In this document: positions 1-62,007 of the stretch, piece by piece
Numbering within the stretch: position 1 is the stretch's first letter
Layout: the number at the start of each line of letters is the position of its first letter
Origin: Hamadaea sp.
GTDB lineage: Bacteria; Actinomycetota; Actinomycetes; Mycobacteriales; Micromonosporaceae
Direction of reading: 5' to 3'
DNA length: 62,007 bases
Assembly (NCBI RefSeq): GCF_013362815.1
Contig: NZ_JABFVK010000024.1
Coordinates: forward strand, 1 to 62,007
Notes under the pieces: generated by a model
What the model saw: the letters and a program-made list of their open reading frames with translations, nothing else
Database searches by the model: none
What the model was told of the DNA's origin: nothing
Translations under genes and position numbers: made by a program

Positions 1-60
1 ACTCGAACCCCGAACCCGCGGATTAAGAGTCCGCTGCTCTGCCAGTTGAGCTAGCGGCGC
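1..60 (-). tRNA. tRNA-Lys(CTT), 3' end cut by window edge
   Basis: Read on the minus strand the segment starts with acceptor arm GCGCCGC, then TA, D-stem GCTC and an anticodon stem GCGGA/TCCGC around the loop CTCTTAA, which places CTT at positions 34-36 (Lys, AAG codons). The T-arm GGTTCGAGT is reached before the window ends, so the 3' acceptor strand and CCA lie outside. The 5' end is set at position 60 by the seven-base acceptor strand. Confidence 0.93.
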
Positions 61-78
61 TCGTTGGCAACGGGAGAA

Positions 79-109
79 ACCTTAGCATGCGGTTCGGCGG
101 GATCTCCAA
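79..109 (-). promoter_or_regulatory. Candidate promoter of the tRNA-Lys gene
   Basis: On the minus strand TTGGAG (104-109) is followed after 19 bases by TAAGGT (79-84), which fits the actinobacterial TAnnnT -10 form. The -10 ends 18 bases before the tRNA 5' end. Spacing of 19 is slightly long, so this is a suggestion only. Confidence 0.35.
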
Positions 110-208
110 TCGGTATTGCTGCGGCGCGCAAATGTGAGCCAGGCTATGGTTCAGCCGGACAAACAGCCGCAAATCGACCCCGGGTCCGCCAGCGAGAACC
201 CCGACGGC

Positions 209-270
209 GTTGATCATGGAGTTTCCAGTGGCGACCCGGCGCGAAACCACGGTTGACTCCATGATCAACG
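209..270. repeat. GATC-capped inverted repeat, class C (locus 1)
   Basis: A perfect 15-base inverted repeat: arm CGTTGATCATGGAGT at 209-223 and its complement at 256-270, with a partly complementary interior. The right arm contains the TGA stop (265-267) of the MarR-GNAT gene. It could act as a terminator for that gene. The same outer word (GTTGATCATG) recurs at 21999 and 60189. Confidence 0.85.
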
Positions 271-1125
271 AAACAGGGGGAGGGAGAAGAAGCGCTGGCC
301 GTGGACGTCGTCGCCGTAGGGCGGGATCTCGGCGTACCCGAGGGCCTGATAAAGGGCGATCGCCTCGGGCAGGGCCTCGTGCGTACTGAGACGGAGTTCG
401 GTGAACCCGAGGTCGGCCGCCGACGATTCCAGGGAAGCCAGCAGACGTCGTCCGACGCCGAGACGCCGGGCGGAGGGACTGACCCACATGTGCTTGATCT
501 CGCCGACGCCCGGCGAAAGAACGCGAAGTCCGACGCAGCCAACCGGTGCGACGCCGTCCGACGCCACGAGGAAAAAGGCGAAGGCGGAGGCCGGCAGGAG
601 ATCGTCCGGCCCGTACCCCTCCGGGAAACGACGGGACAGCTCTTCGGCGTACTCGTGAAGGCATGAGCGAGCGACGGCGGATCCGGCGGCGACCGGCTGG
701 ACCTCGATGGCCGCGATCCGCAACAGGCGCTGGACCTCGTCCATGGCGTCGGCGAGGCGCCGGCGCTGGTCAGGGGTGAGCGGGTCGACGAGCGTGGCCA
801 CCGACTCGTCGGACCGGGTGTCGAGGTCGGACACCGCCGCGCGGCCCGCGGCCGTGAAGACCGCGATGCGCGCGCGGCCGTCCTCGGGGTGACGCTCGAG
901 GGTGATGAGGTCCTGGCGTTCGAGGGCGCGGAGCAGTCGGCTGAGGTAACCGGAGTCGAGGCCGAGGCGGGCGCGAACGGAACGGACGTCGGGATCGCGT
1001 GAGAGCTCGTAGAGCAGGCGGGCTTCGCCGAGCGAGCGTTGGCCCAGGTAGTGGTCGGTCAGCACGCCGATGCGCTGGGTGTAGTAGCGGTTGAACTCGC
1101 GAATGCGACCGGTGACCTGCTCCAT
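265..1125 (-). CDS. MarR-family regulator fused to GNAT acetyltransferase
   Basis: A 286-residue protein with two modules. Residues 1-140 form a MarR-type winged helix (ARARLGL-like recognition region around 50-68 and the basic wing HPEDGRARIAV at 79-89). Residues about 160-286 form a GNAT domain with the acetyl-CoA loop RRLGVGRRLL at 220-229 and the C-terminal YQALGY element. MarR-GNAT fusions are a known actinobacterial architecture; the acetylated substrate cannot be read from sequence. The ATG at 1123-1125 is close to a small palindrome (1137-1150). It is divergent from the MacA/LolD/FtsX-type operon, so it probably controls itself and perhaps that operon. The stop codon lies inside an inverted repeat. 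Confidence 0.9.
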   Translation of the reverse strand: MEQVTGRIREFNRYYTQRIGVLTDHYLGQRSLGEARLLYELSRDPDVRSVRARLGLDSGYLSRLLRALERQDLITLERHPEDGRARIAVFTAAGRAAVSDLDTRSDESVATLVDPLTPDQRRRLADAMDEVQRLLRIAAIEVQPVAAGSAVARSCLHEYAEELSRRFPEGYGPDDLLPASAFAFFLVASDGVAPVGCVGLRVLSPGVGEIKHMWVSPSARRLGVGRRLLASLESSAADLGFTELRLSTHEALPEAIALYQALGYAEIPPYGDDVHGQRFFSLPLFR

Positions 1126-1136
1126 GCAGAAAGTAT

Positions 1137-1150
1137 CTGACTAAAGTCAG
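1137..1150. promoter_or_regulatory. Probable MarR operator between divergent genes
   Basis: CTGAC-TAAA-GTCAG is a compact palindrome in the 70-base divergent gap, 12 bases upstream of the MarR-GNAT start and 46 upstream of the adaptor GTG. Size and position suit autoregulation by a MarR dimer. Not tested. Confidence 0.5.
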
Positions 1151-1195
1151 GTAATCTCAAGGCAACGCGGCAAGCCGGAAACGCGTCCATCGATT

Positions 1196-2179
1196 GTGCT
1201 GAAGCGAATCTTCACGGCGCTGGCCGTGCTCGCGGTGACGGCGGCGTGCTCCAACAGCCCTGAGCAGAGCGATACGCCTGGTCTGACCCCGCGTGGAACG
1301 ATCGTGACGACCGCGAAACCGACGCGGCAGGACCTGACGAATCGGGTGAGCCTCACCGGCAAGGTCACGGTCAACCCCGTGTTCGGGCTGGTCGCGCCGG
1401 TGACCGGGCAGGTCCGGTACGTGACGGTGACGACGCCGACGAGCACCCCGACGAAGCCGACCAAGGTCGCGACGGTGGTGGCGAAGGGCAAGTCGCACGT
1501 CGTGAACGTCCCGGCCGGGGCGATCTTCACCGGGCGGCTGGCCGACGACCGCTCCACCGTGCAGGCCGGGATGCCGATCGTCTCCGCCAAGCACGTCGGC
1601 TACGGGATCGTCGCCGACATCGACGGGGCTCAGGCATACAAGATCTCCGGGGCGCTGTCGACGGTCCGCGCGCAGATCACCAACGGTCCCGGCCCGTTCA
1701 CCTGCAACGTGCTCGGCACCATCGCCGCGCTGCCCGGCGGGGTCATCCCCGATCCGCCGGCCCAGCAGCCCGATCCGTCGGCCTCGCCGTCCGCGCCGCC
1801 GGTGGTCAAGGCGCCCCAGCAGAACACGACGCCGTCGGAACCGACCGGCATGCGCGTCGTCTGCATCGCGCCCGCCTCGGTCACCCTGATCAACGGCGCG
1901 GCCGTCACCATCGAGGTGGTCACCGAAAGCGCGACCAACGTCCTGGTCCTGCCGGTCGAGGCGGTCGCGGGTGGTCAGGGCAAAGGTCAAGTCGAAGTGG
2001 TACGCCCAGACGGCACCCACGAGACCCGGGAAGTAGTGCTGGGTCTCACGGATGGGAAGGTCATCCAGATCAAGTCGGGACTCACCGAGGCCGACACGGT
2101 CATGGTCCCGGGGCCGGACCTCCCGCCTGCGCAGACCACCGGCGAGCAGGGCGGACCCGGCGTCGTGGTGACGAAGTGA
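1196..2179 (+). CDS. Lipoprotein adaptor of an ABC exporter (MacA/HlyD-like)
   Basis: A 327-residue exported lipoprotein. The N-terminus has a short basic segment, a hydrophobic stretch and the lipobox VTAAC (Cys at residue 18). The body resembles peptidoglycan-binding/membrane-fusion adaptors: an early segment TRQDLTNRVSLTGKV, a Pro-rich spacer near 180-205, and a late barrel-like part (VLVLPVEAVAGGQGKGQVEVVRPDG... REVVLGLTDGKVIQIKSGL) typical of HlyD/MacA C-terminal domains. Start is GTG at 1196. The stop overlaps the next gene's GTG (GTGA), so the three genes are translationally coupled. Role inferred: extracytoplasmic partner of the LolD/FtsX-type ABC complex. Substrate unknown (peptide, antibiotic or lipid). 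Confidence 0.85.
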   Translation: MLKRIFTALAVLAVTAACSNSPEQSDTPGLTPRGTIVTTAKPTRQDLTNRVSLTGKVTVNPVFGLVAPVTGQVRYVTVTTPTSTPTKPTKVATVVAKGKSHVVNVPAGAIFTGRLADDRSTVQAGMPIVSAKHVGYGIVADIDGAQAYKISGALSTVRAQITNGPGPFTCNVLGTIAALPGGVIPDPPAQQPDPSASPSAPPVVKAPQQNTTPSEPTGMRVVCIAPASVTLINGAAVTIEVVTESATNVLVLPVEAVAGGQGKGQVEVVRPDGTHETREVVLGLTDGKVIQIKSGLTEADTVMVPGPDLPPAQTTGEQGGPGVVVTK

Positions 2180-2874
2180 CCGCATTGATCGAGCTGTCCG
2201 GCGTAACCAAGACGCTCAAGGGACAGCAGGAGCCACGCACCATCCTGTCCGGAGTGGACTTAAGCGTTCACGCCGGTGAAAGTGTGGCGGTGCTCGGCCG
2301 GTCCGGTTCGGGTAAGAGCACTCTGCTGAGCCTGATCGGCCTGTTCGACCGGCCCGACGGCGGGCAGTACCTGTTGAACGGCAAGGACATCACCAAGCTG
2401 CGGGAACGCAGAGCGGCCGCGCTGCGTAGCGCCGAGTTCGGCTTCGTGTTCCAGCGGTTCTTCCTGCTCAAGCACCTGACCGCCGCGCAGAACGTGGCGA
2501 TGGCGCTGGTCAACGGACAGGGCTGGCTGCCTCGGCGGCACCGTAAGGCGCGGGTGATGGCGGCGCTGGAACAGGTCGGCATCGCCCATCTGGCCAAGCA
2601 CCGGCCGGCTCGGCTGTCGGGCGGTGAGCAGCAGCGAGTGGCGGTCGCCCGGGCGTTGGTCCGGCAGCCGAAGGTGCTCCTGGCCGACGAGCCGACCGGC
2701 GCCCTCGACACCGAGACCGGCAACCTCGTCATCGAGGTGCTCCACGCGACCACGGAGATGGGCTGCGGCCTGGTGCTCGTGACGCACGACTGGGATCACG
2801 CCAGGCGCATGGGCCGCGTGGTACGCCTTTCCGACGGCGTACTGCATCCCGAGGATGTGGAGGTCGGAGTATGA
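2176..2874 (+). CDS. ABC transporter ATPase, MacB/LolD type
   Basis: A 232-residue nucleotide-binding subunit. Walker A GRSGSGKST is at residues 41-49, Q-loop FVFQRFF near 90-96, signature LSGGEQQRV at 147-155, Walker B VLLADEP at 167-173 and the H-loop LVTHDW near 202. The insert and length match the LolD/FtsE/MacB class, which drives FtsX-like permeases in mechanotransmission exporters rather than solute import. GTG start overlaps the adaptor stop; its own stop overlaps the permease ATG (ATGA). Confidence 0.95.
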   Translation: MTALIELSGVTKTLKGQQEPRTILSGVDLSVHAGESVAVLGRSGSGKSTLLSLIGLFDRPDGGQYLLNGKDITKLRERRAAALRSAEFGFVFQRFFLLKHLTAAQNVAMALVNGQGWLPRRHRKARVMAALEQVGIAHLAKHRPARLSGGEQQRVAVARALVRQPKVLLADEPTGALDTETGNLVIEVLHATTEMGCGLVLVTHDWDHARRMGRVVRLSDGVLHPEDVEVGV

Positions 2875-4190
2875 GGCGGTTCTCCGGGCGGCTGCGGTCC
2901 GCTCTGATCATCGGCATCCAGGGCATCCGCGCCCGCAAGACGCGTACGCTGCTGTCGATCGTCAGCCTGTTCCTCGGCGTGCTCGCCGTCGTCGTCGTGC
3001 AGGCGGGGGCGGAAGCGGCGAACAAGGCGGCCCTGGCCAACATCGAGTTGATGATGGGCAAGGACGGCACCGTTCAGATGTGGGTGCCGGACGAGAAGCA
3101 CGCGCTCTCGCTCACCCTCGACACGTTGAAGGGGCGTACGGACGCCGTCGGCACCCTCGGCACGAGCGCCACCATCGGCGAACCCGGCGTCAACCCGGTC
3201 AACCCCGGGGGCGGGCCGTTCGATCAGCCCGGCGAGTACGGGCCGATGGGCGGTGGCCAGTTCTATTGCGACACCCGGGGCTACTGCAAGGAGGTGCCCC
3301 AGCAGCAGCAGGCGGAACAGCCACCGGTCGGCGCGGCGATCGAACTCGGGTTGACCGGGTTCACCGGCGACATCCGGCCGTTCCGCCCGTACAAGCTGAC
3401 CTCGGGGAAGTGGCTCGATTTCAGCGGCCCGCCGTCGCTGGCCCCGCGCATCGTCGTCAACAAGGTCGCCGCGAAGGGATTCGCCCGCTACCAGATTCCG
3501 GCCGAGATGCGGATCAGAGGCGCCATCGCGAACCCGACTCCGCACATCATCGGCGTCGTCGACGACGGTCAGGACCGGCCGATGGCATACGTGCGGGCGG
3601 ACGAGCTGACGAACTGGGTTCCGACCACCACCGCGGGCACCTTCGGCGGGATGGAGATCCTGCGTACGCAGGAAGCCACCGATGTCGAGCAGATCCTCAA
3701 GCGGCGGCTGCTGGCCGACGGCCTCACGAACGACCAGTTCAGCTCGATGGTGATCCAGTCGAAGAAGGAGATCGAAGGGCAGCTGGCCATGTTCCGGCTG
3801 ATCTTCCTCGGCATCGCCGGGCTGGTGCTGCTCATCGGCGTCGCCGGCATCCTCAACGTCGGCCTGGCCACGGTCGGCGAACGGGTCGAGGAGTTCGCGC
3901 TCCGCCGAGCCGTCGGTACGCCCAGATCCCTGCTGGCCGGCATCGTGCTCGCGGAAACGCTGCTGACCGGGCTGTTCACCGCGGCCGCTGCGATCGGCGT
4001 CGCCTCTCTCTGTCTGAAAATCGTCAGCCGTGTCCTGGCCGGGCGGGCGGCGTTCCTGGCCGACATGGAATTCCCGTGGCAGGCCGGGGTCGCCGGAATC
4101 CTCGCCGGGCTGATCGCCGGGCTGCTGGGCGGGCTGATCCCCGCCATCCGGGCGGCCCGCATTCCGATCGCGACGGTCATGCGCGCCTGA
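2871..4190 (+). CDS. ABC permease, FtsX-like (MacB-type core)
   Basis: A 439-residue permease with one N-terminal membrane helix (residues about 25-45), a large extracytoplasmic domain (about 46-300) and three C-terminal helices, the MacB/FtsX pattern. The FtsX motif region FALRRAVGTPRSLL is near residue 343-356. It forms the transmembrane half of the exporter encoded with the adaptor and ATPase just upstream; overlapping ATGA junction shows one transcript. The extracytoplasmic part has a low-complexity insert rich in Pro, Gly and Gln (about 105-150). A GATC-capped inverted repeat (4227-4278) follows and may terminate the operon. Confidence 0.92.
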   Translation: MRRFSGRLRSALIIGIQGIRARKTRTLLSIVSLFLGVLAVVVVQAGAEAANKAALANIELMMGKDGTVQMWVPDEKHALSLTLDTLKGRTDAVGTLGTSATIGEPGVNPVNPGGGPFDQPGEYGPMGGGQFYCDTRGYCKEVPQQQQAEQPPVGAAIELGLTGFTGDIRPFRPYKLTSGKWLDFSGPPSLAPRIVVNKVAAKGFARYQIPAEMRIRGAIANPTPHIIGVVDDGQDRPMAYVRADELTNWVPTTTAGTFGGMEILRTQEATDVEQILKRRLLADGLTNDQFSSMVIQSKKEIEGQLAMFRLIFLGIAGLVLLIGVAGILNVGLATVGERVEEFALRRAVGTPRSLLAGIVLAETLLTGLFTAAAAIGVASLCLKIVSRVLAGRAAFLADMEFPWQAGVAGILAGLIAGLLGGLIPAIRAARIPIATVMRA

Positions 4191-4226
4191 CTCTCTTCCG
4201 CGCTTCGACCGCGCTTCTGACCGCCG

Positions 4227-4278
4227 GATCACGGTTATGCATGCTTCCTCGCGCTGGGAAGCATGCGTAACCGTGATC
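4227..4278. repeat. GATC-capped inverted repeat, class A (locus 2)
   Basis: Arms 4227-4248 and 4257-4278, 22 bases with a single T/C mismatch that would still be a G-U pair in RNA; loop of 8. The arm begins GATCACGGTTATGCATGC, nearly the same as the arms at 10374 and related to those at 31514 and 51459. It lies between the end of the ABC operon and the next gene in the same direction, a terminator-like position, but has no T-tract. Confidence 0.9.
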
Positions 4279-4354
4279 TGCTTGCTTCAGAGCGGGCCAC
4301 GGGGATGGGCGCCCACCTCTACCATCGGGGATCTCTGCTGGAGAAAGGACACTG

Positions 4355-5887
4355 GTGACAGACCCCGAAGTGGTCACGCCGGAACAACCCACTCTCGCGC
4401 CGGTATCGGTTCGGCGCAGCCGCGGCCCGCTGCTGCTCGTCGGCAGTCTGGTGCTCGCTCTCCTCCTCGGCGTCGGCGGCTGGGCCGGCCTGTCGCTGAT
4501 GGCCGGGACCGGCCCGCAGGCCGCCGAGATCACCCCGGGCAACGTCGTCGCGTTCGCCGCGGTCGACCTCACTCCAGGGCTCGGCCAACAGCGCAAACTC
4601 GCGAACCTACTCGCCAAGTTCCCCAAGGCGTTCGACGACGGCGACGTCCGAGTGGACGACAAGGACCTCACCGCCGACGTCACCCCGTGGCTGGGCGGCC
4701 GGTTCGGTGCGGCGATGTGGATGCACAACAGTCAGGCGTACACCCTGTTCGTGGCGGCCAGCCGCGACGACCGCAAGGCCCGCGAGGGTCTCGAACGCCT
4801 CCGAGGTCGCGAAGGCTCCGGCAAGTTCGGGTTCGTCGTCGGCGACGGCTACGTCGTGGCAGCAAGGGGTACGCGCGACGCCCAGGCCGCCGCCGAAGCC
4901 GCGCACGCGGAGGCCCAGGCCACGCCGCTCGCCGGAGTGGCGGCGTACGCCGACGCCGTGAAGTGGCTGCCCGAAGAGCACTTCGCGCACGCGTACGCCG
5001 ATCTCGCCGGGCTGAACCAGGCGATGACGACGATGATCATGTCGGATCTCGGGGACCTCGGCGAATCCGAGGAGGCGATTCCCGAGGACGCGATCACGGA
5101 GGTCACCTCCTCCGGTTTCTTCACCGGCGTACCGGGGTTGACGGGGAAGCAGAAAGGCACGCTGATCGTCGGCGCGAACGCGGTCGACGGCGGCGTGGAG
5201 GTCCACTACCGGACGTTCGGCGCGGCCGGGACGGAGTCGGTTGCTCCGACCGCTGACCTGATCGCCGCCGTCGGTGACCTCTCCGCCGACTCGGCCGTCG
5301 CGGGTTCCGTCGCGATCGCGAAGGCTCCGGCGGAACTCGAAGGCATGTTCGGAGCGCCGATGCTCGACCCCGAGGATTTCGACCCGGAGGACTTCGAAGG
5401 CCTCACCCCCGAGGACATCGCGGCGATCAAAGCCGAGATGGCCAAGGGACCCGACTTCGCCAAAGCGTTCAAGGCGCTGGACTCGTCGCTGCTCACCTTC
5501 GCGATGACCGGTATGCAGAATGAGATGCCCGTATTGTTCGCCACCCTGCAGACCAAGGACGCGACAGCGGCCGGCGATGTGGCGGCAGCGGCGAAGGCGA
5601 CGGAGATCCCGCTGAAGGTGACCGTCAGCGGCAACACCGTCCGGATCGTCTCGGACGGCTACACCGCATCGGCGAAGCTGTCCGGCTCGCCGCTGTTCAC
5701 CAAGGCGATCGAGGGCCTGCCCAGCCACCCGGACTCGCTGGTCTACGTCGACCTGACCAAGTTCCTCAGCCAGACCGGGGCCGACGCGCGTACGCGGGAG
5801 ATGGCCGCCCCGATCAAGGCGATCGCTGCAGCGTCCACCCCGCTCGGTGCGGACAGCGAAGGCACGATCCGCCTCGTCATCGAGTGA
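4355..5887 (+). CDS. DUF3352-type single-pass membrane protein
   Basis: A 510-residue protein with a cytoplasmic N-terminus of about 25 residues, one membrane helix (GPLLLVGSLVLALLLGVGGW, about 24-43) and a large extracellular domain. Features match DUF3352 proteins of actinomycetes: the post-membrane VVAFAAVDLTPGLGQQRKLANLL segment, a WLGGRFGAAMW motif (about 111-121) and repeated alanine-rich helical parts. An acidic run around residues 330-355 (DPEDFDPEDFEGLTPEDI) is unusual. Function of the family is unknown. GTG start at 4355 follows the ribosome-binding site GAGAAAGGAC. It is monocistronic, between an inverted repeat and a convergent MFS gene. Confidence 0.88.
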   Translation: MTDPEVVTPEQPTLAPVSVRRSRGPLLLVGSLVLALLLGVGGWAGLSLMAGTGPQAAEITPGNVVAFAAVDLTPGLGQQRKLANLLAKFPKAFDDGDVRVDDKDLTADVTPWLGGRFGAAMWMHNSQAYTLFVAASRDDRKAREGLERLRGREGSGKFGFVVGDGYVVAARGTRDAQAAAEAAHAEAQATPLAGVAAYADAVKWLPEEHFAHAYADLAGLNQAMTTMIMSDLGDLGESEEAIPEDAITEVTSSGFFTGVPGLTGKQKGTLIVGANAVDGGVEVHYRTFGAAGTESVAPTADLIAAVGDLSADSAVAGSVAIAKAPAELEGMFGAPMLDPEDFDPEDFEGLTPEDIAAIKAEMAKGPDFAKAFKALDSSLLTFAMTGMQNEMPVLFATLQTKDATAAGDVAAAAKATEIPLKVTVSGNTVRIVSDGYTASAKLSGSPLFTKAIEGLPSHPDSLVYVDLTKFLSQTGADARTREMAAPIKAIAAASTPLGADSEGTIRLVIE

Positions 5888-5939
5888 CCGTGGCGGTGGG
5901 CGGGCATGTCCGGCCCGCCCACCGCATTCGGCGCCTTCG

Positions 5940-7178
5940 TCAGGTGGCTTCGGCCAACTCGCGGCGCTGGCCGACGCTGTGCGCGATCGCGAGCGTCACC
6001 GCGACGGCGACTCCGAAGCCGATCGTGAGGATCGCCGAGACGAGCAGGGTTTGGCGGCCGCCGACGGCGGTGACCAGTGGGCCGCCCAGCAGCACGCCGA
6101 GGGCGGTGGACGGGATGGTCAGGGCGCTGCGCGCCGCCAGTACCCGGCTCAGCGCCGACGGCGGGCTCAGGCGCTGGAACAACGCCGTGCAGATCGCGGT
6201 GAACGGGCCGTAGATCAGCCCGCCGATCGCCATTCCGATGAGGCCGGGCGTCACGCTGTCGGTGAGGCCGAGCGGCAGCAGCGCCAGTCCCCAGCCGACG
6301 ATGATGCTGATCACGACCAACCACAGTGGATGGTTACGCAGGAAGCCGGCCGCCAGCCCGCCGACGGTGCAGCCGACGCCGAAGACCGTCCAGTACAGGC
6401 CGAGCAGGCTCGCCGGCGCGTGCGCCTCCGTCGCGATGTGGATCGGCAAGGCTACCTCTACGGGGCCGTAGAGGAAGAAGAAGACGCAGGTCACCGCCAG
6501 TAGACCGAGCAGTTTCGGCTGGCTGCGCAGCGTACGCCAACCGCCCGGTTCGGCGCCGGCAGCGCGGGAGGCGGCGGGGGCGGTCGAAGAGGGCGCAAGC
6601 GTCCAGGAGACCGCGGCCAGCACGGCGAAGCTGACCGCGTCGGCGGCGATCACCCAACCGGGGCTGACCGCCGCGAGCAGCAGTCCGCCGAGCGCCGGGC
6701 CGACGAGGACTGCGGCCTGGGTGAAGGTCGACACGAGTGCGTTGCCGGTGACCTGATCCTCTTCCGGAAGCACCTCGGCGACCATCGTGTACGCGCCGGC
6801 GTTGCCCCAGGCGTGCAGCAGCGACGACACCGCGAGCAGGACGACGTAGAGGGCGGGTCCGAGCACTCCGGCGACGGCGAGCACCGCGATCGTGCCCAGG
6901 ACCACCGCCCGCAACGAGGCGTCGACCGCCACGAGGCGTACGCCGCTGAACCGGCGCACGAACCGGGCGAGCAGGGCGGCGCCGAGGGTCGCCGGCAGGG
7001 CGTACGCCGCGACGGCGAGCCCGGTCCAGACGCCCGCCTGGCCGGCCGGGGCGATCTGCACCGCCAGCCAGGCCACGGCGACCATGCTCATCCCGTCGCC
7101 GAGCGCCGAGACCAGCATTCCCGGAAGAATCCGGCGCAACGCCGGCTGCCGGAGGACCCGGCCGTACGACCCGTTCAT
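5940..7178 (-). CDS. Major facilitator superfamily transporter
   Basis: A 412-residue polytopic protein with about twelve hydrophobic segments, the layout of MFS drug exporters of the MefA/EntS-like group (opening RILPGMLVSALGDGMSMVAVAWLAVQ; loop-2/3 basic region RFVRRFSGVR). The ATG at 7176-7178 (MNGSYGRVLRQ) is preferred over an upstream extension because it sits one base from the stop of the VOC gene, implying coupled translation. The pairing of a VOC-fold protein with an MFS pump is common for detoxification, but the substrate is not visible. It converges on the DUF3352 gene with a 52-base gap. Confidence 0.9.
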   Translation of the reverse strand: MNGSYGRVLRQPALRRILPGMLVSALGDGMSMVAVAWLAVQIAPAGQAGVWTGLAVAAYALPATLGAALLARFVRRFSGVRLVAVDASLRAVVLGTIAVLAVAGVLGPALYVVLLAVSSLLHAWGNAGAYTMVAEVLPEEDQVTGNALVSTFTQAAVLVGPALGGLLLAAVSPGWVIAADAVSFAVLAAVSWTLAPSSTAPAASRAAGAEPGGWRTLRSQPKLLGLLAVTCVFFFLYGPVEVALPIHIATEAHAPASLLGLYWTVFGVGCTVGGLAAGFLRNHPLWLVVISIIVGWGLALLPLGLTDSVTPGLIGMAIGGLIYGPFTAICTALFQRLSPPSALSRVLAARSALTIPSTALGVLLGGPLVTAVGGRQTLLVSAILTIGFGVAVAVTLAIAHSVGQRRELAEAT

Positions 7179-7179
7179 G

Positions 7180-7527
7180 TCAGCGATCCTGCAACAAGCC
7201 GAGGACATTGCCGTCGGGGTCGGTGACGGTCGCCACAACGCGGCCACCGCCGACTTCGCGTACGGGGTCCTGCACGGTGCCGCCCGCTGCCACGATCTCG
7301 GCGATTTTCGCCTCGATATCCGTCACCTCCCAGTACGTCACCGGGGATGTCATGCCCTGCGGTCCGCCACCCAGCACCAGCCCCACCTGCAGGCCGTCCA
7401 TGTCGAAGCCGACATAGTAGGAGGAATCACTCTGCGGCTGCCGGCCCAGCAGCGCGGCGTACACGTGCTTGGCCTTGGTCAGGTCGGAGACGGGGTGAAG
7501 CACGGTCTTGATGCCCTTGGTCGTCAT
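7180..7527 (-). CDS. VOC-family (glyoxalase/bleomycin resistance-like) protein
   Basis: A 115-residue single VOC unit: KTVLHPVSDLTKAKHVYAALLG at the start, a central YYVGFDMDGLQVGLV strand, and the C-terminal VATVTDPDGNVLGLLQ typical of these folds. Enzymatic versus binding role is unknown. The ATG at 7525-7527 is preceded by GAAAGAC. It is the first gene of a two-gene unit with the MFS transporter (1-base gap) and is divergent from the LuxR/ATPase regulator at 7622, which may control it. Confidence 0.88.
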   Translation of the reverse strand: MTTKGIKTVLHPVSDLTKAKHVYAALLGRQPQSDSSYYVGFDMDGLQVGLVLGGGPQGMTSPVTYWEVTDIEAKIAEIVAAGGTVQDPVREVGGGRVVATVTDPDGNVLGLLQDR

Positions 7528-7621
7528 GTCTTTCAGCCTCGACCACCGCGCTGCCGCGCACATCCGTGGCGACCACGGGGAGCACCACGTATTCCGCGGA
7601 GCGTGAGGCACAATTGGCCGC

Positions 7622-10369
7622 GTGACAGCGGTCCAGGCAGGGATTTCCACGCGCGAGGCCGAGGTGCTGGCCCTGCTCGGCGACCACCTCAGCAACGCGG
7701 AGATCGCCGCGCGTCTGTTCATCTCGGTCCGTACCGTCGAAACCCACGTCTCGTCGATGTTGCGCAAGCTCGACGCGCCGGACCGGCGCGCGTTGGCCCA
7801 GCTCGCGGCCGAGTGGGGCCGGGCCGCGCGGGGTGGCGATGTCACACTCGGGCTGCCGGCGCCGGTGACGGCTTTCGTCGGCCGCGCGCAGGAAAGAGCA
7901 ACGCTGGTCGAGGCGGTCACGGCCCACCGGCAGGTCAGCGCGGTCGGTCCCGGCGGCGTCGGCAAGACCCGCCTCGCGCTCGCGGTCGCGAGCGACGCCG
8001 CGGCCGATTTCACCGACGGCGTCTGGTTCGTCGACCTCGTGCCGATCACGGATGCCGCGATGGTCGGCGCCGCGGTCGCCTCGGCCGTCGGGGTGGGCGA
8101 GCAACAGGGCCGCGGCCTGGACGACAGCGTGATCTCCGCGCTCGCCGATCGGCACGCGCTGCTCGTTCTCGACAATTGCGAACATGTACGCGACGGAGTT
8201 GCGCCCTTCGTGGAACGGTTGCTCGCGGGGTGCCCGCGAGTGACGGTGCTGGCCACGAGCCGGGCCCGGTTGATGGTTCCCTTCGAACGAGTGCACCCGG
8301 TTCCGCCGCTGTCGCTGGAGGGTGACGCCGACTCCGACGCGGTGGCGCTGTTCCTCGACCGGGCCGCCGCGGTCGGCTCGCCGGTCGCGCCCGAGCAGCG
8401 AGACCAAGTCGCCGGCATCTGCCGGGGGCTGGACGGGGTGGCCCTCGCGATCGAACTGGCCGCCGCCCGGCTGCCGATGCTGGGGCTCGACGGGCTGACC
8501 GAGGTGCTCTCCGACCAGCTTCGGGTGCTCACCGGCGGAGCCCGCGCCGCCGACCGGCATCGGTCGGTACGCGCGACGCTGGACTGGAGCGTCGCACTGC
8601 TCGACCCGGCCGACCGTACGCTGCTCCAGCGGATCGCCGTCTTCGTGGCACCGTTCACAATGGACGCATCCGCTCAAGTGGCCGGAGCCACAATGGACGG
8701 ACTGGCTCGGTTGGCGGAGCAGAGCCTGCTGTCGGCCGCGCCGGCACCGGGTGGCATGCGTTACCGGACGCTGGAGACCATCCGTCAGTACGGCCTGGAG
8801 CAGCTGGCCGCCACGGGTGAGCTCGACCGCGTACGCGCCGAGCACCTGCGGTGGTGTCTCGCCTTGGCGACTGAGCTGGCCGAGGACCCGAAATCGGGGA
8901 CCGGTGCGTGGCGGGCCCGCTTCGACTACGCCGCCGACGATCTGCGGGCCGCCCTCGGCTGGGCCGCCACCTCGCCCGAGCACCGAGCCGACGCGTACGC
9001 CCTCGCCTCGGCGCTGGCGCAGACGGCGTTCAGCCGGAACCTCATCGGCGAAGCGCAGCAGCGCTACGAACAGGCCGCTGACTTGGCCGGCGATCCCGTT
9101 CCGGCCGGAGCCGCCCTGCGACAGGCGGCCGCCGTCGCCGGATGCCGGATGCGCGGTGACGACATGTATCGCCTCTATCGAGCCGCCGCCGAGACCGCCC
9201 GGGATGCCGGCGACGACGCCGGAACCGCTCGCGACCTGGCGACGGCCGCCGCGACGGTCTACCGATTCTCCGGCACGTTCGCCGACCCGCCGTCCGCCGA
9301 GCAGGCGGCTGCGTTGCTGACCGAGGCGCAGTCGCTCGCCGGAGACGATCCGGCCGCGCTGGCCGCGGTCGCGCTGGCCGAGTGCGGCGTACTCAGTGCT
9401 GAGGCAGGGTTGCCGGCGGCGTCGTCTCGCGCCGAACGCGCCGTCGAGCTGGCTCGGAGCAGCGGCGATCCGCTTGCGCACAGTGCGGCGCTCGACGCTC
9501 TCGCGGCGGTGCAGTGCTGGGCCGGTGACACCTTCGCGACCGCTGCCTCCGCTCGTCAGCGGGTGGACTTGCTGGCCAAGGTTCCGGCCACGCCGGCCGG
9601 CGCGCTTGAGCGCACGTACGCCTTGTCCGAAGCCGCCGAGATGTCGGTCGGAGTCGGTGATCTGGCCGCCGCCCGCCGGTGGGGCGAGGAACTCCGGGAT
9701 CTGCCGCTGCTGGCCGAACGCGGCGACTTCGCGACATCCCGGCTGCTCGTCGCCGATGCCCTCGCCGGTCGGGCCGACGGCGTACTGGCCGCTTGTGGCC
9801 GTTTCCGCGACGCTTGGGGCCGGTCGGGCGGGCTGCATACGCCGACTCTCGCCGTCGCGGCCGCTGCCGTCGCGATGATCCACGGCCTCCGCGGTGACGA
9901 CGTCGCCCGGTCGGAGTGGCTGGAAGTCGTCGACGAACTCGACGTCGCCCCGGAACTGCGAGCCGGATACAGCGCGGTATTCGACGCGACTGTGCTGCTG
10001 CACTCGGGTCGCGCCGACGAAGCCTTCACGTTGCTCGCCGCCGACCCCGACGAACTGGGGGAGTGGGCCATCTGGGTGTGGCGGCACTGGTATCTCGCTG
10101 CGCGCGCGGAAGCCGCCGCGCTGCTCGATCGGCCCGACGCTCGCGACCTGATCGCCGCCGCCCGCCCGATCGTGACCGGCAACCCGGTCGCGTCCGCGCA
10201 ACTGGACCGCGCGGAAGCGTTGCTGGACAACGACTCTGAGCGCTTACGCGCCATCGCGGCCGACTTCGAGGACGCGGGCAGCCGCTATCAGGCCGCCCGC
10301 ACGCTTTCCCTGGCTGGGGACGCCGCCCACGGATCGGCTGCGCTGGCCGCTCTCGGGTTCACCGCCTAG
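7622..10369 (+). CDS. LuxR-HTH / NB-ARC-type ATPase transcriptional regulator
   Basis: A 915-residue regulator with the DNA-binding domain at the N-terminus: residues 8-65 are a LuxR/GerE helix-turn-helix (STREAEVLALLGDHLSNAEI, RTVETHVSSMLRKL). A STAND-type ATPase follows: P-loop GPGGVGKT at 109-116, Walker B LLVLDNCEH near 180, and an ARC-like winged segment around 310-390 (RATLDWSVALLDPADRTLL). Residues about 400-915 are alanine-rich helical repeats of TPR type. This differs from the usual LuxR order (HTH at C-terminus, as in MalT). Ligand unknown. GTG start at 7622. Divergent from the VOC/MFS pair, which is a plausible target. Its TAG stop abuts an inverted repeat. Confidence 0.9.
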   Translation: MTAVQAGISTREAEVLALLGDHLSNAEIAARLFISVRTVETHVSSMLRKLDAPDRRALAQLAAEWGRAARGGDVTLGLPAPVTAFVGRAQERATLVEAVTAHRQVSAVGPGGVGKTRLALAVASDAAADFTDGVWFVDLVPITDAAMVGAAVASAVGVGEQQGRGLDDSVISALADRHALLVLDNCEHVRDGVAPFVERLLAGCPRVTVLATSRARLMVPFERVHPVPPLSLEGDADSDAVALFLDRAAAVGSPVAPEQRDQVAGICRGLDGVALAIELAAARLPMLGLDGLTEVLSDQLRVLTGGARAADRHRSVRATLDWSVALLDPADRTLLQRIAVFVAPFTMDASAQVAGATMDGLARLAEQSLLSAAPAPGGMRYRTLETIRQYGLEQLAATGELDRVRAEHLRWCLALATELAEDPKSGTGAWRARFDYAADDLRAALGWAATSPEHRADAYALASALAQTAFSRNLIGEAQQRYEQAADLAGDPVPAGAALRQAAAVAGCRMRGDDMYRLYRAAAETARDAGDDAGTARDLATAAATVYRFSGTFADPPSAEQAAALLTEAQSLAGDDPAALAAVALAECGVLSAEAGLPAASSRAERAVELARSSGDPLAHSAALDALAAVQCWAGDTFATAASARQRVDLLAKVPATPAGALERTYALSEAAEMSVGVGDLAAARRWGEELRDLPLLAERGDFATSRLLVADALAGRADGVLAACGRFRDAWGRSGGLHTPTLAVAAAAVAMIHGLRGDDVARSEWLEVVDELDVAPELRAGYSAVFDATVLLHSGRADEAFTLLAADPDELGEWAIWVWRHWYLAARAEAAALLDRPDARDLIAAARPIVTGNPVASAQLDRAEALLDNDSERLRAIAADFEDAGSRYQAARTLSLAGDAAHGSAALAALGFTA

Positions 10370-10433
10370 CTGCAGATCACGGTTACGCATGCCTCCGCGG
10401 CCGCTTTTGGCATGCATAACCGTGATCTGCAGC
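10369..10433. repeat. GATC-capped inverted repeat, class A (locus 3)
   Basis: Arms 10369-10393 and 10409-10433, 25 bases with one mismatch, loop 15. The left arm starts at the last base of the upstream TAG stop codon. The core GATCACGGTTACGCATGC matches the class A element at 4227. It lies between convergent genes and could terminate both. Confidence 0.9.
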
Positions 10434-10471
10434 TAACGAGCGGGCGCGGTTGGGCGCGGCGAGCGGGCGAG

Positions 10472-11890
10472 TCAGCGACGCAGGCGGCGGGCGGCCTCGC
10501 CGAGCAGTGCGATGCCTTCGGCGATCGCGCTCTCGCTGAGCACCGAGTAGCCGAGGATGAGCGCCCCGCGCCGGTCGCCCACCGGCGCGATTCGATAGCG
10601 CGACAACGGTTGCACGAACACTCCGAGTTTGGCCGCGCCGTCGGCGAGTTCCTGCTCGTCCAGGTCGGGTGGCAGCCAGACGAGCAGATGCAGGCCGGCG
10701 GCGATGCCGGCCGGGCGGGCACCGGGCAGGTGGCGGTGCAGCGCTGCTACCAGCGCCTCGCGGCGGGCCCGGTAGAGCGGGCGCATGCGGCGGGTGTGCC
10801 GGTCGAACTCACCGCGTACGAGGAAATCGGCGAGGGCCAACTGCTCCAGGGTGGCCGAACCGCGATCCGCCGCGATCTTCGCCTCCGCCACCGCGTCGGT
10901 CAGGTGCTCGGGCAAGACGAGCCAGCCGATGCGTACGCCCGGAGCCAGCGTCTTGCTGAGCGTTCCGGCGTACGCCACCTGCTCGGGCGCGAGACCTTGC
11001 AGCGCACCGAGGGGATCACGGTCGAAACGGTACTCCGCGTCGTAGTCGTCCTCGATCAGCAGAGCGTTCCGTTCGCAGGCCCAGCGAACCACCGCCGCCC
11101 GCCGGGCCGCCGGGAGCGCGCCGCCGACCGGCCACTGATGCGACGGCGCGAGGACCAGGGTGTCGGCGTCCACATCGTCGAGTCCGTCGGTCAAGATGCC
11201 CTGTTCGTCCACCGGTACGCCGATCACCGCCAACCCCGCGCGAAGGGCCGCCGGACGGGCGTCGTCGTCCGGGGCCGGATCCTCCAACGCGAGCCGGGTC
11301 GCACCCTGGTCGGCGAGCACCTGAATGAGCAGCCGGATGCCTTGGGCGAATCCGTTGGTGATGACGATGTTGCGGGGATCGGCGACCGTCCCGCGTACGC
11401 GATTGAGGTAGTCGGCCAGCGCAGTTCGCAGCGCCGGCGCTCCGCGCCCGCTGAGCAGTGCGAACTCGGGTGTCGACGTCGTGGTCAGCACCTGGCGGAA
11501 GCTCCGCAGCCAGGCTTGGCGAGGGAAGTGCGCGACATCGGCCCGGCCATAACTGAAGTCGATCCGGTACGCGGCGGGCTCGATCACGGGCGGCCGATCG
11601 GCGGGTTCCCGCACACCCCCGGCGACCTCCGTGTAGCCACCGGGGCGAGAGGCCAGATAGCCCTCGGCGGTCAGTTGTGCGTACGCCTCGATCACGACTC
11701 CGCGCGAGACGCCGAGGTCGGCGGCGAGCAGCCGCGTCGGCGGGAGGGATGAACCGATGGGCAACCGGCCGCTGCGGATGTGTGCGCGTACCGCCGCTGC
11801 TATCTGCCGGTGAAGCGCGACCGGAACGTCACGGCGGACGTCGAGCCGCAGCTCGCCCACCCGCGGGGAATTGGTCCTGTTTCCGGCCAT
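10472..11890 (-). CDS. MocR/PdxR-type regulator (GntR HTH + aminotransferase fold)
   Basis: A 472-residue protein. Residues about 10-80 form a GntR winged helix (VALHRQIAAAVRAHIRSGRL, LAADLGVSRGVVIEAYAQL); residues about 110-472 form a fold-type I aminotransferase domain with the PLP lysine in TLSKTLAPGVRIGW (Lys near 313). MocR proteins sense PLP or amines and often control a divergent gene. Here that gene is the VOC protein at 11961, 70 bases away, with a small GGACC-N8-GGTCC palindrome (11897-11914) between them that may be the operator. ATG at 11888-11890 was chosen because the HTH begins just after it. The gene ends convergently beside an inverted repeat. Confidence 0.92.
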   Translation of the reverse strand: MAGNRTNSPRVGELRLDVRRDVPVALHRQIAAAVRAHIRSGRLPIGSSLPPTRLLAADLGVSRGVVIEAYAQLTAEGYLASRPGGYTEVAGGVREPADRPPVIEPAAYRIDFSYGRADVAHFPRQAWLRSFRQVLTTTSTPEFALLSGRGAPALRTALADYLNRVRGTVADPRNIVITNGFAQGIRLLIQVLADQGATRLALEDPAPDDDARPAALRAGLAVIGVPVDEQGILTDGLDDVDADTLVLAPSHQWPVGGALPAARRAAVVRWACERNALLIEDDYDAEYRFDRDPLGALQGLAPEQVAYAGTLSKTLAPGVRIGWLVLPEHLTDAVAEAKIAADRGSATLEQLALADFLVRGEFDRHTRRMRPLYRARREALVAALHRHLPGARPAGIAAGLHLLVWLPPDLDEQELADGAAKLGVFVQPLSRYRIAPVGDRRGALILGYSVLSESAIAEGIALLGEAARRLRR

Positions 11891-11960
11891 CGATTCGGAC
11901 CTTATCAGCGGTCCCCGATGCGGCGAGGATCGAAGAAACCACTTCACCAGGAGGAATGAC

Positions 11961-12341
11961 ATGACCACGAAGCTGTTCGTCAACCTGCCCGTCCGCGACC
12001 TCGGCCGCTCGCAGAAGTTCTTCACCGCGCTGGGCTTCGAGTTCTTCGGCGCGACCGAGGACATGGCGTCGGTGATCATCAGCGAGCACACGCAGGTGAT
12101 GCTGCTGGCCGAGAGCACGTTCGCCGGGTACGCCCACCGCCCACCCGCCGACGACGGCGCCACCGAGGCGATCCTGGTCCTGGGCCTGGAGGATCGGGCC
12201 GCCGTCGACGCCCTGGCCGCCAAGGCGGTCGACGCGGGCGGTACGCAACTCGGCCCGGCCCGCGATGACGGCGGGATGTATCAGATCGGATTCGTCGACC
12301 TCGACGGTCACCAGTGGGCGGCGCTGACCATCGGCGCCTGA
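11961..12341 (+). CDS. VOC-family protein, bleomycin-resistance/glyoxalase-like
   Basis: A 126-residue protein: MTTKLFVNLPVRDLGRSQKFF, then a long central loop, and a C-terminal MYQIGFVDLDGHQWAAL strand typical of the YtfA/Glo_EDI_BRP-like group. The ATG at 11961 has a strong ribosome-binding site AGGAGG at 11949. It is divergent from the MocR gene and likely controlled by it. Substrate unknown. Confidence 0.9.
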   Translation: MTTKLFVNLPVRDLGRSQKFFTALGFEFFGATEDMASVIISEHTQVMLLAESTFAGYAHRPPADDGATEAILVLGLEDRAAVDALAAKAVDAGGTQLGPARDDGGMYQIGFVDLDGHQWAALTIGA

Positions 12342-12347
12342 CCTCCT

Positions 12348-12399
12348 TGATCAGCGGAAGTTTCGTGGGGTCAGGACACCGCGAAACTTCCGCTGATCA
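12348..12399. repeat. GATC-capped inverted repeat (locus 4)
   Basis: Perfect 18-base arms: TGATCAGCGGAAGTTTCG at 12348-12365 and its complement at 12382-12399, spacer 16. It starts seven bases after one stop codon and ends six bases before the convergent gene's stop, so it fills the whole convergent gap. The stem sequence is not shared with other loci in the window except for the GATCA caps. Confidence 0.9.
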
Positions 12400-12404
12400 T
12401 GTGC

Positions 12405-14006
12405 TCACCAGTAGGCGGCAGCGGAGACCGATCCGCCGATCGCCCAGCCGATCCCGTACGCCGACAAGTCCCAAGCGGTCCACGACTCGGTTTCGGTGAA
12501 CGCCGTGCCGCCACCGGGGTAGACGGCGACGCGACCGCGCTCGGAGGCGCCGGAGACGGCCGTCTCCTGCTCTGCCCCGATGATCAGATCGCCGATGCCG
12601 TCGCCGGTCCGGTCCACCACGGCCACAGGCAGCCCGAACGCGTCGCCCAGCTCGGCGGTGTCACCGAATCCGGGTGAGTCCTGGGTGTACCACTTCGTGC
12701 CGGCGGGTGCGTAGCCCGAGGCGGTCGCGGGAACGACGCCGACCGCGCCCGTGATGGCGGTCCGAGCCAACGGTGTGCCGATGACCAGCTCGGCCCGGCC
12801 GTCGCCGGTGAGATCGCCTACGCCGTACCAGTTTCCGTAATAGAGATCCTTGCCGGCGGCCCCGGTGTTACTCGGGACGATCACCTGACGGTCGGAGCCG
12901 ATGATGCCCGTCGACCGGCCCTTGAGCACCACGATCGCGCCCGTCTGATCGTTGTCCGATCGGAAGACATCCGCATCGGTGAAGACCTCTGCCCGGCCGT
13001 CGCCGTCCACGTCGGCGATCGCGACCTTCCACCCGATCTCCCCGAAGTTCAGCGAGCCGTTGCCGGGTGCCCCGAGCCCCGGCGGTGTGATCCGGTTGAT
13101 CCCCGTCGTCAGCAAGCCTGTCGGCGAGCCCTTCAACAGGAGGACCGCGCTCTCGTTGGCCCAGATGGTTCCGTCGTGGTAGTTCTCGGCCCCCGGTACG
13201 CCGATCGCTAGGTCGGCGTACCCGTCGCCGGTGACGTCACCGAGCGCGATGGACTGGCCGAAGTAATCGGCCTCCTGGCCCTGGTAGGGATCGCTCTCGG
13301 GGTAGTTGCCGCCGGTGTTGTCCTGCGTGAAGTACTGAGTTCCCGTCAGCCGTACGCCGGCGGCCGAGCCGAAGAAGACGTTCACCGCGCCGAGGCGCTG
13401 ACTGCCCGGCCCGGCGGAGCGAGTCGCGATGGCGACGTCGTCGAAGCCGTCTTTGTTGATGTCGCCGACCGCGAGGGAGGAGCCGAACTCGTCGCCGTAC
13501 TCACGCCGGCCGGGTACGCCCGGAAGATCCGGCTGGAGGGCGATCGCGGTGTCCATGTGCAATCCGGCCGGGCCGCCGTAGACGAGCCAGATGCGGTCGT
13601 CGCCGACCGAGCGGGAGGTCGCCCGCCCCGTCCTCCTGGTCGGCAGCAGTCGCTGTGTCGCCGGGGCGTACTCCCGGAACATCAGGTCGCCGTAACCATC
13701 GCCGTTGACATCACCGGAGGTGAACGGAGTCGGCGTGTTGGCCAGCGAGCCGATGCGGTCGAAAGCTCCAGACGCGTAATTCACCCGTAGACCGTTGTCC
13801 TGGACGAAGACGATCTCCGCCTTGTCGTCACCGTCGAAGTCCCAGGCGACCCGGCGGGCGGTCGGCGTCACCGGCGAGATCGTTCCCACTCGGGTGAACG
13901 ACGGCGGCGGTTGCTCGATGACCACCGGTGCCGAGGCCCGGCTTCCCGCCGTCGGCAGCACCGCTGTGACGGCGGCGAGCAGGGCCGCGATTCCCTTGAT
14001 CCACAT
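12405..14006 (-). CDS. Secreted FG-GAP (integrin-alpha-like) repeat protein
   Basis: A 533-residue exported protein with signal peptide MWIKGIAALLAAVTAVLPTAGSRA and about seven FG-GAP repeats, each with a calcium-loop such as GDVNGDGYGDL, GDINKDGFDDV, GDVTGDGYADL, ADVDGDGRAEV, GDLTGDGRAEL and VDRTGDGIGDL. These fold as a beta-propeller. No catalytic residues are recognised. The ATG at 14004-14006 follows GGGAGGA. Such proteins are common in actinomycete secretomes; role (adhesion, carbohydrate or matrix binding) is unproven. Divergent from the DUF1906 gene at 14184. Confidence 0.92.
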   Translation of the reverse strand: MWIKGIAALLAAVTAVLPTAGSRASAPVVIEQPPPSFTRVGTISPVTPTARRVAWDFDGDDKAEIVFVQDNGLRVNYASGAFDRIGSLANTPTPFTSGDVNGDGYGDLMFREYAPATQRLLPTRRTGRATSRSVGDDRIWLVYGGPAGLHMDTAIALQPDLPGVPGRREYGDEFGSSLAVGDINKDGFDDVAIATRSAGPGSQRLGAVNVFFGSAAGVRLTGTQYFTQDNTGGNYPESDPYQGQEADYFGQSIALGDVTGDGYADLAIGVPGAENYHDGTIWANESAVLLLKGSPTGLLTTGINRITPPGLGAPGNGSLNFGEIGWKVAIADVDGDGRAEVFTDADVFRSDNDQTGAIVVLKGRSTGIIGSDRQVIVPSNTGAAGKDLYYGNWYGVGDLTGDGRAELVIGTPLARTAITGAVGVVPATASGYAPAGTKWYTQDSPGFGDTAELGDAFGLPVAVVDRTGDGIGDLIIGAEQETAVSGASERGRVAVYPGGGTAFTETESWTAWDLSAYGIGWAIGGSVSAAAYW

Positions 14007-14183
14007 ACCTGTCCTCCCGTGGTTGCACGCAGCATAGAGCCCGTTCGCATCCGGCGTCTGCCGTCCCCGGAAGGGCGGTGGTCTACCCATCGACACAGGC
14101 CACTAGCCCTAAGCGTCGATGTGTGGTAGGAATCCTTCAATCTTCTGGCCGAGTCTGAGAATTTCCTTCATTGGGAGGCGTGC

Positions 14184-15416
14184 ATGAGAAAGGTGATGGC
14201 CGCCGGGGCCGTCCTCGCAGCACTGATCGCACCTTCGGCGGCCGCTCCCGCGACTGCGGCGGTAGCGGTCGCAGCAGTCGCACCACAGCCGGGCACCTAT
14301 ACGGGCAAGGGATTCGACACCTGCACCGCACCCTCCCAGTCGGCCATGAACGCGTGGAAGGCCAGCTCGCCCTATCGGGCGGTCGGCATCTACATCAGCG
14401 GTTCGAGCCGGTCCTGTTCGCAGCCGAATCTCACCGCGACGTGGGTGTCCAACCAGGTCGCCAACGGCTGGCGCCTCATCCCCATCGAGCTCGACTACCA
14501 AGCCCCCTGCGGCACGCGTACGCCGAAGATGTCCAGCGATCCGGCGACTGCCCGGTCGCAGGGCGCGAGCCGGGCGACCAGCGCGGTCAACGCCGCCAAG
14601 GCGCTCGGCATCCCGGCCGGCAGCGCGATCTACAACGACATCGAGCAGTATCCGACCAGCGCCTCCTGCCGGGCCGCGGTGCTCTCGTATCTGTCCGGCT
14701 GGACCAACCAGCTGCATACGCTGGGTTACCTGTCCGGCATGTACTCCAGCGGTTCGTCCGGCGTCCTCGACGTGTGCAACGCGTACGACAACCCTCAGTA
14801 CACTCGGCTCGACCATCTCTGGATCGCCTGGTGGAACGGGGTCGCCGACACCGGCGGCGGCCAGTACTGCGCCGACACGGCGTACCCGAACCACCAGCGT
14901 CTGCACCAGTACGCCGGTGATGTCAGCGAGACGTGGGGCGGCGTCACCATCAAGATCGACCGCAATTACCTCGACGTCTCCACGGTGGTGACGGAGCCGC
15001 CGACTCAGTGGAGCACGATCGTCGACAACTCCGACAGCAGCCGGTTCACCGCGAGCGCCAACTGGGGCACGTCGAGCTACTCGACGCAGCGCTACGGGGC
15101 CGACTATCGGTTCGCCGACCCGGTCTCCGCCAGCGATCCGGCCTGGTACAAGGTGAACATCCCGGAGACCGCAACCTACGAGGTCTCCGTCTGGTATCCG
15201 GCGAACTCGGGGTACAACAGCGCGACTCCCTACATCGTGGCCACCACCAGCGGAAACCAGTCCGTCGTCGTGAGCCAGCGGGTCAACGGCGGGCAATGGG
15301 TTTCGCTCGGCGTCTTCACCCTCGCCGCCGGCGACGGCGACAAGGTCGGCGTCAGCCGCTGGACAACCGGAACCGGCTACGTCATCGCCGACGCCATCCG
15401 GGTCACCCGCGTCTGA
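14184..15416 (+). CDS. Secreted DUF1906 glycosidase-like protein with golvesin-type C-terminal domain
   Basis: A 410-residue exported protein. A signal peptide (about 1-28) is followed by a DUF1906/Rv2525c-like TIM-barrel domain (about 35-270: GKGFDTCTAPSQSAMNAW, YRAVGIYISG, RLIPIELDYQ, YNDIEQY, LDHLWIAWW). Members act on, or resemble enzymes acting on, cell-wall glycans. Residues about 275-410 are a golvesin/xanthan-lyase-like beta domain (WSTIVDNSDSSRFTASANWG, WYKVNIPETATYEVSVWYPA, YVIADAIRVTRV). Almost the same domain ends the amidase at 50259. ATG at 14184 follows GGGAGGCG. Monocistronic, ending at a class B inverted repeat. Confidence 0.88.
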   Translation: MRKVMAAGAVLAALIAPSAAAPATAAVAVAAVAPQPGTYTGKGFDTCTAPSQSAMNAWKASSPYRAVGIYISGSSRSCSQPNLTATWVSNQVANGWRLIPIELDYQAPCGTRTPKMSSDPATARSQGASRATSAVNAAKALGIPAGSAIYNDIEQYPTSASCRAAVLSYLSGWTNQLHTLGYLSGMYSSGSSGVLDVCNAYDNPQYTRLDHLWIAWWNGVADTGGGQYCADTAYPNHQRLHQYAGDVSETWGGVTIKIDRNYLDVSTVVTEPPTQWSTIVDNSDSSRFTASANWGTSSYSTQRYGADYRFADPVSASDPAWYKVNIPETATYEVSVWYPANSGYNSATPYIVATTSGNQSVVVSQRVNGGQWVSLGVFTLAAGDGDKVGVSRWTTGTGYVIADAIRVTRV

Positions 15417-15430
15417 CCGGGTCGGACCGC

Positions 15431-15490
15431 GCTGGATCAGGGATCCGGGTCGTACTCGCGCCAAGATTCGACCCGGAACCCTGATCCAGC
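15431..15490. repeat. GATC-capped inverted repeat, class B (locus 5)
   Basis: Arms 15431-15452 and 15469-15490, 22 bases with one mismatch, spacer 16. The right half (15462-15490) matches 55870-55898 with a single difference over 29 bases, a clear dispersed repeat. Located between two genes in the same direction. Confidence 0.9.
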
Positions 15491-15573
15491 CCCAACGTCA
15501 GGGGCAAACGTTCATCCGAGCGTTCGAAGCTGATCATCAACCCAAGCGCCGGAGTTAGCGAACCGTCGGCAGA

Positions 15574-16275
15574 GTGCAGCGCGAACACACTCCTGCCAGC
15601 TCGGAGCGCACCCCTTTGCACCGACCCAGGCGAGCGATCGCCGCCTTGCTCACGGCCCTCGCGGTAACCGTTTTCGCGGCACCGGGCCAGGCTGCGGCGC
15701 ATCCGTTCGGCGATCCCCAGACCGTCACGATCAGCGCCGACGCCGCCCGACCGGACACCGTCCACATTCGATGGAAGGTCGGCGGCCTCGACGACCTCAC
15801 CCTGCTCGGCATCTCGCTCGGGTTGCTGCCGCGCAGCCGGGTCATGCTCGACGGTGCGGTCTTCTACCAGGCCACGGATGCTACGACGGTCGGTCCGTCG
15901 CCCGAGCTGACGGAGTACCTGCTCCGCCAGATCGGCGTCACGAGCGCCGGGAAGTCTTGTGCCGGGACCGTGCATCCGCCCACCGAACTGGCCAAGTCCG
16001 GGATCACCCTCGACTTCACCTGTCCGGCTGCGGTCGGCAAGGTCACGGTCGCGGTGCGTACTCTGACCGACCTCAATGCCGCGTACCAGACGCTCGCGAC
16101 GGGTCCGAACGGCGCTCGGGCGGTTTATGCCGCGGGCCACGAAACGCACGACTGGGTCCTCGGCCAGGCAGGCAAAAGCAACCACGTCGTTCTCGCCGGT
16201 GTCTCGCTCCTCGTCGTGGTCCTTCTCTTTCTGCTGGTACGCCGAATGCAGCGGGCGAAGCGGGTGACCCGGTGA
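15574..16275 (+). CDS. Exported accessory protein of a nickel/cobalt-type transporter
   Basis: A 233-residue protein with a signal peptide ending near QAAAHPFGDPQ, an extracellular beta-rich domain and one C-terminal membrane helix (VVLAGVSLLVVVLLFLLV). The mature N-terminus AHPFGDPQTVTI resembles the AHPLGNFTVN start of proteins encoded with HupE/RcnA-like transporters. The His-containing end may bind metal. Start is GTG at 15574; a TTG at 15616 with GGAG nine bases upstream would give a more compact signal peptide and is a real alternative. The stop overlaps the transporter GTG (GTGA), so they are coupled. Confidence 0.82.
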   Translation: MQREHTPASSERTPLHRPRRAIAALLTALAVTVFAAPGQAAAHPFGDPQTVTISADAARPDTVHIRWKVGGLDDLTLLGISLGLLPRSRVMLDGAVFYQATDATTVGPSPELTEYLLRQIGVTSAGKSCAGTVHPPTELAKSGITLDFTCPAAVGKVTVAVRTLTDLNAAYQTLATGPNGARAVYAAGHETHDWVLGQAGKSNHVVLAGVSLLVVVLLFLLVRRMQRAKRVTR

Positions 16276-16997
16276 CCGCCGCCGACCAGTTGCAGGAGAT
16301 CCTCCGGTCGCCGGGAGTGCCGCCGCTGGCCTTCGCGCTCGCGTTCGCGGCCGGAGCCGGGCACGCGGTGACTCCCGGGCACGGCAAGAGCCTGGCGGCG
16401 GCGTACCTTGCCGGATCTCGGGCGCGCCTGCGCGACGCCGCCTGGCTCGGCGGTTCGGTCGCGGTGATGCACACACTCTCGGTGCTGGTCATCGGCCTGG
16501 CCTGGACGTTCCTGTCGCTCTCGGACGTCTTGCCGATGCACCGCCTGACAAGTTGGCTCCAACTGCTGGCCGGCGTCCTCGTCGTAGGAACAGGCGTCTG
16601 GCTGCTCCGCCGGAGGTTCCACCGGCACGGGCATCCGCATGACCATGACCACTCGCATCAGCACGACAAGCGGCCCGGTTTGGTCCTCTTAGGAGTGTCC
16701 GGCGGGCTCACTCCATCACCGGCCGCCTTTCTGGTTCTGGTGACCGGATTGTTCCTCGGCCGCACCGGATTCGCCCTGCTCCTGGTCATGACGTTCGGGC
16801 TCGGCATGGCCGTCGTGCTGTTCGGCGTGGGCGCGCTCGCCGTCGCCGGCAGTTCGATCGTGGTCCGGGGCGCTCGCTCCCGCTCGCTGCTCCGGCTCGC
16901 CACCCGGGTGGCTCCGATTCTGGCCGCCACCGGCATCACCGTGCTCGGCGTCGCCATCACCGTCCTCGCGGCGGTCAATCTCACCACCGTCACATAA
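16272..16997 (+). CDS. Nickel/cobalt transporter, RcnA/HoxN-like
   Basis: A 241-residue membrane protein with about six helices. Motifs fit the NiCoT/RcnA group: GAGHAVTPGHGKSLAAAYLAG near residues 30-50 (the HAxxPGHxK signature), a second HT region (GGSVAVMHTLSV), and a cytoplasmic His-rich loop (HRHGHPHDHDHSHQHD, about 117-132) typical of RcnA-type exporters. The His-rich loop favours metal efflux over uptake, but direction is not proven. GTG start overlaps the accessory gene. The metallophosphoesterase gene starts 15 bases downstream, so one operon is likely. Confidence 0.88.
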   Translation: MTAADQLQEILRSPGVPPLAFALAFAAGAGHAVTPGHGKSLAAAYLAGSRARLRDAAWLGGSVAVMHTLSVLVIGLAWTFLSLSDVLPMHRLTSWLQLLAGVLVVGTGVWLLRRRFHRHGHPHDHDHSHQHDKRPGLVLLGVSGGLTPSPAAFLVLVTGLFLGRTGFALLLVMTFGLGMAVVLFGVGALAVAGSSIVVRGARSRSLLRLATRVAPILAATGITVLGVAITVLAAVNLTTVT

Positions 16998-17011
16998 GGA
17001 GACGCTTCACC

Positions 17012-20000
17012 ATGTCGCACCGACTGCGTACGGCTCGGCGGGGACCACGTGTCCTCCGGGTCGTGCTGGCGTCCGTGCTCATCGCCGGATTCGGGGCCAC
17101 CGTACCCGTCTCCGCCGGTGCGCAGGACGTCGCGGCCGGCACCCCGCCGACCCTCAACCTGCGGGACGGGCAGACCCTCGCCGGCACCGTCAAGCTGACC
17201 GCCGGGCCGACGACCGAGAACGATTCGGTCGCGTCGCTGAAGGTCGACGGTGTCACCGTGGACTCCGCGAGGACGGCCGGCATCGCGCACCTCGCGTTCG
17301 CGATGGGCGGCAACGGCACCGAAGCCCGCTACCACAACTACATCACCGTCAACGACCGCACGGCGGAAGCGGACCGGATCTACTTCCCGGACATCCCCGG
17401 CGGTCAAAGCGCGGCGCTCGACTTTCCGGGGGACTGGCTGCGTACGGGGGTCAACACGATCACCGTCCACGCCGGGGCCAACTTCGTCGACACCACCAAC
17501 ACGGCGGCGGTCGGCTACGAGGTCCTCCCGTACGGCGAGGGCGGCCGGTGCCCGAACTACGACGACTTCCCGCTGACCAGCATCGGGCTGAGCCTGATCG
17601 GGGTGGTCGCCGACGGCGAGCAGAACGCGTTCAGCTACAGCTTCGGCGACGGCACCTGCGGCAGCTCGCCGCATCTGCTCACGCAGGACCTGACCTTCGT
17701 GGTGTCGGGCGAGATCGGCGGCACCGCCGGGCTCAGCGCCGACCTCGACACCACCACGCTGGCCAACGGGGAGCACACCGTCACCGCCACGGCGGTGTCG
17801 GGCGCGAGCGTCGCGGCGAAGGTCGCCGTGAACAACGCCCCGGCCGGTGCGCCCAAGGTGACCCCGGCCGACGGTGCTCGCGTACGCGGAAAGCAGCCGG
17901 TCGTCGCTGCGCTCCCGACCGGCGCCGACGGCGCGGTCACCGCGCTGACCATCGACGGGGCCGACGCCGAGAACGCCGAGTCCCTCGCGACCGGGACCGC
18001 AGTGCTGGGCCTGATCGTCGAGGCGGGCAACTCGATCGAGACGAAGTACCACAACTACCTGCTAGTCAACGGCAACCGTGTCGATCTCGGCGGTGACTAC
18101 GGTGTCACGGGCGCGGAACTCGTCACGGTGAAGTTCCCGCACCGATTCCTGCACCTCGGCGACAACGTGATCGAGGTGAAGACCGGGGACTACAACGGCA
18201 CCGCGAACGGAGTCACCTGCGCCAACCACGACGACTTCAAGCTCACCCGAAGTTCGGCCGCCCTGGCGCTGACCGGGGCCGGCACGGTCACCGCCGGGAC
18301 GACGTACCTGGTCACGACCGCGACGAACGGCACGGTGACGAAGGACGAAGCGACCACCGAGTCGCTCGTCCTCGGTGACGGCACGTGTGGGGCGAACAAG
18401 GAGGCGGAGTTCCACTTCGGCATCGCGGACGCGCCGACCACTACCACGATCGACACGCTCGGAGCCGGCACCGCGCACCTGCGGATGTTCATCGGCGGCA
18501 ACGGTTCCGACAACGGCTTCGACAACCAGGTCCTGGTCAACGGCATCCCGCTCGCGATGGGCATCTGGGAGAAGGAGACTGCCGACCTCGCCTTCCCGAA
18601 CGAGTGGCTCACCCCGGGCGTGAACGTGGTCGAGTTCGTCGCGGGCAGCGACCACGGCAGTGCCAACGGCGGCTGCGACAACTTCGACGACTTCACCTTG
18701 CGCGACTTCGAGCTGGCTCCGGCCGGTGCGCAGGCGTCGCCCCTCACGAAGCAGGTCGCCGGGACGAACGTCACCATCGGCAGCTCGACCTACCCGACCG
18801 GCAGCCCGGTGACCGTCTGGGTCGGCGACGGTTCATGCCGCAGCAACAACAACTACGTCCTCGACAAGACGATCCTGTTCGACGTCACCGCCGGCAACGG
18901 CGGTACGCCGGTCGCGCTGGGCCGTCGCGCGGACGTGAACACGGCGACGTTGACCGACGGGGCCCATCAGATCAAGGCGGTGGCCGACGGCAAGACCTCG
19001 ACTCGGCAGTTCACTGTGGACAACACCGCGCCGGTGGTCGAGACCAGTACGCCCGCCGAAGGTCAGAAGCTGACCGCCACGGTGGCGCTGACGGTGAAGG
19101 TCGCCGACGCTTCCGGAGTCATGGGCACCCCAGTGATCAAGCTCGACGGCAAAACGGTGACCGAGGGTACGCAGATCGGCCACGGCCTGGCGGCCGGCGC
19201 GCATACGATCGCCGTCACCGCGAGCGACATCCTGGGGAACAAGGCGACCCGCGAGATCCACTTCACCAGCGCGAGCATCCCAGATGTCCCGGCCGACCTG
19301 ACGGCGACGGTCAGCGGAGGCACCAAGCCGTCCGCGACCCTGTCGGCCACGATGCCGGGAGCCGGCGGAGGGGCGCTGACCGCCACCTTCACCAAGGCCG
19401 ACGTCGTGCTGCCGACCTCGGGTTACCAGGGCACCGCCTCGGCGCTGCCGACGACCCTCGACGTCGCCCATGACGCCACCGTCAAGGTGGAGTCGCTCCG
19501 GCCGCTCGACGGTCAGAGCGTCGACACGCCGTCCGGCCGGGACGTCGTCTTCCAGCGGTACGACCTGAACGTCGGTGCCGCCGCGACGCCGGTGCTGCGC
19601 TGGGAGGGGACGATCGACCCGGCCCGGGTGGTGGCACTGCGGGTCTGGCAGTCGTCGGCGCAGAAGTGGGTCGTCCTGACGAGCGCGCGCGGCCAAGCCG
19701 GGAAGCCGATCGTGCTGGCCGCTCAGCTGGGTGCGGAGTTCCGCGACGGTGCGACGGCGCATGTCCTGGTCACCGGGGAAGACCCGTTCGCCGACGACCT
19801 GTCGCCGCACGACTCGACCGCGCAGAACGACAAGGACAAGTTCGAGGATCCGAGCACGTACGACTTCGCGATCGCCCACTACACCGACACGCAATACCTC
19901 ACGGAAGGCGCTGCGGGCGGCACCTACGACGACTTCGACGGCACGGCGGAGCCGACCGATCTGGAGACGGCCGAGGAGCAGGCGATCTGGCAGGCGGCGT

Positions 20001-21982
20001 ACCGGTCGGAGACGCAGTGGATCGCCGACAACGCGGCCGGCCGGAAGATCGCGTACGTCGCGCACACCGGTGACGTGATCGAGAACGACTACTACGACCC
20101 GCTGGCCAGGAAGCCGGACGGCACGCTGCTGCGGCCGGGCCTCGACGAGCAGGTCACCAAGGAGCTTCAGGTCGCCTCAGGCTTCCAGAGCATCCTCGAC
20201 CGCAACGGCGTGGTGAACCAGGTGATCGCCGGAAACCACGACAACCAGCTGGGTGCCGAGACGGGCCCGGACTCGCGGTTCAGCCAGACGTTCGGCGCGA
20301 ACCGGTATTACCAGGTGGCGCAGGGCTGGCCGGCCGGATCCGAGTATCACGCATGGGACGAGGTGATCAACGCCGACGGTACGGTCACGCCGGGCAAGGA
20401 CAACCAGAACAACTACATCCTGTTCTCGGCGGGCGGCCTCGACTTCGTCGCGGTCGGGCTTTCCTACGGCGTGACGCCGCAGGAGGCGAAGTGGGCGGAC
20501 TCGGTCTTCAAGCGCTACAAGGACCGCAATGGAATCCTGCTTTCGCACGACTACCTGCGGCCGTCGACGAACCCCGACGGGCGGGGTGCGGATTTCTCCG
20601 CGCCGGACGGCTCGCCGCTGTACAAGACGGTCGTCGAGGCCAACCCCAACGTCTTCCTGGTCCTCGCCGGGCACGAGCACGGCGTGGGCACGAACCTGAA
20701 GACGAAGGTCGGCGTCACCGTCACCCACGACGTCGTGGAGCTGCTTGCGGACTACCAGTTCTACACCGTCCCTGCCGGTGAGCTATGGCCGGACAAGGTC
20801 GACGCGAACGGTGCGATCGACGTCAACGGTGACGGAACCATCGACCACAGGGCGACCGACCGGCTGCAGTTCGGCGCGAGCTTCCTGCGTCTGCTTCAGT
20901 TCGACGTCGCCCGGTCCGAGGTGCACATCGACACCTACTCGCCGTTCCTGAACGACTTCGGGGCGACCGAGTACGACATCCGCCAGGACGGCAGCCAGAC
21001 AAAGCCGCGGTACAACGGTTCGGAGGACAACCTGACCCTGCCGGTCGACCTCACCACCCGGAAGACCTCCTTCTCGACCGATTCGCTGGCGGCGTACGTG
21101 CCGTCGGGGACGATCGGGACCGACCAGGTCACGGCGAACGGCACCGCCTCGGTGACGTGGCCGGGGCTCGCTCCGGCGACCTCCTACGGCTGGATCGTCT
21201 CGGCCGAGAGCGCCGACGGCGGCGTCGCGGTGGCGCAGCCCGCCGTCTTCCGTACGCCGAAGGGCCGCCCGACGCTGACCGCCACCACCGCTCCGGTGGA
21301 GTGGGGGACCGCCGCAGCCGTCACGGTCAAGCTCGCCGCCGACGGCGTACCGGTGACGGGCTCGGTGGAGCTACGCGAAGGCGACAAGGTACGCGGTTCG
21401 GCCGCCCTGGCCGCGGACAGCCTGACGTTCCCGCTCCCAGTCGGGCTCTCCGCCGGTACGCATGAGCTGACCGTGTCCTACTCGGGCAACGACCAGCTCG
21501 AGACGGTGCAGACCTCGGTCACGGTGACGGTGAACCTGCCACCGGCGTGGAACGCGACGACGTCGTACAAGGCGAACGCCAAGGTCAGCTACGACGGCAA
21601 GGCGTACCTGGCCGCGTGGCACTCCAAGAACGCCAAGCCCGGCGACCCGGCCGGGGCCTGGCAGGAGCTCGCGATGACCGAGGAGGGCACGGCGGTCTGG
21701 ACGGCGTCGCGCATCTTCACGGCGGGTGACGTCGTGGCGTACGAGGGCAAGACGTACAAGGCGCTGTGGTGGACGCGGAATCAGCAGCCGGGCAACCCGT
21801 CCGGGGCGTGGGCCGAAGTGGCTCCGACTCCGCCGGACAACAGCCCGGCAACGTGGACGCCGACCACCATCTACCACGTCGGTGACCGGGTCACCTACGA
21901 CGGTCACAGTTACGAGGCCAAGTGGTGGAACCGCAATCAGGCACCCGGAGCCGCTAACGGGCCCTGGGAACTGATCAAGTAA
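17012..21982 (+). CDS. Very large secreted metallophosphoesterase with repeat domains and three CBM5/12 modules
   Basis: A 1656-residue exported protein. Signal peptide about 1-38. Residues about 45-700 hold three copies of an unnamed domain, each with a HNYxxVN or DNQxxVN strand (near 106, 345, 503), an NxDDF element (near 183, 406, 558) and a GDGTC/GDGSC turn. Ig-like segments follow (about 680-940). The metallophosphoesterase domain spans about 945-1320: HYTDTQYL near 952, GDVIEND near 1018, GNHDN near 1073, SHDY near 1173, GHEHG near 1220. After FN3/Ig-like parts, three chitin/cellulose-binding CBM5/12 repeats end the protein (about 1513-1553, 1566-1607, 1620-1656; motifs WHSKN/WWTRN/WWNRN). 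ATG at 17012 follows AAGGAGA. Substrate unknown: nucleotides, phospholipid or phosphorylated polymer are possible. Confidence 0.9.
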   Translation: MSHRLRTARRGPRVLRVVLASVLIAGFGATVPVSAGAQDVAAGTPPTLNLRDGQTLAGTVKLTAGPTTENDSVASLKVDGVTVDSARTAGIAHLAFAMGGNGTEARYHNYITVNDRTAEADRIYFPDIPGGQSAALDFPGDWLRTGVNTITVHAGANFVDTTNTAAVGYEVLPYGEGGRCPNYDDFPLTSIGLSLIGVVADGEQNAFSYSFGDGTCGSSPHLLTQDLTFVVSGEIGGTAGLSADLDTTTLANGEHTVTATAVSGASVAAKVAVNNAPAGAPKVTPADGARVRGKQPVVAALPTGADGAVTALTIDGADAENAESLATGTAVLGLIVEAGNSIETKYHNYLLVNGNRVDLGGDYGVTGAELVTVKFPHRFLHLGDNVIEVKTGDYNGTANGVTCANHDDFKLTRSSAALALTGAGTVTAGTTYLVTTATNGTVTKDEATTESLVLGDGTCGANKEAEFHFGIADAPTTTTIDTLGAGTAHLRMFIGGNGSDNGFDNQVLVNGIPLAMGIWEKETADLAFPNEWLTPGVNVVEFVAGSDHGSANGGCDNFDDFTLRDFELAPAGAQASPLTKQVAGTNVTIGSSTYPTGSPVTVWVGDGSCRSNNNYVLDKTILFDVTAGNGGTPVALGRRADVNTATLTDGAHQIKAVADGKTSTRQFTVDNTAPVVETSTPAEGQKLTATVALTVKVADASGVMGTPVIKLDGKTVTEGTQIGHGLAAGAHTIAVTASDILGNKATREIHFTSASIPDVPADLTATVSGGTKPSATLSATMPGAGGGALTATFTKADVVLPTSGYQGTASALPTTLDVAHDATVKVESLRPLDGQSVDTPSGRDVVFQRYDLNVGAAATPVLRWEGTIDPARVVALRVWQSSAQKWVVLTSARGQAGKPIVLAAQLGAEFRDGATAHVLVTGEDPFADDLSPHDSTAQNDKDKFEDPSTYDFAIAHYTDTQYLTEGAAGGTYDDFDGTAEPTDLETAEEQAIWQAAYRSETQWIADNAAGRKIAYVAHTGDVIENDYYDPLARKPDGTLLRPGLDEQVTKELQVASGFQSILDRNGVVNQVIAGNHDNQLGAETGPDSRFSQTFGANRYYQVAQGWPAGSEYHAWDEVINADGTVTPGKDNQNNYILFSAGGLDFVAVGLSYGVTPQEAKWADSVFKRYKDRNGILLSHDYLRPSTNPDGRGADFSAPDGSPLYKTVVEANPNVFLVLAGHEHGVGTNLKTKVGVTVTHDVVELLADYQFYTVPAGELWPDKVDANGAIDVNGDGTIDHRATDRLQFGASFLRLLQFDVARSEVHIDTYSPFLNDFGATEYDIRQDGSQTKPRYNGSEDNLTLPVDLTTRKTSFSTDSLAAYVPSGTIGTDQVTANGTASVTWPGLAPATSYGWIVSAESADGGVAVAQPAVFRTPKGRPTLTATTAPVEWGTAAAVTVKLAADGVPVTGSVELREGDKVRGSAALAADSLTFPLPVGLSAGTHELTVSYSGNDQLETVQTSVTVTVNLPPAWNATTSYKANAKVSYDGKAYLAAWHSKNAKPGDPAGAWQELAMTEEGTAVWTASRIFTAGDVVAYEGKTYKALWWTRNQQPGNPSGAWAEVAPTPPDNSPATWTPTTIYHVGDRVTYDGHSYEAKWWNRNQAPGAANGPWELIK

Positions 21983-21995
21983 GGCAGCTCAGGTA

Positions 21996-22062
21996 CGCGT
22001 TGATCATGAACCTAAGGTCCGGCTTTGGCCTTCGGCCGGACCTTAGGTTCATGATCAACGCG
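21996..22062. repeat. GATC-capped inverted repeat, class C, perfect 28-base stem (locus 6)
   Basis: The longest perfect stem of the family: 21996-22023 pairs fully with 22035-22062 around an 11-base loop. The outer word CGTTGATCATG is shared with loci 1 and 12. It fills the 88-base gap between two convergent genes. Suitable as a bidirectional terminator structure, without U-tract. Confidence 0.95.
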
Positions 22063-22070
22063 GCGACGGC

Positions 22071-24962
22071 TCAGCGCAGGAACCGGTCCTCGGCCTCGTC
22101 GGCGGGGACCGGTTCGGCGAACAGATGCCCCTGCCCGTACGCACAACCGAGGCGTACCAGGTGATCGCGTTGCTCCGTGGTCTCCACGCCTTCGGCGATG
22201 AGCCGCAGACCCAGCTTGTGTCCCATGAGGATGATCGAGTCGACGAGGTCGCCGCTCTTGACGTCCTGGCCGAGCCGGGAGACGAATGACTTGTCGATCT
22301 TCAGGGCGTCGATGGGCAATCGGTGCAGCGCCTCCAGGGACGAGTACCCGGTGCCGAAGTCGTCTATGTAGAGCTCGCAGCCCAGCGCGTGGATCTCCTC
22401 GAGGAAGGTCCGGGCCTGGGACACGTCACGCATGACGACGCTCTCCGTGAGTTCGAGGGCCAGCCAGCCGCCGTCGATCCCGGAGGCGAGGATGCACTCG
22501 GTGAGCGTGCCGAGCAGGGTCCGTGTCCACAGTTGACGGTGGGACACGTTCACGCTCACTCGCAGGTCCCGGCCCGCCGCCTCGCGCCACCCGGCGAGCC
22601 GACGGCAGACGTCGGCGAGGATCTGCTGACCGATGCCGATGACGAGCCCCGTCTCCTCGGCGATCGGCAGGAACCCCGCCGGGTCGAGCAAACCACGGGT
22701 CGGGTGCTCCCAGCGGGCCAGCGCCTCGAATCCGTCGATCCGGCCGGTCGGCAGGTGCACGATGGGCTGCACGAAGGTCTGGATCTCGTGCCGTTCGAGG
22801 GCCCGCCGCAGCTCCGACTCGACTTGCAGACGGCGTACAGCCTTGGTGCGCATCGAGTCGTCGAAGACGGCCTGGGAGCCCTTCAGCCGGGACTTCGCCG
22901 TGTACATCGCGATGTCGGCGTCCCGGACGAGATCTTCGGCGGTGGCGGCCGACGAGTCGCCGAAGGTGACGCCGATGCTCGCCGTCACCACAACGTCGTG
23001 CCCCTGGACGTGGAACGGTTCGGCCAGGCTCGTCTGCAGGCGCTGGGCGACCTCGTTGGCGTCGGTGTTCTCGGCGATGTCGTCGAGCAGGATGAGGAAC
23101 TCGTCCCCGCCGAACCGGGCCGCGGTGTCCGAGGCCCGGAGGTTCTCGTTGATTCGCGCGGCGACCTCGACCAGCAGACCGTCGCCGGCCCCGTGCCCGA
23201 GGCTGTCGTTGACCACCTTGAACCCGTCTACGTCGAGGAAGAGAACGGCGAACTGGCGGCCGGGCGTACGCCGTCGCTGGCGGATCGCCTGGCGCAGCCG
23301 ATCGAGGAACAACGTGCGGTTCGGCAGGCCGGTCAGCCCGTCGTAGAGCGCGGCGGCCCGGAGCTGTTCCTTGCCCAATCGCAGGTCGCGCACCATCCGG
23401 TCGTAGTCCAGGGTGTGCGACAACAGGGCGGCCCAGTGGTTGACCGGCTCTCGCCCGGTCTCGACCGCGCGTACTGCGGTGTCGGCGACGGCTAGCAGCC
23501 CCCAGTCGCTGGCGTCGACCTTCACCGGGACGACGAAGACGATGCCCTCGGGCAGCCGGCCGGCGACGTCGAGCAGGTACGCCGGGGGGAAGGCGGTGAC
23601 GTCGAGCCGAGTCGGCACCTCCGGCGCGATCCCGTCCTTGAGGTACGCCCCCGCCACCTCCAACGTCGTGCCCGTGCCGGTCCACAGCCCCAGACAGCCG
23701 GCCTGAGCCGGCGTACGCGCGAGCCAGCCGAGCCCACGGGGATCGTCCCGGTGGCCGCGCAGCAGTCCGGTGCTCACCTCGTACTGCTGGCTCAGCGTCT
23801 TCTGGAGGTAGACGTTGTCGAGGAATTCGGCCCGGCCGTGCGCCTGCATCATCGCCCGCATCAGCGGCCCGGCCGGACTGTCCTGTTCGGACACGGTGGT
23901 GACCATGTCCATGAGGATCTCGGGCCGTCCGCTCGCCTGGGCCAGCCGCTGGAGGGCGGCCGACAGGCCGGGCGCGGGCGCCGGCCCGATCGCGTCCGCG
24001 ACGGCCGCCACGTCCCGGTCGACGGCCGCGCTGGGCACCTCGGGCGGCACCGGAGCGACTGCCGCTCGCAATTGTTCGGCCACCGTCGACGAGGCCGGCC
24101 CCGGTACGCATCCGCAGGATTCGCGGACGACCAGCGCCGTCGGAACGTGGTGATGCGCGGTGGGCTCACCGGAGCCGTGCAGGAGCCGGGCCAGCTCGGC
24201 GACTGCCGTCCGGCCGAGCAGCTGCACCGGCTGCCGAACGGTCGTCAGCGGGGGATCGGCATACGCCGCCACCCGTTGATCGTCGAAGCCGATGATCGCC
24301 TGATCCTGCGGCAGGACCAGACCCTCCGCCTGCAGGATGGTCATGATCCCCACGGCATTCGCGTCGGTGCCGGTGATCAGCGCGGTCGACGGGATGCCGG
24401 CCGCCACCATCTGCCGCCCGGCCGCCTCACCACCGCCTTCGTGATTGTCGCCGGCCTCGAAGACGAGAGCGGGATCGAAGTCGATGCCGTGCGCGATCAA
24501 CGCCTCGCGGTACGCCTCCAGGCGCTCCCGGACGTCGGTCGCGCCGAGGAACCCGGCGAACGCGATGCGCTGGTGCCCGTGGCCGATCAGGTGATCCACG
24601 GATGCGCGTACGCCGGCGCGGTTGTCCGGCACGACGACCGGGCAGTCGAGATCGGTGACCTCGTAGCCGACCGCCACTACCGGCCGCCCGGACTCCTGGA
24701 CGCTCTTGAGGTACGCCGACCCGGCCGCGCGGAGGATCACCACGACTCCGGCGATGTGGTCGGCCCCGACGAGGTGCCGCAGGTCGGGCGGGCGCTCGAT
24801 CTCCGTCTGCTCGGTGCCCGCCTCCGAGGTCTGCATCGCGAGCACGTTCGCGCCGAGCTCCCGGCCGGCCCGGGCGATGCCCGCCATGATGCCGCCGAAG
24901 TACCACCCGCCGAGGTACGGCGAGAGCACGCCTAGCGTGAGCTCCGTGGACATCAGCGACAT
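22071..24962 (-). CDS. LacI-type sugar-sensor domain fused to GGDEF and EAL domains
   Basis: A 963-residue protein with no signal peptide, no membrane helix and no helix-turn-helix. Residues about 8-275 match the LacI/GalR ligand-binding fold (TLGVLSPYLGGWYFGGIM, RIAFAGFLGATDVRERLEAYREAL, AIIGFDDQRVA, PLTTVRQPVQLLG). A helical/GAF-like middle follows (about 290-535). GGDEF (about 545-705) has intact RFGGDEF and an I-site RASD five residues before it. EAL (about 720-960) keeps FEALARW, ELTESVV, DDFGTGYS, LKIDKSFV and AEGVET, so it looks competent for both making and cleaving c-di-GMP. A cytoplasmic solute therefore may steer c-di-GMP directly. Start could be 24962 or the ATG at 24953. Ends convergently at a 28-base stem. 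Confidence 0.92.
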   Translation of the reverse strand: MSLMSTELTLGVLSPYLGGWYFGGIMAGIARAGRELGANVLAMQTSEAGTEQTEIERPPDLRHLVGADHIAGVVVILRAAGSAYLKSVQESGRPVVAVGYEVTDLDCPVVVPDNRAGVRASVDHLIGHGHQRIAFAGFLGATDVRERLEAYREALIAHGIDFDPALVFEAGDNHEGGGEAAGRQMVAAGIPSTALITGTDANAVGIMTILQAEGLVLPQDQAIIGFDDQRVAAYADPPLTTVRQPVQLLGRTAVAELARLLHGSGEPTAHHHVPTALVVRESCGCVPGPASSTVAEQLRAAVAPVPPEVPSAAVDRDVAAVADAIGPAPAPGLSAALQRLAQASGRPEILMDMVTTVSEQDSPAGPLMRAMMQAHGRAEFLDNVYLQKTLSQQYEVSTGLLRGHRDDPRGLGWLARTPAQAGCLGLWTGTGTTLEVAGAYLKDGIAPEVPTRLDVTAFPPAYLLDVAGRLPEGIVFVVPVKVDASDWGLLAVADTAVRAVETGREPVNHWAALLSHTLDYDRMVRDLRLGKEQLRAAALYDGLTGLPNRTLFLDRLRQAIRQRRRTPGRQFAVLFLDVDGFKVVNDSLGHGAGDGLLVEVAARINENLRASDTAARFGGDEFLILLDDIAENTDANEVAQRLQTSLAEPFHVQGHDVVVTASIGVTFGDSSAATAEDLVRDADIAMYTAKSRLKGSQAVFDDSMRTKAVRRLQVESELRRALERHEIQTFVQPIVHLPTGRIDGFEALARWEHPTRGLLDPAGFLPIAEETGLVIGIGQQILADVCRRLAGWREAAGRDLRVSVNVSHRQLWTRTLLGTLTECILASGIDGGWLALELTESVVMRDVSQARTFLEEIHALGCELYIDDFGTGYSSLEALHRLPIDALKIDKSFVSRLGQDVKSGDLVDSIILMGHKLGLRLIAEGVETTEQRDHLVRLGCAYGQGHLFAEPVPADEAEDRFLR

Positions 24963-25127
24963 GGTATGCCCGAAACGGTGGCGGGCCTAACCTCCGCGCG
25001 GCCGAAGAATCGAGGGAACTGCCCGATATGTCGCCTTAGGCGTGCACTGCGTTGTGCGTACCCCTGGAGAAACGCGCGGAGGCTGGGCGTCACGCGGACG
25101 CCCAGCCCCACGGACCTGCCGGTGGCC

Positions 25128-25997
25128 TCAGGCGAGGTCGAGACGCGGAACGACCCGCTCGACGAACTCGCTGGTGAACTCGACCGGATGCCGGTCGGGC
25201 ATGACCTGGATCTCGGCCGCCCCGAGCCCGGCGTATGCCTCGGCCTCGGCCACGAAGGCGTCTACATCGGACAGCGCGGGCCGGGTCATGAGCACGGTCT
25301 TGGTGATCGTGTCGTAATCGCGGCCTTCGTCGTCGCAATGCCGGCGCAGGACGTCGAGCTTGTGCGCGATCGCCTCCGGACCCACCCCGAAGAGGTTGCA
25401 GGCGTCCGCGTAGCGAGCGACCAGCCGGAGGGTCTTCTGCTCGCCGCCACCGCCGATCAGGATCGGAGGATGCGGCTGCTGGAGCGGCGCGGGCGAGCAG
25501 AGCGTCTCGGCGAGCTGGTAGTGCTTGCCCTCGAACGGCCCGTTGTCGTCACTCCAGAACTGTCGGCAGATCTGGAGCGTCTCCTCAAGGCGCTCGAACC
25601 GCTCGCCGACCGGAACCACCGGAATACCCAGCGCGGCCTGCTCCCGCTCGTACCAGGACGCGCCGAGCGCGAGCCGGGACCGGCCCCCGGACAGCACGTC
25701 GAGGGTGGTCACGATCTTCGCGAGGACCCCGGGGTTGCGGTACATGACGCCGGTGACCAGCAGGCCGAGGGTCATGCGCTCGGTGATCGCGGCAAGGTAG
25801 CCGAGCGTTGTATATCCCTCGAGCATCGGCTCCTCGGCCGTGCTGGTCGGCGTCTGCATCTGGAAGAAGTGGTCCATCACCGTGAACGACGAGAACCCGG
25901 ACTCTTCGGCCAGCCGGGCGGTCTGAGCCAGCGTCGGCGCGATCGCCGCGGGTTCGGCCGGGATGGTGAAGTTCCAGTAGTGCAGACCGAGTCTCAT
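25128..25997 (-). CDS. LLM-class (F420-dependent type) oxidoreductase
   Basis: A 289-residue luciferase-like TIM barrel: MRLGLHYWNF, TARLAEESGFSSFTVMDHFF, TLGLLVTGVMYRNPGVLAKIVTTLDVLSGGRSRLALGASW and PPILIGGGGEQKTLRLVARYADACN are typical of F420-dependent TIGR03560-like members. The ATG at 25995-25997 is preceded by AGGTGA and is preferred to a GTG five codons upstream. Substrate unknown. It follows the proline-rich membrane protein by 19 bases and is probably cotranscribed with it. Confidence 0.9.
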   Translation of the reverse strand: MRLGLHYWNFTIPAEPAAIAPTLAQTARLAEESGFSSFTVMDHFFQMQTPTSTAEEPMLEGYTTLGYLAAITERMTLGLLVTGVMYRNPGVLAKIVTTLDVLSGGRSRLALGASWYEREQAALGIPVVPVGERFERLEETLQICRQFWSDDNGPFEGKHYQLAETLCSPAPLQQPHPPILIGGGGEQKTLRLVARYADACNLFGVGPEAIAHKLDVLRRHCDDEGRDYDTITKTVLMTRPALSDVDAFVAEAEAYAGLGAAEIQVMPDRHPVEFTSEFVERVVPRLDLA

Positions 25998-26016
25998 CGA
26001 GTCACCTGCCACTTTC

Positions 26017-26883
26017 CTAGTACTGCATCACGCAGTAGACGACGGTCGGATGGGTGAACCGGTACCACCGGTTCCACTTGTACTTGGTAGTGCAGCGGTC
26101 GCCGTTGGACGCGCCCGGCACGATGTCGATGACGTGAACAGTGCCTTTCGCTTTGCACTTCGACGCCGCGACGACCCAGCCGGACCCCTTGGGGAACTTG
26201 TAGCAGTAGGTCTCGACCAGATACAGCGCCAGGCAGAGCCGATAGCCGTCGACGGTGATGTACGGCGATTCGGGGTCGCTGCAGGTGCCCTGCGAGTAGT
26301 CCGTGGACAACACCTTATAGGTACCGCGGCTGCCGTTGCAGTTGCCGATTCCGAGGAAGTCGCCCTGCTCGTTGACGGAGATGCAGTCGCCGACCTCGAC
26401 CGGCGAAGGCGGCGGGGCGGCTTCGGTCGTCTCGACCACGGTCGGCGGCGAATACGACTCGGACGGGTACGCATAGCTCGACTCGGTGGGCGAGGTGGAG
26501 GAGTGGGCGACCGGATCCTTGGAGTCTCGCAAGAGGAACCAGCCGCCGGCGCCCAGGCACCCGCCGACGAGGCAGAGCGCGAGGATGCCGCCGACGATGC
26601 CCAGGACCAGGCCCGTCTTCTTCTTGGGCGGCGGTCCCGGCGGGCCGAGCGGAGCGCCCGGAGGCACCGGCGGACCCAGCGGCGGGACCGGAGCGCCGGT
26701 GCTGAGCGTGGGATAAACGGCAGTCGGTTCCGTACCCGGGCGGTTCACCGGCGAACCGGGGTACGCCGGCGAACCGGGATATCCCGGCGCCGGCGGTTGC
26801 TGCTGGTAGCCGGGCTGGTTCCACTCCGGAGGCTGGTTCCACTCCGGATAGCCAGGCTGATTCGGCGGAGGGGGTGTGGTCAC
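26017..26883 (-). CDS. Proline-rich single-pass membrane protein with Cys-rich extracellular domain
   Basis: About 288 residues. The N-terminal 90 residues are a Pro/Gly/Tyr/Gln-rich cytoplasmic tail (PEWNQP repeats, PGSPAYPGSPV), followed by PPPKKK and a membrane helix (TGLVLGIVGGILALCLVGGC). After a Ser/Thr/Pro linker the extracellular part carries a VEVGDCISV start and about eight Cys, likely disulphide bonded. This build is common in actinomycetes; function unknown. GTG at 26883 (VTTPPPPN) is favoured; a GTG nine codons further upstream is possible. Confidence 0.82.
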   Translation of the reverse strand: MTTPPPPNQPGYPEWNQPPEWNQPGYQQQPPAPGYPGSPAYPGSPVNRPGTEPTAVYPTLSTGAPVPPLGPPVPPGAPLGPPGPPPKKKTGLVLGIVGGILALCLVGGCLGAGGWFLLRDSKDPVAHSSTSPTESSYAYPSESYSPPTVVETTEAAPPPSPVEVGDCISVNEQGDFLGIGNCNGSRGTYKVLSTDYSQGTCSDPESPYITVDGYRLCLALYLVETYCYKFPKGSGWVVAASKCKAKGTVHVIDIVPGASNGDRCTTKYKWNRWYRFTHPTVVYCVMQY

Positions 26884-26984
26884 CCGCCGAGTGTCACACA
26901 GGTGATCCACAGCTCGCCAACCGCCGGAGGGCGGGACAGCCGTCCGGCCGTCCCGCCCTCGTTCATCTATCGGCTATGCGACTT

Positions 26985-28886
26985 TCACGCGACACACGGG
27001 TTGCCGCTGGGGTGCAGCGCCGTGCCGTGAATGTCGGCCGTCGACTCCGCCAGCACCACGTCCGTCAGCAACGTGTCGAGCACGACCGCCTGCTGAGTGA
27101 CCCTGGTCCCGGTGGTGGTCGTGCCGTTGAGCTTCAGCGATCCGACGACGAGCGGAATCGTCAGCGGAGCGCTGCCGACCGTGACCGCGACACCGTTGAT
27201 CTTCAGCGACGCGATCGACGACGAGCCGGCGAAGGTCGGCACGAGCCCGCTCGGGCCGCTGGTGCAGGTCACCGAGGCCGACGACTGGATGACGCCGAGT
27301 TCGATGGTGACCAGGCCGCCGACGGTGATCTTCGTGGACTCGATCTTCGCGGTGGATAGCGCCTTGTCGCCGAGGACCGGGACGATGTTCTGGTTGTCCG
27401 GGCTCAGGTCGGTGCCGGCGGTGATCACCTTCGCGTCGACGTTCACCAGACCGGAGGTGAGGTTGACGCTCGCCACCGTGCCGGAGTCGTCGACACAGGG
27501 CAGGTCGGCCGGGTTCGCCTTGCCCGCCTTGAGGCCGGCCAGGTTCAGCGCCGTCGCCGAGCAAGAGAACACGCCGTTGCGGTCGGAGTCGACGATGGTG
27601 CCGACGCCGGTCGGGTCGGTCAGCGCCGCACCGCTCGGCGAGGACAGCGTCACGGTGAACGTCTCGTTGTTCTCGTCGACGGCGTCGTCGACGATCGGGA
27701 CGGTGATCTGCTTGCTGGTCTCCCCGGCGGCGAAGGAGACGACGCCGTTGGTGGCGGCGTAATCGGCCGGCGCGGTCGCCGTCCCGTTACTCGTGGCGAA
27801 GTTCGCGCTCACGGGGAACGGCGCGGGCGCTGACAACGAGACGGTGAACGTCGCGTTCCCGGCGTTCTCGTCGACGGAGACGTCGTTGATGCTCAAGCCG
27901 GGCACCACGACCGTCAGCTTCTGTACGTAGCCGCGACTCGTGCCGTCGATGAGGAAGTCCACCTCGCAGTAATGCGTACCGGCGACGGCGTTGGCCGCCA
28001 CGTTCACGGTCTCGGTGAAGTGCGCGTCGTCGCCGCTGGTCACGACCTGGCTGGTCGGGTTGAACGACAGCGACAGCGGCGGACCGCAGCCGAACGGGGT
28101 CGGAGTCACGGTCACCTTGATCGCCTGGATGCCGGCGAGGATGGCCTCCGAGACCTGGTCCGACGGCACGTTGTTCAGCAGCACGCCGCCCGTCGCGTTC
28201 ACGATGTCGGTGAACTGGCCGCTGGCGTCGAGGTTGCCGACGTTCACGGCGACGACCCGGACGTTGGCCGCCTGCAACGCCGAGATGGTGTCGGCGAGCG
28301 TGTGACCGTTGCTCGGGTCGTGTGACGGCGCGTCACCGAAGATGACGATGATGCGCGTGCCGTCCGGCCGGAACGTGACCGCGCCGGTGGACAGCTCGTA
28401 CAGCCCGTTCAGGTCGGCCTCCGGCAGGTCACACCCGCCGCCGGCGCTCCACAGGTTGATCCCGGCCTGCACCGCCGCCGGGTCCGCCGTGATCGCCTGG
28501 TCCACCTTGAACGGCACGGCGTCACAGTTGAAGTCCTTGTACTCCGCGACTCCGAACTGCGCGGTCGGCTGAGCCGAGCTGATGGTGGAGAGCACTCCGG
28601 CGGCGTTGGAGCGGACGTCGCCGATGGCGGCGCCCATGCTGCCGGTGGTGTCGGCCAGGAAGACGATGTCGGGCTTCGGCGGCACCGTCGGCGTGTGGAC
28701 GGTCTTGGCGATCTCCGCCGACCCGCCGGGTGGCAGGGTCAGGTTGACGTAGGCGGGTTCGACGCCGGGATCGGTCGCCGCGGCCGGAGAGGCCGCGAAG
28801 GTGAGGCCGGAGGCGAAGGTCGCCAGCGCCACGAGGGTCACCCCGGTACGCAGGCGTCCGGACCGTCGTCGGTCGGTCAGGAACAT
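26985..28886 (-). CDS. Secreted VWA / Calx-beta protein
   Basis: A 633-residue exported protein. Signal peptide about 1-37. A von Willebrand A domain (about 68-260) has the MIDAS start DTTGSMG near residue 79 and IIVIFGDAPSHD near 178. A Calx-beta domain follows (about 330-430: LSINDVSVDENAGNATFTVSLS, DYAATNGVVSFAAGETSKQI, VDDAVDENNETFTVTLSSP). The last 190 residues are a Val/Thr-rich beta domain of unnamed type. No LPXTG anchor or C-terminal helix is seen, so the protein should be released or bound by other means. ATG at 28884-28886 with AAGGAG. Likely an adhesion or matrix protein. Confidence 0.88.
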   Translation of the reverse strand: MFLTDRRRSGRLRTGVTLVALATFASGLTFAASPAAATDPGVEPAYVNLTLPPGGSAEIAKTVHTPTVPPKPDIVFLADTTGSMGAAIGDVRSNAAGVLSTISSAQPTAQFGVAEYKDFNCDAVPFKVDQAITADPAAVQAGINLWSAGGGCDLPEADLNGLYELSTGAVTFRPDGTRIIVIFGDAPSHDPSNGHTLADTISALQAANVRVVAVNVGNLDASGQFTDIVNATGGVLLNNVPSDQVSEAILAGIQAIKVTVTPTPFGCGPPLSLSFNPTSQVVTSGDDAHFTETVNVAANAVAGTHYCEVDFLIDGTSRGYVQKLTVVVPGLSINDVSVDENAGNATFTVSLSAPAPFPVSANFATSNGTATAPADYAATNGVVSFAAGETSKQITVPIVDDAVDENNETFTVTLSSPSGAALTDPTGVGTIVDSDRNGVFSCSATALNLAGLKAGKANPADLPCVDDSGTVASVNLTSGLVNVDAKVITAGTDLSPDNQNIVPVLGDKALSTAKIESTKITVGGLVTIELGVIQSSASVTCTSGPSGLVPTFAGSSSIASLKINGVAVTVGSAPLTIPLVVGSLKLNGTTTTGTRVTQQAVVLDTLLTDVVLAESTADIHGTALHPSGNPCVA

Positions 28887-29207
28887 GGTCGCTCCTTTCG
28901 CGGGCAGCCGTCATCGGATCGCATTTCGAGACGCGGATGACGACCCCGATGCGACGGCCAGTGGTGTTGGATGTCCACAGTCAAGTAAATGAATGACGTG
29001 CCATCAACTCTTGACTATCTCCACTGGCTGTGCCGGATGATCTCCGTACGCTCAAACACCGTCCCTAGTGGAGCGGATTGGCCGGGGAATGGGGGCCGAA
29101 CGGCCGATCCGACGGGAGTGGTTTTCACGCCTTCACGACTCGTCACGTGAGAATCCCACGCGATTCATGTCCTCCTGTCGGCACTCCGACAAGGCCGTAA
29201 CGTTTAG
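28887..29207. other. Non-coding gap upstream of the VWA gene
   Basis: This 321-base stretch is less GC-rich in its first half. It must hold the promoter of the VWA gene (minus strand). A short stem TGTCGG-CACT-CCGACA at 29176-29191, 17 bases after the stop of the 29208 gene, could be a weak terminator. No credible coding frame or conserved RNA was recognised. Confidence 0.5.
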
Positions 29208-29690
29208 CTAATGGTCGCTGATTATTCCGTCGGCCTTCATTCCCGGCTCCGCGGCGACGTGCACCCGATACGTCGTGCCGGCGCGCAACCCCGTCCAGCA
29301 CCAGATGTGCCAGCCGCCGGCGGTCCACGACGCTTGGACGGGGTGATAACCCGCGCCCTCCACCGTCACGGTCGCCGGACCGGAGGTGCTCAGCAGCGCG
29401 CACGCCCGACCGGTCGCGGTCACGAAGGCGGCCGCATCGGCGGCGTACGCGACGGGCAGTGCCCGGATGTCGCCGGGCTCACCGGCGTCGGCGGAACGGT
29501 TCAACGGCTCGACGGCGGTGAGGGCGACTGCGGTGGCCCGACCGGCCGCCTGCGCCGACCGATCCGCGTCTGCGGCCGCCGCCGCCCGATTTCCGGCCCG
29601 CTCGGCGGTTGCCCGGGCGGTCATCGCGATCGTCACGACAACCGCCGCCAGCAGCGCAAGGCCGATCTTCCTCGCAAACGTGTGCGTCAC
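29208..29690 (-). CDS. Small exported alanine-rich protein, unknown function
   Basis: A 160-residue protein with a signal peptide or anchor (KIGLALLAAVVVTIAMTARA), then a long Ala-rich helical segment (about 25-100) and a C-terminal beta-like portion with two Cys and Trp pairs (GYHPVQASWTAGGWHIWCW, RAGTTYRVHVAAEPG). Not recognised. GTG at 29690 has a good ribosome-binding site GGGGAGGAA. It follows the LtrA gene by 56 bases in the same direction. Confidence 0.72.
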   Translation of the reverse strand: MTHTFARKIGLALLAAVVVTIAMTARATAERAGNRAAAAADADRSAQAAGRATAVALTAVEPLNRSADAGEPGDIRALPVAYAADAAAFVTATGRACALLSTSGPATVTVEGAGYHPVQASWTAGGWHIWCWTGLRAGTTYRVHVAAEPGMKADGIISDH

Positions 29691-29746
29691 CGTTCCTCCC
29701 CAGGATCACGCGGTCACGCTGATCGAACGCGCGTACTAATATCCTT

Positions 29747-31048
29747 TCACGACAGTGACTCCGCGTCAACGCTGTTGCGGCCCTTCCGGGCTTGAGTGAT
29801 TCGGTGTTCACGCTGCTCAGGGTCCACGACGCGGTAGGAGATGTGCCACAGTGCGATCACTACGAGGATGGCGGCGACCGCCCAGCCGGGCAGCGGCCCG
29901 CCGAAGGTACCGAGCAGGAGAGTGAAGGCGACCGCCGGGAAGCCCCAGCCGAGCACCCAGCGCACCGGTACGCCGCCGCGCGCTCCGGTGATCGTCGCGG
30001 TGAGGAAGTAGATCGCGGTTCCGGCGCAGAGAATCCAGCGGTCCGAGGTCGGCAGGTGTCCCTCGGGATGCGCCGCGATGAGGCCGAGCCCGGCGGAGAT
30101 CGCCACGATCGCGCCGGTCATCACGTAATGGGCGGGCAGCGTCAGCCGCAAGGCGAACGTGCGCGCGCCGTAGTTCGGCAGCGAGCTCGAGCCGTACTGG
30201 AGGGTCAGGTACCAGATCGCCACGAGCAGTCCGAACCCGGCGATCACCGACAGCCACAAGGCGCTGCCCCACTCCGGTACGCCCGCCGCCGCGCCGACGA
30301 GCTGAGCCACCGCTTCGCCGAGCACGATGATGACGAACAGCCCGAGGCGCTCGCCGAGATGCGAGACGTTGGGCTGAGCCGCCTTGATGTCGGGCAGGTC
30401 CGGGAGGTGCTGGAGTTCGATCCGCGGGTCGGGGGCGAGCCGGCGGATCAGTATGCGGGCGAGCCGGCGGATCCATAGGTCGCGCTGCTTCTGCTGTTCC
30501 TTCTGCTCGGCCGCGATCTGCTTGTCGGGGTCGAGGGAGAGGACGAACGAGGTCACGATGTCCAGTGCGATCCCAGCGAACCACCACCAGTACCGCGAGT
30601 CGGCCAGCCACAGCGAGACGATCCACGGGATCACGCCGTTGCCCTGGCGGGCGGCCGGCCAGTCGGTCGGGACGAGGTTCGACCGCTTCCAGGTCAACGC
30701 CGCGAGCACCCGGCAGAGCACGTATGCCAGCACGAACACCTGATAGTCGTTGCCGTGCCCGTGTACGGCGTGCGGAATCGCCGCGGCCATGACGGCGATG
30801 CCGAACATCGCGACGAGCAGGGGCACTTGGTTGACGCGGTCGCCCCGCACATTGGCGTACAGGCTGAACGAGGTCCACACGCTCCACATCGCGTAGTACA
30901 GGATCGCGAAGACGGCGATCTGCTTGAGGCTCACGTCCTCGTGAAGCAGGTGGGCCAGTTGCGCGACGGCGGCCACGATGACCAGGTCGAAGAAGAGCTC
31001 GAGCCAGGTGGCGTGCCGTTCCTCGACGGCGGCGGCGGGGTTGGACAT
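29747..31048 (-). CDS. ltrA: Low temperature requirement A (LtrA) family membrane protein
   Basis: A 433-residue polytopic protein with the family opening ATWLELFFDLVIVAAVAQLAH and about twelve hydrophobic helices; the motif NVSHLGERLGLFVIIVLGEAV in the middle is characteristic. An extra charged insert (KQIAAEQKEQQKQRD, about 182-196) lies in one cytoplasmic loop. The family is named from Listeria growth at low temperature; biochemical role is unknown. ATG at 31046-31048. Confidence 0.92.
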   Translation of the reverse strand: MSNPAAAVEERHATWLELFFDLVIVAAVAQLAHLLHEDVSLKQIAVFAILYYAMWSVWTSFSLYANVRGDRVNQVPLLVAMFGIAVMAAAIPHAVHGHGNDYQVFVLAYVLCRVLAALTWKRSNLVPTDWPAARQGNGVIPWIVSLWLADSRYWWWFAGIALDIVTSFVLSLDPDKQIAAEQKEQQKQRDLWIRRLARILIRRLAPDPRIELQHLPDLPDIKAAQPNVSHLGERLGLFVIIVLGEAVAQLVGAAAGVPEWGSALWLSVIAGFGLLVAIWYLTLQYGSSSLPNYGARTFALRLTLPAHYVMTGAIVAISAGLGLIAAHPEGHLPTSDRWILCAGTAIYFLTATITGARGGVPVRWVLGWGFPAVAFTLLLGTFGGPLPGWAVAAILVVIALWHISYRVVDPEQREHRITQARKGRNSVDAESLS

Positions 31049-31172
31049 GATCGGAACTATCTCACCAGCCGGTTCTGACGACCGGCCCGGATCATGCGAA
31101 AAACCTTAACGGTCAATGTCCATTGCTTCGTGAAGCAATTACGGTGACAGCTTCCGAGAGAAGGGAACCGTT

Positions 31173-31469
31173 ATGGCACACCGGATTCGGCTCGCGCTCG
31201 CCGGCGCCGTGCTCGCCCTTGGGGCGGCGGCGATCGCCACCCCCGCCCACGCGGCGAGCCTGGTGACCTGCGAGAGCGAAGGCGGCTACTACGACTGCTA
31301 CCTGCCCAGCGGCTACTACGGGCAGGTCTGGTACTACGACGGCGTGCACGTCGCCGGGGCCGACAACTACAGCTCCATCGGTGGTAGCTGTGTCGTCGGC
31401 ACCAAGCACAACGTTCGCGTGACCTTCGACGGCGGCGGGCGGTCGAGCACCTCGTTCACCTGCGCCTGA
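31173..31469 (+). CDS. Small secreted Cys/Tyr/Gly-rich protein
   Basis: A 98-residue protein with a classical signal peptide (MAHRIRLALAGAVLALGAAAIATPAHA) leaving about 70 mature residues with four Cys and many Tyr, Gly and Ser. Even spacing of Cys suggests two disulphides. ATG at 31173 follows AGAAGGGAA. Family not recognised; could be a secreted inhibitor or surface peptide. Stands alone. Confidence 0.75.
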   Translation: MAHRIRLALAGAVLALGAAAIATPAHAASLVTCESEGGYYDCYLPSGYYGQVWYYDGVHVAGADNYSSIGGSCVVGTKHNVRVTFDGGGRSSTSFTCA

Positions 31470-31510
31470 CCTTCTCGCGCTTTAAGCACGCCTTGGGCGC
31501 GCTTTGAGGT

Positions 31511-31568
31511 GCAGATCAGGGATATGCATGCTTCCCGAGCCGGGGAAGGCTGCAAATCCCTGATCTGC
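31511..31568. repeat. GATC-capped inverted repeat, class A (locus 7)
   Basis: Arms 31511-31536 and 31543-31568, 26 bases with three mismatches, all internal. Opening GCAGATCAGGGATATGCATG relates it to the class A elements at 4227, 10369 and 51455. It lies between two genes in the same direction and is followed directly by a 17-base tandem repeat. Confidence 0.85.
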
Positions 31569-31613
31569 AGGGAACAAACATCTGCAGGGAACAAACATCT
31601 GCAGGGAACAAAG
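31565..31613. repeat. 17-base tandem repeat, nearly three copies
   Basis: CTGCAGGGAACAAACAT occurs at 31565-31581 and 31582-31598, and its first 14 bases plus one changed base at 31599-31613. The first unit starts inside the right arm of the inverted repeat, so the expansion appears to have grown from its outer edge. Confidence 0.95.
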
Positions 31614-31649
31614 GTGGCGTTGACATCGAAGGAGCGTCATACGACGCTG

Positions 31650-31663
31650 TGGGAGCGCTTCCA
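31650..31663. promoter_or_regulatory. CebR-like operator upstream of glycosidase gene
   Basis: TGGGAGCGCTTCCA matches the known streptomycete CebR box TGGGAGCGCTCCCA at 13 of 14 positions. It lies 54 bases before the start of the CBM2-bearing glycosidase. CebR is a LacI-family repressor released by cello-oligosaccharides. The regulator encoded next door is likely not the one that binds here, because its own probable operators differ (34861, 34916). Confidence 0.65.
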
Positions 31664-31716
31664 CTCCACGGAAAGCCCATGGCGGCGAACGCCCACGAAC
31701 AGAAGGACGCCCGACG

Positions 31717-33738
31717 ATGAGAAAGAGCCGCATCGCCCTGCTGGCTATCACGCTGGCATCGGCAAGCCTCGCCGTCCCGACACAGGTCGCGACGGCCGAA
31801 GCCGGACAAGTGACGGTCAGTGTCAACGCTAGAGCGGGGTTGGAGAGCGTGAGCGACGCCGCCATCGGCGTCAACCACGCGGTCTGGGACGCCAACCTCG
31901 GCACGAACGCCGTCGCCGACCTGCTCAAGAGCGCCGGTACGCAGATCATGCGCTACCCCGGCGGGTCCTATTCGGACATCTACCACTGGAAGACGAACAC
32001 CGCGCCGGGCGGCTATGTCGCCCCGGACACCGACTTCGACCACTTCATGAGCGGAGTCCAGCGGGCGAACGCGCAGGCGATGGTGATCGCCAACTACGGC
32101 ACCGGCACTCCGGAGGAGGCCGCCGAGTGGGTGCACTACGCCAACGTCGAGAAACACTACGGCGTGAAGTACTGGGAGATCGGCAACGAGCTGTACGGCA
32201 ACGGCCACTACGGCGCGAACTGGGAGGCCGACGACCACGCCGACAAGAGCCCGGCCGGGTACGCCACCGTCACCAAGCAGTACATCCAGGCGATGAAGGC
32301 GGTCGACCCGTCGATCAAGGTCGGCATCGTGCTGACCACTCCGGGGAACTGGCCGGACGGCATCGTCGGCGGCGGTGACGCCGGGACCTGGAACCAGGTC
32401 GTCCTGCAGATCGCCGGTCCGAGCGCCGACTTCGCCATCCTGCACTGGTACCCGGGCGGCTCGACCGGGCCGGAGGCGTTCTCGAAGACCGCGCAGGTGA
32501 CCGACGCCGTCTGGCTGGCTCGCCGGCAGATCGCCAAGTACGCGGGGAAGGATCTCGGCATCGCGCTCACGGAGATCAACACCGGGTACGGCCAGAACAC
32601 TCAGCCGGGCGCGTTGTTCGCCGCGGACGCGTACGCGAGTCTGACCGCGGCCGGCGTGTTCAGCGTCGACTGGTGGAACGTCCACAATGGTCCCGGCACG
32701 GTCTCCACAGTGGCCGGTCACACCGACTACGGCGACTTCGGTCTGCTCTCCAGCGGCGTCTGCGCCTCCGACGGCACCACGTGCGAGCCGGCGCTCAACA
32801 CGCCCTTCGGCCCGTACTTCGGCATCTCGCTAGCTGCGCGGTTCGCCCCGCCGGGCGCCCAACTCGTTCGGGCCGTCGCGAGCGATCCGATGGTCAAGAC
32901 GCACGCCGCGCGTAAGCCCAACGGCGACCTGTCCGTCCTGCTCGTGAACGAGGACGAGACGAACTCGAAGTCGGTCACGCTCAGCTACGCGGGGTACTCG
33001 CCCGCCGCCACGGCGCAGGTCGCCAGCCACGGCAACGGGGACACCGCGATCGCCACCAGCACCGGCACCGCGACCTCGGTCACGCTCGCGCCCTACTCGA
33101 TCACTGTGCTCACGCTGCACCCGTCCGCTGCGGTCACCGGTCCCGCACAGCCGGGCCGTCCCACGGCGTCCGCGGTGACGGCTTCCGACGCCACGCTGAC
33201 CTGGCCGGCCGGGGCCGCGGGACTCAAGTACGAGCTTCACCGGCAGAACGGCGTGATCACCGAGCAGTGGGGCGAGACGACCGGCACGACCTTCACGGTC
33301 CACAACCTCACCCCCGGCACGCGCTACACGGCCAACGTCATCGCCCGCGACGCTTCCGGCAAGGTCTCGTGGGCCTCACCGCCCGTGACATTTCAGACTG
33401 GTACGCCCAGCGCAGCGCCCTGCGCGGTGACGTTCGCCGACGTGAGCGACTGGGGCAACGGCTACGTCGGCAGTGTGGACATCACGAACACCGGCACGAA
33501 CGCGATCGACTCCTGGAACCTCGCCTTCACCTGGCCGACGGCGTGGCAGCAGCTCAACAGCGGCTGGAACGGCACGTGGACCTCCACGGGCTCGTCGGTG
33601 CTCGTCTCGAACGCCGACTTCAACCGCACCATCGCGCCCGGCGCAACCGTCAACGTCGGCCTCGTCGGTGCATACCAGGGTCCGAACGTGCTGCCCGCGT
33701 TGTTCACGTTGAACGGCGCTCTCTGCACGACTCGCTGA
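31717..33738 (+). CDS. Secreted clan GH-A glycosidase with FN3 and CBM2
   Basis: A 673-residue exported protein. Signal peptide about 1-29. The catalytic TIM barrel (about 30-460) has YWEIGNELYG with a probable acid/base Glu158 and ALTEINTGYG with a probable nucleophile Glu286, plus IMRYPGGSYSDIYHW near residue 75. These resemble alpha-L-arabinofuranosidase/GH51-like and GH39-like enzymes; exact family uncertain. An FN3 domain (about 478-562) leads to a cellulose-binding CBM2 (about 568-673) bounded by Cys. A CebR-like box upstream suits induction by cellulose breakdown products. Likely removes side chains or cuts hemicellulose held on cellulose fibres. Confidence 0.88.
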   Translation: MRKSRIALLAITLASASLAVPTQVATAEAGQVTVSVNARAGLESVSDAAIGVNHAVWDANLGTNAVADLLKSAGTQIMRYPGGSYSDIYHWKTNTAPGGYVAPDTDFDHFMSGVQRANAQAMVIANYGTGTPEEAAEWVHYANVEKHYGVKYWEIGNELYGNGHYGANWEADDHADKSPAGYATVTKQYIQAMKAVDPSIKVGIVLTTPGNWPDGIVGGGDAGTWNQVVLQIAGPSADFAILHWYPGGSTGPEAFSKTAQVTDAVWLARRQIAKYAGKDLGIALTEINTGYGQNTQPGALFAADAYASLTAAGVFSVDWWNVHNGPGTVSTVAGHTDYGDFGLLSSGVCASDGTTCEPALNTPFGPYFGISLAARFAPPGAQLVRAVASDPMVKTHAARKPNGDLSVLLVNEDETNSKSVTLSYAGYSPAATAQVASHGNGDTAIATSTGTATSVTLAPYSITVLTLHPSAAVTGPAQPGRPTASAVTASDATLTWPAGAAGLKYELHRQNGVITEQWGETTGTTFTVHNLTPGTRYTANVIARDASGKVSWASPPVTFQTGTPSAAPCAVTFADVSDWGNGYVGSVDITNTGTNAIDSWNLAFTWPTAWQQLNSGWNGTWTSTGSSVLVSNADFNRTIAPGATVNVGLVGAYQGPNVLPALFTLNGALCTTR

Positions 33739-33770
33739 TCCTGTGCCGTCCCGCCGCGTCGTCCGTTCGT

Positions 33771-34784
33771 TCAGCGGGCGCGCGGCGGGGCGGTGCTTGC
33801 CCGCACGACCAGCCGGGTCGGGACGAGCGTCGTGCCCGTCTCGTGTTCGGCGCGCTCGATCTGCCGCAGCACACCCTGTACGCAGCGCCGGCCGACCTCG
33901 GCGAAGTCCTGGTGGACCGTGGTCAGCGGCGGGATGAACGAGTTCGCCTCCGGGATGTCGTCGAAGCCGACGACGCTGACGTCGTCCGGAACGGATTTTC
34001 CCCGTTCGTGCAGCGCGCGCAGGATGCCCAGGGCCATCTGGTCGTTGGCGGCGAAGACGGCGGTGCACGAGGGTTCGTCGGCCAGCCGGAGACCGGCCCG
34101 ATAGCCGGACTCGGCCGACCAGTCGCCGGGCAACTGCGGTGGCACCGTACGCCCGGCCGCCTCCAGCGTCTGCCGCCAGGCGAGCGCCCGGCGGTTGCTG
34201 GCGAACGACTCCTCGGGGCCGGTGACGTGCCAGACCGTCTCGTGCCCGAGGTCGAGCAGGTGGGAGACCGCTTGCCGGGTGCCGTCGGCCTGGTCGGTGT
34301 CGACCACGCTGTAGAGGTCGCCAGCGTCGGAGTCGGCCACGACGACCTGCACGTTGGGCGGCAGCGTCACGGTGGCCGCGTCCAGCAGGTGCACCTCCAT
34401 GATCACGATGATCCCGTCCACGGCCAGCTCGCCCAGCCGGGTGAACGCCCCGAGCACGCTGTCCTGGGTGGGCACCGCGACCGGGATCAGCGTGATCGCG
34501 TACCCCTCGTGGGCGGCATGCGTGGCGATGGCCTCGAGCGTGCGGCTGTTGCCGGTGCTGGCGAGCGAGAAGAGGATGACCCCGATGGTCCGGAACGCGC
34601 CGCGCTTGAGCGCGCGCGCCGCGCTGTTGGGGCGATATCCGAGTTCGCGCATGGCCGCGAGGACCTGCTCGCGGGTGGTGTCGACGACGCCCGGGCTGCC
34701 GTTGGAGACGCGGGAGACGGTCTGGGAGGAGACACCGGCGAGCCGGGCGACGTCGGCCATCGAGACCCGTCGAGGCTGTGCCAT
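33771..34784 (-). CDS. LacI-family transcriptional regulator
   Basis: A 337-residue repressor: HTH at 8-55 (SMADVARLAGVSSQTVSRVSNG, RPNSAARALKRG hinge) and a periplasmic-binding-like sensor domain. Divergent from a sugar ABC importer/GH42 operon with two TTTACGTAAA palindromes in between, so it very probably represses that operon and is released by a galactoside. ATG at 34782-34784 follows GGGAGGGCGG. A TTTACG-N16-GATACT pattern on its own strand would place its -35 inside the first operator, suggesting autoregulation; that part is weak. Confidence 0.94.
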   Translation of the reverse strand: MAQPRRVSMADVARLAGVSSQTVSRVSNGSPGVVDTTREQVLAAMRELGYRPNSAARALKRGAFRTIGVILFSLASTGNSRTLEAIATHAAHEGYAITLIPVAVPTQDSVLGAFTRLGELAVDGIIVIMEVHLLDAATVTLPPNVQVVVADSDAGDLYSVVDTDQADGTRQAVSHLLDLGHETVWHVTGPEESFASNRRALAWRQTLEAAGRTVPPQLPGDWSAESGYRAGLRLADEPSCTAVFAANDQMALGILRALHERGKSVPDDVSVVGFDDIPEANSFIPPLTTVHQDFAEVGRRCVQGVLRQIERAEHETGTTLVPTRLVVRASTAPPRAR

Positions 34785-34821
34785 GGTCGCCGCCCTCCCG
34801 TAACGAATCCGAAACCCCCGC

Positions 34822-34851
34822 TTGACGTCCCCGGCGGCCCGGTGACAGTAT
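34822..34851 (+). promoter_or_regulatory. Promoter of the galactoside operon
   Basis: TTGACG (34822-34827), 18-base spacer, CAGTAT (34846-34851). The predicted transcript start near 34858 puts operator 1 at the start point, as expected for LacI-type repression. Confidence 0.6.
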
Positions 34852-34860
34852 CACCGCGCC

Positions 34861-34878
34861 GATGTTTACGTAAACATC
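34861..34878. promoter_or_regulatory. LacI-family operator O1
   Basis: GATGTTTACGTAAACATC, a perfect 18-base palindrome with the central CG typical of LacI/GalR sites. Its centre is 54 bases from that of O2, close to five helical turns. Confidence 0.88.
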
Positions 34879-34915
34879 CAGCAAGGTCACAGGATGTAAT
34901 TCCTGGTGGCGCGCT

Positions 34916-34931
34916 ATGTTTACGTAAACAT
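34916..34931. promoter_or_regulatory. LacI-family operator O2
   Basis: ATGTTTACGTAAACAT, a perfect copy of the O1 core, 37 bases before the first permease start. The pair allows cooperative binding or a short loop. Confidence 0.88.
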
Positions 34932-34968
34932 CGCGATCCTACCGGCGAAGTCTGAGAAGGAGGGGGAC

Positions 34969-35904
34969 ATGGCGGTCCTCGCGCCTCCGGCGATCCAGCG
35001 CTCCGGCCCACCGGGCCGATCCGGAGCCGCCCGGCGTCGTCGGAGCTGGACGGGATGGGCGTTCGTCGGCCCGTTCATGGCGGTGTTCGCCTTCGTCTTC
35101 CTCGCCCCGATCGGGTACGCGATCTATCTGAGCTTCTTCCGCACGAAGCTCATCGGCGGCACGAGTTTCGTGGGGCTGGAGAACTACCAGAACGTCTTCA
35201 CCGACTCGCAGTTCTGGTCCTCGTTCGGCCGGGTCGCGCTGTTCCTGTGCGTACAGGTGCCGATCATGCTGTTCCTGGCCCTGCTGGCAGCGCTGGCGAT
35301 CGACAGCGGCCGCCTCTACGGCAAGTCGTTCTTCCGCGTGACGATCTTCATGCCGTACGCCGTCCCCGCAGTGGTCGCCACGCTCATGTGGGGCTTCATG
35401 TACGGGCCGCAGTTCGGCCTGATCGGCAACATCAACGACGCGTTCGGCTGGTCGTTGCCGAACCCGCTCGGTCCCGGCTGGCTGCTGGCTTCCATCGGCA
35501 ACATCGTGACGTGGGAGTTCGTCGGCTACAACATGCTGATCTTCTACAGCGCCCTCCAGGTCATCCCCCGGACGCTCTACGAGGCGGCCGAGCTCGACGG
35601 GGCCGGTCAGGTCCGGATCATCCGCTCGATCAAGCTGCCGGCCATTCGCGGCGCGCTGCTCATCGCCACGATCTTCTCGATCATCGGCACCTTCCAGCTC
35701 TTCAACGAGCCCGCGATCCTCAAGAGCCTCGCGCCGAACGTGATCACGACCTACTACACGCCCAACATGTACGCCTATTCGCTGTCGTTCGCCGGTCAGC
35801 AGTTCAACTACTCCGCCGCCGTGGCGATCGTCATGGCGCTGCTCACCGCCATCGTCGCGTACGCCGTCCAACTGCGCGGCCTGCGGAAGGAGCGCGTCCA
35901 GTGA
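34969..35904 (+). CDS. Sugar ABC importer permease 1 (MalF/UgpA type)
   Basis: A 311-residue membrane protein with six helices: GWAFVGPFMAVFAFVFLAP start and the EAA loop EAAELDGAGQVRIIRSIKLP that contacts the ATPase. ATG at 34969 follows GAGAAGGAGG; an upstream in-frame GTG would lie inside the operator region and is rejected. No ATPase gene is in the operon, so a shared MsiK-like ATPase encoded elsewhere is expected, as is usual in actinomycetes. Stop overlaps the next start (GTGA). Confidence 0.93.
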   Translation: MAVLAPPAIQRSGPPGRSGAARRRRSWTGWAFVGPFMAVFAFVFLAPIGYAIYLSFFRTKLIGGTSFVGLENYQNVFTDSQFWSSFGRVALFLCVQVPIMLFLALLAALAIDSGRLYGKSFFRVTIFMPYAVPAVVATLMWGFMYGPQFGLIGNINDAFGWSLPNPLGPGWLLASIGNIVTWEFVGYNMLIFYSALQVIPRTLYEAAELDGAGQVRIIRSIKLPAIRGALLIATIFSIIGTFQLFNEPAILKSLAPNVITTYYTPNMYAYSLSFAGQQFNYSAAVAIVMALLTAIVAYAVQLRGLRKERVQ

Positions 35905-36758
35905 CCACGGCCCGGGCGCGTAAGCGCAGTACACTGCTGACCGCGTTGACCGCGATCATGCTGGTCTACAGCCTCGTCCCGCTCGTGTGGCTGTTCATCA
36001 ACTCGACGAAGTCCCAGGCGAGCCTGTTCGATTCGTTCGGGCTGTGGTTCTCCGGCGACTTCTCGCTGTTCTCCAACATCCGCGACACGCTGACCTACGA
36101 CGACGGCGTGTTCGTCCGCTGGCTGCTCAACACCCTGCTCTACGTGGTGCTCGGCGCGGGCGGGGCGACCGCGCTCGCCACCCTCGGCGGGTACGCCCTC
36201 GCGAAGTACGACTTCTTCGGCAAGCGGGCGGTGTTCGCCGTCGTCATCGGCGCGGTCGCGGTGCCGACGACGGCGCTGGCGGTGCCGACCTTCCTGATGT
36301 TCTCCAAGCTCGGCCTTACCAATACGCCGTGGGCGGTGATCATCCCGTCGCTGATCTCGCCGTTCGGGCTCTATCTCATGTGGACCTTCGCGGCCGAGGC
36401 GATCCCGGGCGAACTCATCGAGGCGGCTCGCGTGGACGGGGCCGGGGAACTGCGGACCTTCCTGAAGGTATGCGTACCGCTGCTCGCTCCGGGCATCGTC
36501 ACCGTCTCGCTGTTCACCATGGTCGCGACCTGGAACAACTACTTCCTGCCGCTGATCATGCTCAAAGATCCCGACTGGTATCCGCTCACGCTGGGCCTGA
36601 ACTCCTGGAACGACCAGGCCGCGACCTCCGGCGGGCAGGCCGTGTTCAACCTCGTCATCACCGGATCGCTGCTCACGATCCTCCCGCTGCTCGCCGCTTT
36701 CCTGCTCCTGCAGCGCTATTGGCAGTCCGGTCTGGCGGCCGGTGGCGTCAAGGACTAG
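35901..36758 (+). CDS. Sugar ABC importer permease 2 (MalG/UgpE type)
   Basis: A 285-residue membrane protein with six helices and the EAA loop EAARVDGAGELRTFLKVCVP. Start is the GTG at 35901 overlapping the previous stop. Forms the heterodimeric channel with permease 1. Loop TWNNYFLPLIMLKDPDWYPLTLGL is typical of MalG-like subunits. Confidence 0.93.
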   Translation: MTTARARKRSTLLTALTAIMLVYSLVPLVWLFINSTKSQASLFDSFGLWFSGDFSLFSNIRDTLTYDDGVFVRWLLNTLLYVVLGAGGATALATLGGYALAKYDFFGKRAVFAVVIGAVAVPTTALAVPTFLMFSKLGLTNTPWAVIIPSLISPFGLYLMWTFAAEAIPGELIEAARVDGAGELRTFLKVCVPLLAPGIVTVSLFTMVATWNNYFLPLIMLKDPDWYPLTLGLNSWNDQAATSGGQAVFNLVITGSLLTILPLLAAFLLLQRYWQSGLAAGGVKD

Positions 36759-36811
36759 CTCCGTTCCCCGATATTCCCTGATTTATCGAGTCATCCCTTG
36801 AGAGGACCATC

Positions 36812-38155
36812 ATGACGATCAACCGACGCGCATTCCTCCGGGGCACCGCGGCCCTCGGCACCGCGGCCGCCGCGGCGGCCGCCCTCGCGGCCTGCGGCTC
36901 CGACGACGACAGCGGCGACAACCCGACCGTGTCGGCGAACGACGTCGACGCCGCGCTCGCGGCCGGCGGCACGCTGACCGTCTGGGCCTGGGAGACCACC
37001 CTGAAGCAGGTCGTCACCGCGTTCCAGGCGAAGTACCCGAAGGTCACCGTCAACCTCGTGAACGCCGGCACCGGCGACAAGCAGTACACGGCGCTGCAGA
37101 ACGCCATCTCGGCCGGGTCGGGCGTACCGGACCTGGCGCAGATCGAGTACTACGCGTTGCCGCAGTTCGCGCTCGGCAAGTCACTGGTGGACCTCTCCGG
37201 TTTCGGCGCGAACTCCCTCGACGGCACCTTCACCCCCGGCCCGTGGGCGTCGGTGAAGTCCGGCGGCGTCACCTACGGCCTCCCGATGGACTCCGGCCCC
37301 ATGGCCTTGTTCTACAACAAGGAGGTCTTCGACAAGCACGGCATCGCCGTCCCGGCGACCTGGGACGAGTACGTCGCCGCCGCCAAGAAGCTGCACGCGG
37401 CCGACCCGAAGGCGTACATCACGAGCGACACCGGTGACGCGGGTTTCACCACCAGCATGATCTGGCAGGCCGGCGGCAAGCCGTTCCAGGTCGACGGCAC
37501 CAACGTCAAGATCAACCTGGCTGACGACGGTTCCACCAAGTTCGCGAACCTGTGGCAGCAGCTCGTCACCGACAAGCTCGTCGCGCCGATCAGCGGCTGG
37601 AGCGACGCCTGGTACAAGGGCCTCGGCGACGGCACCATCGCGACCCTGGTCATCGGTGCGTGGATGCCGGCCAACCTGGAGTCAGGCGTCGCCGCAGCCA
37701 AGGGCAAGTGGCGCGTCGCGCCGATGCCGCAGTGGACCGCTGGCGGCGCCGCGACCGCCGAGAACGGCGGCAGCTCGTTGGCCATCCCGAAGCTCGGCAA
37801 GAACAACGCGCTCGCCTACGGCTTCATGAAGTACGCCACCACCGGCGAGGGCGCGCAGATCCGTGTCGACAACGGCGCGTTCCCGGCGACTACCGAGCAG
37901 GTCAACGCCGACGCGTTCAAGAACAAGGAGTTCCCGTACTTCGGCGGCCAGAAGGTCAACGAGGTGCTGGCCCAGGCCGCTTCGGGCGTCGTCACGGGCT
38001 GGTCCTACCTGCCCTTCCAGGTGTACGCCAACAGCATCTTCAACGACACCGTGGGCAAGGCGTACGTCTCGAACACCACGTTGGCCGACGGGCTGAAGGC
38101 GTGGCAGGACGCCTCGGTCAAGTACGGCAAGGAGCAGGGCTTCACCGTCAACTGA
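36812..38155 (+). CDS. Sugar-binding lipoprotein of the ABC importer
   Basis: A 447-residue family 1 solute-binding protein. N-terminus NRRAFLRGTAALG is a twin-arginine signal, followed by lipobox LAAC (Cys near 29), so a folded, lipid-anchored receptor is expected. Body motifs TLTVWAWETTLKQVVTAFQAKYPKV and YGLPMDSGPMALFYNKEVF are typical of oligosaccharide receptors. Given the downstream GH42 enzyme, beta-galactosides are the likely ligand. ATG follows GAGAGGA; 53 bases after permease 2. Confidence 0.93.
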   Translation: MTINRRAFLRGTAALGTAAAAAAALAACGSDDDSGDNPTVSANDVDAALAAGGTLTVWAWETTLKQVVTAFQAKYPKVTVNLVNAGTGDKQYTALQNAISAGSGVPDLAQIEYYALPQFALGKSLVDLSGFGANSLDGTFTPGPWASVKSGGVTYGLPMDSGPMALFYNKEVFDKHGIAVPATWDEYVAAAKKLHAADPKAYITSDTGDAGFTTSMIWQAGGKPFQVDGTNVKINLADDGSTKFANLWQQLVTDKLVAPISGWSDAWYKGLGDGTIATLVIGAWMPANLESGVAAAKGKWRVAPMPQWTAGGAATAENGGSSLAIPKLGKNNALAYGFMKYATTGEGAQIRVDNGAFPATTEQVNADAFKNKEFPYFGGQKVNEVLAQAASGVVTGWSYLPFQVYANSIFNDTVGKAYVSNTTLADGLKAWQDASVKYGKEQGFTVN

Positions 38156-38252
38156 GCCATCCCCTTCGCCGCGGGCGGGCGTGCCACCCCGCCCGCGGCC
38201 CCCTCCGGACGACACCGAACGACACGTGAACGACACCAAGGAGAGCACCACC

Positions 38253-40277
38253 GTGACCGCCCCGCAGTGGCTGCGCCGCCCCTCCGGCGCCGCGCCGCGC
38301 CTCTCGTTCGGCGCCGACTACAACCCGGAGCAGTGGCCCCGTGAGGTCTGGCAGGAGGACGTACGCCTGATGCGGGAGGCGGGGGTGGACGTCGTCTCGC
38401 TCGCCATCTTCTCCTGGGCGAAGCTCCAGCCGGCGGCGGATCGGTGGGACTTCGAGTGGCTCGACGAGGTGATGGACCTGTTGCACGCCAACGGGATCGG
38501 CGTCGACCTGGCCACCGCGACCGCGTCGCCGCCGCCGTGGCTGACCGCGAAGCACCCCGAGATCCTGCCGGTCACCGCGCTGGGGGAGACGTTGTGGCCG
38601 GGCGGACGGCAGCACTGGCGGCCGACGTCGCCGGTCTTCCGGCAGTACGCCCTGGCGCTCGTCGACAAGTTGGCGACGCGATACAAAGACCACCCGGCCC
38701 TGGTCGCCTGGCACGTGTCGAACGAGCTGGGCTGCCACAACGTCTACGACTACTCCGACGACGCCGCGCGGGCGTTCCGCAAGTGGCTGCGCGACCGGTA
38801 CACGACCATCGAGGCGCTGAACCATGCGTGGGGCACCGCCTTCTGGTCCCAGCAGTACGCCGTCTGGGACGAGATCCTCCCGCCGCGCCTCGCGGCGACG
38901 CACCCGAACCCGACGCAGCAACTGGACTTCAAACGGTTCTCCGACCACGCCTTGCGTGAGCACCTCCGGGCCGAGCGAGACCTCCTGCGGCAGCACACCC
39001 CCGACGTCCCGATCACCACGAACTTCATGGTCATGGGCGAGATGAAGACCATGAACTACCCGGTCTGGGCCGACGACGTCGACTTCATCGCCAACGACCA
39101 CTACGTCGTGCCGGGGCCGCAAGCTCAGGACGAGCTGTCGTTCTCGGCCAACCTCACGAGCAACATCGCGGGCGGGCGGCCCTGGTTCCTCATGGAGCAC
39201 TCCACCAGCGCCGTGAACTGGCAGCCGGTGAACGTGCCGAAGAAGTCCGGGGAACTCATCCGAGATTCGCTGACGCATGTCGCACACGGAGCCGACGCCG
39301 TCTGCTTCTTCCAGTGGCGGCAGTCCGCGGCCGGAGCCGAGAAGTACCACTCGGCCATGGTCCCGCACGCCGGGCCGGACAGCGCCGTCTTCCGTTCGGT
39401 GACGCGGCTCGGTGCGACGCTTCGCGACCTCGCGCCCGTCGCCGAGGCCGTCCGCGAGCAGTCGCCGGCCGCCATCGTCTTCGACTGGGAGTCCTGGTGG
39501 GCCGTCGAGGCCGACTCGCACCCCACCAACCGGCTGAAGTATCGGCAGGAAGCGCTCGACTGGTACACCGCCTTCCTCAACCTCGGCATCCGGGCCGACG
39601 TCGTGCCGCACGGCACGTCGCTGGGTGCGTACCGGATGGTCGTCGCGCCGATGTTGCACGTGCTCAGCGAAGGCGCAGCCAAGGAACTGCGCGACTACGC
39701 GGAGAGCGGCGGCCACCTGGTCACGACCTATTTCTCGGGTGTCGTGAACGAGCACGACCACATCTGGCTCGGCGGTTACCCGGGCGCACTGCGCGACCTG
39801 CTCGGCGTCCGGGTCGAGGAGTTCGCCCCGCTGCTCGACGGCGAGGTGGTTCGGCTCGACAGTGGACTGTCCGGCACGACCTGGTCCGAGCGCGTCGACA
39901 CCGCGAGCGACGTCTCGGCCCTGGCTCGCTACACCGACGGCGAGCTGGCCGGTTATCCCGCGATCACCCGCCGGATCACCGGGACCGGCTCCGCGGCGTA
40001 CGTCTCGACGCGCCTCGGGGCCGCGGGTCTCACCCGCGTCCTGGGCGACCTGGCCGCCGCGGCCGGTCTGGACAGCGACCTTCCCGCTTCCGTGCGCGGT
40101 CAGGTCGAGCTAGTGGTACGCCGAAAGCAGGGAACCAGGTTCGCCTTCTTGATCAACCGCACCACCCGGCCGGTGACAGTCGCCGGATTGGCGGGGCAGC
40201 CGCTGGTGGGCCGCGTTGCCGGGGGAGCCGTCGAACTGGAACCCCGTGGCGTAGCCGTCCTTTTCGCGCGATCATGA
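38253..40277 (+). CDS. Beta-galactosidase, GH42
   Basis: A 674-residue cytoplasmic enzyme. GADYNPEQWPREVW opens the TIM barrel; WHVSNELGCHN holds the acid/base Glu158 and WFLMEHSTSAVNW the nucleophile Glu315, followed by the trimerisation (about 390-600) and C-terminal beta domains of GH42. No signal peptide, so it hydrolyses imported galactosides. Start is GTG at 38253, nine bases after AAGGAG; an earlier GTG at 38226 lacks this site. Last gene of the LacI-controlled operon. Its stop codon falls within a GATC-rich palindrome. Confidence 0.95.
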   Translation: MTAPQWLRRPSGAAPRLSFGADYNPEQWPREVWQEDVRLMREAGVDVVSLAIFSWAKLQPAADRWDFEWLDEVMDLLHANGIGVDLATATASPPPWLTAKHPEILPVTALGETLWPGGRQHWRPTSPVFRQYALALVDKLATRYKDHPALVAWHVSNELGCHNVYDYSDDAARAFRKWLRDRYTTIEALNHAWGTAFWSQQYAVWDEILPPRLAATHPNPTQQLDFKRFSDHALREHLRAERDLLRQHTPDVPITTNFMVMGEMKTMNYPVWADDVDFIANDHYVVPGPQAQDELSFSANLTSNIAGGRPWFLMEHSTSAVNWQPVNVPKKSGELIRDSLTHVAHGADAVCFFQWRQSAAGAEKYHSAMVPHAGPDSAVFRSVTRLGATLRDLAPVAEAVREQSPAAIVFDWESWWAVEADSHPTNRLKYRQEALDWYTAFLNLGIRADVVPHGTSLGAYRMVVAPMLHVLSEGAAKELRDYAESGGHLVTTYFSGVVNEHDHIWLGGYPGALRDLLGVRVEEFAPLLDGEVVRLDSGLSGTTWSERVDTASDVSALARYTDGELAGYPAITRRITGTGSAAYVSTRLGAAGLTRVLGDLAAAAGLDSDLPASVRGQVELVVRRKQGTRFAFLINRTTRPVTVAGLAGQPLVGRVAGGAVELEPRGVAVLFARS

Positions 40278-40346
40278 ACTATCGGGCATGATCGATCGGT
40301 GTGTCGTGTCCGCAGGAGCCTGATCGTTCCGGCCGGAACCTGATCA
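40269..40346. repeat. GATC-rich inverted repeats between convergent genes (locus 8)
   Basis: Two small units: CGATCATG (40269-40276) with CATGATCG (40287-40294), and TGATC-GTTCCGG/CCGGAAC-CTGATCA at 40321-40346, where the arms differ by a two-base insertion. Both have GATC at their outer ends like the larger members. The first contains the GH42 stop, the second supplies the TGA stop (40344-40346) of the convergent gene. Confidence 0.65.
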
Positions 40347-41048
40347 ACTAGCGCTGAGCACCTTCCGGAAAGCCTCGGCGCTGGCGGTACGGCCGGTGGC
40401 GCGCTCGTAGCGGCGTACCAGGTCGCGGGTGCGAGCGTGCCGTCCCCAGCGGCGATCGGCGCGCAGGATCAGATTCCGCCGGGGCGGCGGGAAGGCCGTA
40501 ATCAGCGCGTACGCCAGCGTGGCCCGGTCGACGCCGAGCTCCGCGAGCAGCCAGGAGACGCCGGGGTCGATCGCGACCAGCGTCTGCGCCAGATGTTCCG
40601 GACGATGATCGCGTTCGCGCCGGGCCAAGGCCAGCCGAAGTGATGCCTCGTACGCCGCCTGCGCGTCCAGTCCGAGCGGCGGATCCAGGGCGGCACATCG
40701 CCGACGGGCCTGACGCGCGCCGAACGGCAACAGCGGTTCCCGGAGCGGTGGCTGATCCAGCAGGGCCAGGCCGCACCGGTCGAGAAGGTGATCCAGGTCG
40801 ACGCCGAGGACGGCGAGCGCCGCTCGATCTGCCGCCGCACCCGCGCCGCCCGGCCCGCAGGTGTGGACGGCGTGGCGAACCGCCTCGAACGTCACCCGAG
40901 CCGCACCGAGCACAGTAGACACCCGACCGGCGGCGGTCAGGCTCAGCAGGAGATGCTCGCTGCCGACGCGGTTCGATCCGGCGTCGCGCGCGAGGCGGAA
41001 GGCTCGGCCGACGGCGCGGGCGAGATCGGGATGGTCACCGCGGAACAT
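40344..41048 (-). CDS. Clp N-domain-like protein without ATPase
   Basis: A 234-residue protein. Residues about 1-75 resemble one Clp amino-terminal repeat (LARAVGRAFRLARDAGSNRVGSEHLLLSLT) and residues about 128-190 a second, weaker one (AYEASLRLALARRERDHRPEHLAQTLVAIDP). There is no Walker motif. Clp-N repeats bind substrates or adaptors, so this may deliver or sense proteins for a ClpC machine, or may sense a small ligand. It begins directly after the stop of the small HTH gene (no intervening base), and the two are controlled by the promoter at 41264. Stop lies in a palindrome. Confidence 0.85.
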   Translation of the reverse strand: MFRGDHPDLARAVGRAFRLARDAGSNRVGSEHLLLSLTAAGRVSTVLGAARVTFEAVRHAVHTCGPGGAGAAADRAALAVLGVDLDHLLDRCGLALLDQPPLREPLLPFGARQARRRCAALDPPLGLDAQAAYEASLRLALARRERDHRPEHLAQTLVAIDPGVSWLLAELGVDRATLAYALITAFPPPRRNLILRADRRWGRHARTRDLVRRYERATGRTASAEAFRKVLSAS

Positions 41049-41261
41049 TCAGTCCTCCCCGTGGTACTTGCGATGGACGGTCTGCTTCGTGACGCCCAGC
41101 CGGAGGGCGATGTCCCGCCACGACCAGCCGGCCCGGCGGGCGGCGGCGACGTGCTCGGCCTCCAGCTGCTCGACCAGCCGCCGGAGCCGGGCGACCGCTC
41201 GGAGCGCGGCGTCGGGATCAGTCCCGCGGACGGCGTTCTCCAGGTCGGCCAGCTCTACCAT
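41049..41261 (-). CDS. Small helix-turn-helix DNA-binding protein
   Basis: A 70-residue protein: helical part DPDAALRAVARLRRLVEQLE then a sigma region 4-like HTH, ARRAGWSWRDIALRLGVTKQTVHRKY. Such small regulators are regularly coupled to a Clp-N protein in actinomycetes. The ATG at 41259-41261 has no Shine-Dalgarno but lies six bases after a TATGCT -10, so the message is probably leaderless. It likely binds the two palindromes covering its own promoter. Confidence 0.88.
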   Translation of the reverse strand: MVELADLENAVRGTDPDAALRAVARLRRLVEQLEAEHVAAARRAGWSWRDIALRLGVTKQTVHRKYHGED

Positions 41262-41263
41262 GT

Positions 41264-41308
41264 CGTCAGCATATGCTGACGCCCGAGCATCGTCAACATA
41301 TGCTGACG
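41264..41308 (-). promoter_or_regulatory. Leaderless promoter overlapped by two operator copies
   Basis: On the minus strand: TTGACG (41291-41296), spacer 17, TATGCT (41268-41273), six bases, ATG. Palindrome CGTCAGCATATGCTGACG at 41264-41281 covers the -10, and its near copy at 41291-41308 (one base changed) covers the -35. Centre-to-centre 27 bases. Fits autorepression by the HTH protein. Confidence 0.8.
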
Positions 41309-41317
41309 ATGCTCGGG
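41282..41317. terminator. Stem-loop after the SDR operon, interleaved with operator 2
   Basis: CCCGAGCATCGTCA (41282-41295) pairs with 41304-41317, 14 bases, loop 8, beginning 12 bases after the SDR stop on the minus strand. It may terminate the upstream operon. It shares bases with the second operator copy. Confidence 0.5.
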
Positions 41318-41328
41318 AGGACCGCCGA

Positions 41329-42069
41329 TCAGGCGGCGAATCCGCCGTCGACGGTGATGACAGTGCCGGTGATGTAGCGACCATGATCGCCCGCCAGGTG
41401 GGCGACGGTCGCGGCGATGTCGTCCGGGGTGCCATAGCGGCCGAGTGCGGTGATGCCGGTCAGAAAGGCAGCGGCCGGGCCGTCGGCCGGGTTCATGTCG
41501 GTGTCGATCAGGCCTCCGTTCACCATGGTGGCCGTGATTCCCCTGGGCCCGAGTTCGCGGGCCAGCCCCTTGGTGAGTCCGATCAGAGCGGATTTGCACA
41601 TCGCATACAGGGTCATGCCGTCGGCCGGAACCCGCTCGGCCAGAGCACTGCCGATGGTGATGATCCGTCCACCGGCCGTCATCTGCCGGGCGGCGGCCTG
41701 TGCGGCGAGGAACACCGCCCGGACGTCGACGGCGATGATGTCGTCGAGTTGCTCGAGGGTCACCTGGTCCAGTGGGCCGCCGGTGAAGATCCCAGCGTTG
41801 TTGACGAGGATGTCGATCCGGCCGAGACCGGTGACGGTCTGCTCGACCGCCTCCGCCGCTGCCGACGGCTCGGCGTTGTCGGCCCGAATGACCAGTGCTT
41901 TCCCGCCCTGGGCCGCGATCTGCTCGGCGACGGCCTCGGCCTTGTCCTTGGCGTTGACGTAGGTCAGCGCCACGGCCGCGCCGTCGCCGGCGAGCCGCTG
42001 GGCGATCGCGGCCCCGATGCCGCGGCTGCCCCCGGTCACGAGGGCGACCTTTCCGGCGAGTCCCGTCAT
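41329..42069 (-). CDS. Short-chain dehydrogenase/reductase
   Basis: A 246-residue classical SDR: TGGSRGIG cofactor loop (about 11-18), NNAG, Ser in GSALAER, catalytic YAMCK (Y-x3-K), and C-terminal GTVITVDGGFAA. Resembles FabG-like NADPH enzymes acting on unknown carbonyls. ATG at 42067-42069 overlaps the stop of the SnoaL-like gene (ATGA), preceded by GAGGAGA. Third gene of a unit read divergently from an ECF sigma factor. Confidence 0.93.
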   Translation of the reverse strand: MTGLAGKVALVTGGSRGIGAAIAQRLAGDGAAVALTYVNAKDKAEAVAEQIAAQGGKALVIRADNAEPSAAAEAVEQTVTGLGRIDILVNNAGIFTGGPLDQVTLEQLDDIIAVDVRAVFLAAQAAARQMTAGGRIITIGSALAERVPADGMTLYAMCKSALIGLTKGLARELGPRGITATMVNGGLIDTDMNPADGPAAAFLTGITALGRYGTPDDIAATVAHLAGDHGRYITGTVITVDGGFAA

Positions 42070-42473
42070 CGGGCGTCTCCTCTCAGGGTGGGTTCGGCGG
42101 CCGGACAGTCGTGGTAGGCCTCGATGCGCCATCGTCCGTCTTGTTTGGCCAGCACCCAGGTCACCAGTGAGATCGGCCCGGCTCCGCCGGGGAAATCGGT
42201 GCTGCTCCGACTGATGACGATCGCCACGTCGGCTTGGATGAACCGCAAGCTCTGCAGCGTGTGGACACGCTTCGAGCCGTGCAGCGGCCCGGCGAACGCG
42301 CCGGCCATGCTCTCGGTGATGGTCGCCTTGCCCGGCAGGAAATAGCCGGGCAGGATCGCGGTCGCGTTCTCCGCGTACGCCTCGGCGAAGGCCTCAGCGT
42401 CACCGGCGGCCCAGGCGCTGGCGACGGTGTCGAACACGGCCCGGATCGCGTCTTCGTCCTCGACCAGGCTCAT
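42066..42473 (-). CDS. SnoaL-like / NTF2-fold SgcJ-type protein
   Basis: A 135-residue protein: AIRAVFDTVASAWAAGDAEAFAEAYAENATAILPG and a late LVTWVLAKQDGRWRIEAYHDCP, typical of the SgcJ/EcaC oxidoreductase-associated NTF2 family. Role unknown. ATG at 42471-42473 with GGAGGTG is preferred to a GTG 12 codons upstream. Coupled with the SDR. Confidence 0.88.
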   Translation of the reverse strand: MSLVEDEDAIRAVFDTVASAWAAGDAEAFAEAYAENATAILPGYFLPGKATITESMAGAFAGPLHGSKRVHTLQSLRFIQADVAIVISRSSTDFPGGAGPISLVTWVLAKQDGRWRIEAYHDCPAAEPTLRGDAR

Positions 42474-42505
42474 CGGGGTCACCTCCGGGTCCTGTCGGGT
42501 GCCGT

Positions 42506-43087
42506 TCACGGCTTGGGCACGTATCGGCGCACGGCCACCTGGCCCGGGAACAGCTCCTCACCGGCGATCTCCAGCTCCTGCGGTTCGGTCAGGTCGCGCC
42601 ACAGGGGAACTCCCCGGCCGATGACCACCGGGTACACGTCGAGCAGGTACTCGTCGATCAAGTCGGCCGCGATCAGGGTGGCCAGAAGTTCCGGCCCGCA
42701 CATGAGGAGCAGGTCGGCGCCCGGCTCGGACTTGATCGTGGCGATCGACGCGGCCACGTCGCCCCGGAGCACGGTGACGTCGGCGGCTTCGGTCAGCGTT
42801 CTGGACGCCACGAATTTGGGCAGGTTCTTGACCTGAGTCGCGTACGCGACCTCGGCCGCCGTCGCGGGTGAGTGCGGATGCCGGCCGTTGACCGCGACGC
42901 TCTCCCAGTAAGGCACGTACTTTTCGAAGACGGTGCGGCCGAAGATCAGGCCGCCCAAGGCGGCGAACGTTTCCGCGTAGGACTTCTGCAGTTGCTCGCT
43001 CCAATGCGGGCCGAAGCGCAGGTCGCCTTTCAGGTCGGCGATGTGGCCGTCGGTAGAGACGAGCATGCGCACGATCAGTTTTCGCAC
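42506..43087 (-). CDS. DHFR/RibD C-terminal-like reductase
   Basis: A 193-residue protein beginning VRKLIVRMLVSTDGHIAD, with LIFGRTVFEKYVPYW and LLLMCGPELLATLIAADLIDEYLLDVYPVVIGRG, the pattern of RibD_C/dihydrofolate reductase-fold proteins (YyaP/YwjB-like) common in actinomycetes. GTG at 43087 follows AAGGGGA. First gene of the divergent unit facing the ECF sigma factor. Confidence 0.9.
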   Translation of the reverse strand: MRKLIVRMLVSTDGHIADLKGDLRFGPHWSEQLQKSYAETFAALGGLIFGRTVFEKYVPYWESVAVNGRHPHSPATAAEVAYATQVKNLPKFVASRTLTEAADVTVLRGDVAASIATIKSEPGADLLLMCGPELLATLIAADLIDEYLLDVYPVVIGRGVPLWRDLTEPQELEIAGEELFPGQVAVRRYVPKP

Positions 43088-43118
43088 TGTGTTCCCCTTC
43101 GTGTTCTCGGACTTCCGG

Positions 43119-43152
43119 CGATGTAGACGACGGCCGGCCGGAAAATCACCGA
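43119..43152 (-). promoter_or_regulatory. Candidate ECF promoter of the reductase operon
   Basis: On the minus strand TCGGTGA, 16 bases, then CGTCTACATCG (43119-43129). The CGTC -10 is that described for ECF41-type sigma factors. The same -10 word faces the sigma gene. Confidence 0.5.
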
Positions 43153-43183
43153 TGAGGATTCGGTGCCTGGAACGTCTATATCG
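43149..43183 (+). promoter_or_regulatory. Candidate ECF promoter of the sigma factor gene
   Basis: CCGATGA, 17 bases, CGTCTATATCG (43173-43183). Ten of eleven bases of the -10 region match the divergent promoter. The GTG start at 43186 is within three bases of its end, so the true start may be the ATG at 43201 or the message may have almost no leader. Confidence 0.5.
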
Positions 43184-43185
43184 GC

Positions 43186-44163
43186 GTGGTACCACAACTG
43201 ATGGATGAGGCGACCTTCACCGAGCTGGCGACACGGCTGCGCCGGGAGCTTCATGTCCACTGCTACCGGATGCTGGGTTCGTTCGACGAGGCCGAGGAGG
43301 TCGTCCAAGAAGTGCTGCTGCGCGCCTGGCGGGGACGCCACGATTTCGCGGCGCGCTCCTCGGCCCGCGTGTGGCTGTACCGCATCGCGACCAACGCCTG
43401 TCTGGATCAGATCAGGCGGCGTGCCCGGAGCACGCCGCCGAGCGGCAGATCAGCGGAGCTTCCGGAGGTCGCCTGGCTCCAGCCGTATCCGGATCTGCTC
43501 CTCGACGAGGTCGCCACGGCAGCGGATCCAGGTGAGATCGCGGTCGAGCGGGAGACCATCGAGCTGGTGTTCGTCGCCGCCCTGCAACTTCTGCCGGCCC
43601 GGCAGCGAGCCGTCCTCATCCTGCGAGACCTGCTCGACTGGCCGGTCGACAAGATCGCGCCCGTCGTGGCCGCCAGCGTCACCGCGGTCAACAGCGCGCT
43701 GCAGCGGGCGCGGGCCACCGTGCGAGAGAAGCTGCCGCACCGGTCGGAGTGGAAGCGCCCGGCCGGACTGACCGACGACGAGAAGCAGCTACTGCGCCGA
43801 TATGTCGCGGCCCATGAACGGGGAGACATCGATACGGTCGTCAGCCTGCTGCATGCCGACTTGCAGGTCTGGATGCCGCCGGATCCACGCATCTGCCGCA
43901 CGCGGGCCGCGTACGTCGAATTCGCCTTCTCCGCACCGCCGCCGGGGCGGTGGCGCGTACGCCTGACCTCGGCCAACCGGCAGCCCGCGGCGGCGTTCTA
44001 TCTCAGGCGGGGACAGGACACGTCGTTCCACCCGGTGGCGGTGCAGGTGCTGCGCCTGGAGTCCGGGCTCATCACACAGATCACGGCATTTCGCCAGCCC
44101 AACCTGTTCCCGGTGTTCGGGCAACCGGCAGCCATCGCCGGCGCTCTGGAATCCGACTGGTAA
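43186..44163 (+). CDS. ECF sigma factor with SnoaL-like C-terminal extension (ECF41-like)
   Basis: A 325-residue sigma factor. Region 2 at about 8-75 (HCYRMLGSFDEAEEVVQEVLLRAWRG, RVWLYRIATNACLDQIRRRAR), region 4 at about 128-180 (LQLLPARQRAVLILRDLLDWPVDKIA, SVTAVNSALQRARATV). Residues about 190-325 are an NTF2/SnoaL-like domain (LLRRYVAAHERGDIDTVVSLLHADLQVWMPP), the mark of groups such as ECF41/SigJ that lack an anti-sigma factor and regulate themselves through this tail. Divergent from the reductase/SnoaL/SDR genes, matching the usual ECF41 partner types. Start is GTG 43186 or ATG 43201. Confidence 0.92.
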   Translation: MVPQLMDEATFTELATRLRRELHVHCYRMLGSFDEAEEVVQEVLLRAWRGRHDFAARSSARVWLYRIATNACLDQIRRRARSTPPSGRSAELPEVAWLQPYPDLLLDEVATAADPGEIAVERETIELVFVAALQLLPARQRAVLILRDLLDWPVDKIAPVVAASVTAVNSALQRARATVREKLPHRSEWKRPAGLTDDEKQLLRRYVAAHERGDIDTVVSLLHADLQVWMPPDPRICRTRAAYVEFAFSAPPPGRWRVRLTSANRQPAAAFYLRRGQDTSFHPVAVQVLRLESGLITQITAFRQPNLFPVFGQPAAIAGALESDW

Positions 44164-44218
44164 CGAACGCCGCCCTGCCGTCGGCCGACGCCGAGCGACA
44201 GGGCGGCGAGTCACCACA

Positions 44219-46237
44219 TCACCACTGCGAGGGCGGTGGCGGCGTGACGACCGGCGGCCGGTCGTCGCAGGTGATGGTGTTGGGCAGTTCCCACGACGCC
44301 AGCCAGGGCCCGGTGGTGCCGCCGCCGTCGTTGCCGCCGAGGTCGGTCACCGAGAATTCCGACCCCGCCGGGGTGAAATGGAACGTGCCGCAGTTGTTGA
44401 TGCCGACAGCGCCGACGTTGCGAGCGTCCACATTGGAGAAGGTGGCCGACCCGGCGACCCGGGCGCTCAGCACCGAGGTGCCGGTGCCGTCGACCCGGAT
44501 GTCGGCGAAGTGCACGTTCGAGATGCCGTAGAGGTCCTTCACCGGCCAGTCGCTGACCAGCATGATCGCGTTGTACATGCTGTCCAGGTAGTGGTCGCCG
44601 GTGACTCGGATGTCGGCGTCGATGCTCTTGTCGAGCGCGTAGATCCAGATCGCGCCCAACCCGATGTTCCAGTTCAGTTCATACGTCCCTGCGCGTACCA
44701 CCGTGTTGTCGGTGATCGCCAAGCCGCCGGTGAAAGCGGTGGCGTTGAACCGCGAGCCGATGTGCAGGCCGCTGCCCTCGCGCAGCGGGTCGGCCACGAG
44801 ATTGCCCACGACGGCGTTGTCCGTGCCGCCGTAGATCGCGATGCCGTTGGCGAGCGTGGGTGTCTGAACAGTGTTGTGGCTGAACGTGTTGCGCGCGTTG
44901 GCCGTCGTCTCGGACCACATGGCGAGGCCGTCGTCACCGGTGTTGCGGACGAAGTTGTTCGTCGCGTCCGAGTCGGTGACGCCGACATGGAAGTTGAGAC
45001 CGTCGGCGATCTGGTCGGCGATGACGTTGCCCCGGACCGTCACGTTGCTCATCGGGCCGTCGAACCACAGGCCGACCTTGGTGTGGTGGAGGTAGAGGCC
45101 CTCGATCGTCGAGTCGCTCATCGCGCCGCCCACGCCGTTGACCTGGTCGGTGTCGATGCGTTCGCGGACGTCGCCCTCGATGGTGAAGCCGGACAGCCGC
45201 ACGTTGTGGCTGCCCCCGGCGGAGGCGTCCTTGCCGTAGAAGCCGACTCCGGTGTGGACGGAGCCGTCCGGCGCGGGCTCGGACAGTGCCACCTCGTGGC
45301 CCTTGACGATCGTGTACCAGCTGCCGGCGCCCTCGATGGTCACGTCGTCGACGACGATGTGCCGGTTGACCTGATAGGTGCCGGGCGGGAGGTACACCGG
45401 CAGGCCCTTGCGCTTCGCGTACGCGATTGCGCGGTCGAACGCGTCCGAGGACTCCCGGCGGCCGGTCGGGTCGGCCCCGAACAGCAGTACGTTGGCCGCC
45501 TTGAGGTTGACCTGGGGCAGGCCGACCAGCTGCGAATCCAGCAGGTCGATCACGGTCCACGCGGCGTTGGTGCCGGCCGGGGCGGTGAGCTGGACCTTGC
45601 TCCCCGCCGGGTACGCCTTTCCGAGCAGCAGGCGCTGTTCGTCGTAGAAGTGCATGGGGCGGAACGGAGTGGTGATGACCGGCTTCGGATCGGTATACGC
45701 CGGAACACAGCCGCACTCGGTGATCCACCAATCCTCGTGCAGCAGTCCCGCGGTGGGGTCGTTGCTGAACGGGTACTGGTTGTAGAGCCACGAGTACTGC
45801 GAGGTCAGCGTCATGGTGCGCTTGTTCTTGCCGTTCACCGTGACGTCCAGCGGAGCGGTGATCCCGCCGCCGGTCGGGGCGTCTGGGATGCTGTAGCGCA
45901 CGGTGAGGGCATTGGCCGTGGCCGGCAGCGTGAACTCGACGTACTGACCGGGGGCCAGCTGGACCGCCGTCCGCCCGGAGGCCTCCGCGGGCAGTGTGTA
46001 CGCCTGCCGGCTCGGGCCGATGACGGTGCCGGTGGTGGCGGCGTTCTCCGCCTCCTGCTCGGCGAACGGGACCGCCGCACCGCGCCCGGCGACCAGGGCC
46101 GGGTCGAGCGCGGCCCGCGTGATCACGGGTCCGGCCGCCGCCACGGCGGGGGACGCGCCGACGACCCCGCTCGCGACCAGGCCGCTCGAGATCACGGCTC
46201 CGGTCGCGAGGAGGGCGAGGGCTTTCTTCCTGTGCAT
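44219..46237 (-). CDS. Secreted beta-helix glucanase, GH87-like (alpha-1,3-glucanase / mycodextranase)
   Basis: A 672-residue exported protein. Signal peptide about 1-36; a carbohydrate-binding-like beta-sandwich (about 60-215); a right-handed beta-helix (about 235-640) full of short Asn/Gly strands. Asp412 in ADGLNFH and Asp435-Asp436 in NTGDDGLAMW reproduce the D...DD arrangement that I recall for the catalytic triad of GH87 enzymes, and WNIGLGAIWIYALDKSI with NAIMLVSDWPV fits that family. Mutan-like alpha-1,3-glucan of fungal walls is the expected substrate. ATG at 46235-46237 follows AAGAGAG. Alternative: other beta-helix hydrolases such as GH55-like. Confidence 0.83.
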   Translation of the reverse strand: MHRKKALALLATGAVISSGLVASGVVGASPAVAAAGPVITRAALDPALVAGRGAAVPFAEQEAENAATTGTVIGPSRQAYTLPAEASGRTAVQLAPGQYVEFTLPATANALTVRYSIPDAPTGGGITAPLDVTVNGKNKRTMTLTSQYSWLYNQYPFSNDPTAGLLHEDWWITECGCVPAYTDPKPVITTPFRPMHFYDEQRLLLGKAYPAGSKVQLTAPAGTNAAWTVIDLLDSQLVGLPQVNLKAANVLLFGADPTGRRESSDAFDRAIAYAKRKGLPVYLPPGTYQVNRHIVVDDVTIEGAGSWYTIVKGHEVALSEPAPDGSVHTGVGFYGKDASAGGSHNVRLSGFTIEGDVRERIDTDQVNGVGGAMSDSTIEGLYLHHTKVGLWFDGPMSNVTVRGNVIADQIADGLNFHVGVTDSDATNNFVRNTGDDGLAMWSETTANARNTFSHNTVQTPTLANGIAIYGGTDNAVVGNLVADPLREGSGLHIGSRFNATAFTGGLAITDNTVVRAGTYELNWNIGLGAIWIYALDKSIDADIRVTGDHYLDSMYNAIMLVSDWPVKDLYGISNVHFADIRVDGTGTSVLSARVAGSATFSNVDARNVGAVGINNCGTFHFTPAGSEFSVTDLGGNDGGGTTGPWLASWELPNTITCDDRPPVVTPPPPSQW

Positions 46238-46357
46238 AGACCGCTCTCTTCCGGGACTGGGGATAGAGACTGGCCTACGGTAAGACTCGCGTACGCGGCG
46301 AGACAATAGCCGATCAGTTGATGAAACTTCCCGCGTAAGTCAGTGCAAGAAATTGAC

Positions 46358-46735
46358 TCAGTCCCAGTGCCGGGCGTTCGTCTCGTCCAGCGAGTCGTCC
46401 GGCACGACGCAGAACACCAGGCCGGCGGGGTCCTGCATGATCCACCACGGGCCTGACTCGCGTACGCGCCGAGCACCGAGCGCCTCCAGCCGCGTCACCT
46501 CCGCCTCCACATCGGTCGCATGGATGTCGAGGTGTACGCGAGCCGTCCCCTCGCCGAGCCGTTGCACGAGCAGGCCGAGCCCGTCCGGGGTGAGCTTCGT
46601 TCCGCTGAAGTCGGGAAACCGTTGGAACACCGGCAGTTCGCGGCCGATCGCACCGGCCCAGAAGGCGGCCTCGGCGTCATGGATCTCCGGTGGAGCGTCG
46701 ATGACGATCTGCGAGATGCGGCTGTAATGCGCCAC
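46358..46735 (-). CDS. VOC-family protein
   Basis: A 125-residue protein: VAHYSRISQIVIDAPPEIHDAEAAFW, HLDIHATDVEAEVTRLEALGARRV, WWIMQDPAGLVFCVVPDD, the Glyoxalase_6-type pattern. GTG at 46735 has a strong GAGGAGGGAG site; longer upstream frames carry no homology. Role unknown. Confidence 0.88.
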   Translation of the reverse strand: MAHYSRISQIVIDAPPEIHDAEAAFWAGAIGRELPVFQRFPDFSGTKLTPDGLGLLVQRLGEGTARVHLDIHATDVEAEVTRLEALGARRVRESGPWWIMQDPAGLVFCVVPDDSLDETNARHWD

Positions 46736-46876
46736 GGCTGACTCCCTCCTCGATGATCTGCAGGGCAAAAGCAGGCTACGGCAGATCGGGGTTGACGGAT
46801 TCGGCCCACGGGTGGATAGTGAGGCTATCCGATAATGGAAAGCACCGCTATCCGCTAGGGACCTAGAGGAGCAACC

Positions 46877-47821
46877 ATGCGCCGCCTGATCCGCCTCCAC
46901 CCGCCACTGATGATCACCGCCCTTCTCATGGCCGCCCTTACCGTCTGGTGCCTGATCGGTCTCGCCGTCGACGATCGCGTGCTGCTGGGCGTACCGATCT
47001 GGTTGAAGCCGCTGAAGTTCTCGATCAGCGTCATGATCTATTCCGTCACCCTCGCCTGGCTGATCTCGCTGTTGACCAAGCGTCGCCTGGCCTCCGCGAT
47101 GGGGACCGTCATCGCGGTCACCGCGCTCATCGAGCTGGCGGCCATCGTCGGTCAGGCCGCCCGGGGCCACCGCAGCCACTTCAACTTCGCGACCACTTTG
47201 GACGGAGCGCTGTTCACCCTCATGGCGATCAGCATCGTCGTCCTCTGGCTCGCCACCGTTGTTGTGGCGGTCCAGCTGATCCGACAGCGCATCGCCAGCC
47301 GACCCGCGGCGTACGCGATCCGCGCGGGCATCGTGATCGCGATCGCCGGACTGGCTGAGGGCTTCTTCATGACCCGGCCCAAGCCGGGCCAGATCGAAAC
47401 GGCCAGCAGCGGCGGCGAGCGGATCTTCGGCGCGCACTCCATCGGCGTCGCCGACGGCGGCAACGGCCTACCGTTCGTCAACTGGAGTACCGAGGGCGGT
47501 GACCTGCGCGTCGGTCACTTCATCGGGATGCACGCCCTGCAAGCGCTGCCCTTGTTCGCCCTGGCCCTGATGCTGCTGGGTCGGCGCTTCGGGCGGCTCG
47601 CCGACGAGCAGACCCGGGCTCGGCTGGTGCTGACCGCCGCGGCGGCGTACGCCGGACTCACCGCGCTGGTCACCTGGCAGGCGCTGCGCGGGCAGTCGAT
47701 CGTCCACCCGGACGGACTGACCTGGGCGGCTGCGGGCGTCCTCGGCGTGGTGGTCATCGCCGGCATCGGCTGGAGCCTCACCCGCGTCAGCGCACCCCTG
47801 GCCAAGGTGGCGACCCGGTGA
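46877..47821 (+). CDS. Polytopic membrane protein, unknown function
   Basis: A 314-residue protein with about eight hydrophobic helices: HPPLMITALLMAALTVWCLIGLAVDD start, GVPIWLKPLKFSISVMIYSVTLAWL, and a non-hydrophobic loop (about 165-210) with NGLPFVNWSTEGGDLRVGHFIGMHALQ, whose His residues precede helix 6. Family not named by me. The stop overlaps the GTG of the ABA4-like gene, so they work together. ATG follows GAGGAGC. Confidence 0.85.
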   Translation: MRRLIRLHPPLMITALLMAALTVWCLIGLAVDDRVLLGVPIWLKPLKFSISVMIYSVTLAWLISLLTKRRLASAMGTVIAVTALIELAAIVGQAARGHRSHFNFATTLDGALFTLMAISIVVLWLATVVVAVQLIRQRIASRPAAYAIRAGIVIAIAGLAEGFFMTRPKPGQIETASSGGERIFGAHSIGVADGGNGLPFVNWSTEGGDLRVGHFIGMHALQALPLFALALMLLGRRFGRLADEQTRARLVLTAAAAYAGLTALVTWQALRGQSIVHPDGLTWAAAGVLGVVVIAGIGWSLTRVSAPLAKVATR

Positions 47822-48243
47822 GCTGGTTCGCGATCGCCTTCCCGCTCACCGTCCCGTTCTGGGCGCTGATGATCCTGCTGCCGAAGTGGGGCTGGACCAG
47901 CCGGATCATCGCCTCGCCGCTGATCGTGCTGCCGGTGCTGGTCGCCTTCTTCGGCGCGGTGGCCCCCATCCTGCCCGACTTCGCGGCCGAGATGCTCAAC
48001 CCCGACCTCGACGGCGTACGCACCCTGCTCAGCAGCGACGCGGGAACGTCGGCGGTGTGGGCGCAGGTGCTCGCCTGGGATCTGTTCCTCGGGCGGTGGA
48101 TGTACCTCGACAGCCGCGAGCGGAACATCCCGGTGCTGATCATGTCGCCGCTGCTGGTCCTGACGATCCTGCTGTCGCCGTTCGCCGTCGTGATCTACCT
48201 CGGCCTGCGCGCCGTCAAGCGCCCGACCGAAGAGATCACCTAG
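47818..48243 (+). CDS. ABA4-like (DUF4281) membrane protein
   Basis: A 141-residue protein with four helices and the family motif VWAQVLAWDLFLGRWMYLDSRER (about 79-101). In plants ABA4 is needed for neoxanthin formation; bacterial members are uncharacterised. GTG start overlaps the upstream stop (GTGA). Confidence 0.88.
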   Translation: MSWFAIAFPLTVPFWALMILLPKWGWTSRIIASPLIVLPVLVAFFGAVAPILPDFAAEMLNPDLDGVRTLLSSDAGTSAVWAQVLAWDLFLGRWMYLDSRERNIPVLIMSPLLVLTILLSPFAVVIYLGLRAVKRPTEEIT

Positions 48244-48253
48244 TCTTCCCGGC

Positions 48254-48673
48254 ATGAGCTACGACCTGATCTTCGCGCGGTTGGCCGAGGGCCAGAGCTG
48301 GGAGGACTTCCTGGCGGCGGAGCCCGACGGTGCGGACGCCCCGCTCGACCCGGTGACGTGGCGGCGGGTCGTCCAGCGGGTCCGCGAGATCCTGCCGGGC
48401 GCGACCGAGTCGGGCGACGAGCTGGATCACGAGGAGACCGCGATCCAGCTCTACTGCCAGGCCGACACCGCGCAGCTGCATGTGCCCTACTGGTACACGG
48501 GCGATGCGGCCCGTCGCGTGGTCACGCTGCTTTACCGGGTCGCCGCGGTGGTCGCGGAGGAGGCCGGACTCACGGCCTTCGATCCCCAGGTCGAGGCGCC
48601 GGTCACCGCCCAGCGCATCGACGATGCGGTGGCTGCCTTCGACAGCGTCGCCGCGAGCTTCGCGGCGAATTAA
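48254..48673 (+). CDS. Small soluble protein, unknown function
   Basis: A 139-residue protein, MSYDLIFARLAEGQSWEDFLAA..., acidic, with a central YCQADTAQLHVPYWYTGDAARRVVTLLYRVAAVVAEEAGLTAFDPQ. Similar short proteins appear widely in actinomycetes as hypotheticals. Ten bases after the ABA4-like gene. Its TAA stop overlaps the convergent panE stop in the shared word TTAA. Confidence 0.78.
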   Translation: MSYDLIFARLAEGQSWEDFLAAEPDGADAPLDPVTWRRVVQRVREILPGATESGDELDHEETAIQLYCQADTAQLHVPYWYTGDAARRVVTLLYRVAAVVAEEAGLTAFDPQVEAPVTAQRIDDAVAAFDSVAASFAAN

Positions 48674-49593
48674 GCTCCGCGCGCCAACCGGTTCTCGTGC
48701 ACGCGCAGGTTCGCAGTCGCAAGATCCAGAAGCGGCGTCGATACGCCTAGAGCACTGGCCCTGGCGGTGAGGTCGCCGAGGATCTGCTCGGCTTCGGTCG
48801 GCTGACCGGCGACGAGGTCGCGATAGAGGGAAGCGGTGTCGGCCGAGCCGGCCCGCGAGGTGAACGCGATGACGTTCGCCAGGGCCGGTTCGGGCATCGG
48901 GTGCCCGGCGGCGGCGGAGACCTGCGCGGCTTCGGCTGCGAGCTGTGCGCCGAGCTGCCCGGCACCCGCCTCGACCGCCTCGCCGACGGTTCCGCGTACG
49001 AGAGTGTTGAGCGCGCCGAGGGTGCTGATGAAGACCCACTTGTGCCACATCGCCGACCGGATGTCGGGGGAGACGGCGAAGTCGAAGCCGGCATCGGCGA
49101 GAACCTCCTCGACGCGGCGTACGCGATCGGAGACGCCGCCCGCCAACTCGCCGATCGTCATGTCGGAAAGCGGCGCGAGCTGCACGATGTCGCCCTCGTC
49201 GTCGAGGGTGGTGATCACCCGAACGACGCCGCCGAGCACCCCGTCCGACCCGTACGCCTTGGCCAGCCCGTCGAGGTGAGCCAGTCCGTTGAGGAACGGG
49301 ACGACCACCGTACGCGGTCCGACCGCCGCGGCGGTGTCCTCGACGGCCTGCGGCAACGTCGTCGCCTTCACCGACATGAGCACGATGTCGTAGTGCCCGG
49401 CGAGCTCGGGTGCGATCACGAGGTTCGGCGTCACCACGGTCTCCCGGCCGAGGCCGGTGATCCGCAGTCCGCGTACGCGAAGCTGCTCGGCGCGCCGGGG
49501 CCGGACCAGGAAGGTGACGTCACGCCCGGCCTCGTGCAGCCGCGCGCCGAAGTATCCGCCGGTGGCACCGGCTCCCACGACAAGAATCCGCAT
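48670..49593 (-). CDS. Ketopantoate reductase-like (ApbA/PanE family)
   Basis: A 307-residue NADPH-dependent reductase: MRILVVGAGATGGYFGARL nucleotide loop, SVKATTLPQAVEDTAAAVG, a catalytic-type Lys in WHKWVFISTLGALNTLVRG, and a helical C-terminal domain. May be 2-dehydropantoate 2-reductase or a paralogue for another keto acid. ATG at 49591-49593 lacks a clear Shine-Dalgarno and lies 7 bases after TAACGT, so the message may be leaderless. Divergent from the CGNR regulator with one shared palindrome, making it the likely target. Confidence 0.9.
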   Translation of the reverse strand: MRILVVGAGATGGYFGARLHEAGRDVTFLVRPRRAEQLRVRGLRITGLGRETVVTPNLVIAPELAGHYDIVLMSVKATTLPQAVEDTAAAVGPRTVVVPFLNGLAHLDGLAKAYGSDGVLGGVVRVITTLDDEGDIVQLAPLSDMTIGELAGGVSDRVRRVEEVLADAGFDFAVSPDIRSAMWHKWVFISTLGALNTLVRGTVGEAVEAGAGQLGAQLAAEAAQVSAAAGHPMPEPALANVIAFTSRAGSADTASLYRDLVAGQPTEAEQILGDLTARASALGVSTPLLDLATANLRVHENRLARGA

Positions 49594-49602
49594 GCGGCGG
49601 AC

Positions 49603-49623
49603 GTTACCAGTTGAACTGGTAAC
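49603..49623. promoter_or_regulatory. Operator shared by the panE-like and CGNR genes
   Basis: GTTACCAGTT and AACTGGTAAC form perfect 10-base arms around one G (49613). The site occupies most of the 36-base divergent gap, 9 bases from the reductase start and 6 from the regulator ATG. A dimeric regulator bound here would cover both promoters. Confidence 0.75.
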
Positions 49624-49629
49624 GGAGCT

Positions 49630-50205
49630 ATGCTGTGTGACGTGATCGCGGATGAGGCGGCGTTCCGGTTCGTCGCCGGGCGGCCGTCGGTGGACTTCAC
49701 CGGCACGCTCGGCAAACGTCGGCGGGAGGAGCCCGTTGAGCGGATTCCTGAGGCGGCCGCGCTCGGGCGATGGTTCGTCGAATCCGGTCTGACCGACGAG
49801 CCCGTGGTGGTGCCGGCGACGGCTCTGCGTCAGGCGTACCCGTTGCGTGAAGCCTTGTATCGCCTGATGCGCGCGCCGATGCGCGGCGAGCGACCCACCC
49901 GGGCCGATCTGGAGCTGGTGAACCACTGGGCCGCGCGGACCCCGCCCGCTGTCGCCCTGACCGCGGACCTGACCGTGCGGCTGGTCGAGCCGACAGTGCA
50001 GCAGTTGTTCGCGTTGCTTGCCCGCGACGGCGTCGACCTCCTCGGCGGACCGTACGCCGAGCGCCTGCGGGAGTGCTCGAGCGAGACGTGCACGCTGCTC
50101 TACCTGGACACGTCCCGAGCGGGCAGTCGCCGGTGGTGCTCGATGGAGCTTTGCGGCAGCCGCGACAAGATGTCGCGTTACCGTCGTCGAGCCGCGGCTA
50201 CCTGA
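49630..50205 (+). CDS. CGNR zinc-finger / ABATE-domain regulator
   Basis: A 191-residue protein: ABATE stress-sensor-like N-terminal part (FRFVAGRPSVDFTGTLG, LREALYRLMRAPMRGERPTRADL) and a C-terminal treble-clef finger (C-x4-C near 148, WCSMELCGSRDKMSRYRRR) with CGSR instead of CGNR. Probably binds the palindrome at 49603 and controls the divergent reductase. ATG at 49630 is given; the GTG at 49642, seven bases after TATGCT, is an attractive leaderless alternative. Confidence 0.88.
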   Translation: MLCDVIADEAAFRFVAGRPSVDFTGTLGKRRREEPVERIPEAAALGRWFVESGLTDEPVVVPATALRQAYPLREALYRLMRAPMRGERPTRADLELVNHWAARTPPAVALTADLTVRLVEPTVQQLFALLARDGVDLLGGPYAERLRECSSETCTLLYLDTSRAGSRRWCSMELCGSRDKMSRYRRRAAAT

Positions 50206-50258
50206 CCGATAGGCAGTGCCCTCCACGTGCGGATGGAGGGCACTGCAGCTCAGCCGGG

Positions 50259-51332
50259 TCAGACCTGGGTGACCCGGACCGCGTCGGCGATCACATAGCC
50301 GGCCGCGCTGGTCCAGCGGCTGACGCCGACGACGTTGTAGTCGCCTGCGGCGAGCGCGAAGGTGCCCAGCGAACGCCAGGCGCCGCCGCCGGTCGACTGG
50401 TCGACGACGATGGTCTGGTTGCCCCCCGCGGCCGCGACGACGAACGGCGTCGCCGTGTTGTAGCCCGCGACGGCCGGGTACCACGTCTCGACCTTGTAGT
50501 TGCCGGCCGCCGGGATGTTCACCTTGAACCAGGCGGCATCGCTGGCGAGCACGGGGTTGGCGTACCGGTAATCCGCGCCGTAACGCTGGGTCGAGTAAGT
50601 GGAGGTGGCCCAGTTGGCGCTGGCGGTGAACCGGCCGGCCGTCGCGTTGTCCACGATGGTGCTGTAGCCGGTCGACTTCGGCGGCAGCCCGAGGTAGCTG
50701 GCGATGCCCTTCGCGTGCCCACGGGCGTCCGCGGTCAGGAACGCCGCGTTCTTGAGCAGGTTCGCGTCGGCCACGGTGTCGATGAACATGTTCTCGGTGA
50801 GGATCGCCGGCATCGTGGTCTCACGCAGCACGTGGAAGTTGGCGGTCTTCATCCCCCGGTCGGTGACGCCGGCGACGGTACGCATCCCGGCCAGCGCGTT
50901 CGAGTGCATCGCGTTGTGCAGCGCGAGAGTCGCCGAGTCGGTCGTGAGATAGCGGTAGCTCTCGAAGCCGGTGCCACCACCGGAGTTGATGTGGACGCTG
51001 ATGAAGATGTCCGCGCCCCACGCGTTCGCGTCGTCGGTACGCTGCTGGAGGCTGACCGTCGCGTCCGTGGTCCGCGACATGCGGATGTCGATGCCGGAGT
51101 AGTCCGCCAGCAGGATGTCGCGGATTTGCAGCGCGATGTTGAGGGTGAGCGCCTTCTCCTGCAGGCCGTTGCCGACCGCCCCGGAGTCGGTGCCGCCGTG
51201 ACCCGGGTCGAGATAGAGCTTCTTGTTCGCGGCGAACGCCGGTACGCCGGCCCAGGGGGTGAGGGCAGCGCCGACGGCCGCCGCTCCCGCCACTTGGAAG
51301 AGCGCGCGCCGCCGGATGGGGTGACTGCTCAT
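50259..51332 (-). CDS. Secreted N-acetylmuramoyl-L-alanine amidase with golvesin-type C-terminal domain
   Basis: A 357-residue exported enzyme. N-terminus PIRRRALFQVAGAAAVGAAL looks like a Tat signal. Amidase_3 domain (about 37-215): zinc ligands in LDPGHGGTDSG, SVHINSGGG and a Glu in AILTENMFID. Residues about 222-357 are the golvesin-like beta domain (YSTIVDNATAGRFTASANWA, WFKVNIPAAGNYKVETWYPA, YVIADAVRVTQV), close to the C-terminus of the DUF1906 protein at 14184. The enzyme cleaves the lactyl-amide bond of peptidoglycan. ATG at 51330-51332. Confidence 0.93.
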   Translation of the reverse strand: MSSHPIRRRALFQVAGAAAVGAALTPWAGVPAFAANKKLYLDPGHGGTDSGAVGNGLQEKALTLNIALQIRDILLADYSGIDIRMSRTTDATVSLQQRTDDANAWGADIFISVHINSGGGTGFESYRYLTTDSATLALHNAMHSNALAGMRTVAGVTDRGMKTANFHVLRETTMPAILTENMFIDTVADANLLKNAAFLTADARGHAKGIASYLGLPPKSTGYSTIVDNATAGRFTASANWATSTYSTQRYGADYRYANPVLASDAAWFKVNIPAAGNYKVETWYPAVAGYNTATPFVVAAAGGNQTIVVDQSTGGGAWRSLGTFALAAGDYNVVGVSRWTSAAGYVIADAVRVTQV

Positions 51333-51454
51333 GGAGGACCTTTCGGCTGGGGGATACCGCTGGCATCGAAATACTCAGCCGCGTCGAACCGCCCTGTCAA
51401 GCCTTCACAGTCCTTCACATTGACGCGTGAAGCCTTCACCTCGCTGGGTTTTGG

Positions 51455-51517
51455 CTGCAGATCAGGGTTACGCAGCCTTCCGTAGGCTCAGGAAGGCTGC
51501 GTAACCGTGATCCGCAG
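51455..51517. repeat. GATC-capped inverted repeat, class A (locus 9), partly coding
   Basis: Arms 51455-51481 and 51491-51517, 27 bases with two mismatches, loop 9. The right arm is inside the AlkZ-like gene and encodes its last nine residues. Core GGTTACGCAGCCTTCC is related to the class A arms at 4227 and 31511. Confidence 0.92.
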
Positions 51518-52498
51518 GTCCGTCGGCCGGCCGAGGAAGCGCCCGACGTCGGCCGCCTCGGCGGTCAGCTCGTATTGTCGCTTGTGGACGGTGTCGTCGA
51601 ACGCCTCGACCTCGAGCCGATCCTTCGCGATCCGCCACCGGCCGACGACGCGTCCGTCCACCACCACCGCCGGGTGGAGCACTCCGCCGCCCGCTTGGAT
51701 GCGGTGGGCGTACGCCGGATCGAGCATCAGCGACCGATCGCGATAACCCAGCAGATACGTGTCGTACGCCCCGAGCAGCCTCGTCCCGCTCCCCTCTTCG
51801 CGTTCGTAGGCCGCGGCTTGGAAGGGCTCGCGGACTGCCCCGATCGGCAGTCCGGACCAGGTCGCGAAGTCCTCGGTAGTCGCCGGGCCGAACGCCCGCT
51901 GGTAGCGCCGAGCCAATTCGGCCAGCGGATCCGTCGGCTGTTTCCCAGCCGGTGCCCACTCGTCGAGTAGGACGTACCCCGGCTCGTCCTTGTCCAGATC
52001 CGGCCCTCGGCAGATCAGCCCCCGGCCGGCCGCGTACGCCATGAGGTGTGGAACGGCCTGTCCGCGAAGATCGAGCCCAAGCTCACGCACGATCTCGGCG
52101 CGGCTGAGCGCCCGCCCACGCAGGATGCCGGGCAGCTTCGCCAGCGCCTTGTCGCACGTCTTGTCGTCGAGGCCTAGCTGATCTCGGCGTCCCTTGGTCG
52201 CAGCTACGTTCCTGGCCCCGAAGATGCTCAGCATCCACCGCACGTCCACGGCCGGCACGAGGTGCAGCGTTCCCCGCATCAGCCACGTCCGGGCCACTTC
52301 CCCAGGCTCGCTGCATTCTTCGCGTACGCCGTCGGCGGTGAGGTCCCGCGTCCGAGCGCGCACGGCCAGCCGCATCGCGGCGGTGTCCTGCGCCTGCAGC
52401 CCGGCCAGCCGCCCGGCCACCTCGACGACGGTCGGGCCGGCGGGGTCGGCCAGCCCCTGGGCGGCGTACCGGCGTCGCAGGACCTCGTCGTCGCGCAT
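51488..52498 (-). CDS. Winged-helix DNA-binding protein, AlkZ/YcaQ-like (HTH_42)
   Basis: A 336-residue protein with the GLQAQDTAAMRLAVRAR segment near 33-49; the QAQ word matches the QxQ catalytic motif of AlkZ-type DNA glycosylases. Further family marks are TWLMRGTLHLVP (about 71-82), LLGAYDTYLLGYRDR and HPAVVVDGRVVGRWR. May unhook or excise alkylated bases, or be a non-catalytic relative. The last residues RITVTQPS are encoded by a GATC-capped inverted repeat. ATG at 52496-52498. Divergent from the ABC genes. Confidence 0.88.
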   Translation of the reverse strand: MRDDEVLRRRYAAQGLADPAGPTVVEVAGRLAGLQAQDTAAMRLAVRARTRDLTADGVREECSEPGEVARTWLMRGTLHLVPAVDVRWMLSIFGARNVAATKGRRDQLGLDDKTCDKALAKLPGILRGRALSRAEIVRELGLDLRGQAVPHLMAYAAGRGLICRGPDLDKDEPGYVLLDEWAPAGKQPTDPLAELARRYQRAFGPATTEDFATWSGLPIGAVREPFQAAAYEREEGSGTRLLGAYDTYLLGYRDRSLMLDPAYAHRIQAGGGVLHPAVVVDGRVVGRWRIAKDRLEVEAFDDTVHKRQYELTAEAADVGRFLGRPTDLRITVTQPS

Positions 52499-52597
52499 CC
52501 GCCCAGCCTACGGCCGGGCGTACGACTTGAGGCGTACGCCGGATGCAGTCTTGAAGGGGACGCGTCACGGCCATGCCAGGCAATAGCGTCGGCGACC

Positions 52598-53317
52598 ATG
52601 ACATTGTCTGTAACCGAACTGACCAAGGTCTACGGCGAGGGCGACACCGCTGTGCGCGCGCTCGACGGCGTCAGCGTCACCTTCGCTCAGGGCCGATTCA
52701 CCGCGATCATGGGACCGTCCGGGTCGGGGAAGTCGACGCTGATGCACTGCGCGGCCGGGTTGGATACGGTGACGAGCGGTTCGGTGCGGCTGCACGACGA
52801 CGAGTTGACCCAGCTCCGCGACGTCGCGCTGACCCGGCTGCGGCGCACGCGCATCGGCTTCGTCTTCCAGTCGTTCAACCTGCTGCCGACCTTGACGGCG
52901 AAGCAGAACATCCTGCTGCCGCTGGAGTTGGCCGGGACCAAACCCGATCCGGCCTGGATGTCGACGGTGATCAACACGCTCGGGCTGGCCGACCGGCTCG
53001 GGCACCTGCCGAGCCAGCTCTCCGGCGGCCAGCAGCAGCGGGTGGCGTGCGCGCGGGCGTTGCTGCCCCGGCCGGACGTCATCTTCGCCGACGAACCGAC
53101 CGGCAACCTCGACTCGAAGACCGGGCACGAGGTGCTGGACTTCCTGCGGCGCAGCGTACGCGAACTCGGGCAGACGATCGTGATGGTGACGCACGACCCC
53201 AACGCCGCCTCGTACGCCGACCGGGTGGTGCTGCTGGCCGACGGGCGGATCGTCGACGACATCGAGGACCCGACCGCCGACGCGGTGCTGGGCCGGCTGC
53301 GGCTGCTGGGGGCTTGA
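52598..53317 (+). CDS. ABC transporter ATPase, LolD/MacB type
   Basis: A 239-residue nucleotide-binding subunit: Walker A GPSGSGKST (39-47), FVFQSFNLLPTLT Q-loop (88-100), LSGGQQQRV (141-149), Walker B VIFADEP (161-167) and MVTHDP H-loop. Drives the FtsX-like permease whose ATG follows its stop by one base. ATG at 52598 was taken because homology begins there. Second exporter of this class in the window. Confidence 0.95.
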   Translation: MTLSVTELTKVYGEGDTAVRALDGVSVTFAQGRFTAIMGPSGSGKSTLMHCAAGLDTVTSGSVRLHDDELTQLRDVALTRLRRTRIGFVFQSFNLLPTLTAKQNILLPLELAGTKPDPAWMSTVINTLGLADRLGHLPSQLSGGQQQRVACARALLPRPDVIFADEPTGNLDSKTGHEVLDFLRRSVRELGQTIVMVTHDPNAASYADRVVLLADGRIVDDIEDPTADAVLGRLRLLGA

Positions 53318-53318
53318 G

Positions 53319-55775
53319 ATGTGGCGCGTAATTGTGGCTTCGCTGACCAAGCATGCCCGGCGTCTGGTCGCCACGACGCTGGCCGTGGTGCTGGGGGTGG
53401 GCTTCACCGCCGGGACGCTGATCTTCGGCGACACCGCTCAGGCGGGGTTCGACGAGACGTTCGCGCGTACGGCGAAGAACGTGGACGTCGTGGTGCTCGC
53501 CGGTGAGAAGCCGCTCCCCAGTGAGCAGCTGTCCGCAGTGTCCGCTGTGGACGGAGTCGAGCACGCCGAGGGCCGGATGGCGGTCTCGTTGCCGATGCTC
53601 GGCTCGACGGGCAAACCGCTGGTGAACAACGGCCGAGCCGGGTACGCCGTCTCCGTCGCCGCCGACGAACGCCTGCGCGGCTTCGACCTCGACGGCCGAG
53701 TGCCCGGAGTGGGCGAGGCGCTGCTGGACACGGAGACCGCCGCCCACGAGCACCTGTCGATCGGGCAGACGATCCAGGTGCTGGACAAGGCCGGGACGAA
53801 GCAGGCGTACGCGATCTCGGGGCTCGTCGACTTCGGGGTGTCGAAGGCCTATTCCGGGCTCAGCGTCGTCGGGCTGCCGTCGGCGGAGATCACCCGGCTC
53901 ACCGGGGAGACCGGGTTCGACGAGATCGTCGTGCGGGCCCGGCCAGGGGTCGATCCCGCCGAACTCAAGCAGCGGATAAAGGCGGTCACGGGGGCGAGCG
54001 TAAAGACCGGCGACGAGCGCCGGACCGACCTGGCCAACGACGCGACCTCGGTCGCGACGCAGTTCACCTTCATCCTGCTCGTCTTCGGGGCCATCTCACT
54101 CGTCGTCGCGGTCTTCGTCATCTACAACACGTTCGCCATCCTCCTGGCTCAACGCGTACGCGAGACCGCCCTCCTGCGCTGCGTCGGCGCGACGCGACGG
54201 CAGATCTTCGGGGCGACCCTGCTCGAATCGGCCGCGGTCGGGCTCGTCGGCGGGGCGTTGGGCGTACTCGCCGGAATCGGGGTCAGCTATGGCTTGCCGT
54301 TGCTGCTCAACGGTGCGCTGCATGCCGGAGTGCCCGAGCACTCCGTGGTGCTGCGGCCGATGCCCGTCCTCATCGGACTGACGATCGGGTTGGTGGCGAC
54401 GGTAGTGGCGGCCGCGATCCCGGCGCTGCGGGCGACGCGGACGAAACCGCTCGCCGCATTGCGGGACCTGCCCGGCGCGGTCACGGCCAGCCGCCGGTCG
54501 AAGATCATCCGAGGCGTCGTCGCGCTGCTCATCGCGGCGATCGGGGTGCTGATCACGCGTCAAGGTGGTCAGACCGAGGATTCCGAGACCGCCACGTTCA
54601 TCGTGGTGGGCGGCGGCGTCGTGGTCTTCCTCGGCGTACTGGTCGCCTCGCCGCTGTTCATCGGGCGGCTCACCGCGCTGGTCGGGTTGCCCGCCAGCCG
54701 CCTCGCCGGGCCGCCCGGGCGGGTGGCGGTCGCCAACGCGCGGCGCAATCCCGGGCGCGCAGCGGTCACGACCGCCTCCCTCATGATCGGCGTCGGGCTC
54801 ATGGCCATGTTCAGCATGCTGCTCGGCAGCATCAAGGAGACCGCGCGGGAACAGCTGGCCAGTCACTACCCGGCCGATTACGTCATCTCAGCGGTACGCG
54901 ACGGGAAGACCGGCGAGCACGGCCCGATCCCGACGGCGTACACCGATCAGCTGAGGCAGCACCAGGAACTCGCCGTGGTGGCAGTGGTCCGGGGTGCCCA
55001 AGTACGCGTCGACGGCAAGATGTTGCAGCTGGGTGCCATCGACCGTCCCGAACTGCTGCCGCAGCTGCCGGCCGGGCTCGCCGACGGCACGATCATCGTC
55101 GACGACAAGCAACCCGATCCGCAGCTGACGACGTTGCGTACGGCGGCCTCCGGCGACACCACGATTCCCGGCGCGGGTCGCTTCGACGGCCTCGTGACGT
55201 GGAATCAGCTGGCGAAACTGGCCGGCCCGGGCGATGGCACCCTCGTCCTTGTGAAGGCGGCCGATGGCGTCGGCCCCGTCGACTCGCGAGCGATCATCGA
55301 CCGCCTCAGTTCGGCGTACCCGTTGATGGAAGTCAATAGTGTCGCGGACCTGTCGAGTGGCCTGGAGAGTGCGGTGAACGGCCTGATCGGGCTGTTCGCG
55401 GGCCTGTTGGGGACCGCGGTGCTGATCGCGCTGTTCGGCATCGCGAACACGCTGTCGCTGTCGGTGATCGAGCGGACGCGCGAGTCCGCGACGTTGCGCG
55501 CGCTGGGGCTGACCCGCGGACAGCTGCGCGGCATGCTGCTGGCGGAGGCGCTGCTCATGGGCGTGGTCGGCGCGGTCGTCGGCATCGTCTTCGGCCTGGT
55601 GTACGCCCCGCTCGTGCTGGTGGCGGCGCTCCGCGACGTGCATCCGATCATCGTGACGCCCTGGGGCTGGCTGGCCGGGCTGCTGCTGTTGGCCGCGGTG
55701 GCGAGCTGTCTCGCCGCCGTTCTGCCGGCTCGGCGGGCCGGGCGGGGGTCGATCGTGGCGGCGATGGCCGACTAG
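53319..55775 (+). CDS. ABC permease with duplicated FtsX domains
   Basis: An 818-residue permease. Helix 1 near 18-38, a first extracytoplasmic domain (about 40-250), three helices with FtsX domain 1 (about 250-390), two more helices, a second extracytoplasmic domain (about 500-680) and FtsX domain 2 (about 690-818; ERTRESATLRALGLTRGQLRGMLLAEALL). This tandem form is typical of actinomycete lipid/peptide exporters. It converges on a two-component system, which might respond to the same stress. Confidence 0.94.
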   Translation: MWRVIVASLTKHARRLVATTLAVVLGVGFTAGTLIFGDTAQAGFDETFARTAKNVDVVVLAGEKPLPSEQLSAVSAVDGVEHAEGRMAVSLPMLGSTGKPLVNNGRAGYAVSVAADERLRGFDLDGRVPGVGEALLDTETAAHEHLSIGQTIQVLDKAGTKQAYAISGLVDFGVSKAYSGLSVVGLPSAEITRLTGETGFDEIVVRARPGVDPAELKQRIKAVTGASVKTGDERRTDLANDATSVATQFTFILLVFGAISLVVAVFVIYNTFAILLAQRVRETALLRCVGATRRQIFGATLLESAAVGLVGGALGVLAGIGVSYGLPLLLNGALHAGVPEHSVVLRPMPVLIGLTIGLVATVVAAAIPALRATRTKPLAALRDLPGAVTASRRSKIIRGVVALLIAAIGVLITRQGGQTEDSETATFIVVGGGVVVFLGVLVASPLFIGRLTALVGLPASRLAGPPGRVAVANARRNPGRAAVTTASLMIGVGLMAMFSMLLGSIKETAREQLASHYPADYVISAVRDGKTGEHGPIPTAYTDQLRQHQELAVVAVVRGAQVRVDGKMLQLGAIDRPELLPQLPAGLADGTIIVDDKQPDPQLTTLRTAASGDTTIPGAGRFDGLVTWNQLAKLAGPGDGTLVLVKAADGVGPVDSRAIIDRLSSAYPLMEVNSVADLSSGLESAVNGLIGLFAGLLGTAVLIALFGIANTLSLSVIERTRESATLRALGLTRGQLRGMLLAEALLMGVVGAVVGIVFGLVYAPLVLVAALRDVHPIIVTPWGWLAGLLLLAAVASCLAAVLPARRAGRGSIVAAMAD

Positions 55776-55790
55776 CCCTCGTTGCCGGCC

Positions 55791-55840
55791 CGTTGGGGCG
55801 CTGCCTGTCCGTTGGGGCGCTGCCTGTCCGTTGGGGCGCT
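55791..55840. repeat. 19-base tandem repeat, 2.6 copies
   Basis: CGTTGGGGCGCTGCCTGTC occurs at 55791-55809 and 55810-55828, then its first 12 bases at 55829-55840, where it runs into the left arm of the inverted repeat. Mirrors the tandem repeat attached to the palindrome at 31565. Confidence 0.95.
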
Positions 55841-55900
55841 GGATCAGGGTTCTGGGGCGAATCATGGCGCAAGATTCGACCCAGAACCCTGATCCAGCGC
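55836..55900. repeat. GATC-capped inverted repeat, class B (locus 10)
   Basis: Arms 55836-55863 and 55873-55900, 28 bases with one mismatch, loop 9. The right half is nearly identical to 15462-15490. Located between convergent genes. Confidence 0.93.
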
Positions 55901-55915
55901 CATCGCACCGGAAGA

Positions 55916-56581
55916 TCATGAGCCGGCCCGCACCAGCCCGGTCTCATAAGCGAAAACGACGATCTGTACGCGATCGCGCAACCCGAGCTTGGTCAGCACT
56001 CGCCCGACGTGCGTCTTCACGGTCGCCTCGGCGACCACCAGCTTCGCGGCGATCTCGGCGTTCGAGAGGCCCTGCGCGACCAGCAGCACGACCTCGCGTT
56101 CGCGATCGGTGAGCGCCGCCAGCCGAGGTTCGGCGGTCGAGACGACGAAGCGCCCGGCGAAGTGGTCGAGCAGTTTGCGAGTCACGCGCGGGGCGACCAC
56201 CGCGTCACCGGCTGCGACGGCGCGAATCGCGCCGAGCAGATCCTCCGGCGGGGCGTTCTTGAGCAGGAAACCACTCGCGCCTGCTTGAAGTGCGGCGAAC
56301 GCGTCCTCGTCGGTGTCGAACGTCGTCAGGACCAGCACCTTCGGCCCGTCCGGCTGCTCGGCGAGCTGCTGAGTGGCGCTCACCCCGTCGAGGACCGGCA
56401 TCCGGATGTCCATGACGACGACGTCCACCGGCTGGCCCCGGCGGGCGAATTCGCGTACCTGGGAGACGGCGGCGGCACCGTCCCCGGCCGATCCGGCTAC
56501 TTCGATGTCCGGCTGCGACGACAAGATCATCTCCAGCCCCGTACGCACCAACGGCTGGTCGTCGACGATGAGCACTCTCAC
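55916..56581 (-). CDS. NarL/FixJ-type response regulator
   Basis: A 221-residue regulator: receiver domain with Asp58 in VVVMDIRMPVLDG, switch Thr in VLVLTTFDTD and Lys in LLKNAPPEDL; LuxR HTH at about 152-215 (LTDREREVVLLVAQGLSNAEI, ATVKTHVGRVLTKLGLRDR). GTG at 56581 overlaps the kinase stop (GTGA). Target genes not shown; the convergent ABC exporter is a candidate. Confidence 0.95.
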   Translation of the reverse strand: MRVLIVDDQPLVRTGLEMILSSQPDIEVAGSAGDGAAAVSQVREFARRGQPVDVVVMDIRMPVLDGVSATQQLAEQPDGPKVLVLTTFDTDEDAFAALQAGASGFLLKNAPPEDLLGAIRAVAAGDAVVAPRVTRKLLDHFAGRFVVSTAEPRLAALTDREREVVLLVAQGLSNAEIAAKLVVAEATVKTHVGRVLTKLGLRDRVQIVVFAYETGLVRAGS

Positions 56582-57714
56582 GCGGCCACCGCCTCGGGCA
56601 GCGGCAGGCAGGCGCGGACTTCCCAGCCCCCGGCCAGCCGTGGCCCGGCGTGCAGCGAGCCGCCGTGCACAGAAACCCGTTCCCGCATCCCGGTCAGACC
56701 GTGGCCGTCGACACAGGGCCCCCCGCGTCCGTTGTCGGTGAGGTGCACGACGATCTCGTCGCCGTCCCGGCGCAGGTCCAGGTCCACCTGGGCATCCGGT
56801 CCGGCATGCCGCATGACGTTGGTCAAACCCTCCTGCACGATCCGGTAGACGGCGAGTTCGAGGGCGGGCGAGTCGACCGCGCCGACCGTGTTCTCCACGC
56901 GTACGGTCAATCCGGCCGAGCGCGCCCCGGCGACCAGCGGGTCCAGCTCGGCGAGCGTGATCCGGCGACGACTCTGCGGCGAATCCGCGCTGCCCCGCAG
57001 CACCCCCACCAGCCGCCGCATGTCCTCCAGCGCGGCGCGCCCGGTCTCCGCCACCGTCGCCATGGCCTGCCGGGACTTCTCCGGATCGGCGTCGAGCGCG
57101 TACCGGCCGCCGTCGGCCTGCACGACCATCACCGCGAGGCTGTGCGCGACCACGTCGTGCAGCTCACGAGCGATGACCGCGCGCTCGTCGGCCACCGCGA
57201 TCCGGGCCAGGTGCGCGCGTTCCCGTTCCAAGCTCGCCGCGCGTTCCTCCAGGCCCGCGACATAGATGGCCCGTTGTCTCACCGTGTACGCCATGAGCCA
57301 GACGCCGCCGCAGATCCCGACGTAGAAAAGCGTCATCTGCCACCAGCTGTCGGCGTCGGCGTGCCGAGCGACTTCGATGACGATCCCGATCGCGACGACG
57401 AATCCGGAGATCAGGCCACCGCGCAGGGTCTTGGAGTACTTGACCGCGCTGTACATCCCGATGAGCACGGCGAGGTCGTAGGGGAGTGGATCATGCGCCC
57501 TGCTCCAGAACACGACCTGCGCCAAGGCCATGGCGGCGATCACGCCCATGCTCCAGAGCGGCCGATGACGCCGGACCAGCAGCGCGACCGCCATCACCAG
57601 GCCGAGCCAGGTGAGCGCCGGGGAGGTCTGCCGGAGGAAGATCGGCAGAGTGGCCAGGCAGGCGACGCCCGCCGAGACGAGCACGTCGAACGCCAGGGAC
57701 CTCGGGTTACGCAT
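56578..57714 (-). CDS. HisKA_3 sensor histidine kinase
   Basis: A 378-residue kinase with about six N-terminal hydrophobic segments (1-150), a short coiled coil (EERAASLERERAHLARI), phospho-acceptor His186 in ELHDVVAHSL and a HATPase domain (QEGLTNVMRHAG, LTDNGRGG, GHGLTGMRERV). DesK/NarX-like, partner of the downstream response regulator. ATG at 57712-57714. No extracellular sensor loop of size, so it may sense membrane state. Confidence 0.94.
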   Translation of the reverse strand: MRNPRSLAFDVLVSAGVACLATLPIFLRQTSPALTWLGLVMAVALLVRRHRPLWSMGVIAAMALAQVVFWSRAHDPLPYDLAVLIGMYSAVKYSKTLRGGLISGFVVAIGIVIEVARHADADSWWQMTLFYVGICGGVWLMAYTVRQRAIYVAGLEERAASLERERAHLARIAVADERAVIARELHDVVAHSLAVMVVQADGGRYALDADPEKSRQAMATVAETGRAALEDMRRLVGVLRGSADSPQSRRRITLAELDPLVAGARSAGLTVRVENTVGAVDSPALELAVYRIVQEGLTNVMRHAGPDAQVDLDLRRDGDEIVVHLTDNGRGGPCVDGHGLTGMRERVSVHGGSLHAGPRLAGGWEVRACLPLPEAVAA

Positions 57715-57772
57715 GCCTGCCAGGGTATCCGGCCGGTCGGCGCCGCCGGGTTCGTCGTCGGCGCGGCCGCCG

Positions 57773-57886
57773 CCCCATGATCGTCGGCTGCCGACATTCT
57801 TGGCGCTTCCGGCCTCCATGATCGTCGGAAGCCGACATTCGTGGGCGTTTAAGTGCACTGATCGTCGGCTTCCGACGATCATGGGG
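57773..57886. repeat. GATC-capped composite inverted repeat, class D (locus 11)
   Basis: CCCCATGATCGTCGG (57773-57787) pairs perfectly with 57872-57886. Between them a second direct copy CATGATCGTCGG begins at 57817, and the right end is itself a hairpin GATCGTCGG-CTT-CCGACGATC (57860-57880). It lies in the 341-base gap (57715-58055) between divergent genes, unlike the other loci, so it is upstream of both. The rest of the gap must hold both promoters; no gene was seen in it. Confidence 0.85.
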
Positions 57887-58055
57887 CGGACGCCGCAGCC
57901 GCCCCAACCGGGGAACAGGGGTCGATGAGGTGTCGCGGCCGGCCCGTCGAGACGTATGCTTCGGCTTGTTACCGCACTTGTCGCATGAAGAATGCCGTCC
58001 ACAGTGTCGTCCACAGTGGCGTGACGGGACGGCCCGCCCGCGAAGGCGAGGGGGA

Positions 58056-60176
58056 ATGGAGCCCGACGGCCTCGGACGGTTCGCCCGGCGCTGGTCGGAG
58101 GCGCTCGGCGCGACCTGCGACGAGCCGCCGCCGGACCTGGCCGATGTGCTGGAACGGCTGACCCGAGACCTCGCGGGCGCGCTGCGGGACGACACCGTGG
58201 AGGCGCGGGCCGAAGAAGCCGCCGCCACCCTCGTCGGTCTGGATTTCCACACCCCCGCCGCGGTACGCCGGACGATCGAGGTCTTCGCCGACGGCTTCCT
58301 CGACGAGATCCGGGGCGAACCTGGTGCCGAGGACGAGATCAAGCTGCGGGCCCGGCTCGGGCAGCTCCTCGGCGGGCTCTCCGCCGGCTTCGCTCAGGCG
58401 TTGCGCGTACGCACCCGGACCGAGCAAGAGGCCGTGCAGCGGGCCGCCCTCCGCGCAGTACGCCTGGCCGAGCACGACCGGCGCGTCGTGGAGGCCCGGT
58501 TTCGAGCCGTCTTCGCCGACGCCGCAGTCGGCATCGCCATGGTCGACCTGAGTGGCCGGCTGATCGAGGTCAACACGGCGTTCGCCCGGATGCTCGGCTT
58601 CGTGCCGGAAGACATCCGGGGCCGGACCGTCGGCGAGATCATCGGCGACAGCGGGCACGGCCCGACCTCCAGCCGTTATCTGGATCTGCTCAGCGGCGGC
58701 CGGGATCACTTCCGCACCGAGACGATCCGCGTACGCCCCGACGGCAGCCGACTCGTGCTGGACCTGTCGATGTCGATGGTGCGGGACGACGACGGCGCGC
58801 CCGGTTTCCTGATCGGGGTCACCGTCGACATCACCGAGCGGCGACGGCTGCAGGACCAGCTCTGGCACGAGTCCCGGCACGACGCGCTGACCGGGCTGCC
58901 CAACCGGACCCTGTTCGCCGAGCGGCTGGCCGAACGGCTCGCCGAACCGGCCTGCGGCCGACTGGGTCTGTCCTTTCTGGACCTCGACGGCTTCAAGGAC
59001 GTCAACGACAGCCTCGGGCACGCCGTCGGCGATCAACTCCTCGTGGCGGTCGCCCGGCGGCTGGAGGCGGCGGTCGCGTACGGGGATCGGCTGGTGGCCC
59101 GGCTGGGCGGCGACGAGTTCGTGGTGCTCGACGACGACTGCGTGGGCGAGGCCGCCGTGGTCGGACCGGCCGAGGCCATCCTCGCGGCGCTGCGTGAGCC
59201 GTTCCACGTCGGTGGCCGGGAACTCACCATCACGGCGAGCATCGGAGTGGTCGACTCCCGGGCGGTCGGCGCCGATCCGCAGGCGTTGATGCGAGCCGCC
59301 GACATCACGCTCTATCGGGCCAAGGCCGAAGGCAAGAGCCGGTTGGCCCGCTACGACCCGAGAGACAGCGCCCGCCAGATCACTCAGCACACCTTGGCGA
59401 CGGCCCTGCCCGGTGCGCTGACCCGGCAGGAGTTCTTCTGCGACTACCAGCCGATCGTCGGGCTCGCCGACGGGCGGCTACGCGGCGTCGAGGCGCTGAT
59501 CCGCTGGCGGCATCCGCAACTCGGCATCGTGGGCCCGAACCAGTTCATCCCGGTCGCCGAGGAGACTGGGCACATCGCGGCGGTCGGCCGCTGGGTGCTC
59601 GCCGCCGCCTGCCGCCAGGCCGGCGAGTGGGCCGCCGCCAATCCGACGCTGACCTGCTACATCAGCGTCAACGTGGCAGTCGGGCAGCTGCGCCGGCCCG
59701 GGTTGGCCGACGACGTGATGCAGGTGCTCACCGAGGGCGGCATCCCACCCGAACGGCTCCAGCTCGAACTGACCGAGTCGGCCGTCCTCGGCGATGACCG
59801 CGGCCCGGCCGACGAACTGCAGCGGCTCGCCGACACCGGCGTACGCCTCGCGATCGACGACTTCGGGACCGGGTACGCCAATCTCGCATACCTGACGAGA
59901 CTGCCCGTACGCCAAGTGAAGCTCGCCGGCGAATTCCTCAAGCCGCTGCGTACGGGGCACAGCGTCGACCCGAAGCACGATCGGCTGCTCTCCGCCGTCA
60001 TCGCGCTCGCCCACGACCTCGGGCTGAGCGTCACCGCCGAAGGCGTCGAGCACCAGGCCCAGGCGGATCGGCTACGCGACCTCGGCTGCGACGCGGCCCA
60101 GGGCTGGTTGTTCGGCCAGCCCGGCCCGGCCGAGGAAGTGGGGCGGCTCATCGCACGTCAGAACCGCCCCACCTGA
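58056..60176 (+). CDS. PAS-GGDEF-EAL cyclic-di-GMP protein
   Basis: A 706-residue soluble protein. N-terminal helical region (about 1-140), PAS domain (about 145-265: FRAVFADAAVGIAMVDLSGRL, VDITERRRLQDQL), GGDEF (about 275-435, RLGGDEFVVL) and EAL (about 450-700: GVEALIRW, ELTESAVL, DDFGTGYAN, AEGVEH). The GGDEF domain lacks an RxxD I-site at the usual place. In the EAL domain the usual KxD of LKIDxxFV reads VKLAGEF, so the Asp is replaced, and phosphodiesterase activity is uncertain. ATG at 58056 has GAGGGGGA close by. Ends convergently in a palindrome-rich gap. Confidence 0.92.
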   Translation: MEPDGLGRFARRWSEALGATCDEPPPDLADVLERLTRDLAGALRDDTVEARAEEAAATLVGLDFHTPAAVRRTIEVFADGFLDEIRGEPGAEDEIKLRARLGQLLGGLSAGFAQALRVRTRTEQEAVQRAALRAVRLAEHDRRVVEARFRAVFADAAVGIAMVDLSGRLIEVNTAFARMLGFVPEDIRGRTVGEIIGDSGHGPTSSRYLDLLSGGRDHFRTETIRVRPDGSRLVLDLSMSMVRDDDGAPGFLIGVTVDITERRRLQDQLWHESRHDALTGLPNRTLFAERLAERLAEPACGRLGLSFLDLDGFKDVNDSLGHAVGDQLLVAVARRLEAAVAYGDRLVARLGGDEFVVLDDDCVGEAAVVGPAEAILAALREPFHVGGRELTITASIGVVDSRAVGADPQALMRAADITLYRAKAEGKSRLARYDPRDSARQITQHTLATALPGALTRQEFFCDYQPIVGLADGRLRGVEALIRWRHPQLGIVGPNQFIPVAEETGHIAAVGRWVLAAACRQAGEWAAANPTLTCYISVNVAVGQLRRPGLADDVMQVLTEGGIPPERLQLELTESAVLGDDRGPADELQRLADTGVRLAIDDFGTGYANLAYLTRLPVRQVKLAGEFLKPLRTGHSVDPKHDRLLSAVIALAHDLGLSVTAEGVEHQAQADRLRDLGCDAAQGWLFGQPGPAEEVGRLIARQNRPT

Positions 60177-60187
60177 CCCGGTTCGCC

Positions 60188-60508
60188 CGTTGATCATGGA
60201 ACTCGGACAATTCGGCGACGTCGAACTGAAGCAGACGCCATCGCATGATGATCGTCGGGAGCCGACGATCTTGCTCGATCCCAGCTCCAGCAATTGCCGC
60301 CGGGGACTGGGCGTGATCATGTTCCCTGGGTCTGCGATTTCCGGCCGGCACCTGCCGACATGTGCCCGTGGTCTGCGCCAGAAGGCCGATTTCCGCAGAC
60401 CACAGGTACTTGATCATCAGTTCTGGCCCCGAAATCGCATACCACGGGCACGGGATCTTGACGCGCGCCCGAATCCTTTACCAACGGGCTCTAACTCCAT
60501 GATCAACG
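60188..60508. repeat. Palindrome-rich convergent gap (locus 12)
   Basis: This fills most of the 368-base non-coding gap 60177-60544. Outer class C arms CGTTGATCATGGA (60188-60200) and its complement (60496-60508) are 295 bases apart. Inside are a class D hairpin GATCGTCGG-GAG-CCGACGATC (60250-60270), an arm pair GTGGTCTGCG/CGCAGACCAC (60368-60377, 60394-60403), and a longer-range pair GTGCCCGTGGT/ACCACGGGCAC (60362-60372, 60441-60451), plus GATCAT words at 60315 and 60412. It looks like several elements nested in one another. No coding frame is credible. Confidence 0.85.
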
Positions 60509-60544
60509 CGCAAGAGGCGCGGCGAGCGCGCCAAGCCGGGCGAG

Positions 60545-61042
60545 TCAGTTCTTGACGTAGGTGAGCTTGGCGTAGTTGAAGGCGATCGACTCGTACGGAG
60601 TGTCGCCGCCCATGTCGTCGCCGGTCTGGAAGGACGAGACGAGCAGGTTCTCGAACGTGATCGTCAGGTACGGCATCGGCGCGCGCCGCGCCTTCTCGAC
60701 GGTCAGTACGGCGGTGGCGATGTGCGTCCCGTTGGCTGCCGCGAGGAACAGCTTCGGGCTCGCCGAGTCGACGTGCTTGGTGACCATGAGGTCGCCGAAC
60801 ACCGCCTTGCCGCTGCCGCCACCGGCTCCACCGCCACCGGAGCCGTTGTTGGTGACGCCGAACGAGAAGGACTCGAGCTCGATCTCGCCCAGGTGTTTCG
60901 GGTCGGTCGAGTCGCCGGGGATGCCTGCGATCTTGAGGAAGATGGTCGTCTTGGCCGGGGCCGCCACTGCCGGGTGGGCGGTGGCGACGACCGCGGCCAC
61001 CGTGACGGCGACCGCAGCCAAGATGCGCTGTAGTGATCTCAT
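60545..61042 (-). CDS. Secreted Hcp-fold (T6SS tube-like) protein
   Basis: A 165-residue protein. Signal peptide about 1-28 (LAAVAVTVAAVVATAHPAVAAP). The mature part follows the Hcp family closely: TTIFLKIAGIPGDSTDPKHLGEIE, ESFSFGVTN, a Gly/Ser loop, GKAVFGDLMVTKHVDSASPKLFLAAANGTHI, PYLTITFENLLVSSFQTGD, YESIAFNYAKLTYV. Hcp builds the hexameric tube of type VI secretion, which Gram-positive bacteria lack, so an exported single protein must do something else (surface tube, toxin carrier, binding protein). It begins 33 bases after the anti-sigma-like gene and is probably cotranscribed with it. ATG at 61040-61042. Confidence 0.88.
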   Translation of the reverse strand: MRSLQRILAAVAVTVAAVVATAHPAVAAPAKTTIFLKIAGIPGDSTDPKHLGEIELESFSFGVTNNGSGGGGAGGGSGKAVFGDLMVTKHVDSASPKLFLAAANGTHIATAVLTVEKARRAPMPYLTITFENLLVSSFQTGDDMGGDTPYESIAFNYAKLTYVKN

Positions 61043-61075
61043 GTCCTCAGAAACGAGCCAGCCAACCGCGGGTGA

Positions 61076-61852
61076 TCACGGTGCAATCACCGCGCTGACC
61101 TGGGCGGCGAGGTTCTCGACCTCTTCGATCGACAACGGCGGCTCGGGTGCGTACTCCGGATGGTTCTCGGCGGTCAGGAAGCCGTTGCTGACGGTGATCG
61201 ACACGACCTTTCCGTTCGCCAGCGCGACCATGACGCGATTGACGTGCACTGCGGCGTTGGTGTCCTCGATGTACTGCATCACCACGGTCCGCAGACCGCC
61301 GGGGGTGGTACCCCGGTGACAGGTCTCCGGTGGGCAAGGCAGGTTCGACCAGCAGTTCTGGACTGAAGCGTCGTCGCCCAGGCACTTGGCGTCCGTGAAC
61401 TCGACCCAGATCGAACCCTTCAGGTCGCCGTTGCGTACGCCCCACAGGGTCCCGACGCCCGCCGAGCTTCCGGTGAACCGGGGTGCGTCGCCGTCCGAGC
61501 CGTAGTCCGCGCCGGCGGCCGGTTGGCGGATCCACTGCGTTTCCGGGGCAGCACTCCGCAACGCTTCGTCGACCGTGGTGCTGAGCCAGTCGTATGTGTG
61601 CTGGAAGGGCTTCGACGGGTGGAAGGTCAGGACATGGGTGCTGGGCGAGCTGACCTCGACCGAGCGGGTCGGCGCGGAACCGGCCGCGCCGAGGGCGAGC
61701 GCCGCCGCAGCCACTACGGCCACGGTGCCGGCGGCCGCTCCCAACACGCTGCGCCGACGCCGATGACGCCGTTCGCGGGCGACGATGCGAGAGATGTCGA
61801 CGGTTGACGGCGGCATTGCGCCGATGACTTCCTCGAACAATGTGTGCGCCAT
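61076..61852 (-). CDS. Membrane-anchored anti-sigma-like protein
   Basis: A 258-residue single-pass protein: cytoplasmic N-terminus of about 36 residues with a basic run RERRHRRRR, a helix (VLGAAAGTVAVVAAAALALGAAG) and an extracellular domain with four or more Cys (CLGDDASVQNC, CPPETC). Build and position, one base after a SigE-family sigma gene, suggest a partner or anti-sigma factor, like CU044_5270-type proteins. No zinc HxxxCxxC motif is present. ATG at 61850-61852. Confidence 0.85.
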   Translation of the reverse strand: MAHTLFEEVIGAMPPSTVDISRIVARERRHRRRRSVLGAAAGTVAVVAAAALALGAAGSAPTRSVEVSSPSTHVLTFHPSKPFQHTYDWLSTTVDEALRSAAPETQWIRQPAAGADYGSDGDAPRFTGSSAGVGTLWGVRNGDLKGSIWVEFTDAKCLGDDASVQNCWSNLPCPPETCHRGTTPGGLRTVVMQYIEDTNAAVHVNRVMVALANGKVVSITVSNGFLTAENHPEYAPEPPLSIEEVENLAAQVSAVIAP

Positions 61853-61853
61853 C

Positions 61854-62007
61854 TCAGGCTCCCATCTTCGGGGCGATCGAACGGAGGGCGGTCAATCCGC
61901 GGGAGGTCTGGCTTTTCACCGTGCCCACGGAGACGCCGAGGATCTCCGCCGTCTCCTCGACCGAGTAATCCAGGTAGAAGCGCAGTACGAGGACCGCGCG
62001 TTGACGT
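61854..62007 (-). CDS. SigE-family ECF sigma factor, C-terminal fragment
   Basis: The window keeps the last 50 codons: region 4 with [37 protein letters not shown] and a short tail ending KMGA. This is the signature of the SigE-family (SACE-type) ECF factors of actinomycetes. The 5' part lies beyond the right edge. It is the first visible gene of a sigma / anti-sigma-like / Hcp-fold series. Confidence 0.93.

Follow-up and report, generated by a model that had tools for sequence, protein, structure and literature searches.

GATC-tagged REP-like palindromes at gene ends in Hamadaea

Introduction

The 62,007-nt stretch of Hamadaea sp. DNA analysed here (hereafter, the window) carries a dozen loci with inverted repeats that have GATC near both outer ends and lie mostly behind genes, which raises the question of what these repeats are and why they sit there. 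The original prediction, made from the window alone, offered bidirectional terminators without a U-tract, non-autonomous mobile elements, and nucleoid or methylation sites as possible roles. Among the closest known elements are the GTAG-tagged REPs associated with RAYT transposases, described in PMC3733652 as short multi-copy palindromes at gene 3′ ends, in convergent and tandem gaps, with several families per genome, some of them species-specific.

The repeats of the window

All twelve loci were read, and the GATC-capped inverted repeats are real. They are listed here with family assignments and the orthologous places in other Hamadaea genomes (the genome of the window is G000; the others are G001, G002 and G003); none has a strand assigned.

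208..270, no strand: family A palindrome (CGTTGATCATGG...), lying across the 3′ end of gene 265-1125(-); G001 has the same kind in the orthologous position
4227..4278, no strand: family B palindrome (GATCACGGTTAYGCATGC...), tandem gap, with the stop of gene 2871-4190(+) 37 nt before; the G001 ortholog is B-type with both arms altered
10367..10435, no strand: family B palindrome, convergent gap, beginning at the stop of gene 7664-10369(+); behind the same gene are a C palindrome in G001 and a D palindrome in G002, and the neighbour genes beyond differ
12348..12399, no strand: family C palindrome (TGATCAGCGGAAGTTTCGCGG...), at the 3′ end of gene 12405-14006(-)
15431..15490, no strand: family D palindrome (GCGCTGGATCAGGGWTCYSGGYCGAATC...), tandem gap, with the stop of gene 14184-15416(+) 15 nt before; family K in G001 instead
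21996..22062, no strand: family E palindrome (CGCGTTGATCATGAACC...), convergent gap; element absent from G001 (24 bp gap) and from G002
31510..31569, no strand: family B2 palindrome (TGCAGATCAGGGATATGCATGC...), tandem gap; likewise B2 in G001
40269..40330, no strand: asymmetric E-like element (GATCATGAACTATCGGGCATGATC...), convergent gap; counterpart in G001
51455..51517, no strand: family B palindrome, overlapping the stop of the minus-strand gene 51488-52498; likewise B in G001
55835..55901, no strand: family D palindrome, convergent gap; likewise D in G001
57773..57890, no strand: family F cluster (GATCGTCGGAAGCCGACGATC units), between divergent genes 56578-57819(-) and 58056-60176(+), overlapping the predicted start of the former; GATC hairpin absent at the orthologous place in G001
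60188..60508, no strand: composite with A-like ends and F- and G-like units within, convergent gap; G001 carries a D palindrome (one GATC mutated) directly after the same upstream gene

Strong repeats account for ten of the twelve: their arms measure 21-32 nt at 83-100% complementarity, and they are ten of the top twelve pairs in the inverted-repeat list of the window. Of the other two, the element at 40269 is a weak, asymmetric hairpin (MFE -22.3 vs a shuffled mean of -17.6), and 60188-60508 holds several units, not a single hairpin. The distance between GATC and the outer ends is 0-6 nt, and single units measure about 50-70 bp. With gene calls from a simple script, not from annotation, five loci were convergent (10369, 21996, 40269, 55836, 60188), six lay at a gene 3′ end in tandem arrangement (209, 4227, 12348, 15431, 31511, 51455) and one was divergent (57773), slightly off the six, five and one originally counted. 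None of the twelve elements has the U-tract of a canonical terminator (0-4 T in the 8 bases after the stem, 0-2 A in the 8 bases before it). An extra GATC pair from the scan, at 34401-34497, is inside a gene and looks like chance.

Abundance and families

The comparison with shuffled density that the original prediction had named as its test, run on 807 kb of G000, left it standing: 47 of 146 inverted repeats (arms of at least 14) were GATC-capped, in excess of Markov nulls that gave 1 of 22 in one run and 1-5 capped repeats in five further runs. GATC was the commonest cap among the 16 palindromic 4-mers tested; CCGG came second with 24, despite being nearly twice as common in the sequence. 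A separate scan, requiring complementarity at 10 of 12 bases inside two GATCs, found 36, 39, 6 and 21 elements in the four Hamadaea genomes vs 1, 2, 0 and 0 with a non-complement control. The inverted-repeat scan of 15 sources took up to 40 kb of each, and the inverted-repeat count of G003 includes one run of N.

The elements are compact palindromes that fall into about ten multi-copy families. Near-exact arms of family D numbered 313 in G000, 133 in G001, 326 in G002 and 0 in G003, and the 196 genomes searched from other Micromonosporaceae genera had none; G003 has GATC-capped families of its own. A variant of family C occupies 25 places in G000 at 93% or higher identity over 64-80 nt (the query's own counted); its best match in G001 is 89% over 54 nt, with shorter partial matches up to 94%, and G003 has no match. 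This variant burst recently in G000. Arms were paired in 68/69 cases for D, 62/68 for B and 10/10 for M, and less cleanly for C (17/23), E (16/25), A (12/21) and K (8/11), where several arms were partnerless by the pairing test. Different copies have loops and asymmetric parts in common. F-like sequence was found within about 60 nt of 5 of 18 C-variant copies, and H-like sequence near 4. With their high copy number in intergenic space and their location at gene ends in convergent and unidirectional gaps, the elements are REP-like palindromes in the wide sense.

Position and exchange at orthologous gene ends

Among 102 elements, 48 were in convergent gaps, 39 in tandem gaps, 7 in divergent gaps, which are avoided, and 8 within genes. 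The tandem elements lay nearer the upstream stop in 35 of 38 cases, at a median distance of 20 nt after it. Hairpins of any kind occurred in 64%, 61% and 44% of convergent gaps in three Hamadaea genomes and in 59% of those in nine other genera (only 29 gaps), vs 6-14% in shuffles; the hairpins of other Micromonosporaceae are rarely GATC-capped. U-tracts are rare on hairpins of any kind (4/176 intergenic hairpins in G000 and 10/172 in a second set).

The gene-end slots are conserved: across 213 gaps compared between G000 and its relative G001, 13 were occupied in both, with 2.4 expected. Six orthologous sites hold different families (one of the six rests on reading, not on the scan, as the G000 element C31 139500, whose GATC is mutated, was entered by eye), against a permutation mean of 0.53, and none of 20000 permutations reached six. 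The count treats B and B2 as a single family, and the permutations left out two one-sided G001 hits (C5 98604 and C31 98931) that overlap coding sequence and were judged chance; the excess persisted with short gaps left out. Other sites have elements in G000 without a counterpart in the relative. Synteny with G003 was uninformative, at 31 common gaps, one of them convergent.

Probable mobility and its possible agent

The idea that these are non-autonomous mobile elements is well supported by the multi-copy families, the genome-specific burst and the sites lacking a counterpart in the relative. The RAYT transposase (Y1 transposase, PF01797) was not found in the four Hamadaea genomes (G000 is 97% and G002 87% complete), and the same profile matched 5 of 14 controls; RAYT was therefore rejected as the mobilising enzyme. 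No direct repeat was present outside the palindromes, so the elements lack the target-site duplication of a MITE; the apparent 4-nt repeats GCGC, TGCA, CGCG and CATG are the self-palindromic family ends, which give top scores. A search for an autonomous parent copy with the same ends found none within 11% of the genome, and no unpaired arms there flanked a transposase gene. Eight genes with elements on both sides had no match to a transposase family: seven match GntR/aminotransferase, AurF, glycosyl hydrolase 18 (two), glycosyl hydrolase 43, NAD synthase and DUF559-type endonuclease-like families, and the eighth, whose start was missing from the search, gave no match.

The elements might instead be REP- or MITE-like parasites without function, whose insertions elsewhere were purged and whose shared sites are hot spots. 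The families, the burst and the restricted distribution fit this account, as does the absence of visible selection at the RNA level (below), and REPs of other phyla have the same position bias, according to the main text of PMC3733652. A hot spot could also yield exchange of the kind seen, yet six sites with different families stand against 0.5 expected. Uniform decay does not give a GATC that is kept better than most other positions, and extra insertions would raise the hairpin share of convergent gaps, which is not clearly above that of other genera (29 gaps there). We consider functionless parasites rather unlikely.

The GATC tag

The tag usually reads GATCA and sits about 3-6 nt inside each end. 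With GATC masked from the search, it was intact in 94-100% of the arms of four families, where it was the best or nearly the best kept 4-mer. It was also present in 967 of 1016 matches between intergenic regions (95%), a figure raised by 19 regions that were picked because they carry elements. For methylation sites, one of the roles first suggested, one methyltransferase family was searched: the Dam-like MethyltransfD12 (PF02086) was not found in G000, G002 and G003, and G001 gave two pieces barely above the cut-off in one open frame. With the domain missing from three of four Hamadaea genomes, Dam-like methylation was rejected as the reason for GATC.

The nucleoid role would have the palindromes bind either a supercoiling enzyme or a chromosome protein that reads GATC, for example Gbn (SCO1839), with the hairpin incidental. 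Gene ends are the meeting places of supercoils, GATC is the best or nearly the best conserved part, and the arms of family D vary like independent copies of a motif. The GATCWT bound by Gbn in Streptomyces (PMC9239103) reads inward in families A, E, H and K and outward in C and F. It is present on neither side in B and D, which are among the largest families, and single arms of D, B and M almost never occur; we judge this role improbable.

Possible selection on the hairpin

The near-perfect match of arms within a locus, together with the differences between classes, had been taken to point to selection on the hairpin. This held for family B only, whose arms covary and where subfamilies may be the explanation; in D, C, E and A (34, 10, 10 and 6 elements) arms differ within an element about as frequently as between elements, with no covariation. 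Sense RNA in tandem gaps showed no significant preference for wobble pairs (G-U 91 vs A-C 77, p 0.32). Together, the missing covariation in these four families and the lack of a wobble preference argue against RNA pairing as the selected property. The idea of bidirectional terminators without a U-tract agrees with the position and the conserved gene-end slots, but selection at the RNA level was not seen. A promoter and terminator scan of positions 1-20000 added nothing on these elements, nor did Rfam at gathering thresholds, which returned one cut-off tRNA only.

That each hairpin is an intrinsic terminator evolved in place under pairing selection, with the likeness of loci due to convergence, is very improbable: the gene-end position, folds in the window that are more stable than shuffles, the covarying arms of B and, among eight orthologous pairs of matching family, two-sided changes at 13 stem positions (6 of which swap one Watson-Crick pair for another) against about 3.9 expected at a uniform rate speak for it, but that expectation ignores the pile-up of changes at a few degenerate positions, B has two subfamilies, D, C, E and A lack arm covariation, copies have loops and asymmetric parts in common, and the burst of near-identical copies already disfavours it.

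Discussion

The best reading overall, to which we give a probability of about 60%, is that the loci are REP-like mobile palindromes that carry a GATC tag and occupy hairpin slots at gene ends. They would comprise several families of non-autonomous palindromic repeats, each about 50-70 bp long, in part built into BIME-like mosaics and copied around the genome, now or recently, by a putative enzyme recognising GATC plus hairpin. Elements would be retained immediately behind stop codons, mainly in convergent gaps, and would occupy a slot that other Micromonosporaceae fill with hairpins that are rarely GATC-capped. Their most likely role there would be that of a U-tract-poor bidirectional terminator or mRNA 3′ boundary. 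Families probably replace one another over time, with a new copy inserted beside the old one and the old one then lost. What the data show directly is the copies, the burst, the position, the conservation of slots and of GATC, and the exchange of families; mobility through such an enzyme, replacement by insertion and loss, and the terminator role are inferred.

Like the GTAG REPs of PMC3733652, these are multi-copy palindromes with a conserved tetranucleotide at gene 3′ ends, in several families per genome, some species-specific. They differ in a GATC that is paired within the stem at both ends, where GTAG and CGTC are unpaired tags at one end, in units of about 50-70 bp vs the 20-40 bp of narrow-sense REPs, in the Y1 transposase not found in four Hamadaea genomes, and in their actinobacterial host, a word absent from the main text of that paper. 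The same paper lists CGTC-tagged REPs, apparently without a dedicated transposase according to its authors, in Proteobacteria, Chlorobi, Bacteroidetes, Spirochaetes and Thermotogae; these too are tagged palindromes, with a different tag from the GATC at both ends in Hamadaea. Intergenic mosaics of palindromic units, as in the composite at 60188 and the C-variant copies with F- or H-like neighbours, are common to BIMEs and REPINs, whereas no arrangement of single-tag REPs regularly paired about a conserved linker was seen in the Hamadaea elements. Strong stems without a U-tract near gene ends are likewise a feature of the U-poor (I-shaped) terminators of GC-rich actinobacteria, with 353 high-stability U-lacking sites at 3′ ends in Streptomyces clavuligerus, which in the part of PMC8269248 drawn on here are not described as dispersed sequence families with a common tag. 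Among the matches listed in a literature search that leaves most subscription journals outside its scope, no paper reported GATC-tagged palindromic repeats, or such repeats in Hamadaea, which is weak evidence of absence.

It is possible, and we put it forward tentatively, that these elements are a third tagged class of REP-like repeats, with GATC at both ends, in an actinobacterial genus, spread by a non-RAYT enzyme that reads GATC plus a hairpin of almost any stem and supplying exchangeable gene-end terminators. If so, the terminators of a genome would be turned over as mobile cassettes.

The repeats of Hamadaea, a genus of soil bacteria, many of them beside gene ends and marked by GATC, with different types at the same gene ends in relatives, suggest mobile DNA that settles at sites proper to a gene-end hairpin. 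They touch on two open questions, the RAYT-free spread of REP-like palindromes and the reason for their placement at gene ends. Because many families carry one tag and differ at orthologous gene ends, both the identity of the enzyme or protein that reads GATC and the supply of terminators by mobile palindromes in a high-GC genome become open to test.

GATC-capped palindromes in Hamadaea genomes

The genome of the window (G000) comprises 7.45 Mb in 124 contigs at ~69% GC, the window being contig 6. The original prediction listed twelve inverted repeats in the window with GATC near each end, most of them located at the 3' ends of genes. Ten of these loci were strong and were among the first twelve inverted-repeat pairs listed there; the repeat at 40269 was weak and asymmetric, and that at 60188 was composite. 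Counting an inverted repeat as capped when GATC lay within 8 nt of both ends (arms ≥14 nt), 47 of 146 were capped in 807 kb of G000, against 1 of 22 in one run of an order-2 Markov null and 1-5 in five more, so the predicted excess over shuffled sequence stood. A second scan, which required 10 complementary bases out of 12 inside a pair of GATCs, was run on 807, 700, 177, and 300 kb of four Hamadaea genomes (G000 and three others, G001 to G003). It recovered 36, 39, 6, and 21 elements, respectively, compared with 1, 2, 0, and 0 when the same scan was run without complementing. Applied to 475 kb from elsewhere in the Micromonosporaceae (40 kb from each of nine genera plus six named loci), it found 4, ~6 times fewer per kb. 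The first 400 kb of another G000 contig, C31, held 9 GATC hairpins versus 10 in the 62-kb window, and this sparseness may be regional.

The elements fall into multi-copy families: those tabulated, plus K, M, H, and G.

Start of the arm in palindrome families A to F
Family A: CGTTGATCATGG
Family B: CTGCAGATCACGGTTACGC
Family B2: CTGCAGATCAGGGATATGC
Family C: CATGATCAGCGGAAG
Family D: GCGCTGGATCAGGGWTCYSGGYCGAATC
Family E: CGTTGATCATGAACC
Family F: CATGATCGTCGG

Likeness between copies ended a few bases past the palindrome in A-E, and extended ~12 nt beyond it on one side in a subtype of C (hereafter, C variant). Most arms had a partner in D (68/69), B (62/68), and M (10/10), as did 17/23 in C, 16/25 in E, 12/21 in A, and 8/11 in K; some unpaired arms of these last four families were matches inside genes or asymmetric variants. 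Mosaic gaps were also seen, as 5 of 18 C-variant copies had F-like and 4 had H-like sequence within ~60 nt.

Other repeats were noted in G000. A further dispersed family of palindromes, CGCGTTATCCCGGGATAACGCG-like and lacking GATC, occurred on contigs C5 and C31, one 18-mer being found 11 times in 807 kb. In the stretches examined, many of the most frequent 14-mers contained GCGTACGC or GGTACGCC, resembling a highly iterated octamer, and GTAC occurred at 4.9 per kb versus 3.3 per kb for AGCT.

The elements lie mostly at gene ends

Of the 102 elements of the second scan in the four genomes, convergent gaps (13-25% of intergenic bases) accounted for 48, tandem gaps for 39, divergent gaps for 7, and predicted genes for 8. 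In tandem gaps, the upstream stop was nearer than the next start for 35 of 38 elements, with a median stop-to-GATC distance of 20 nt. The same gene-end bias is described for GTAG and CGTC REPs in the portion consulted of PMC3733652.

Hairpins of any kind (arms ≥10) were present in 64% of convergent gaps in G000, 61% in G001, and 44% in G003, against 6-14% of shuffled gaps. The figure for nine other genera was 59% (17/29), so these carry gene-end hairpins about as often. GATC-capped hairpins occupied 16/83 convergent gaps in G000, 20/80 in G001, 3/32 in G003, and 2/29 in the other genera. U-tracts on either side of the hairpin were rare (4/176 in G000, 10/172 in G001, 3/64 in other genera), and 3' ends poor in U have been described in Streptomyces (parts consulted of PMC8269248 and PMC12207403). 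It is mainly this gene-end hairpin slot that makes a terminator role plausible.

Orthologous sites with exchanged families

G001 is syntenic with G000, mostly at 82-89% DNA identity. Across 213 orthologous gaps, 13 were occupied in both genomes, against an expectation of 2.4 given the occupancy of each gap type. The family was the same in 8 (B and B2 taken together) and different in 5 (E/K, D/K, D/B, B/D, and B2/F). A sixth exchange (E/F at C31 139500) came from reading the alignments, since the E element there has one mutated GATC. Permutation within gap type gave a mean of 0.53 different-family gaps among those without a shared family and a maximum of five, the observed six being reached in 0 of 20,000; with gaps <75 bp excluded the mean was 1.33, and six was again never reached. 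Two further sites lay outside this test: window 60188, composite in G000 and D in G001, and the site after gene 7664-10369, with B in G000, C in G001, and D in G002, where the neighbor genes beyond differ. Three G000 elements had no counterpart in G001: E at 21996 (where the G001 gap is 24 bp), an E pair at C31 80326 (G001 gap of 35 bp), and F at 57773. Two M elements were confined to G001 in this comparison. Element places thus tend to be kept, and the sequence filling them can change.

One window gene is bounded by B and C elements and had no DNA match after the same upstream gene in G001 or G002:
10472-12223 (-), GntR/aminotransferase (MocR-like) regulator gene

Copy number and mobility

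Allowing one mismatch, the D pattern matched 313 times in G000, 133 in G001, and 326 in G002, and not at all in G003 or in 196 genomes from other Micromonosporaceae genera. G003 had GATC-capped palindromes of other kinds, 300 kb yielding 24 capped inverted repeats. Scoring 40 of the 88 first-look candidates in G000 placed the C variant at 25 or more sites there, the query's own included, at 93-100% across 64-80 nt. In G001 the best match covered 54 nt at 89% (some shorter partial ones reached 94%), and no match was found in G003. These near-identical copies are a recent, genome-specific burst, which argues that the elements are mobile now or were in the past and supports the mobile-element role originally proposed.

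A Y1 (RAYT) transposase was found in none of the four Hamadaea genomes (control positive in 5/14), and no target-site duplication was seen outside the palindromes. None of eight genes with elements on both sides had a transposase-family match (11% of G000 covered). In G001, an endonuclease-like gene (REase_MTES_1575/DUF559; L085:12316-13212) has a GATC hairpin on each side, a single case that is a possible lead to a GATC-reading enzyme.

Pairing and the GATC tag

When four letters at a time were omitted from the motif search and then scored in the arms recovered, masked GATC was intact in 98% of D, 94% of B, and 100% of C and E arms. It ranked joint best with ATCA in D and was tied with its neighbors in C and E; in B the next few letters did slightly better.

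Matching arms had been taken to indicate selection on, or recent creation of, the hairpin. B arms do covary (0.160 within versus 0.240 between elements; 112 mismatches against a lowest of 133 in 2000 permutations), and subfamilies could also produce this. In D, C, E, and A, arms diverged about as much within as between elements (0.164 versus 0.172 in D), so no repair of pairing was visible. Eight same-family orthologous pairs had changes on both sides at 13 stem positions, versus 3.9 expected at a uniform rate, which is not decisive because changes concentrate at few degenerate positions. In tandem gaps, sense RNA had no significant wobble preference (G-U 91 versus A-C 77, p 0.32). Taken together, the arm and wobble results make a weak case for RNA-level selection, and GATC looks more like a tag for DNA recognition.

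In the portion consulted of PMC9239103, the Streptomyces protein Gbn (SCO1839) binds GATC followed by (A/T)T. This arrangement is found inward in A, E, H, and K and outward in C and F; B and D do not fit. A MethyltransfD12 gene was not found in G000, G002, or G003.

Other features of the window

33771-34760, LacI-family regulator gene
34860-34933, two ATGTTTACGTAAACAT copies between the regulator and permease genes, probably operators; the second overlaps the predicted permease start
34906-35904, transport permease gene
41263-41317, overlapping GTCAGCATATGCTGACG repeats between genes 41049-41261 and 41329-42069, also present in G001
60545-61000, 151-residue protein matching the Hcp family of type VI secretion

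To our knowledge, type VI secretion systems are not typical of actinobacteria.

Classification

Membership in the GTAG or CGTC REP superfamilies was ruled out, since each is defined by its own tag and the elements here are tagged GATC instead. We group them with REPs in the broad sense; they are likely REP-like, mobile palindromes carrying a GATC tag.
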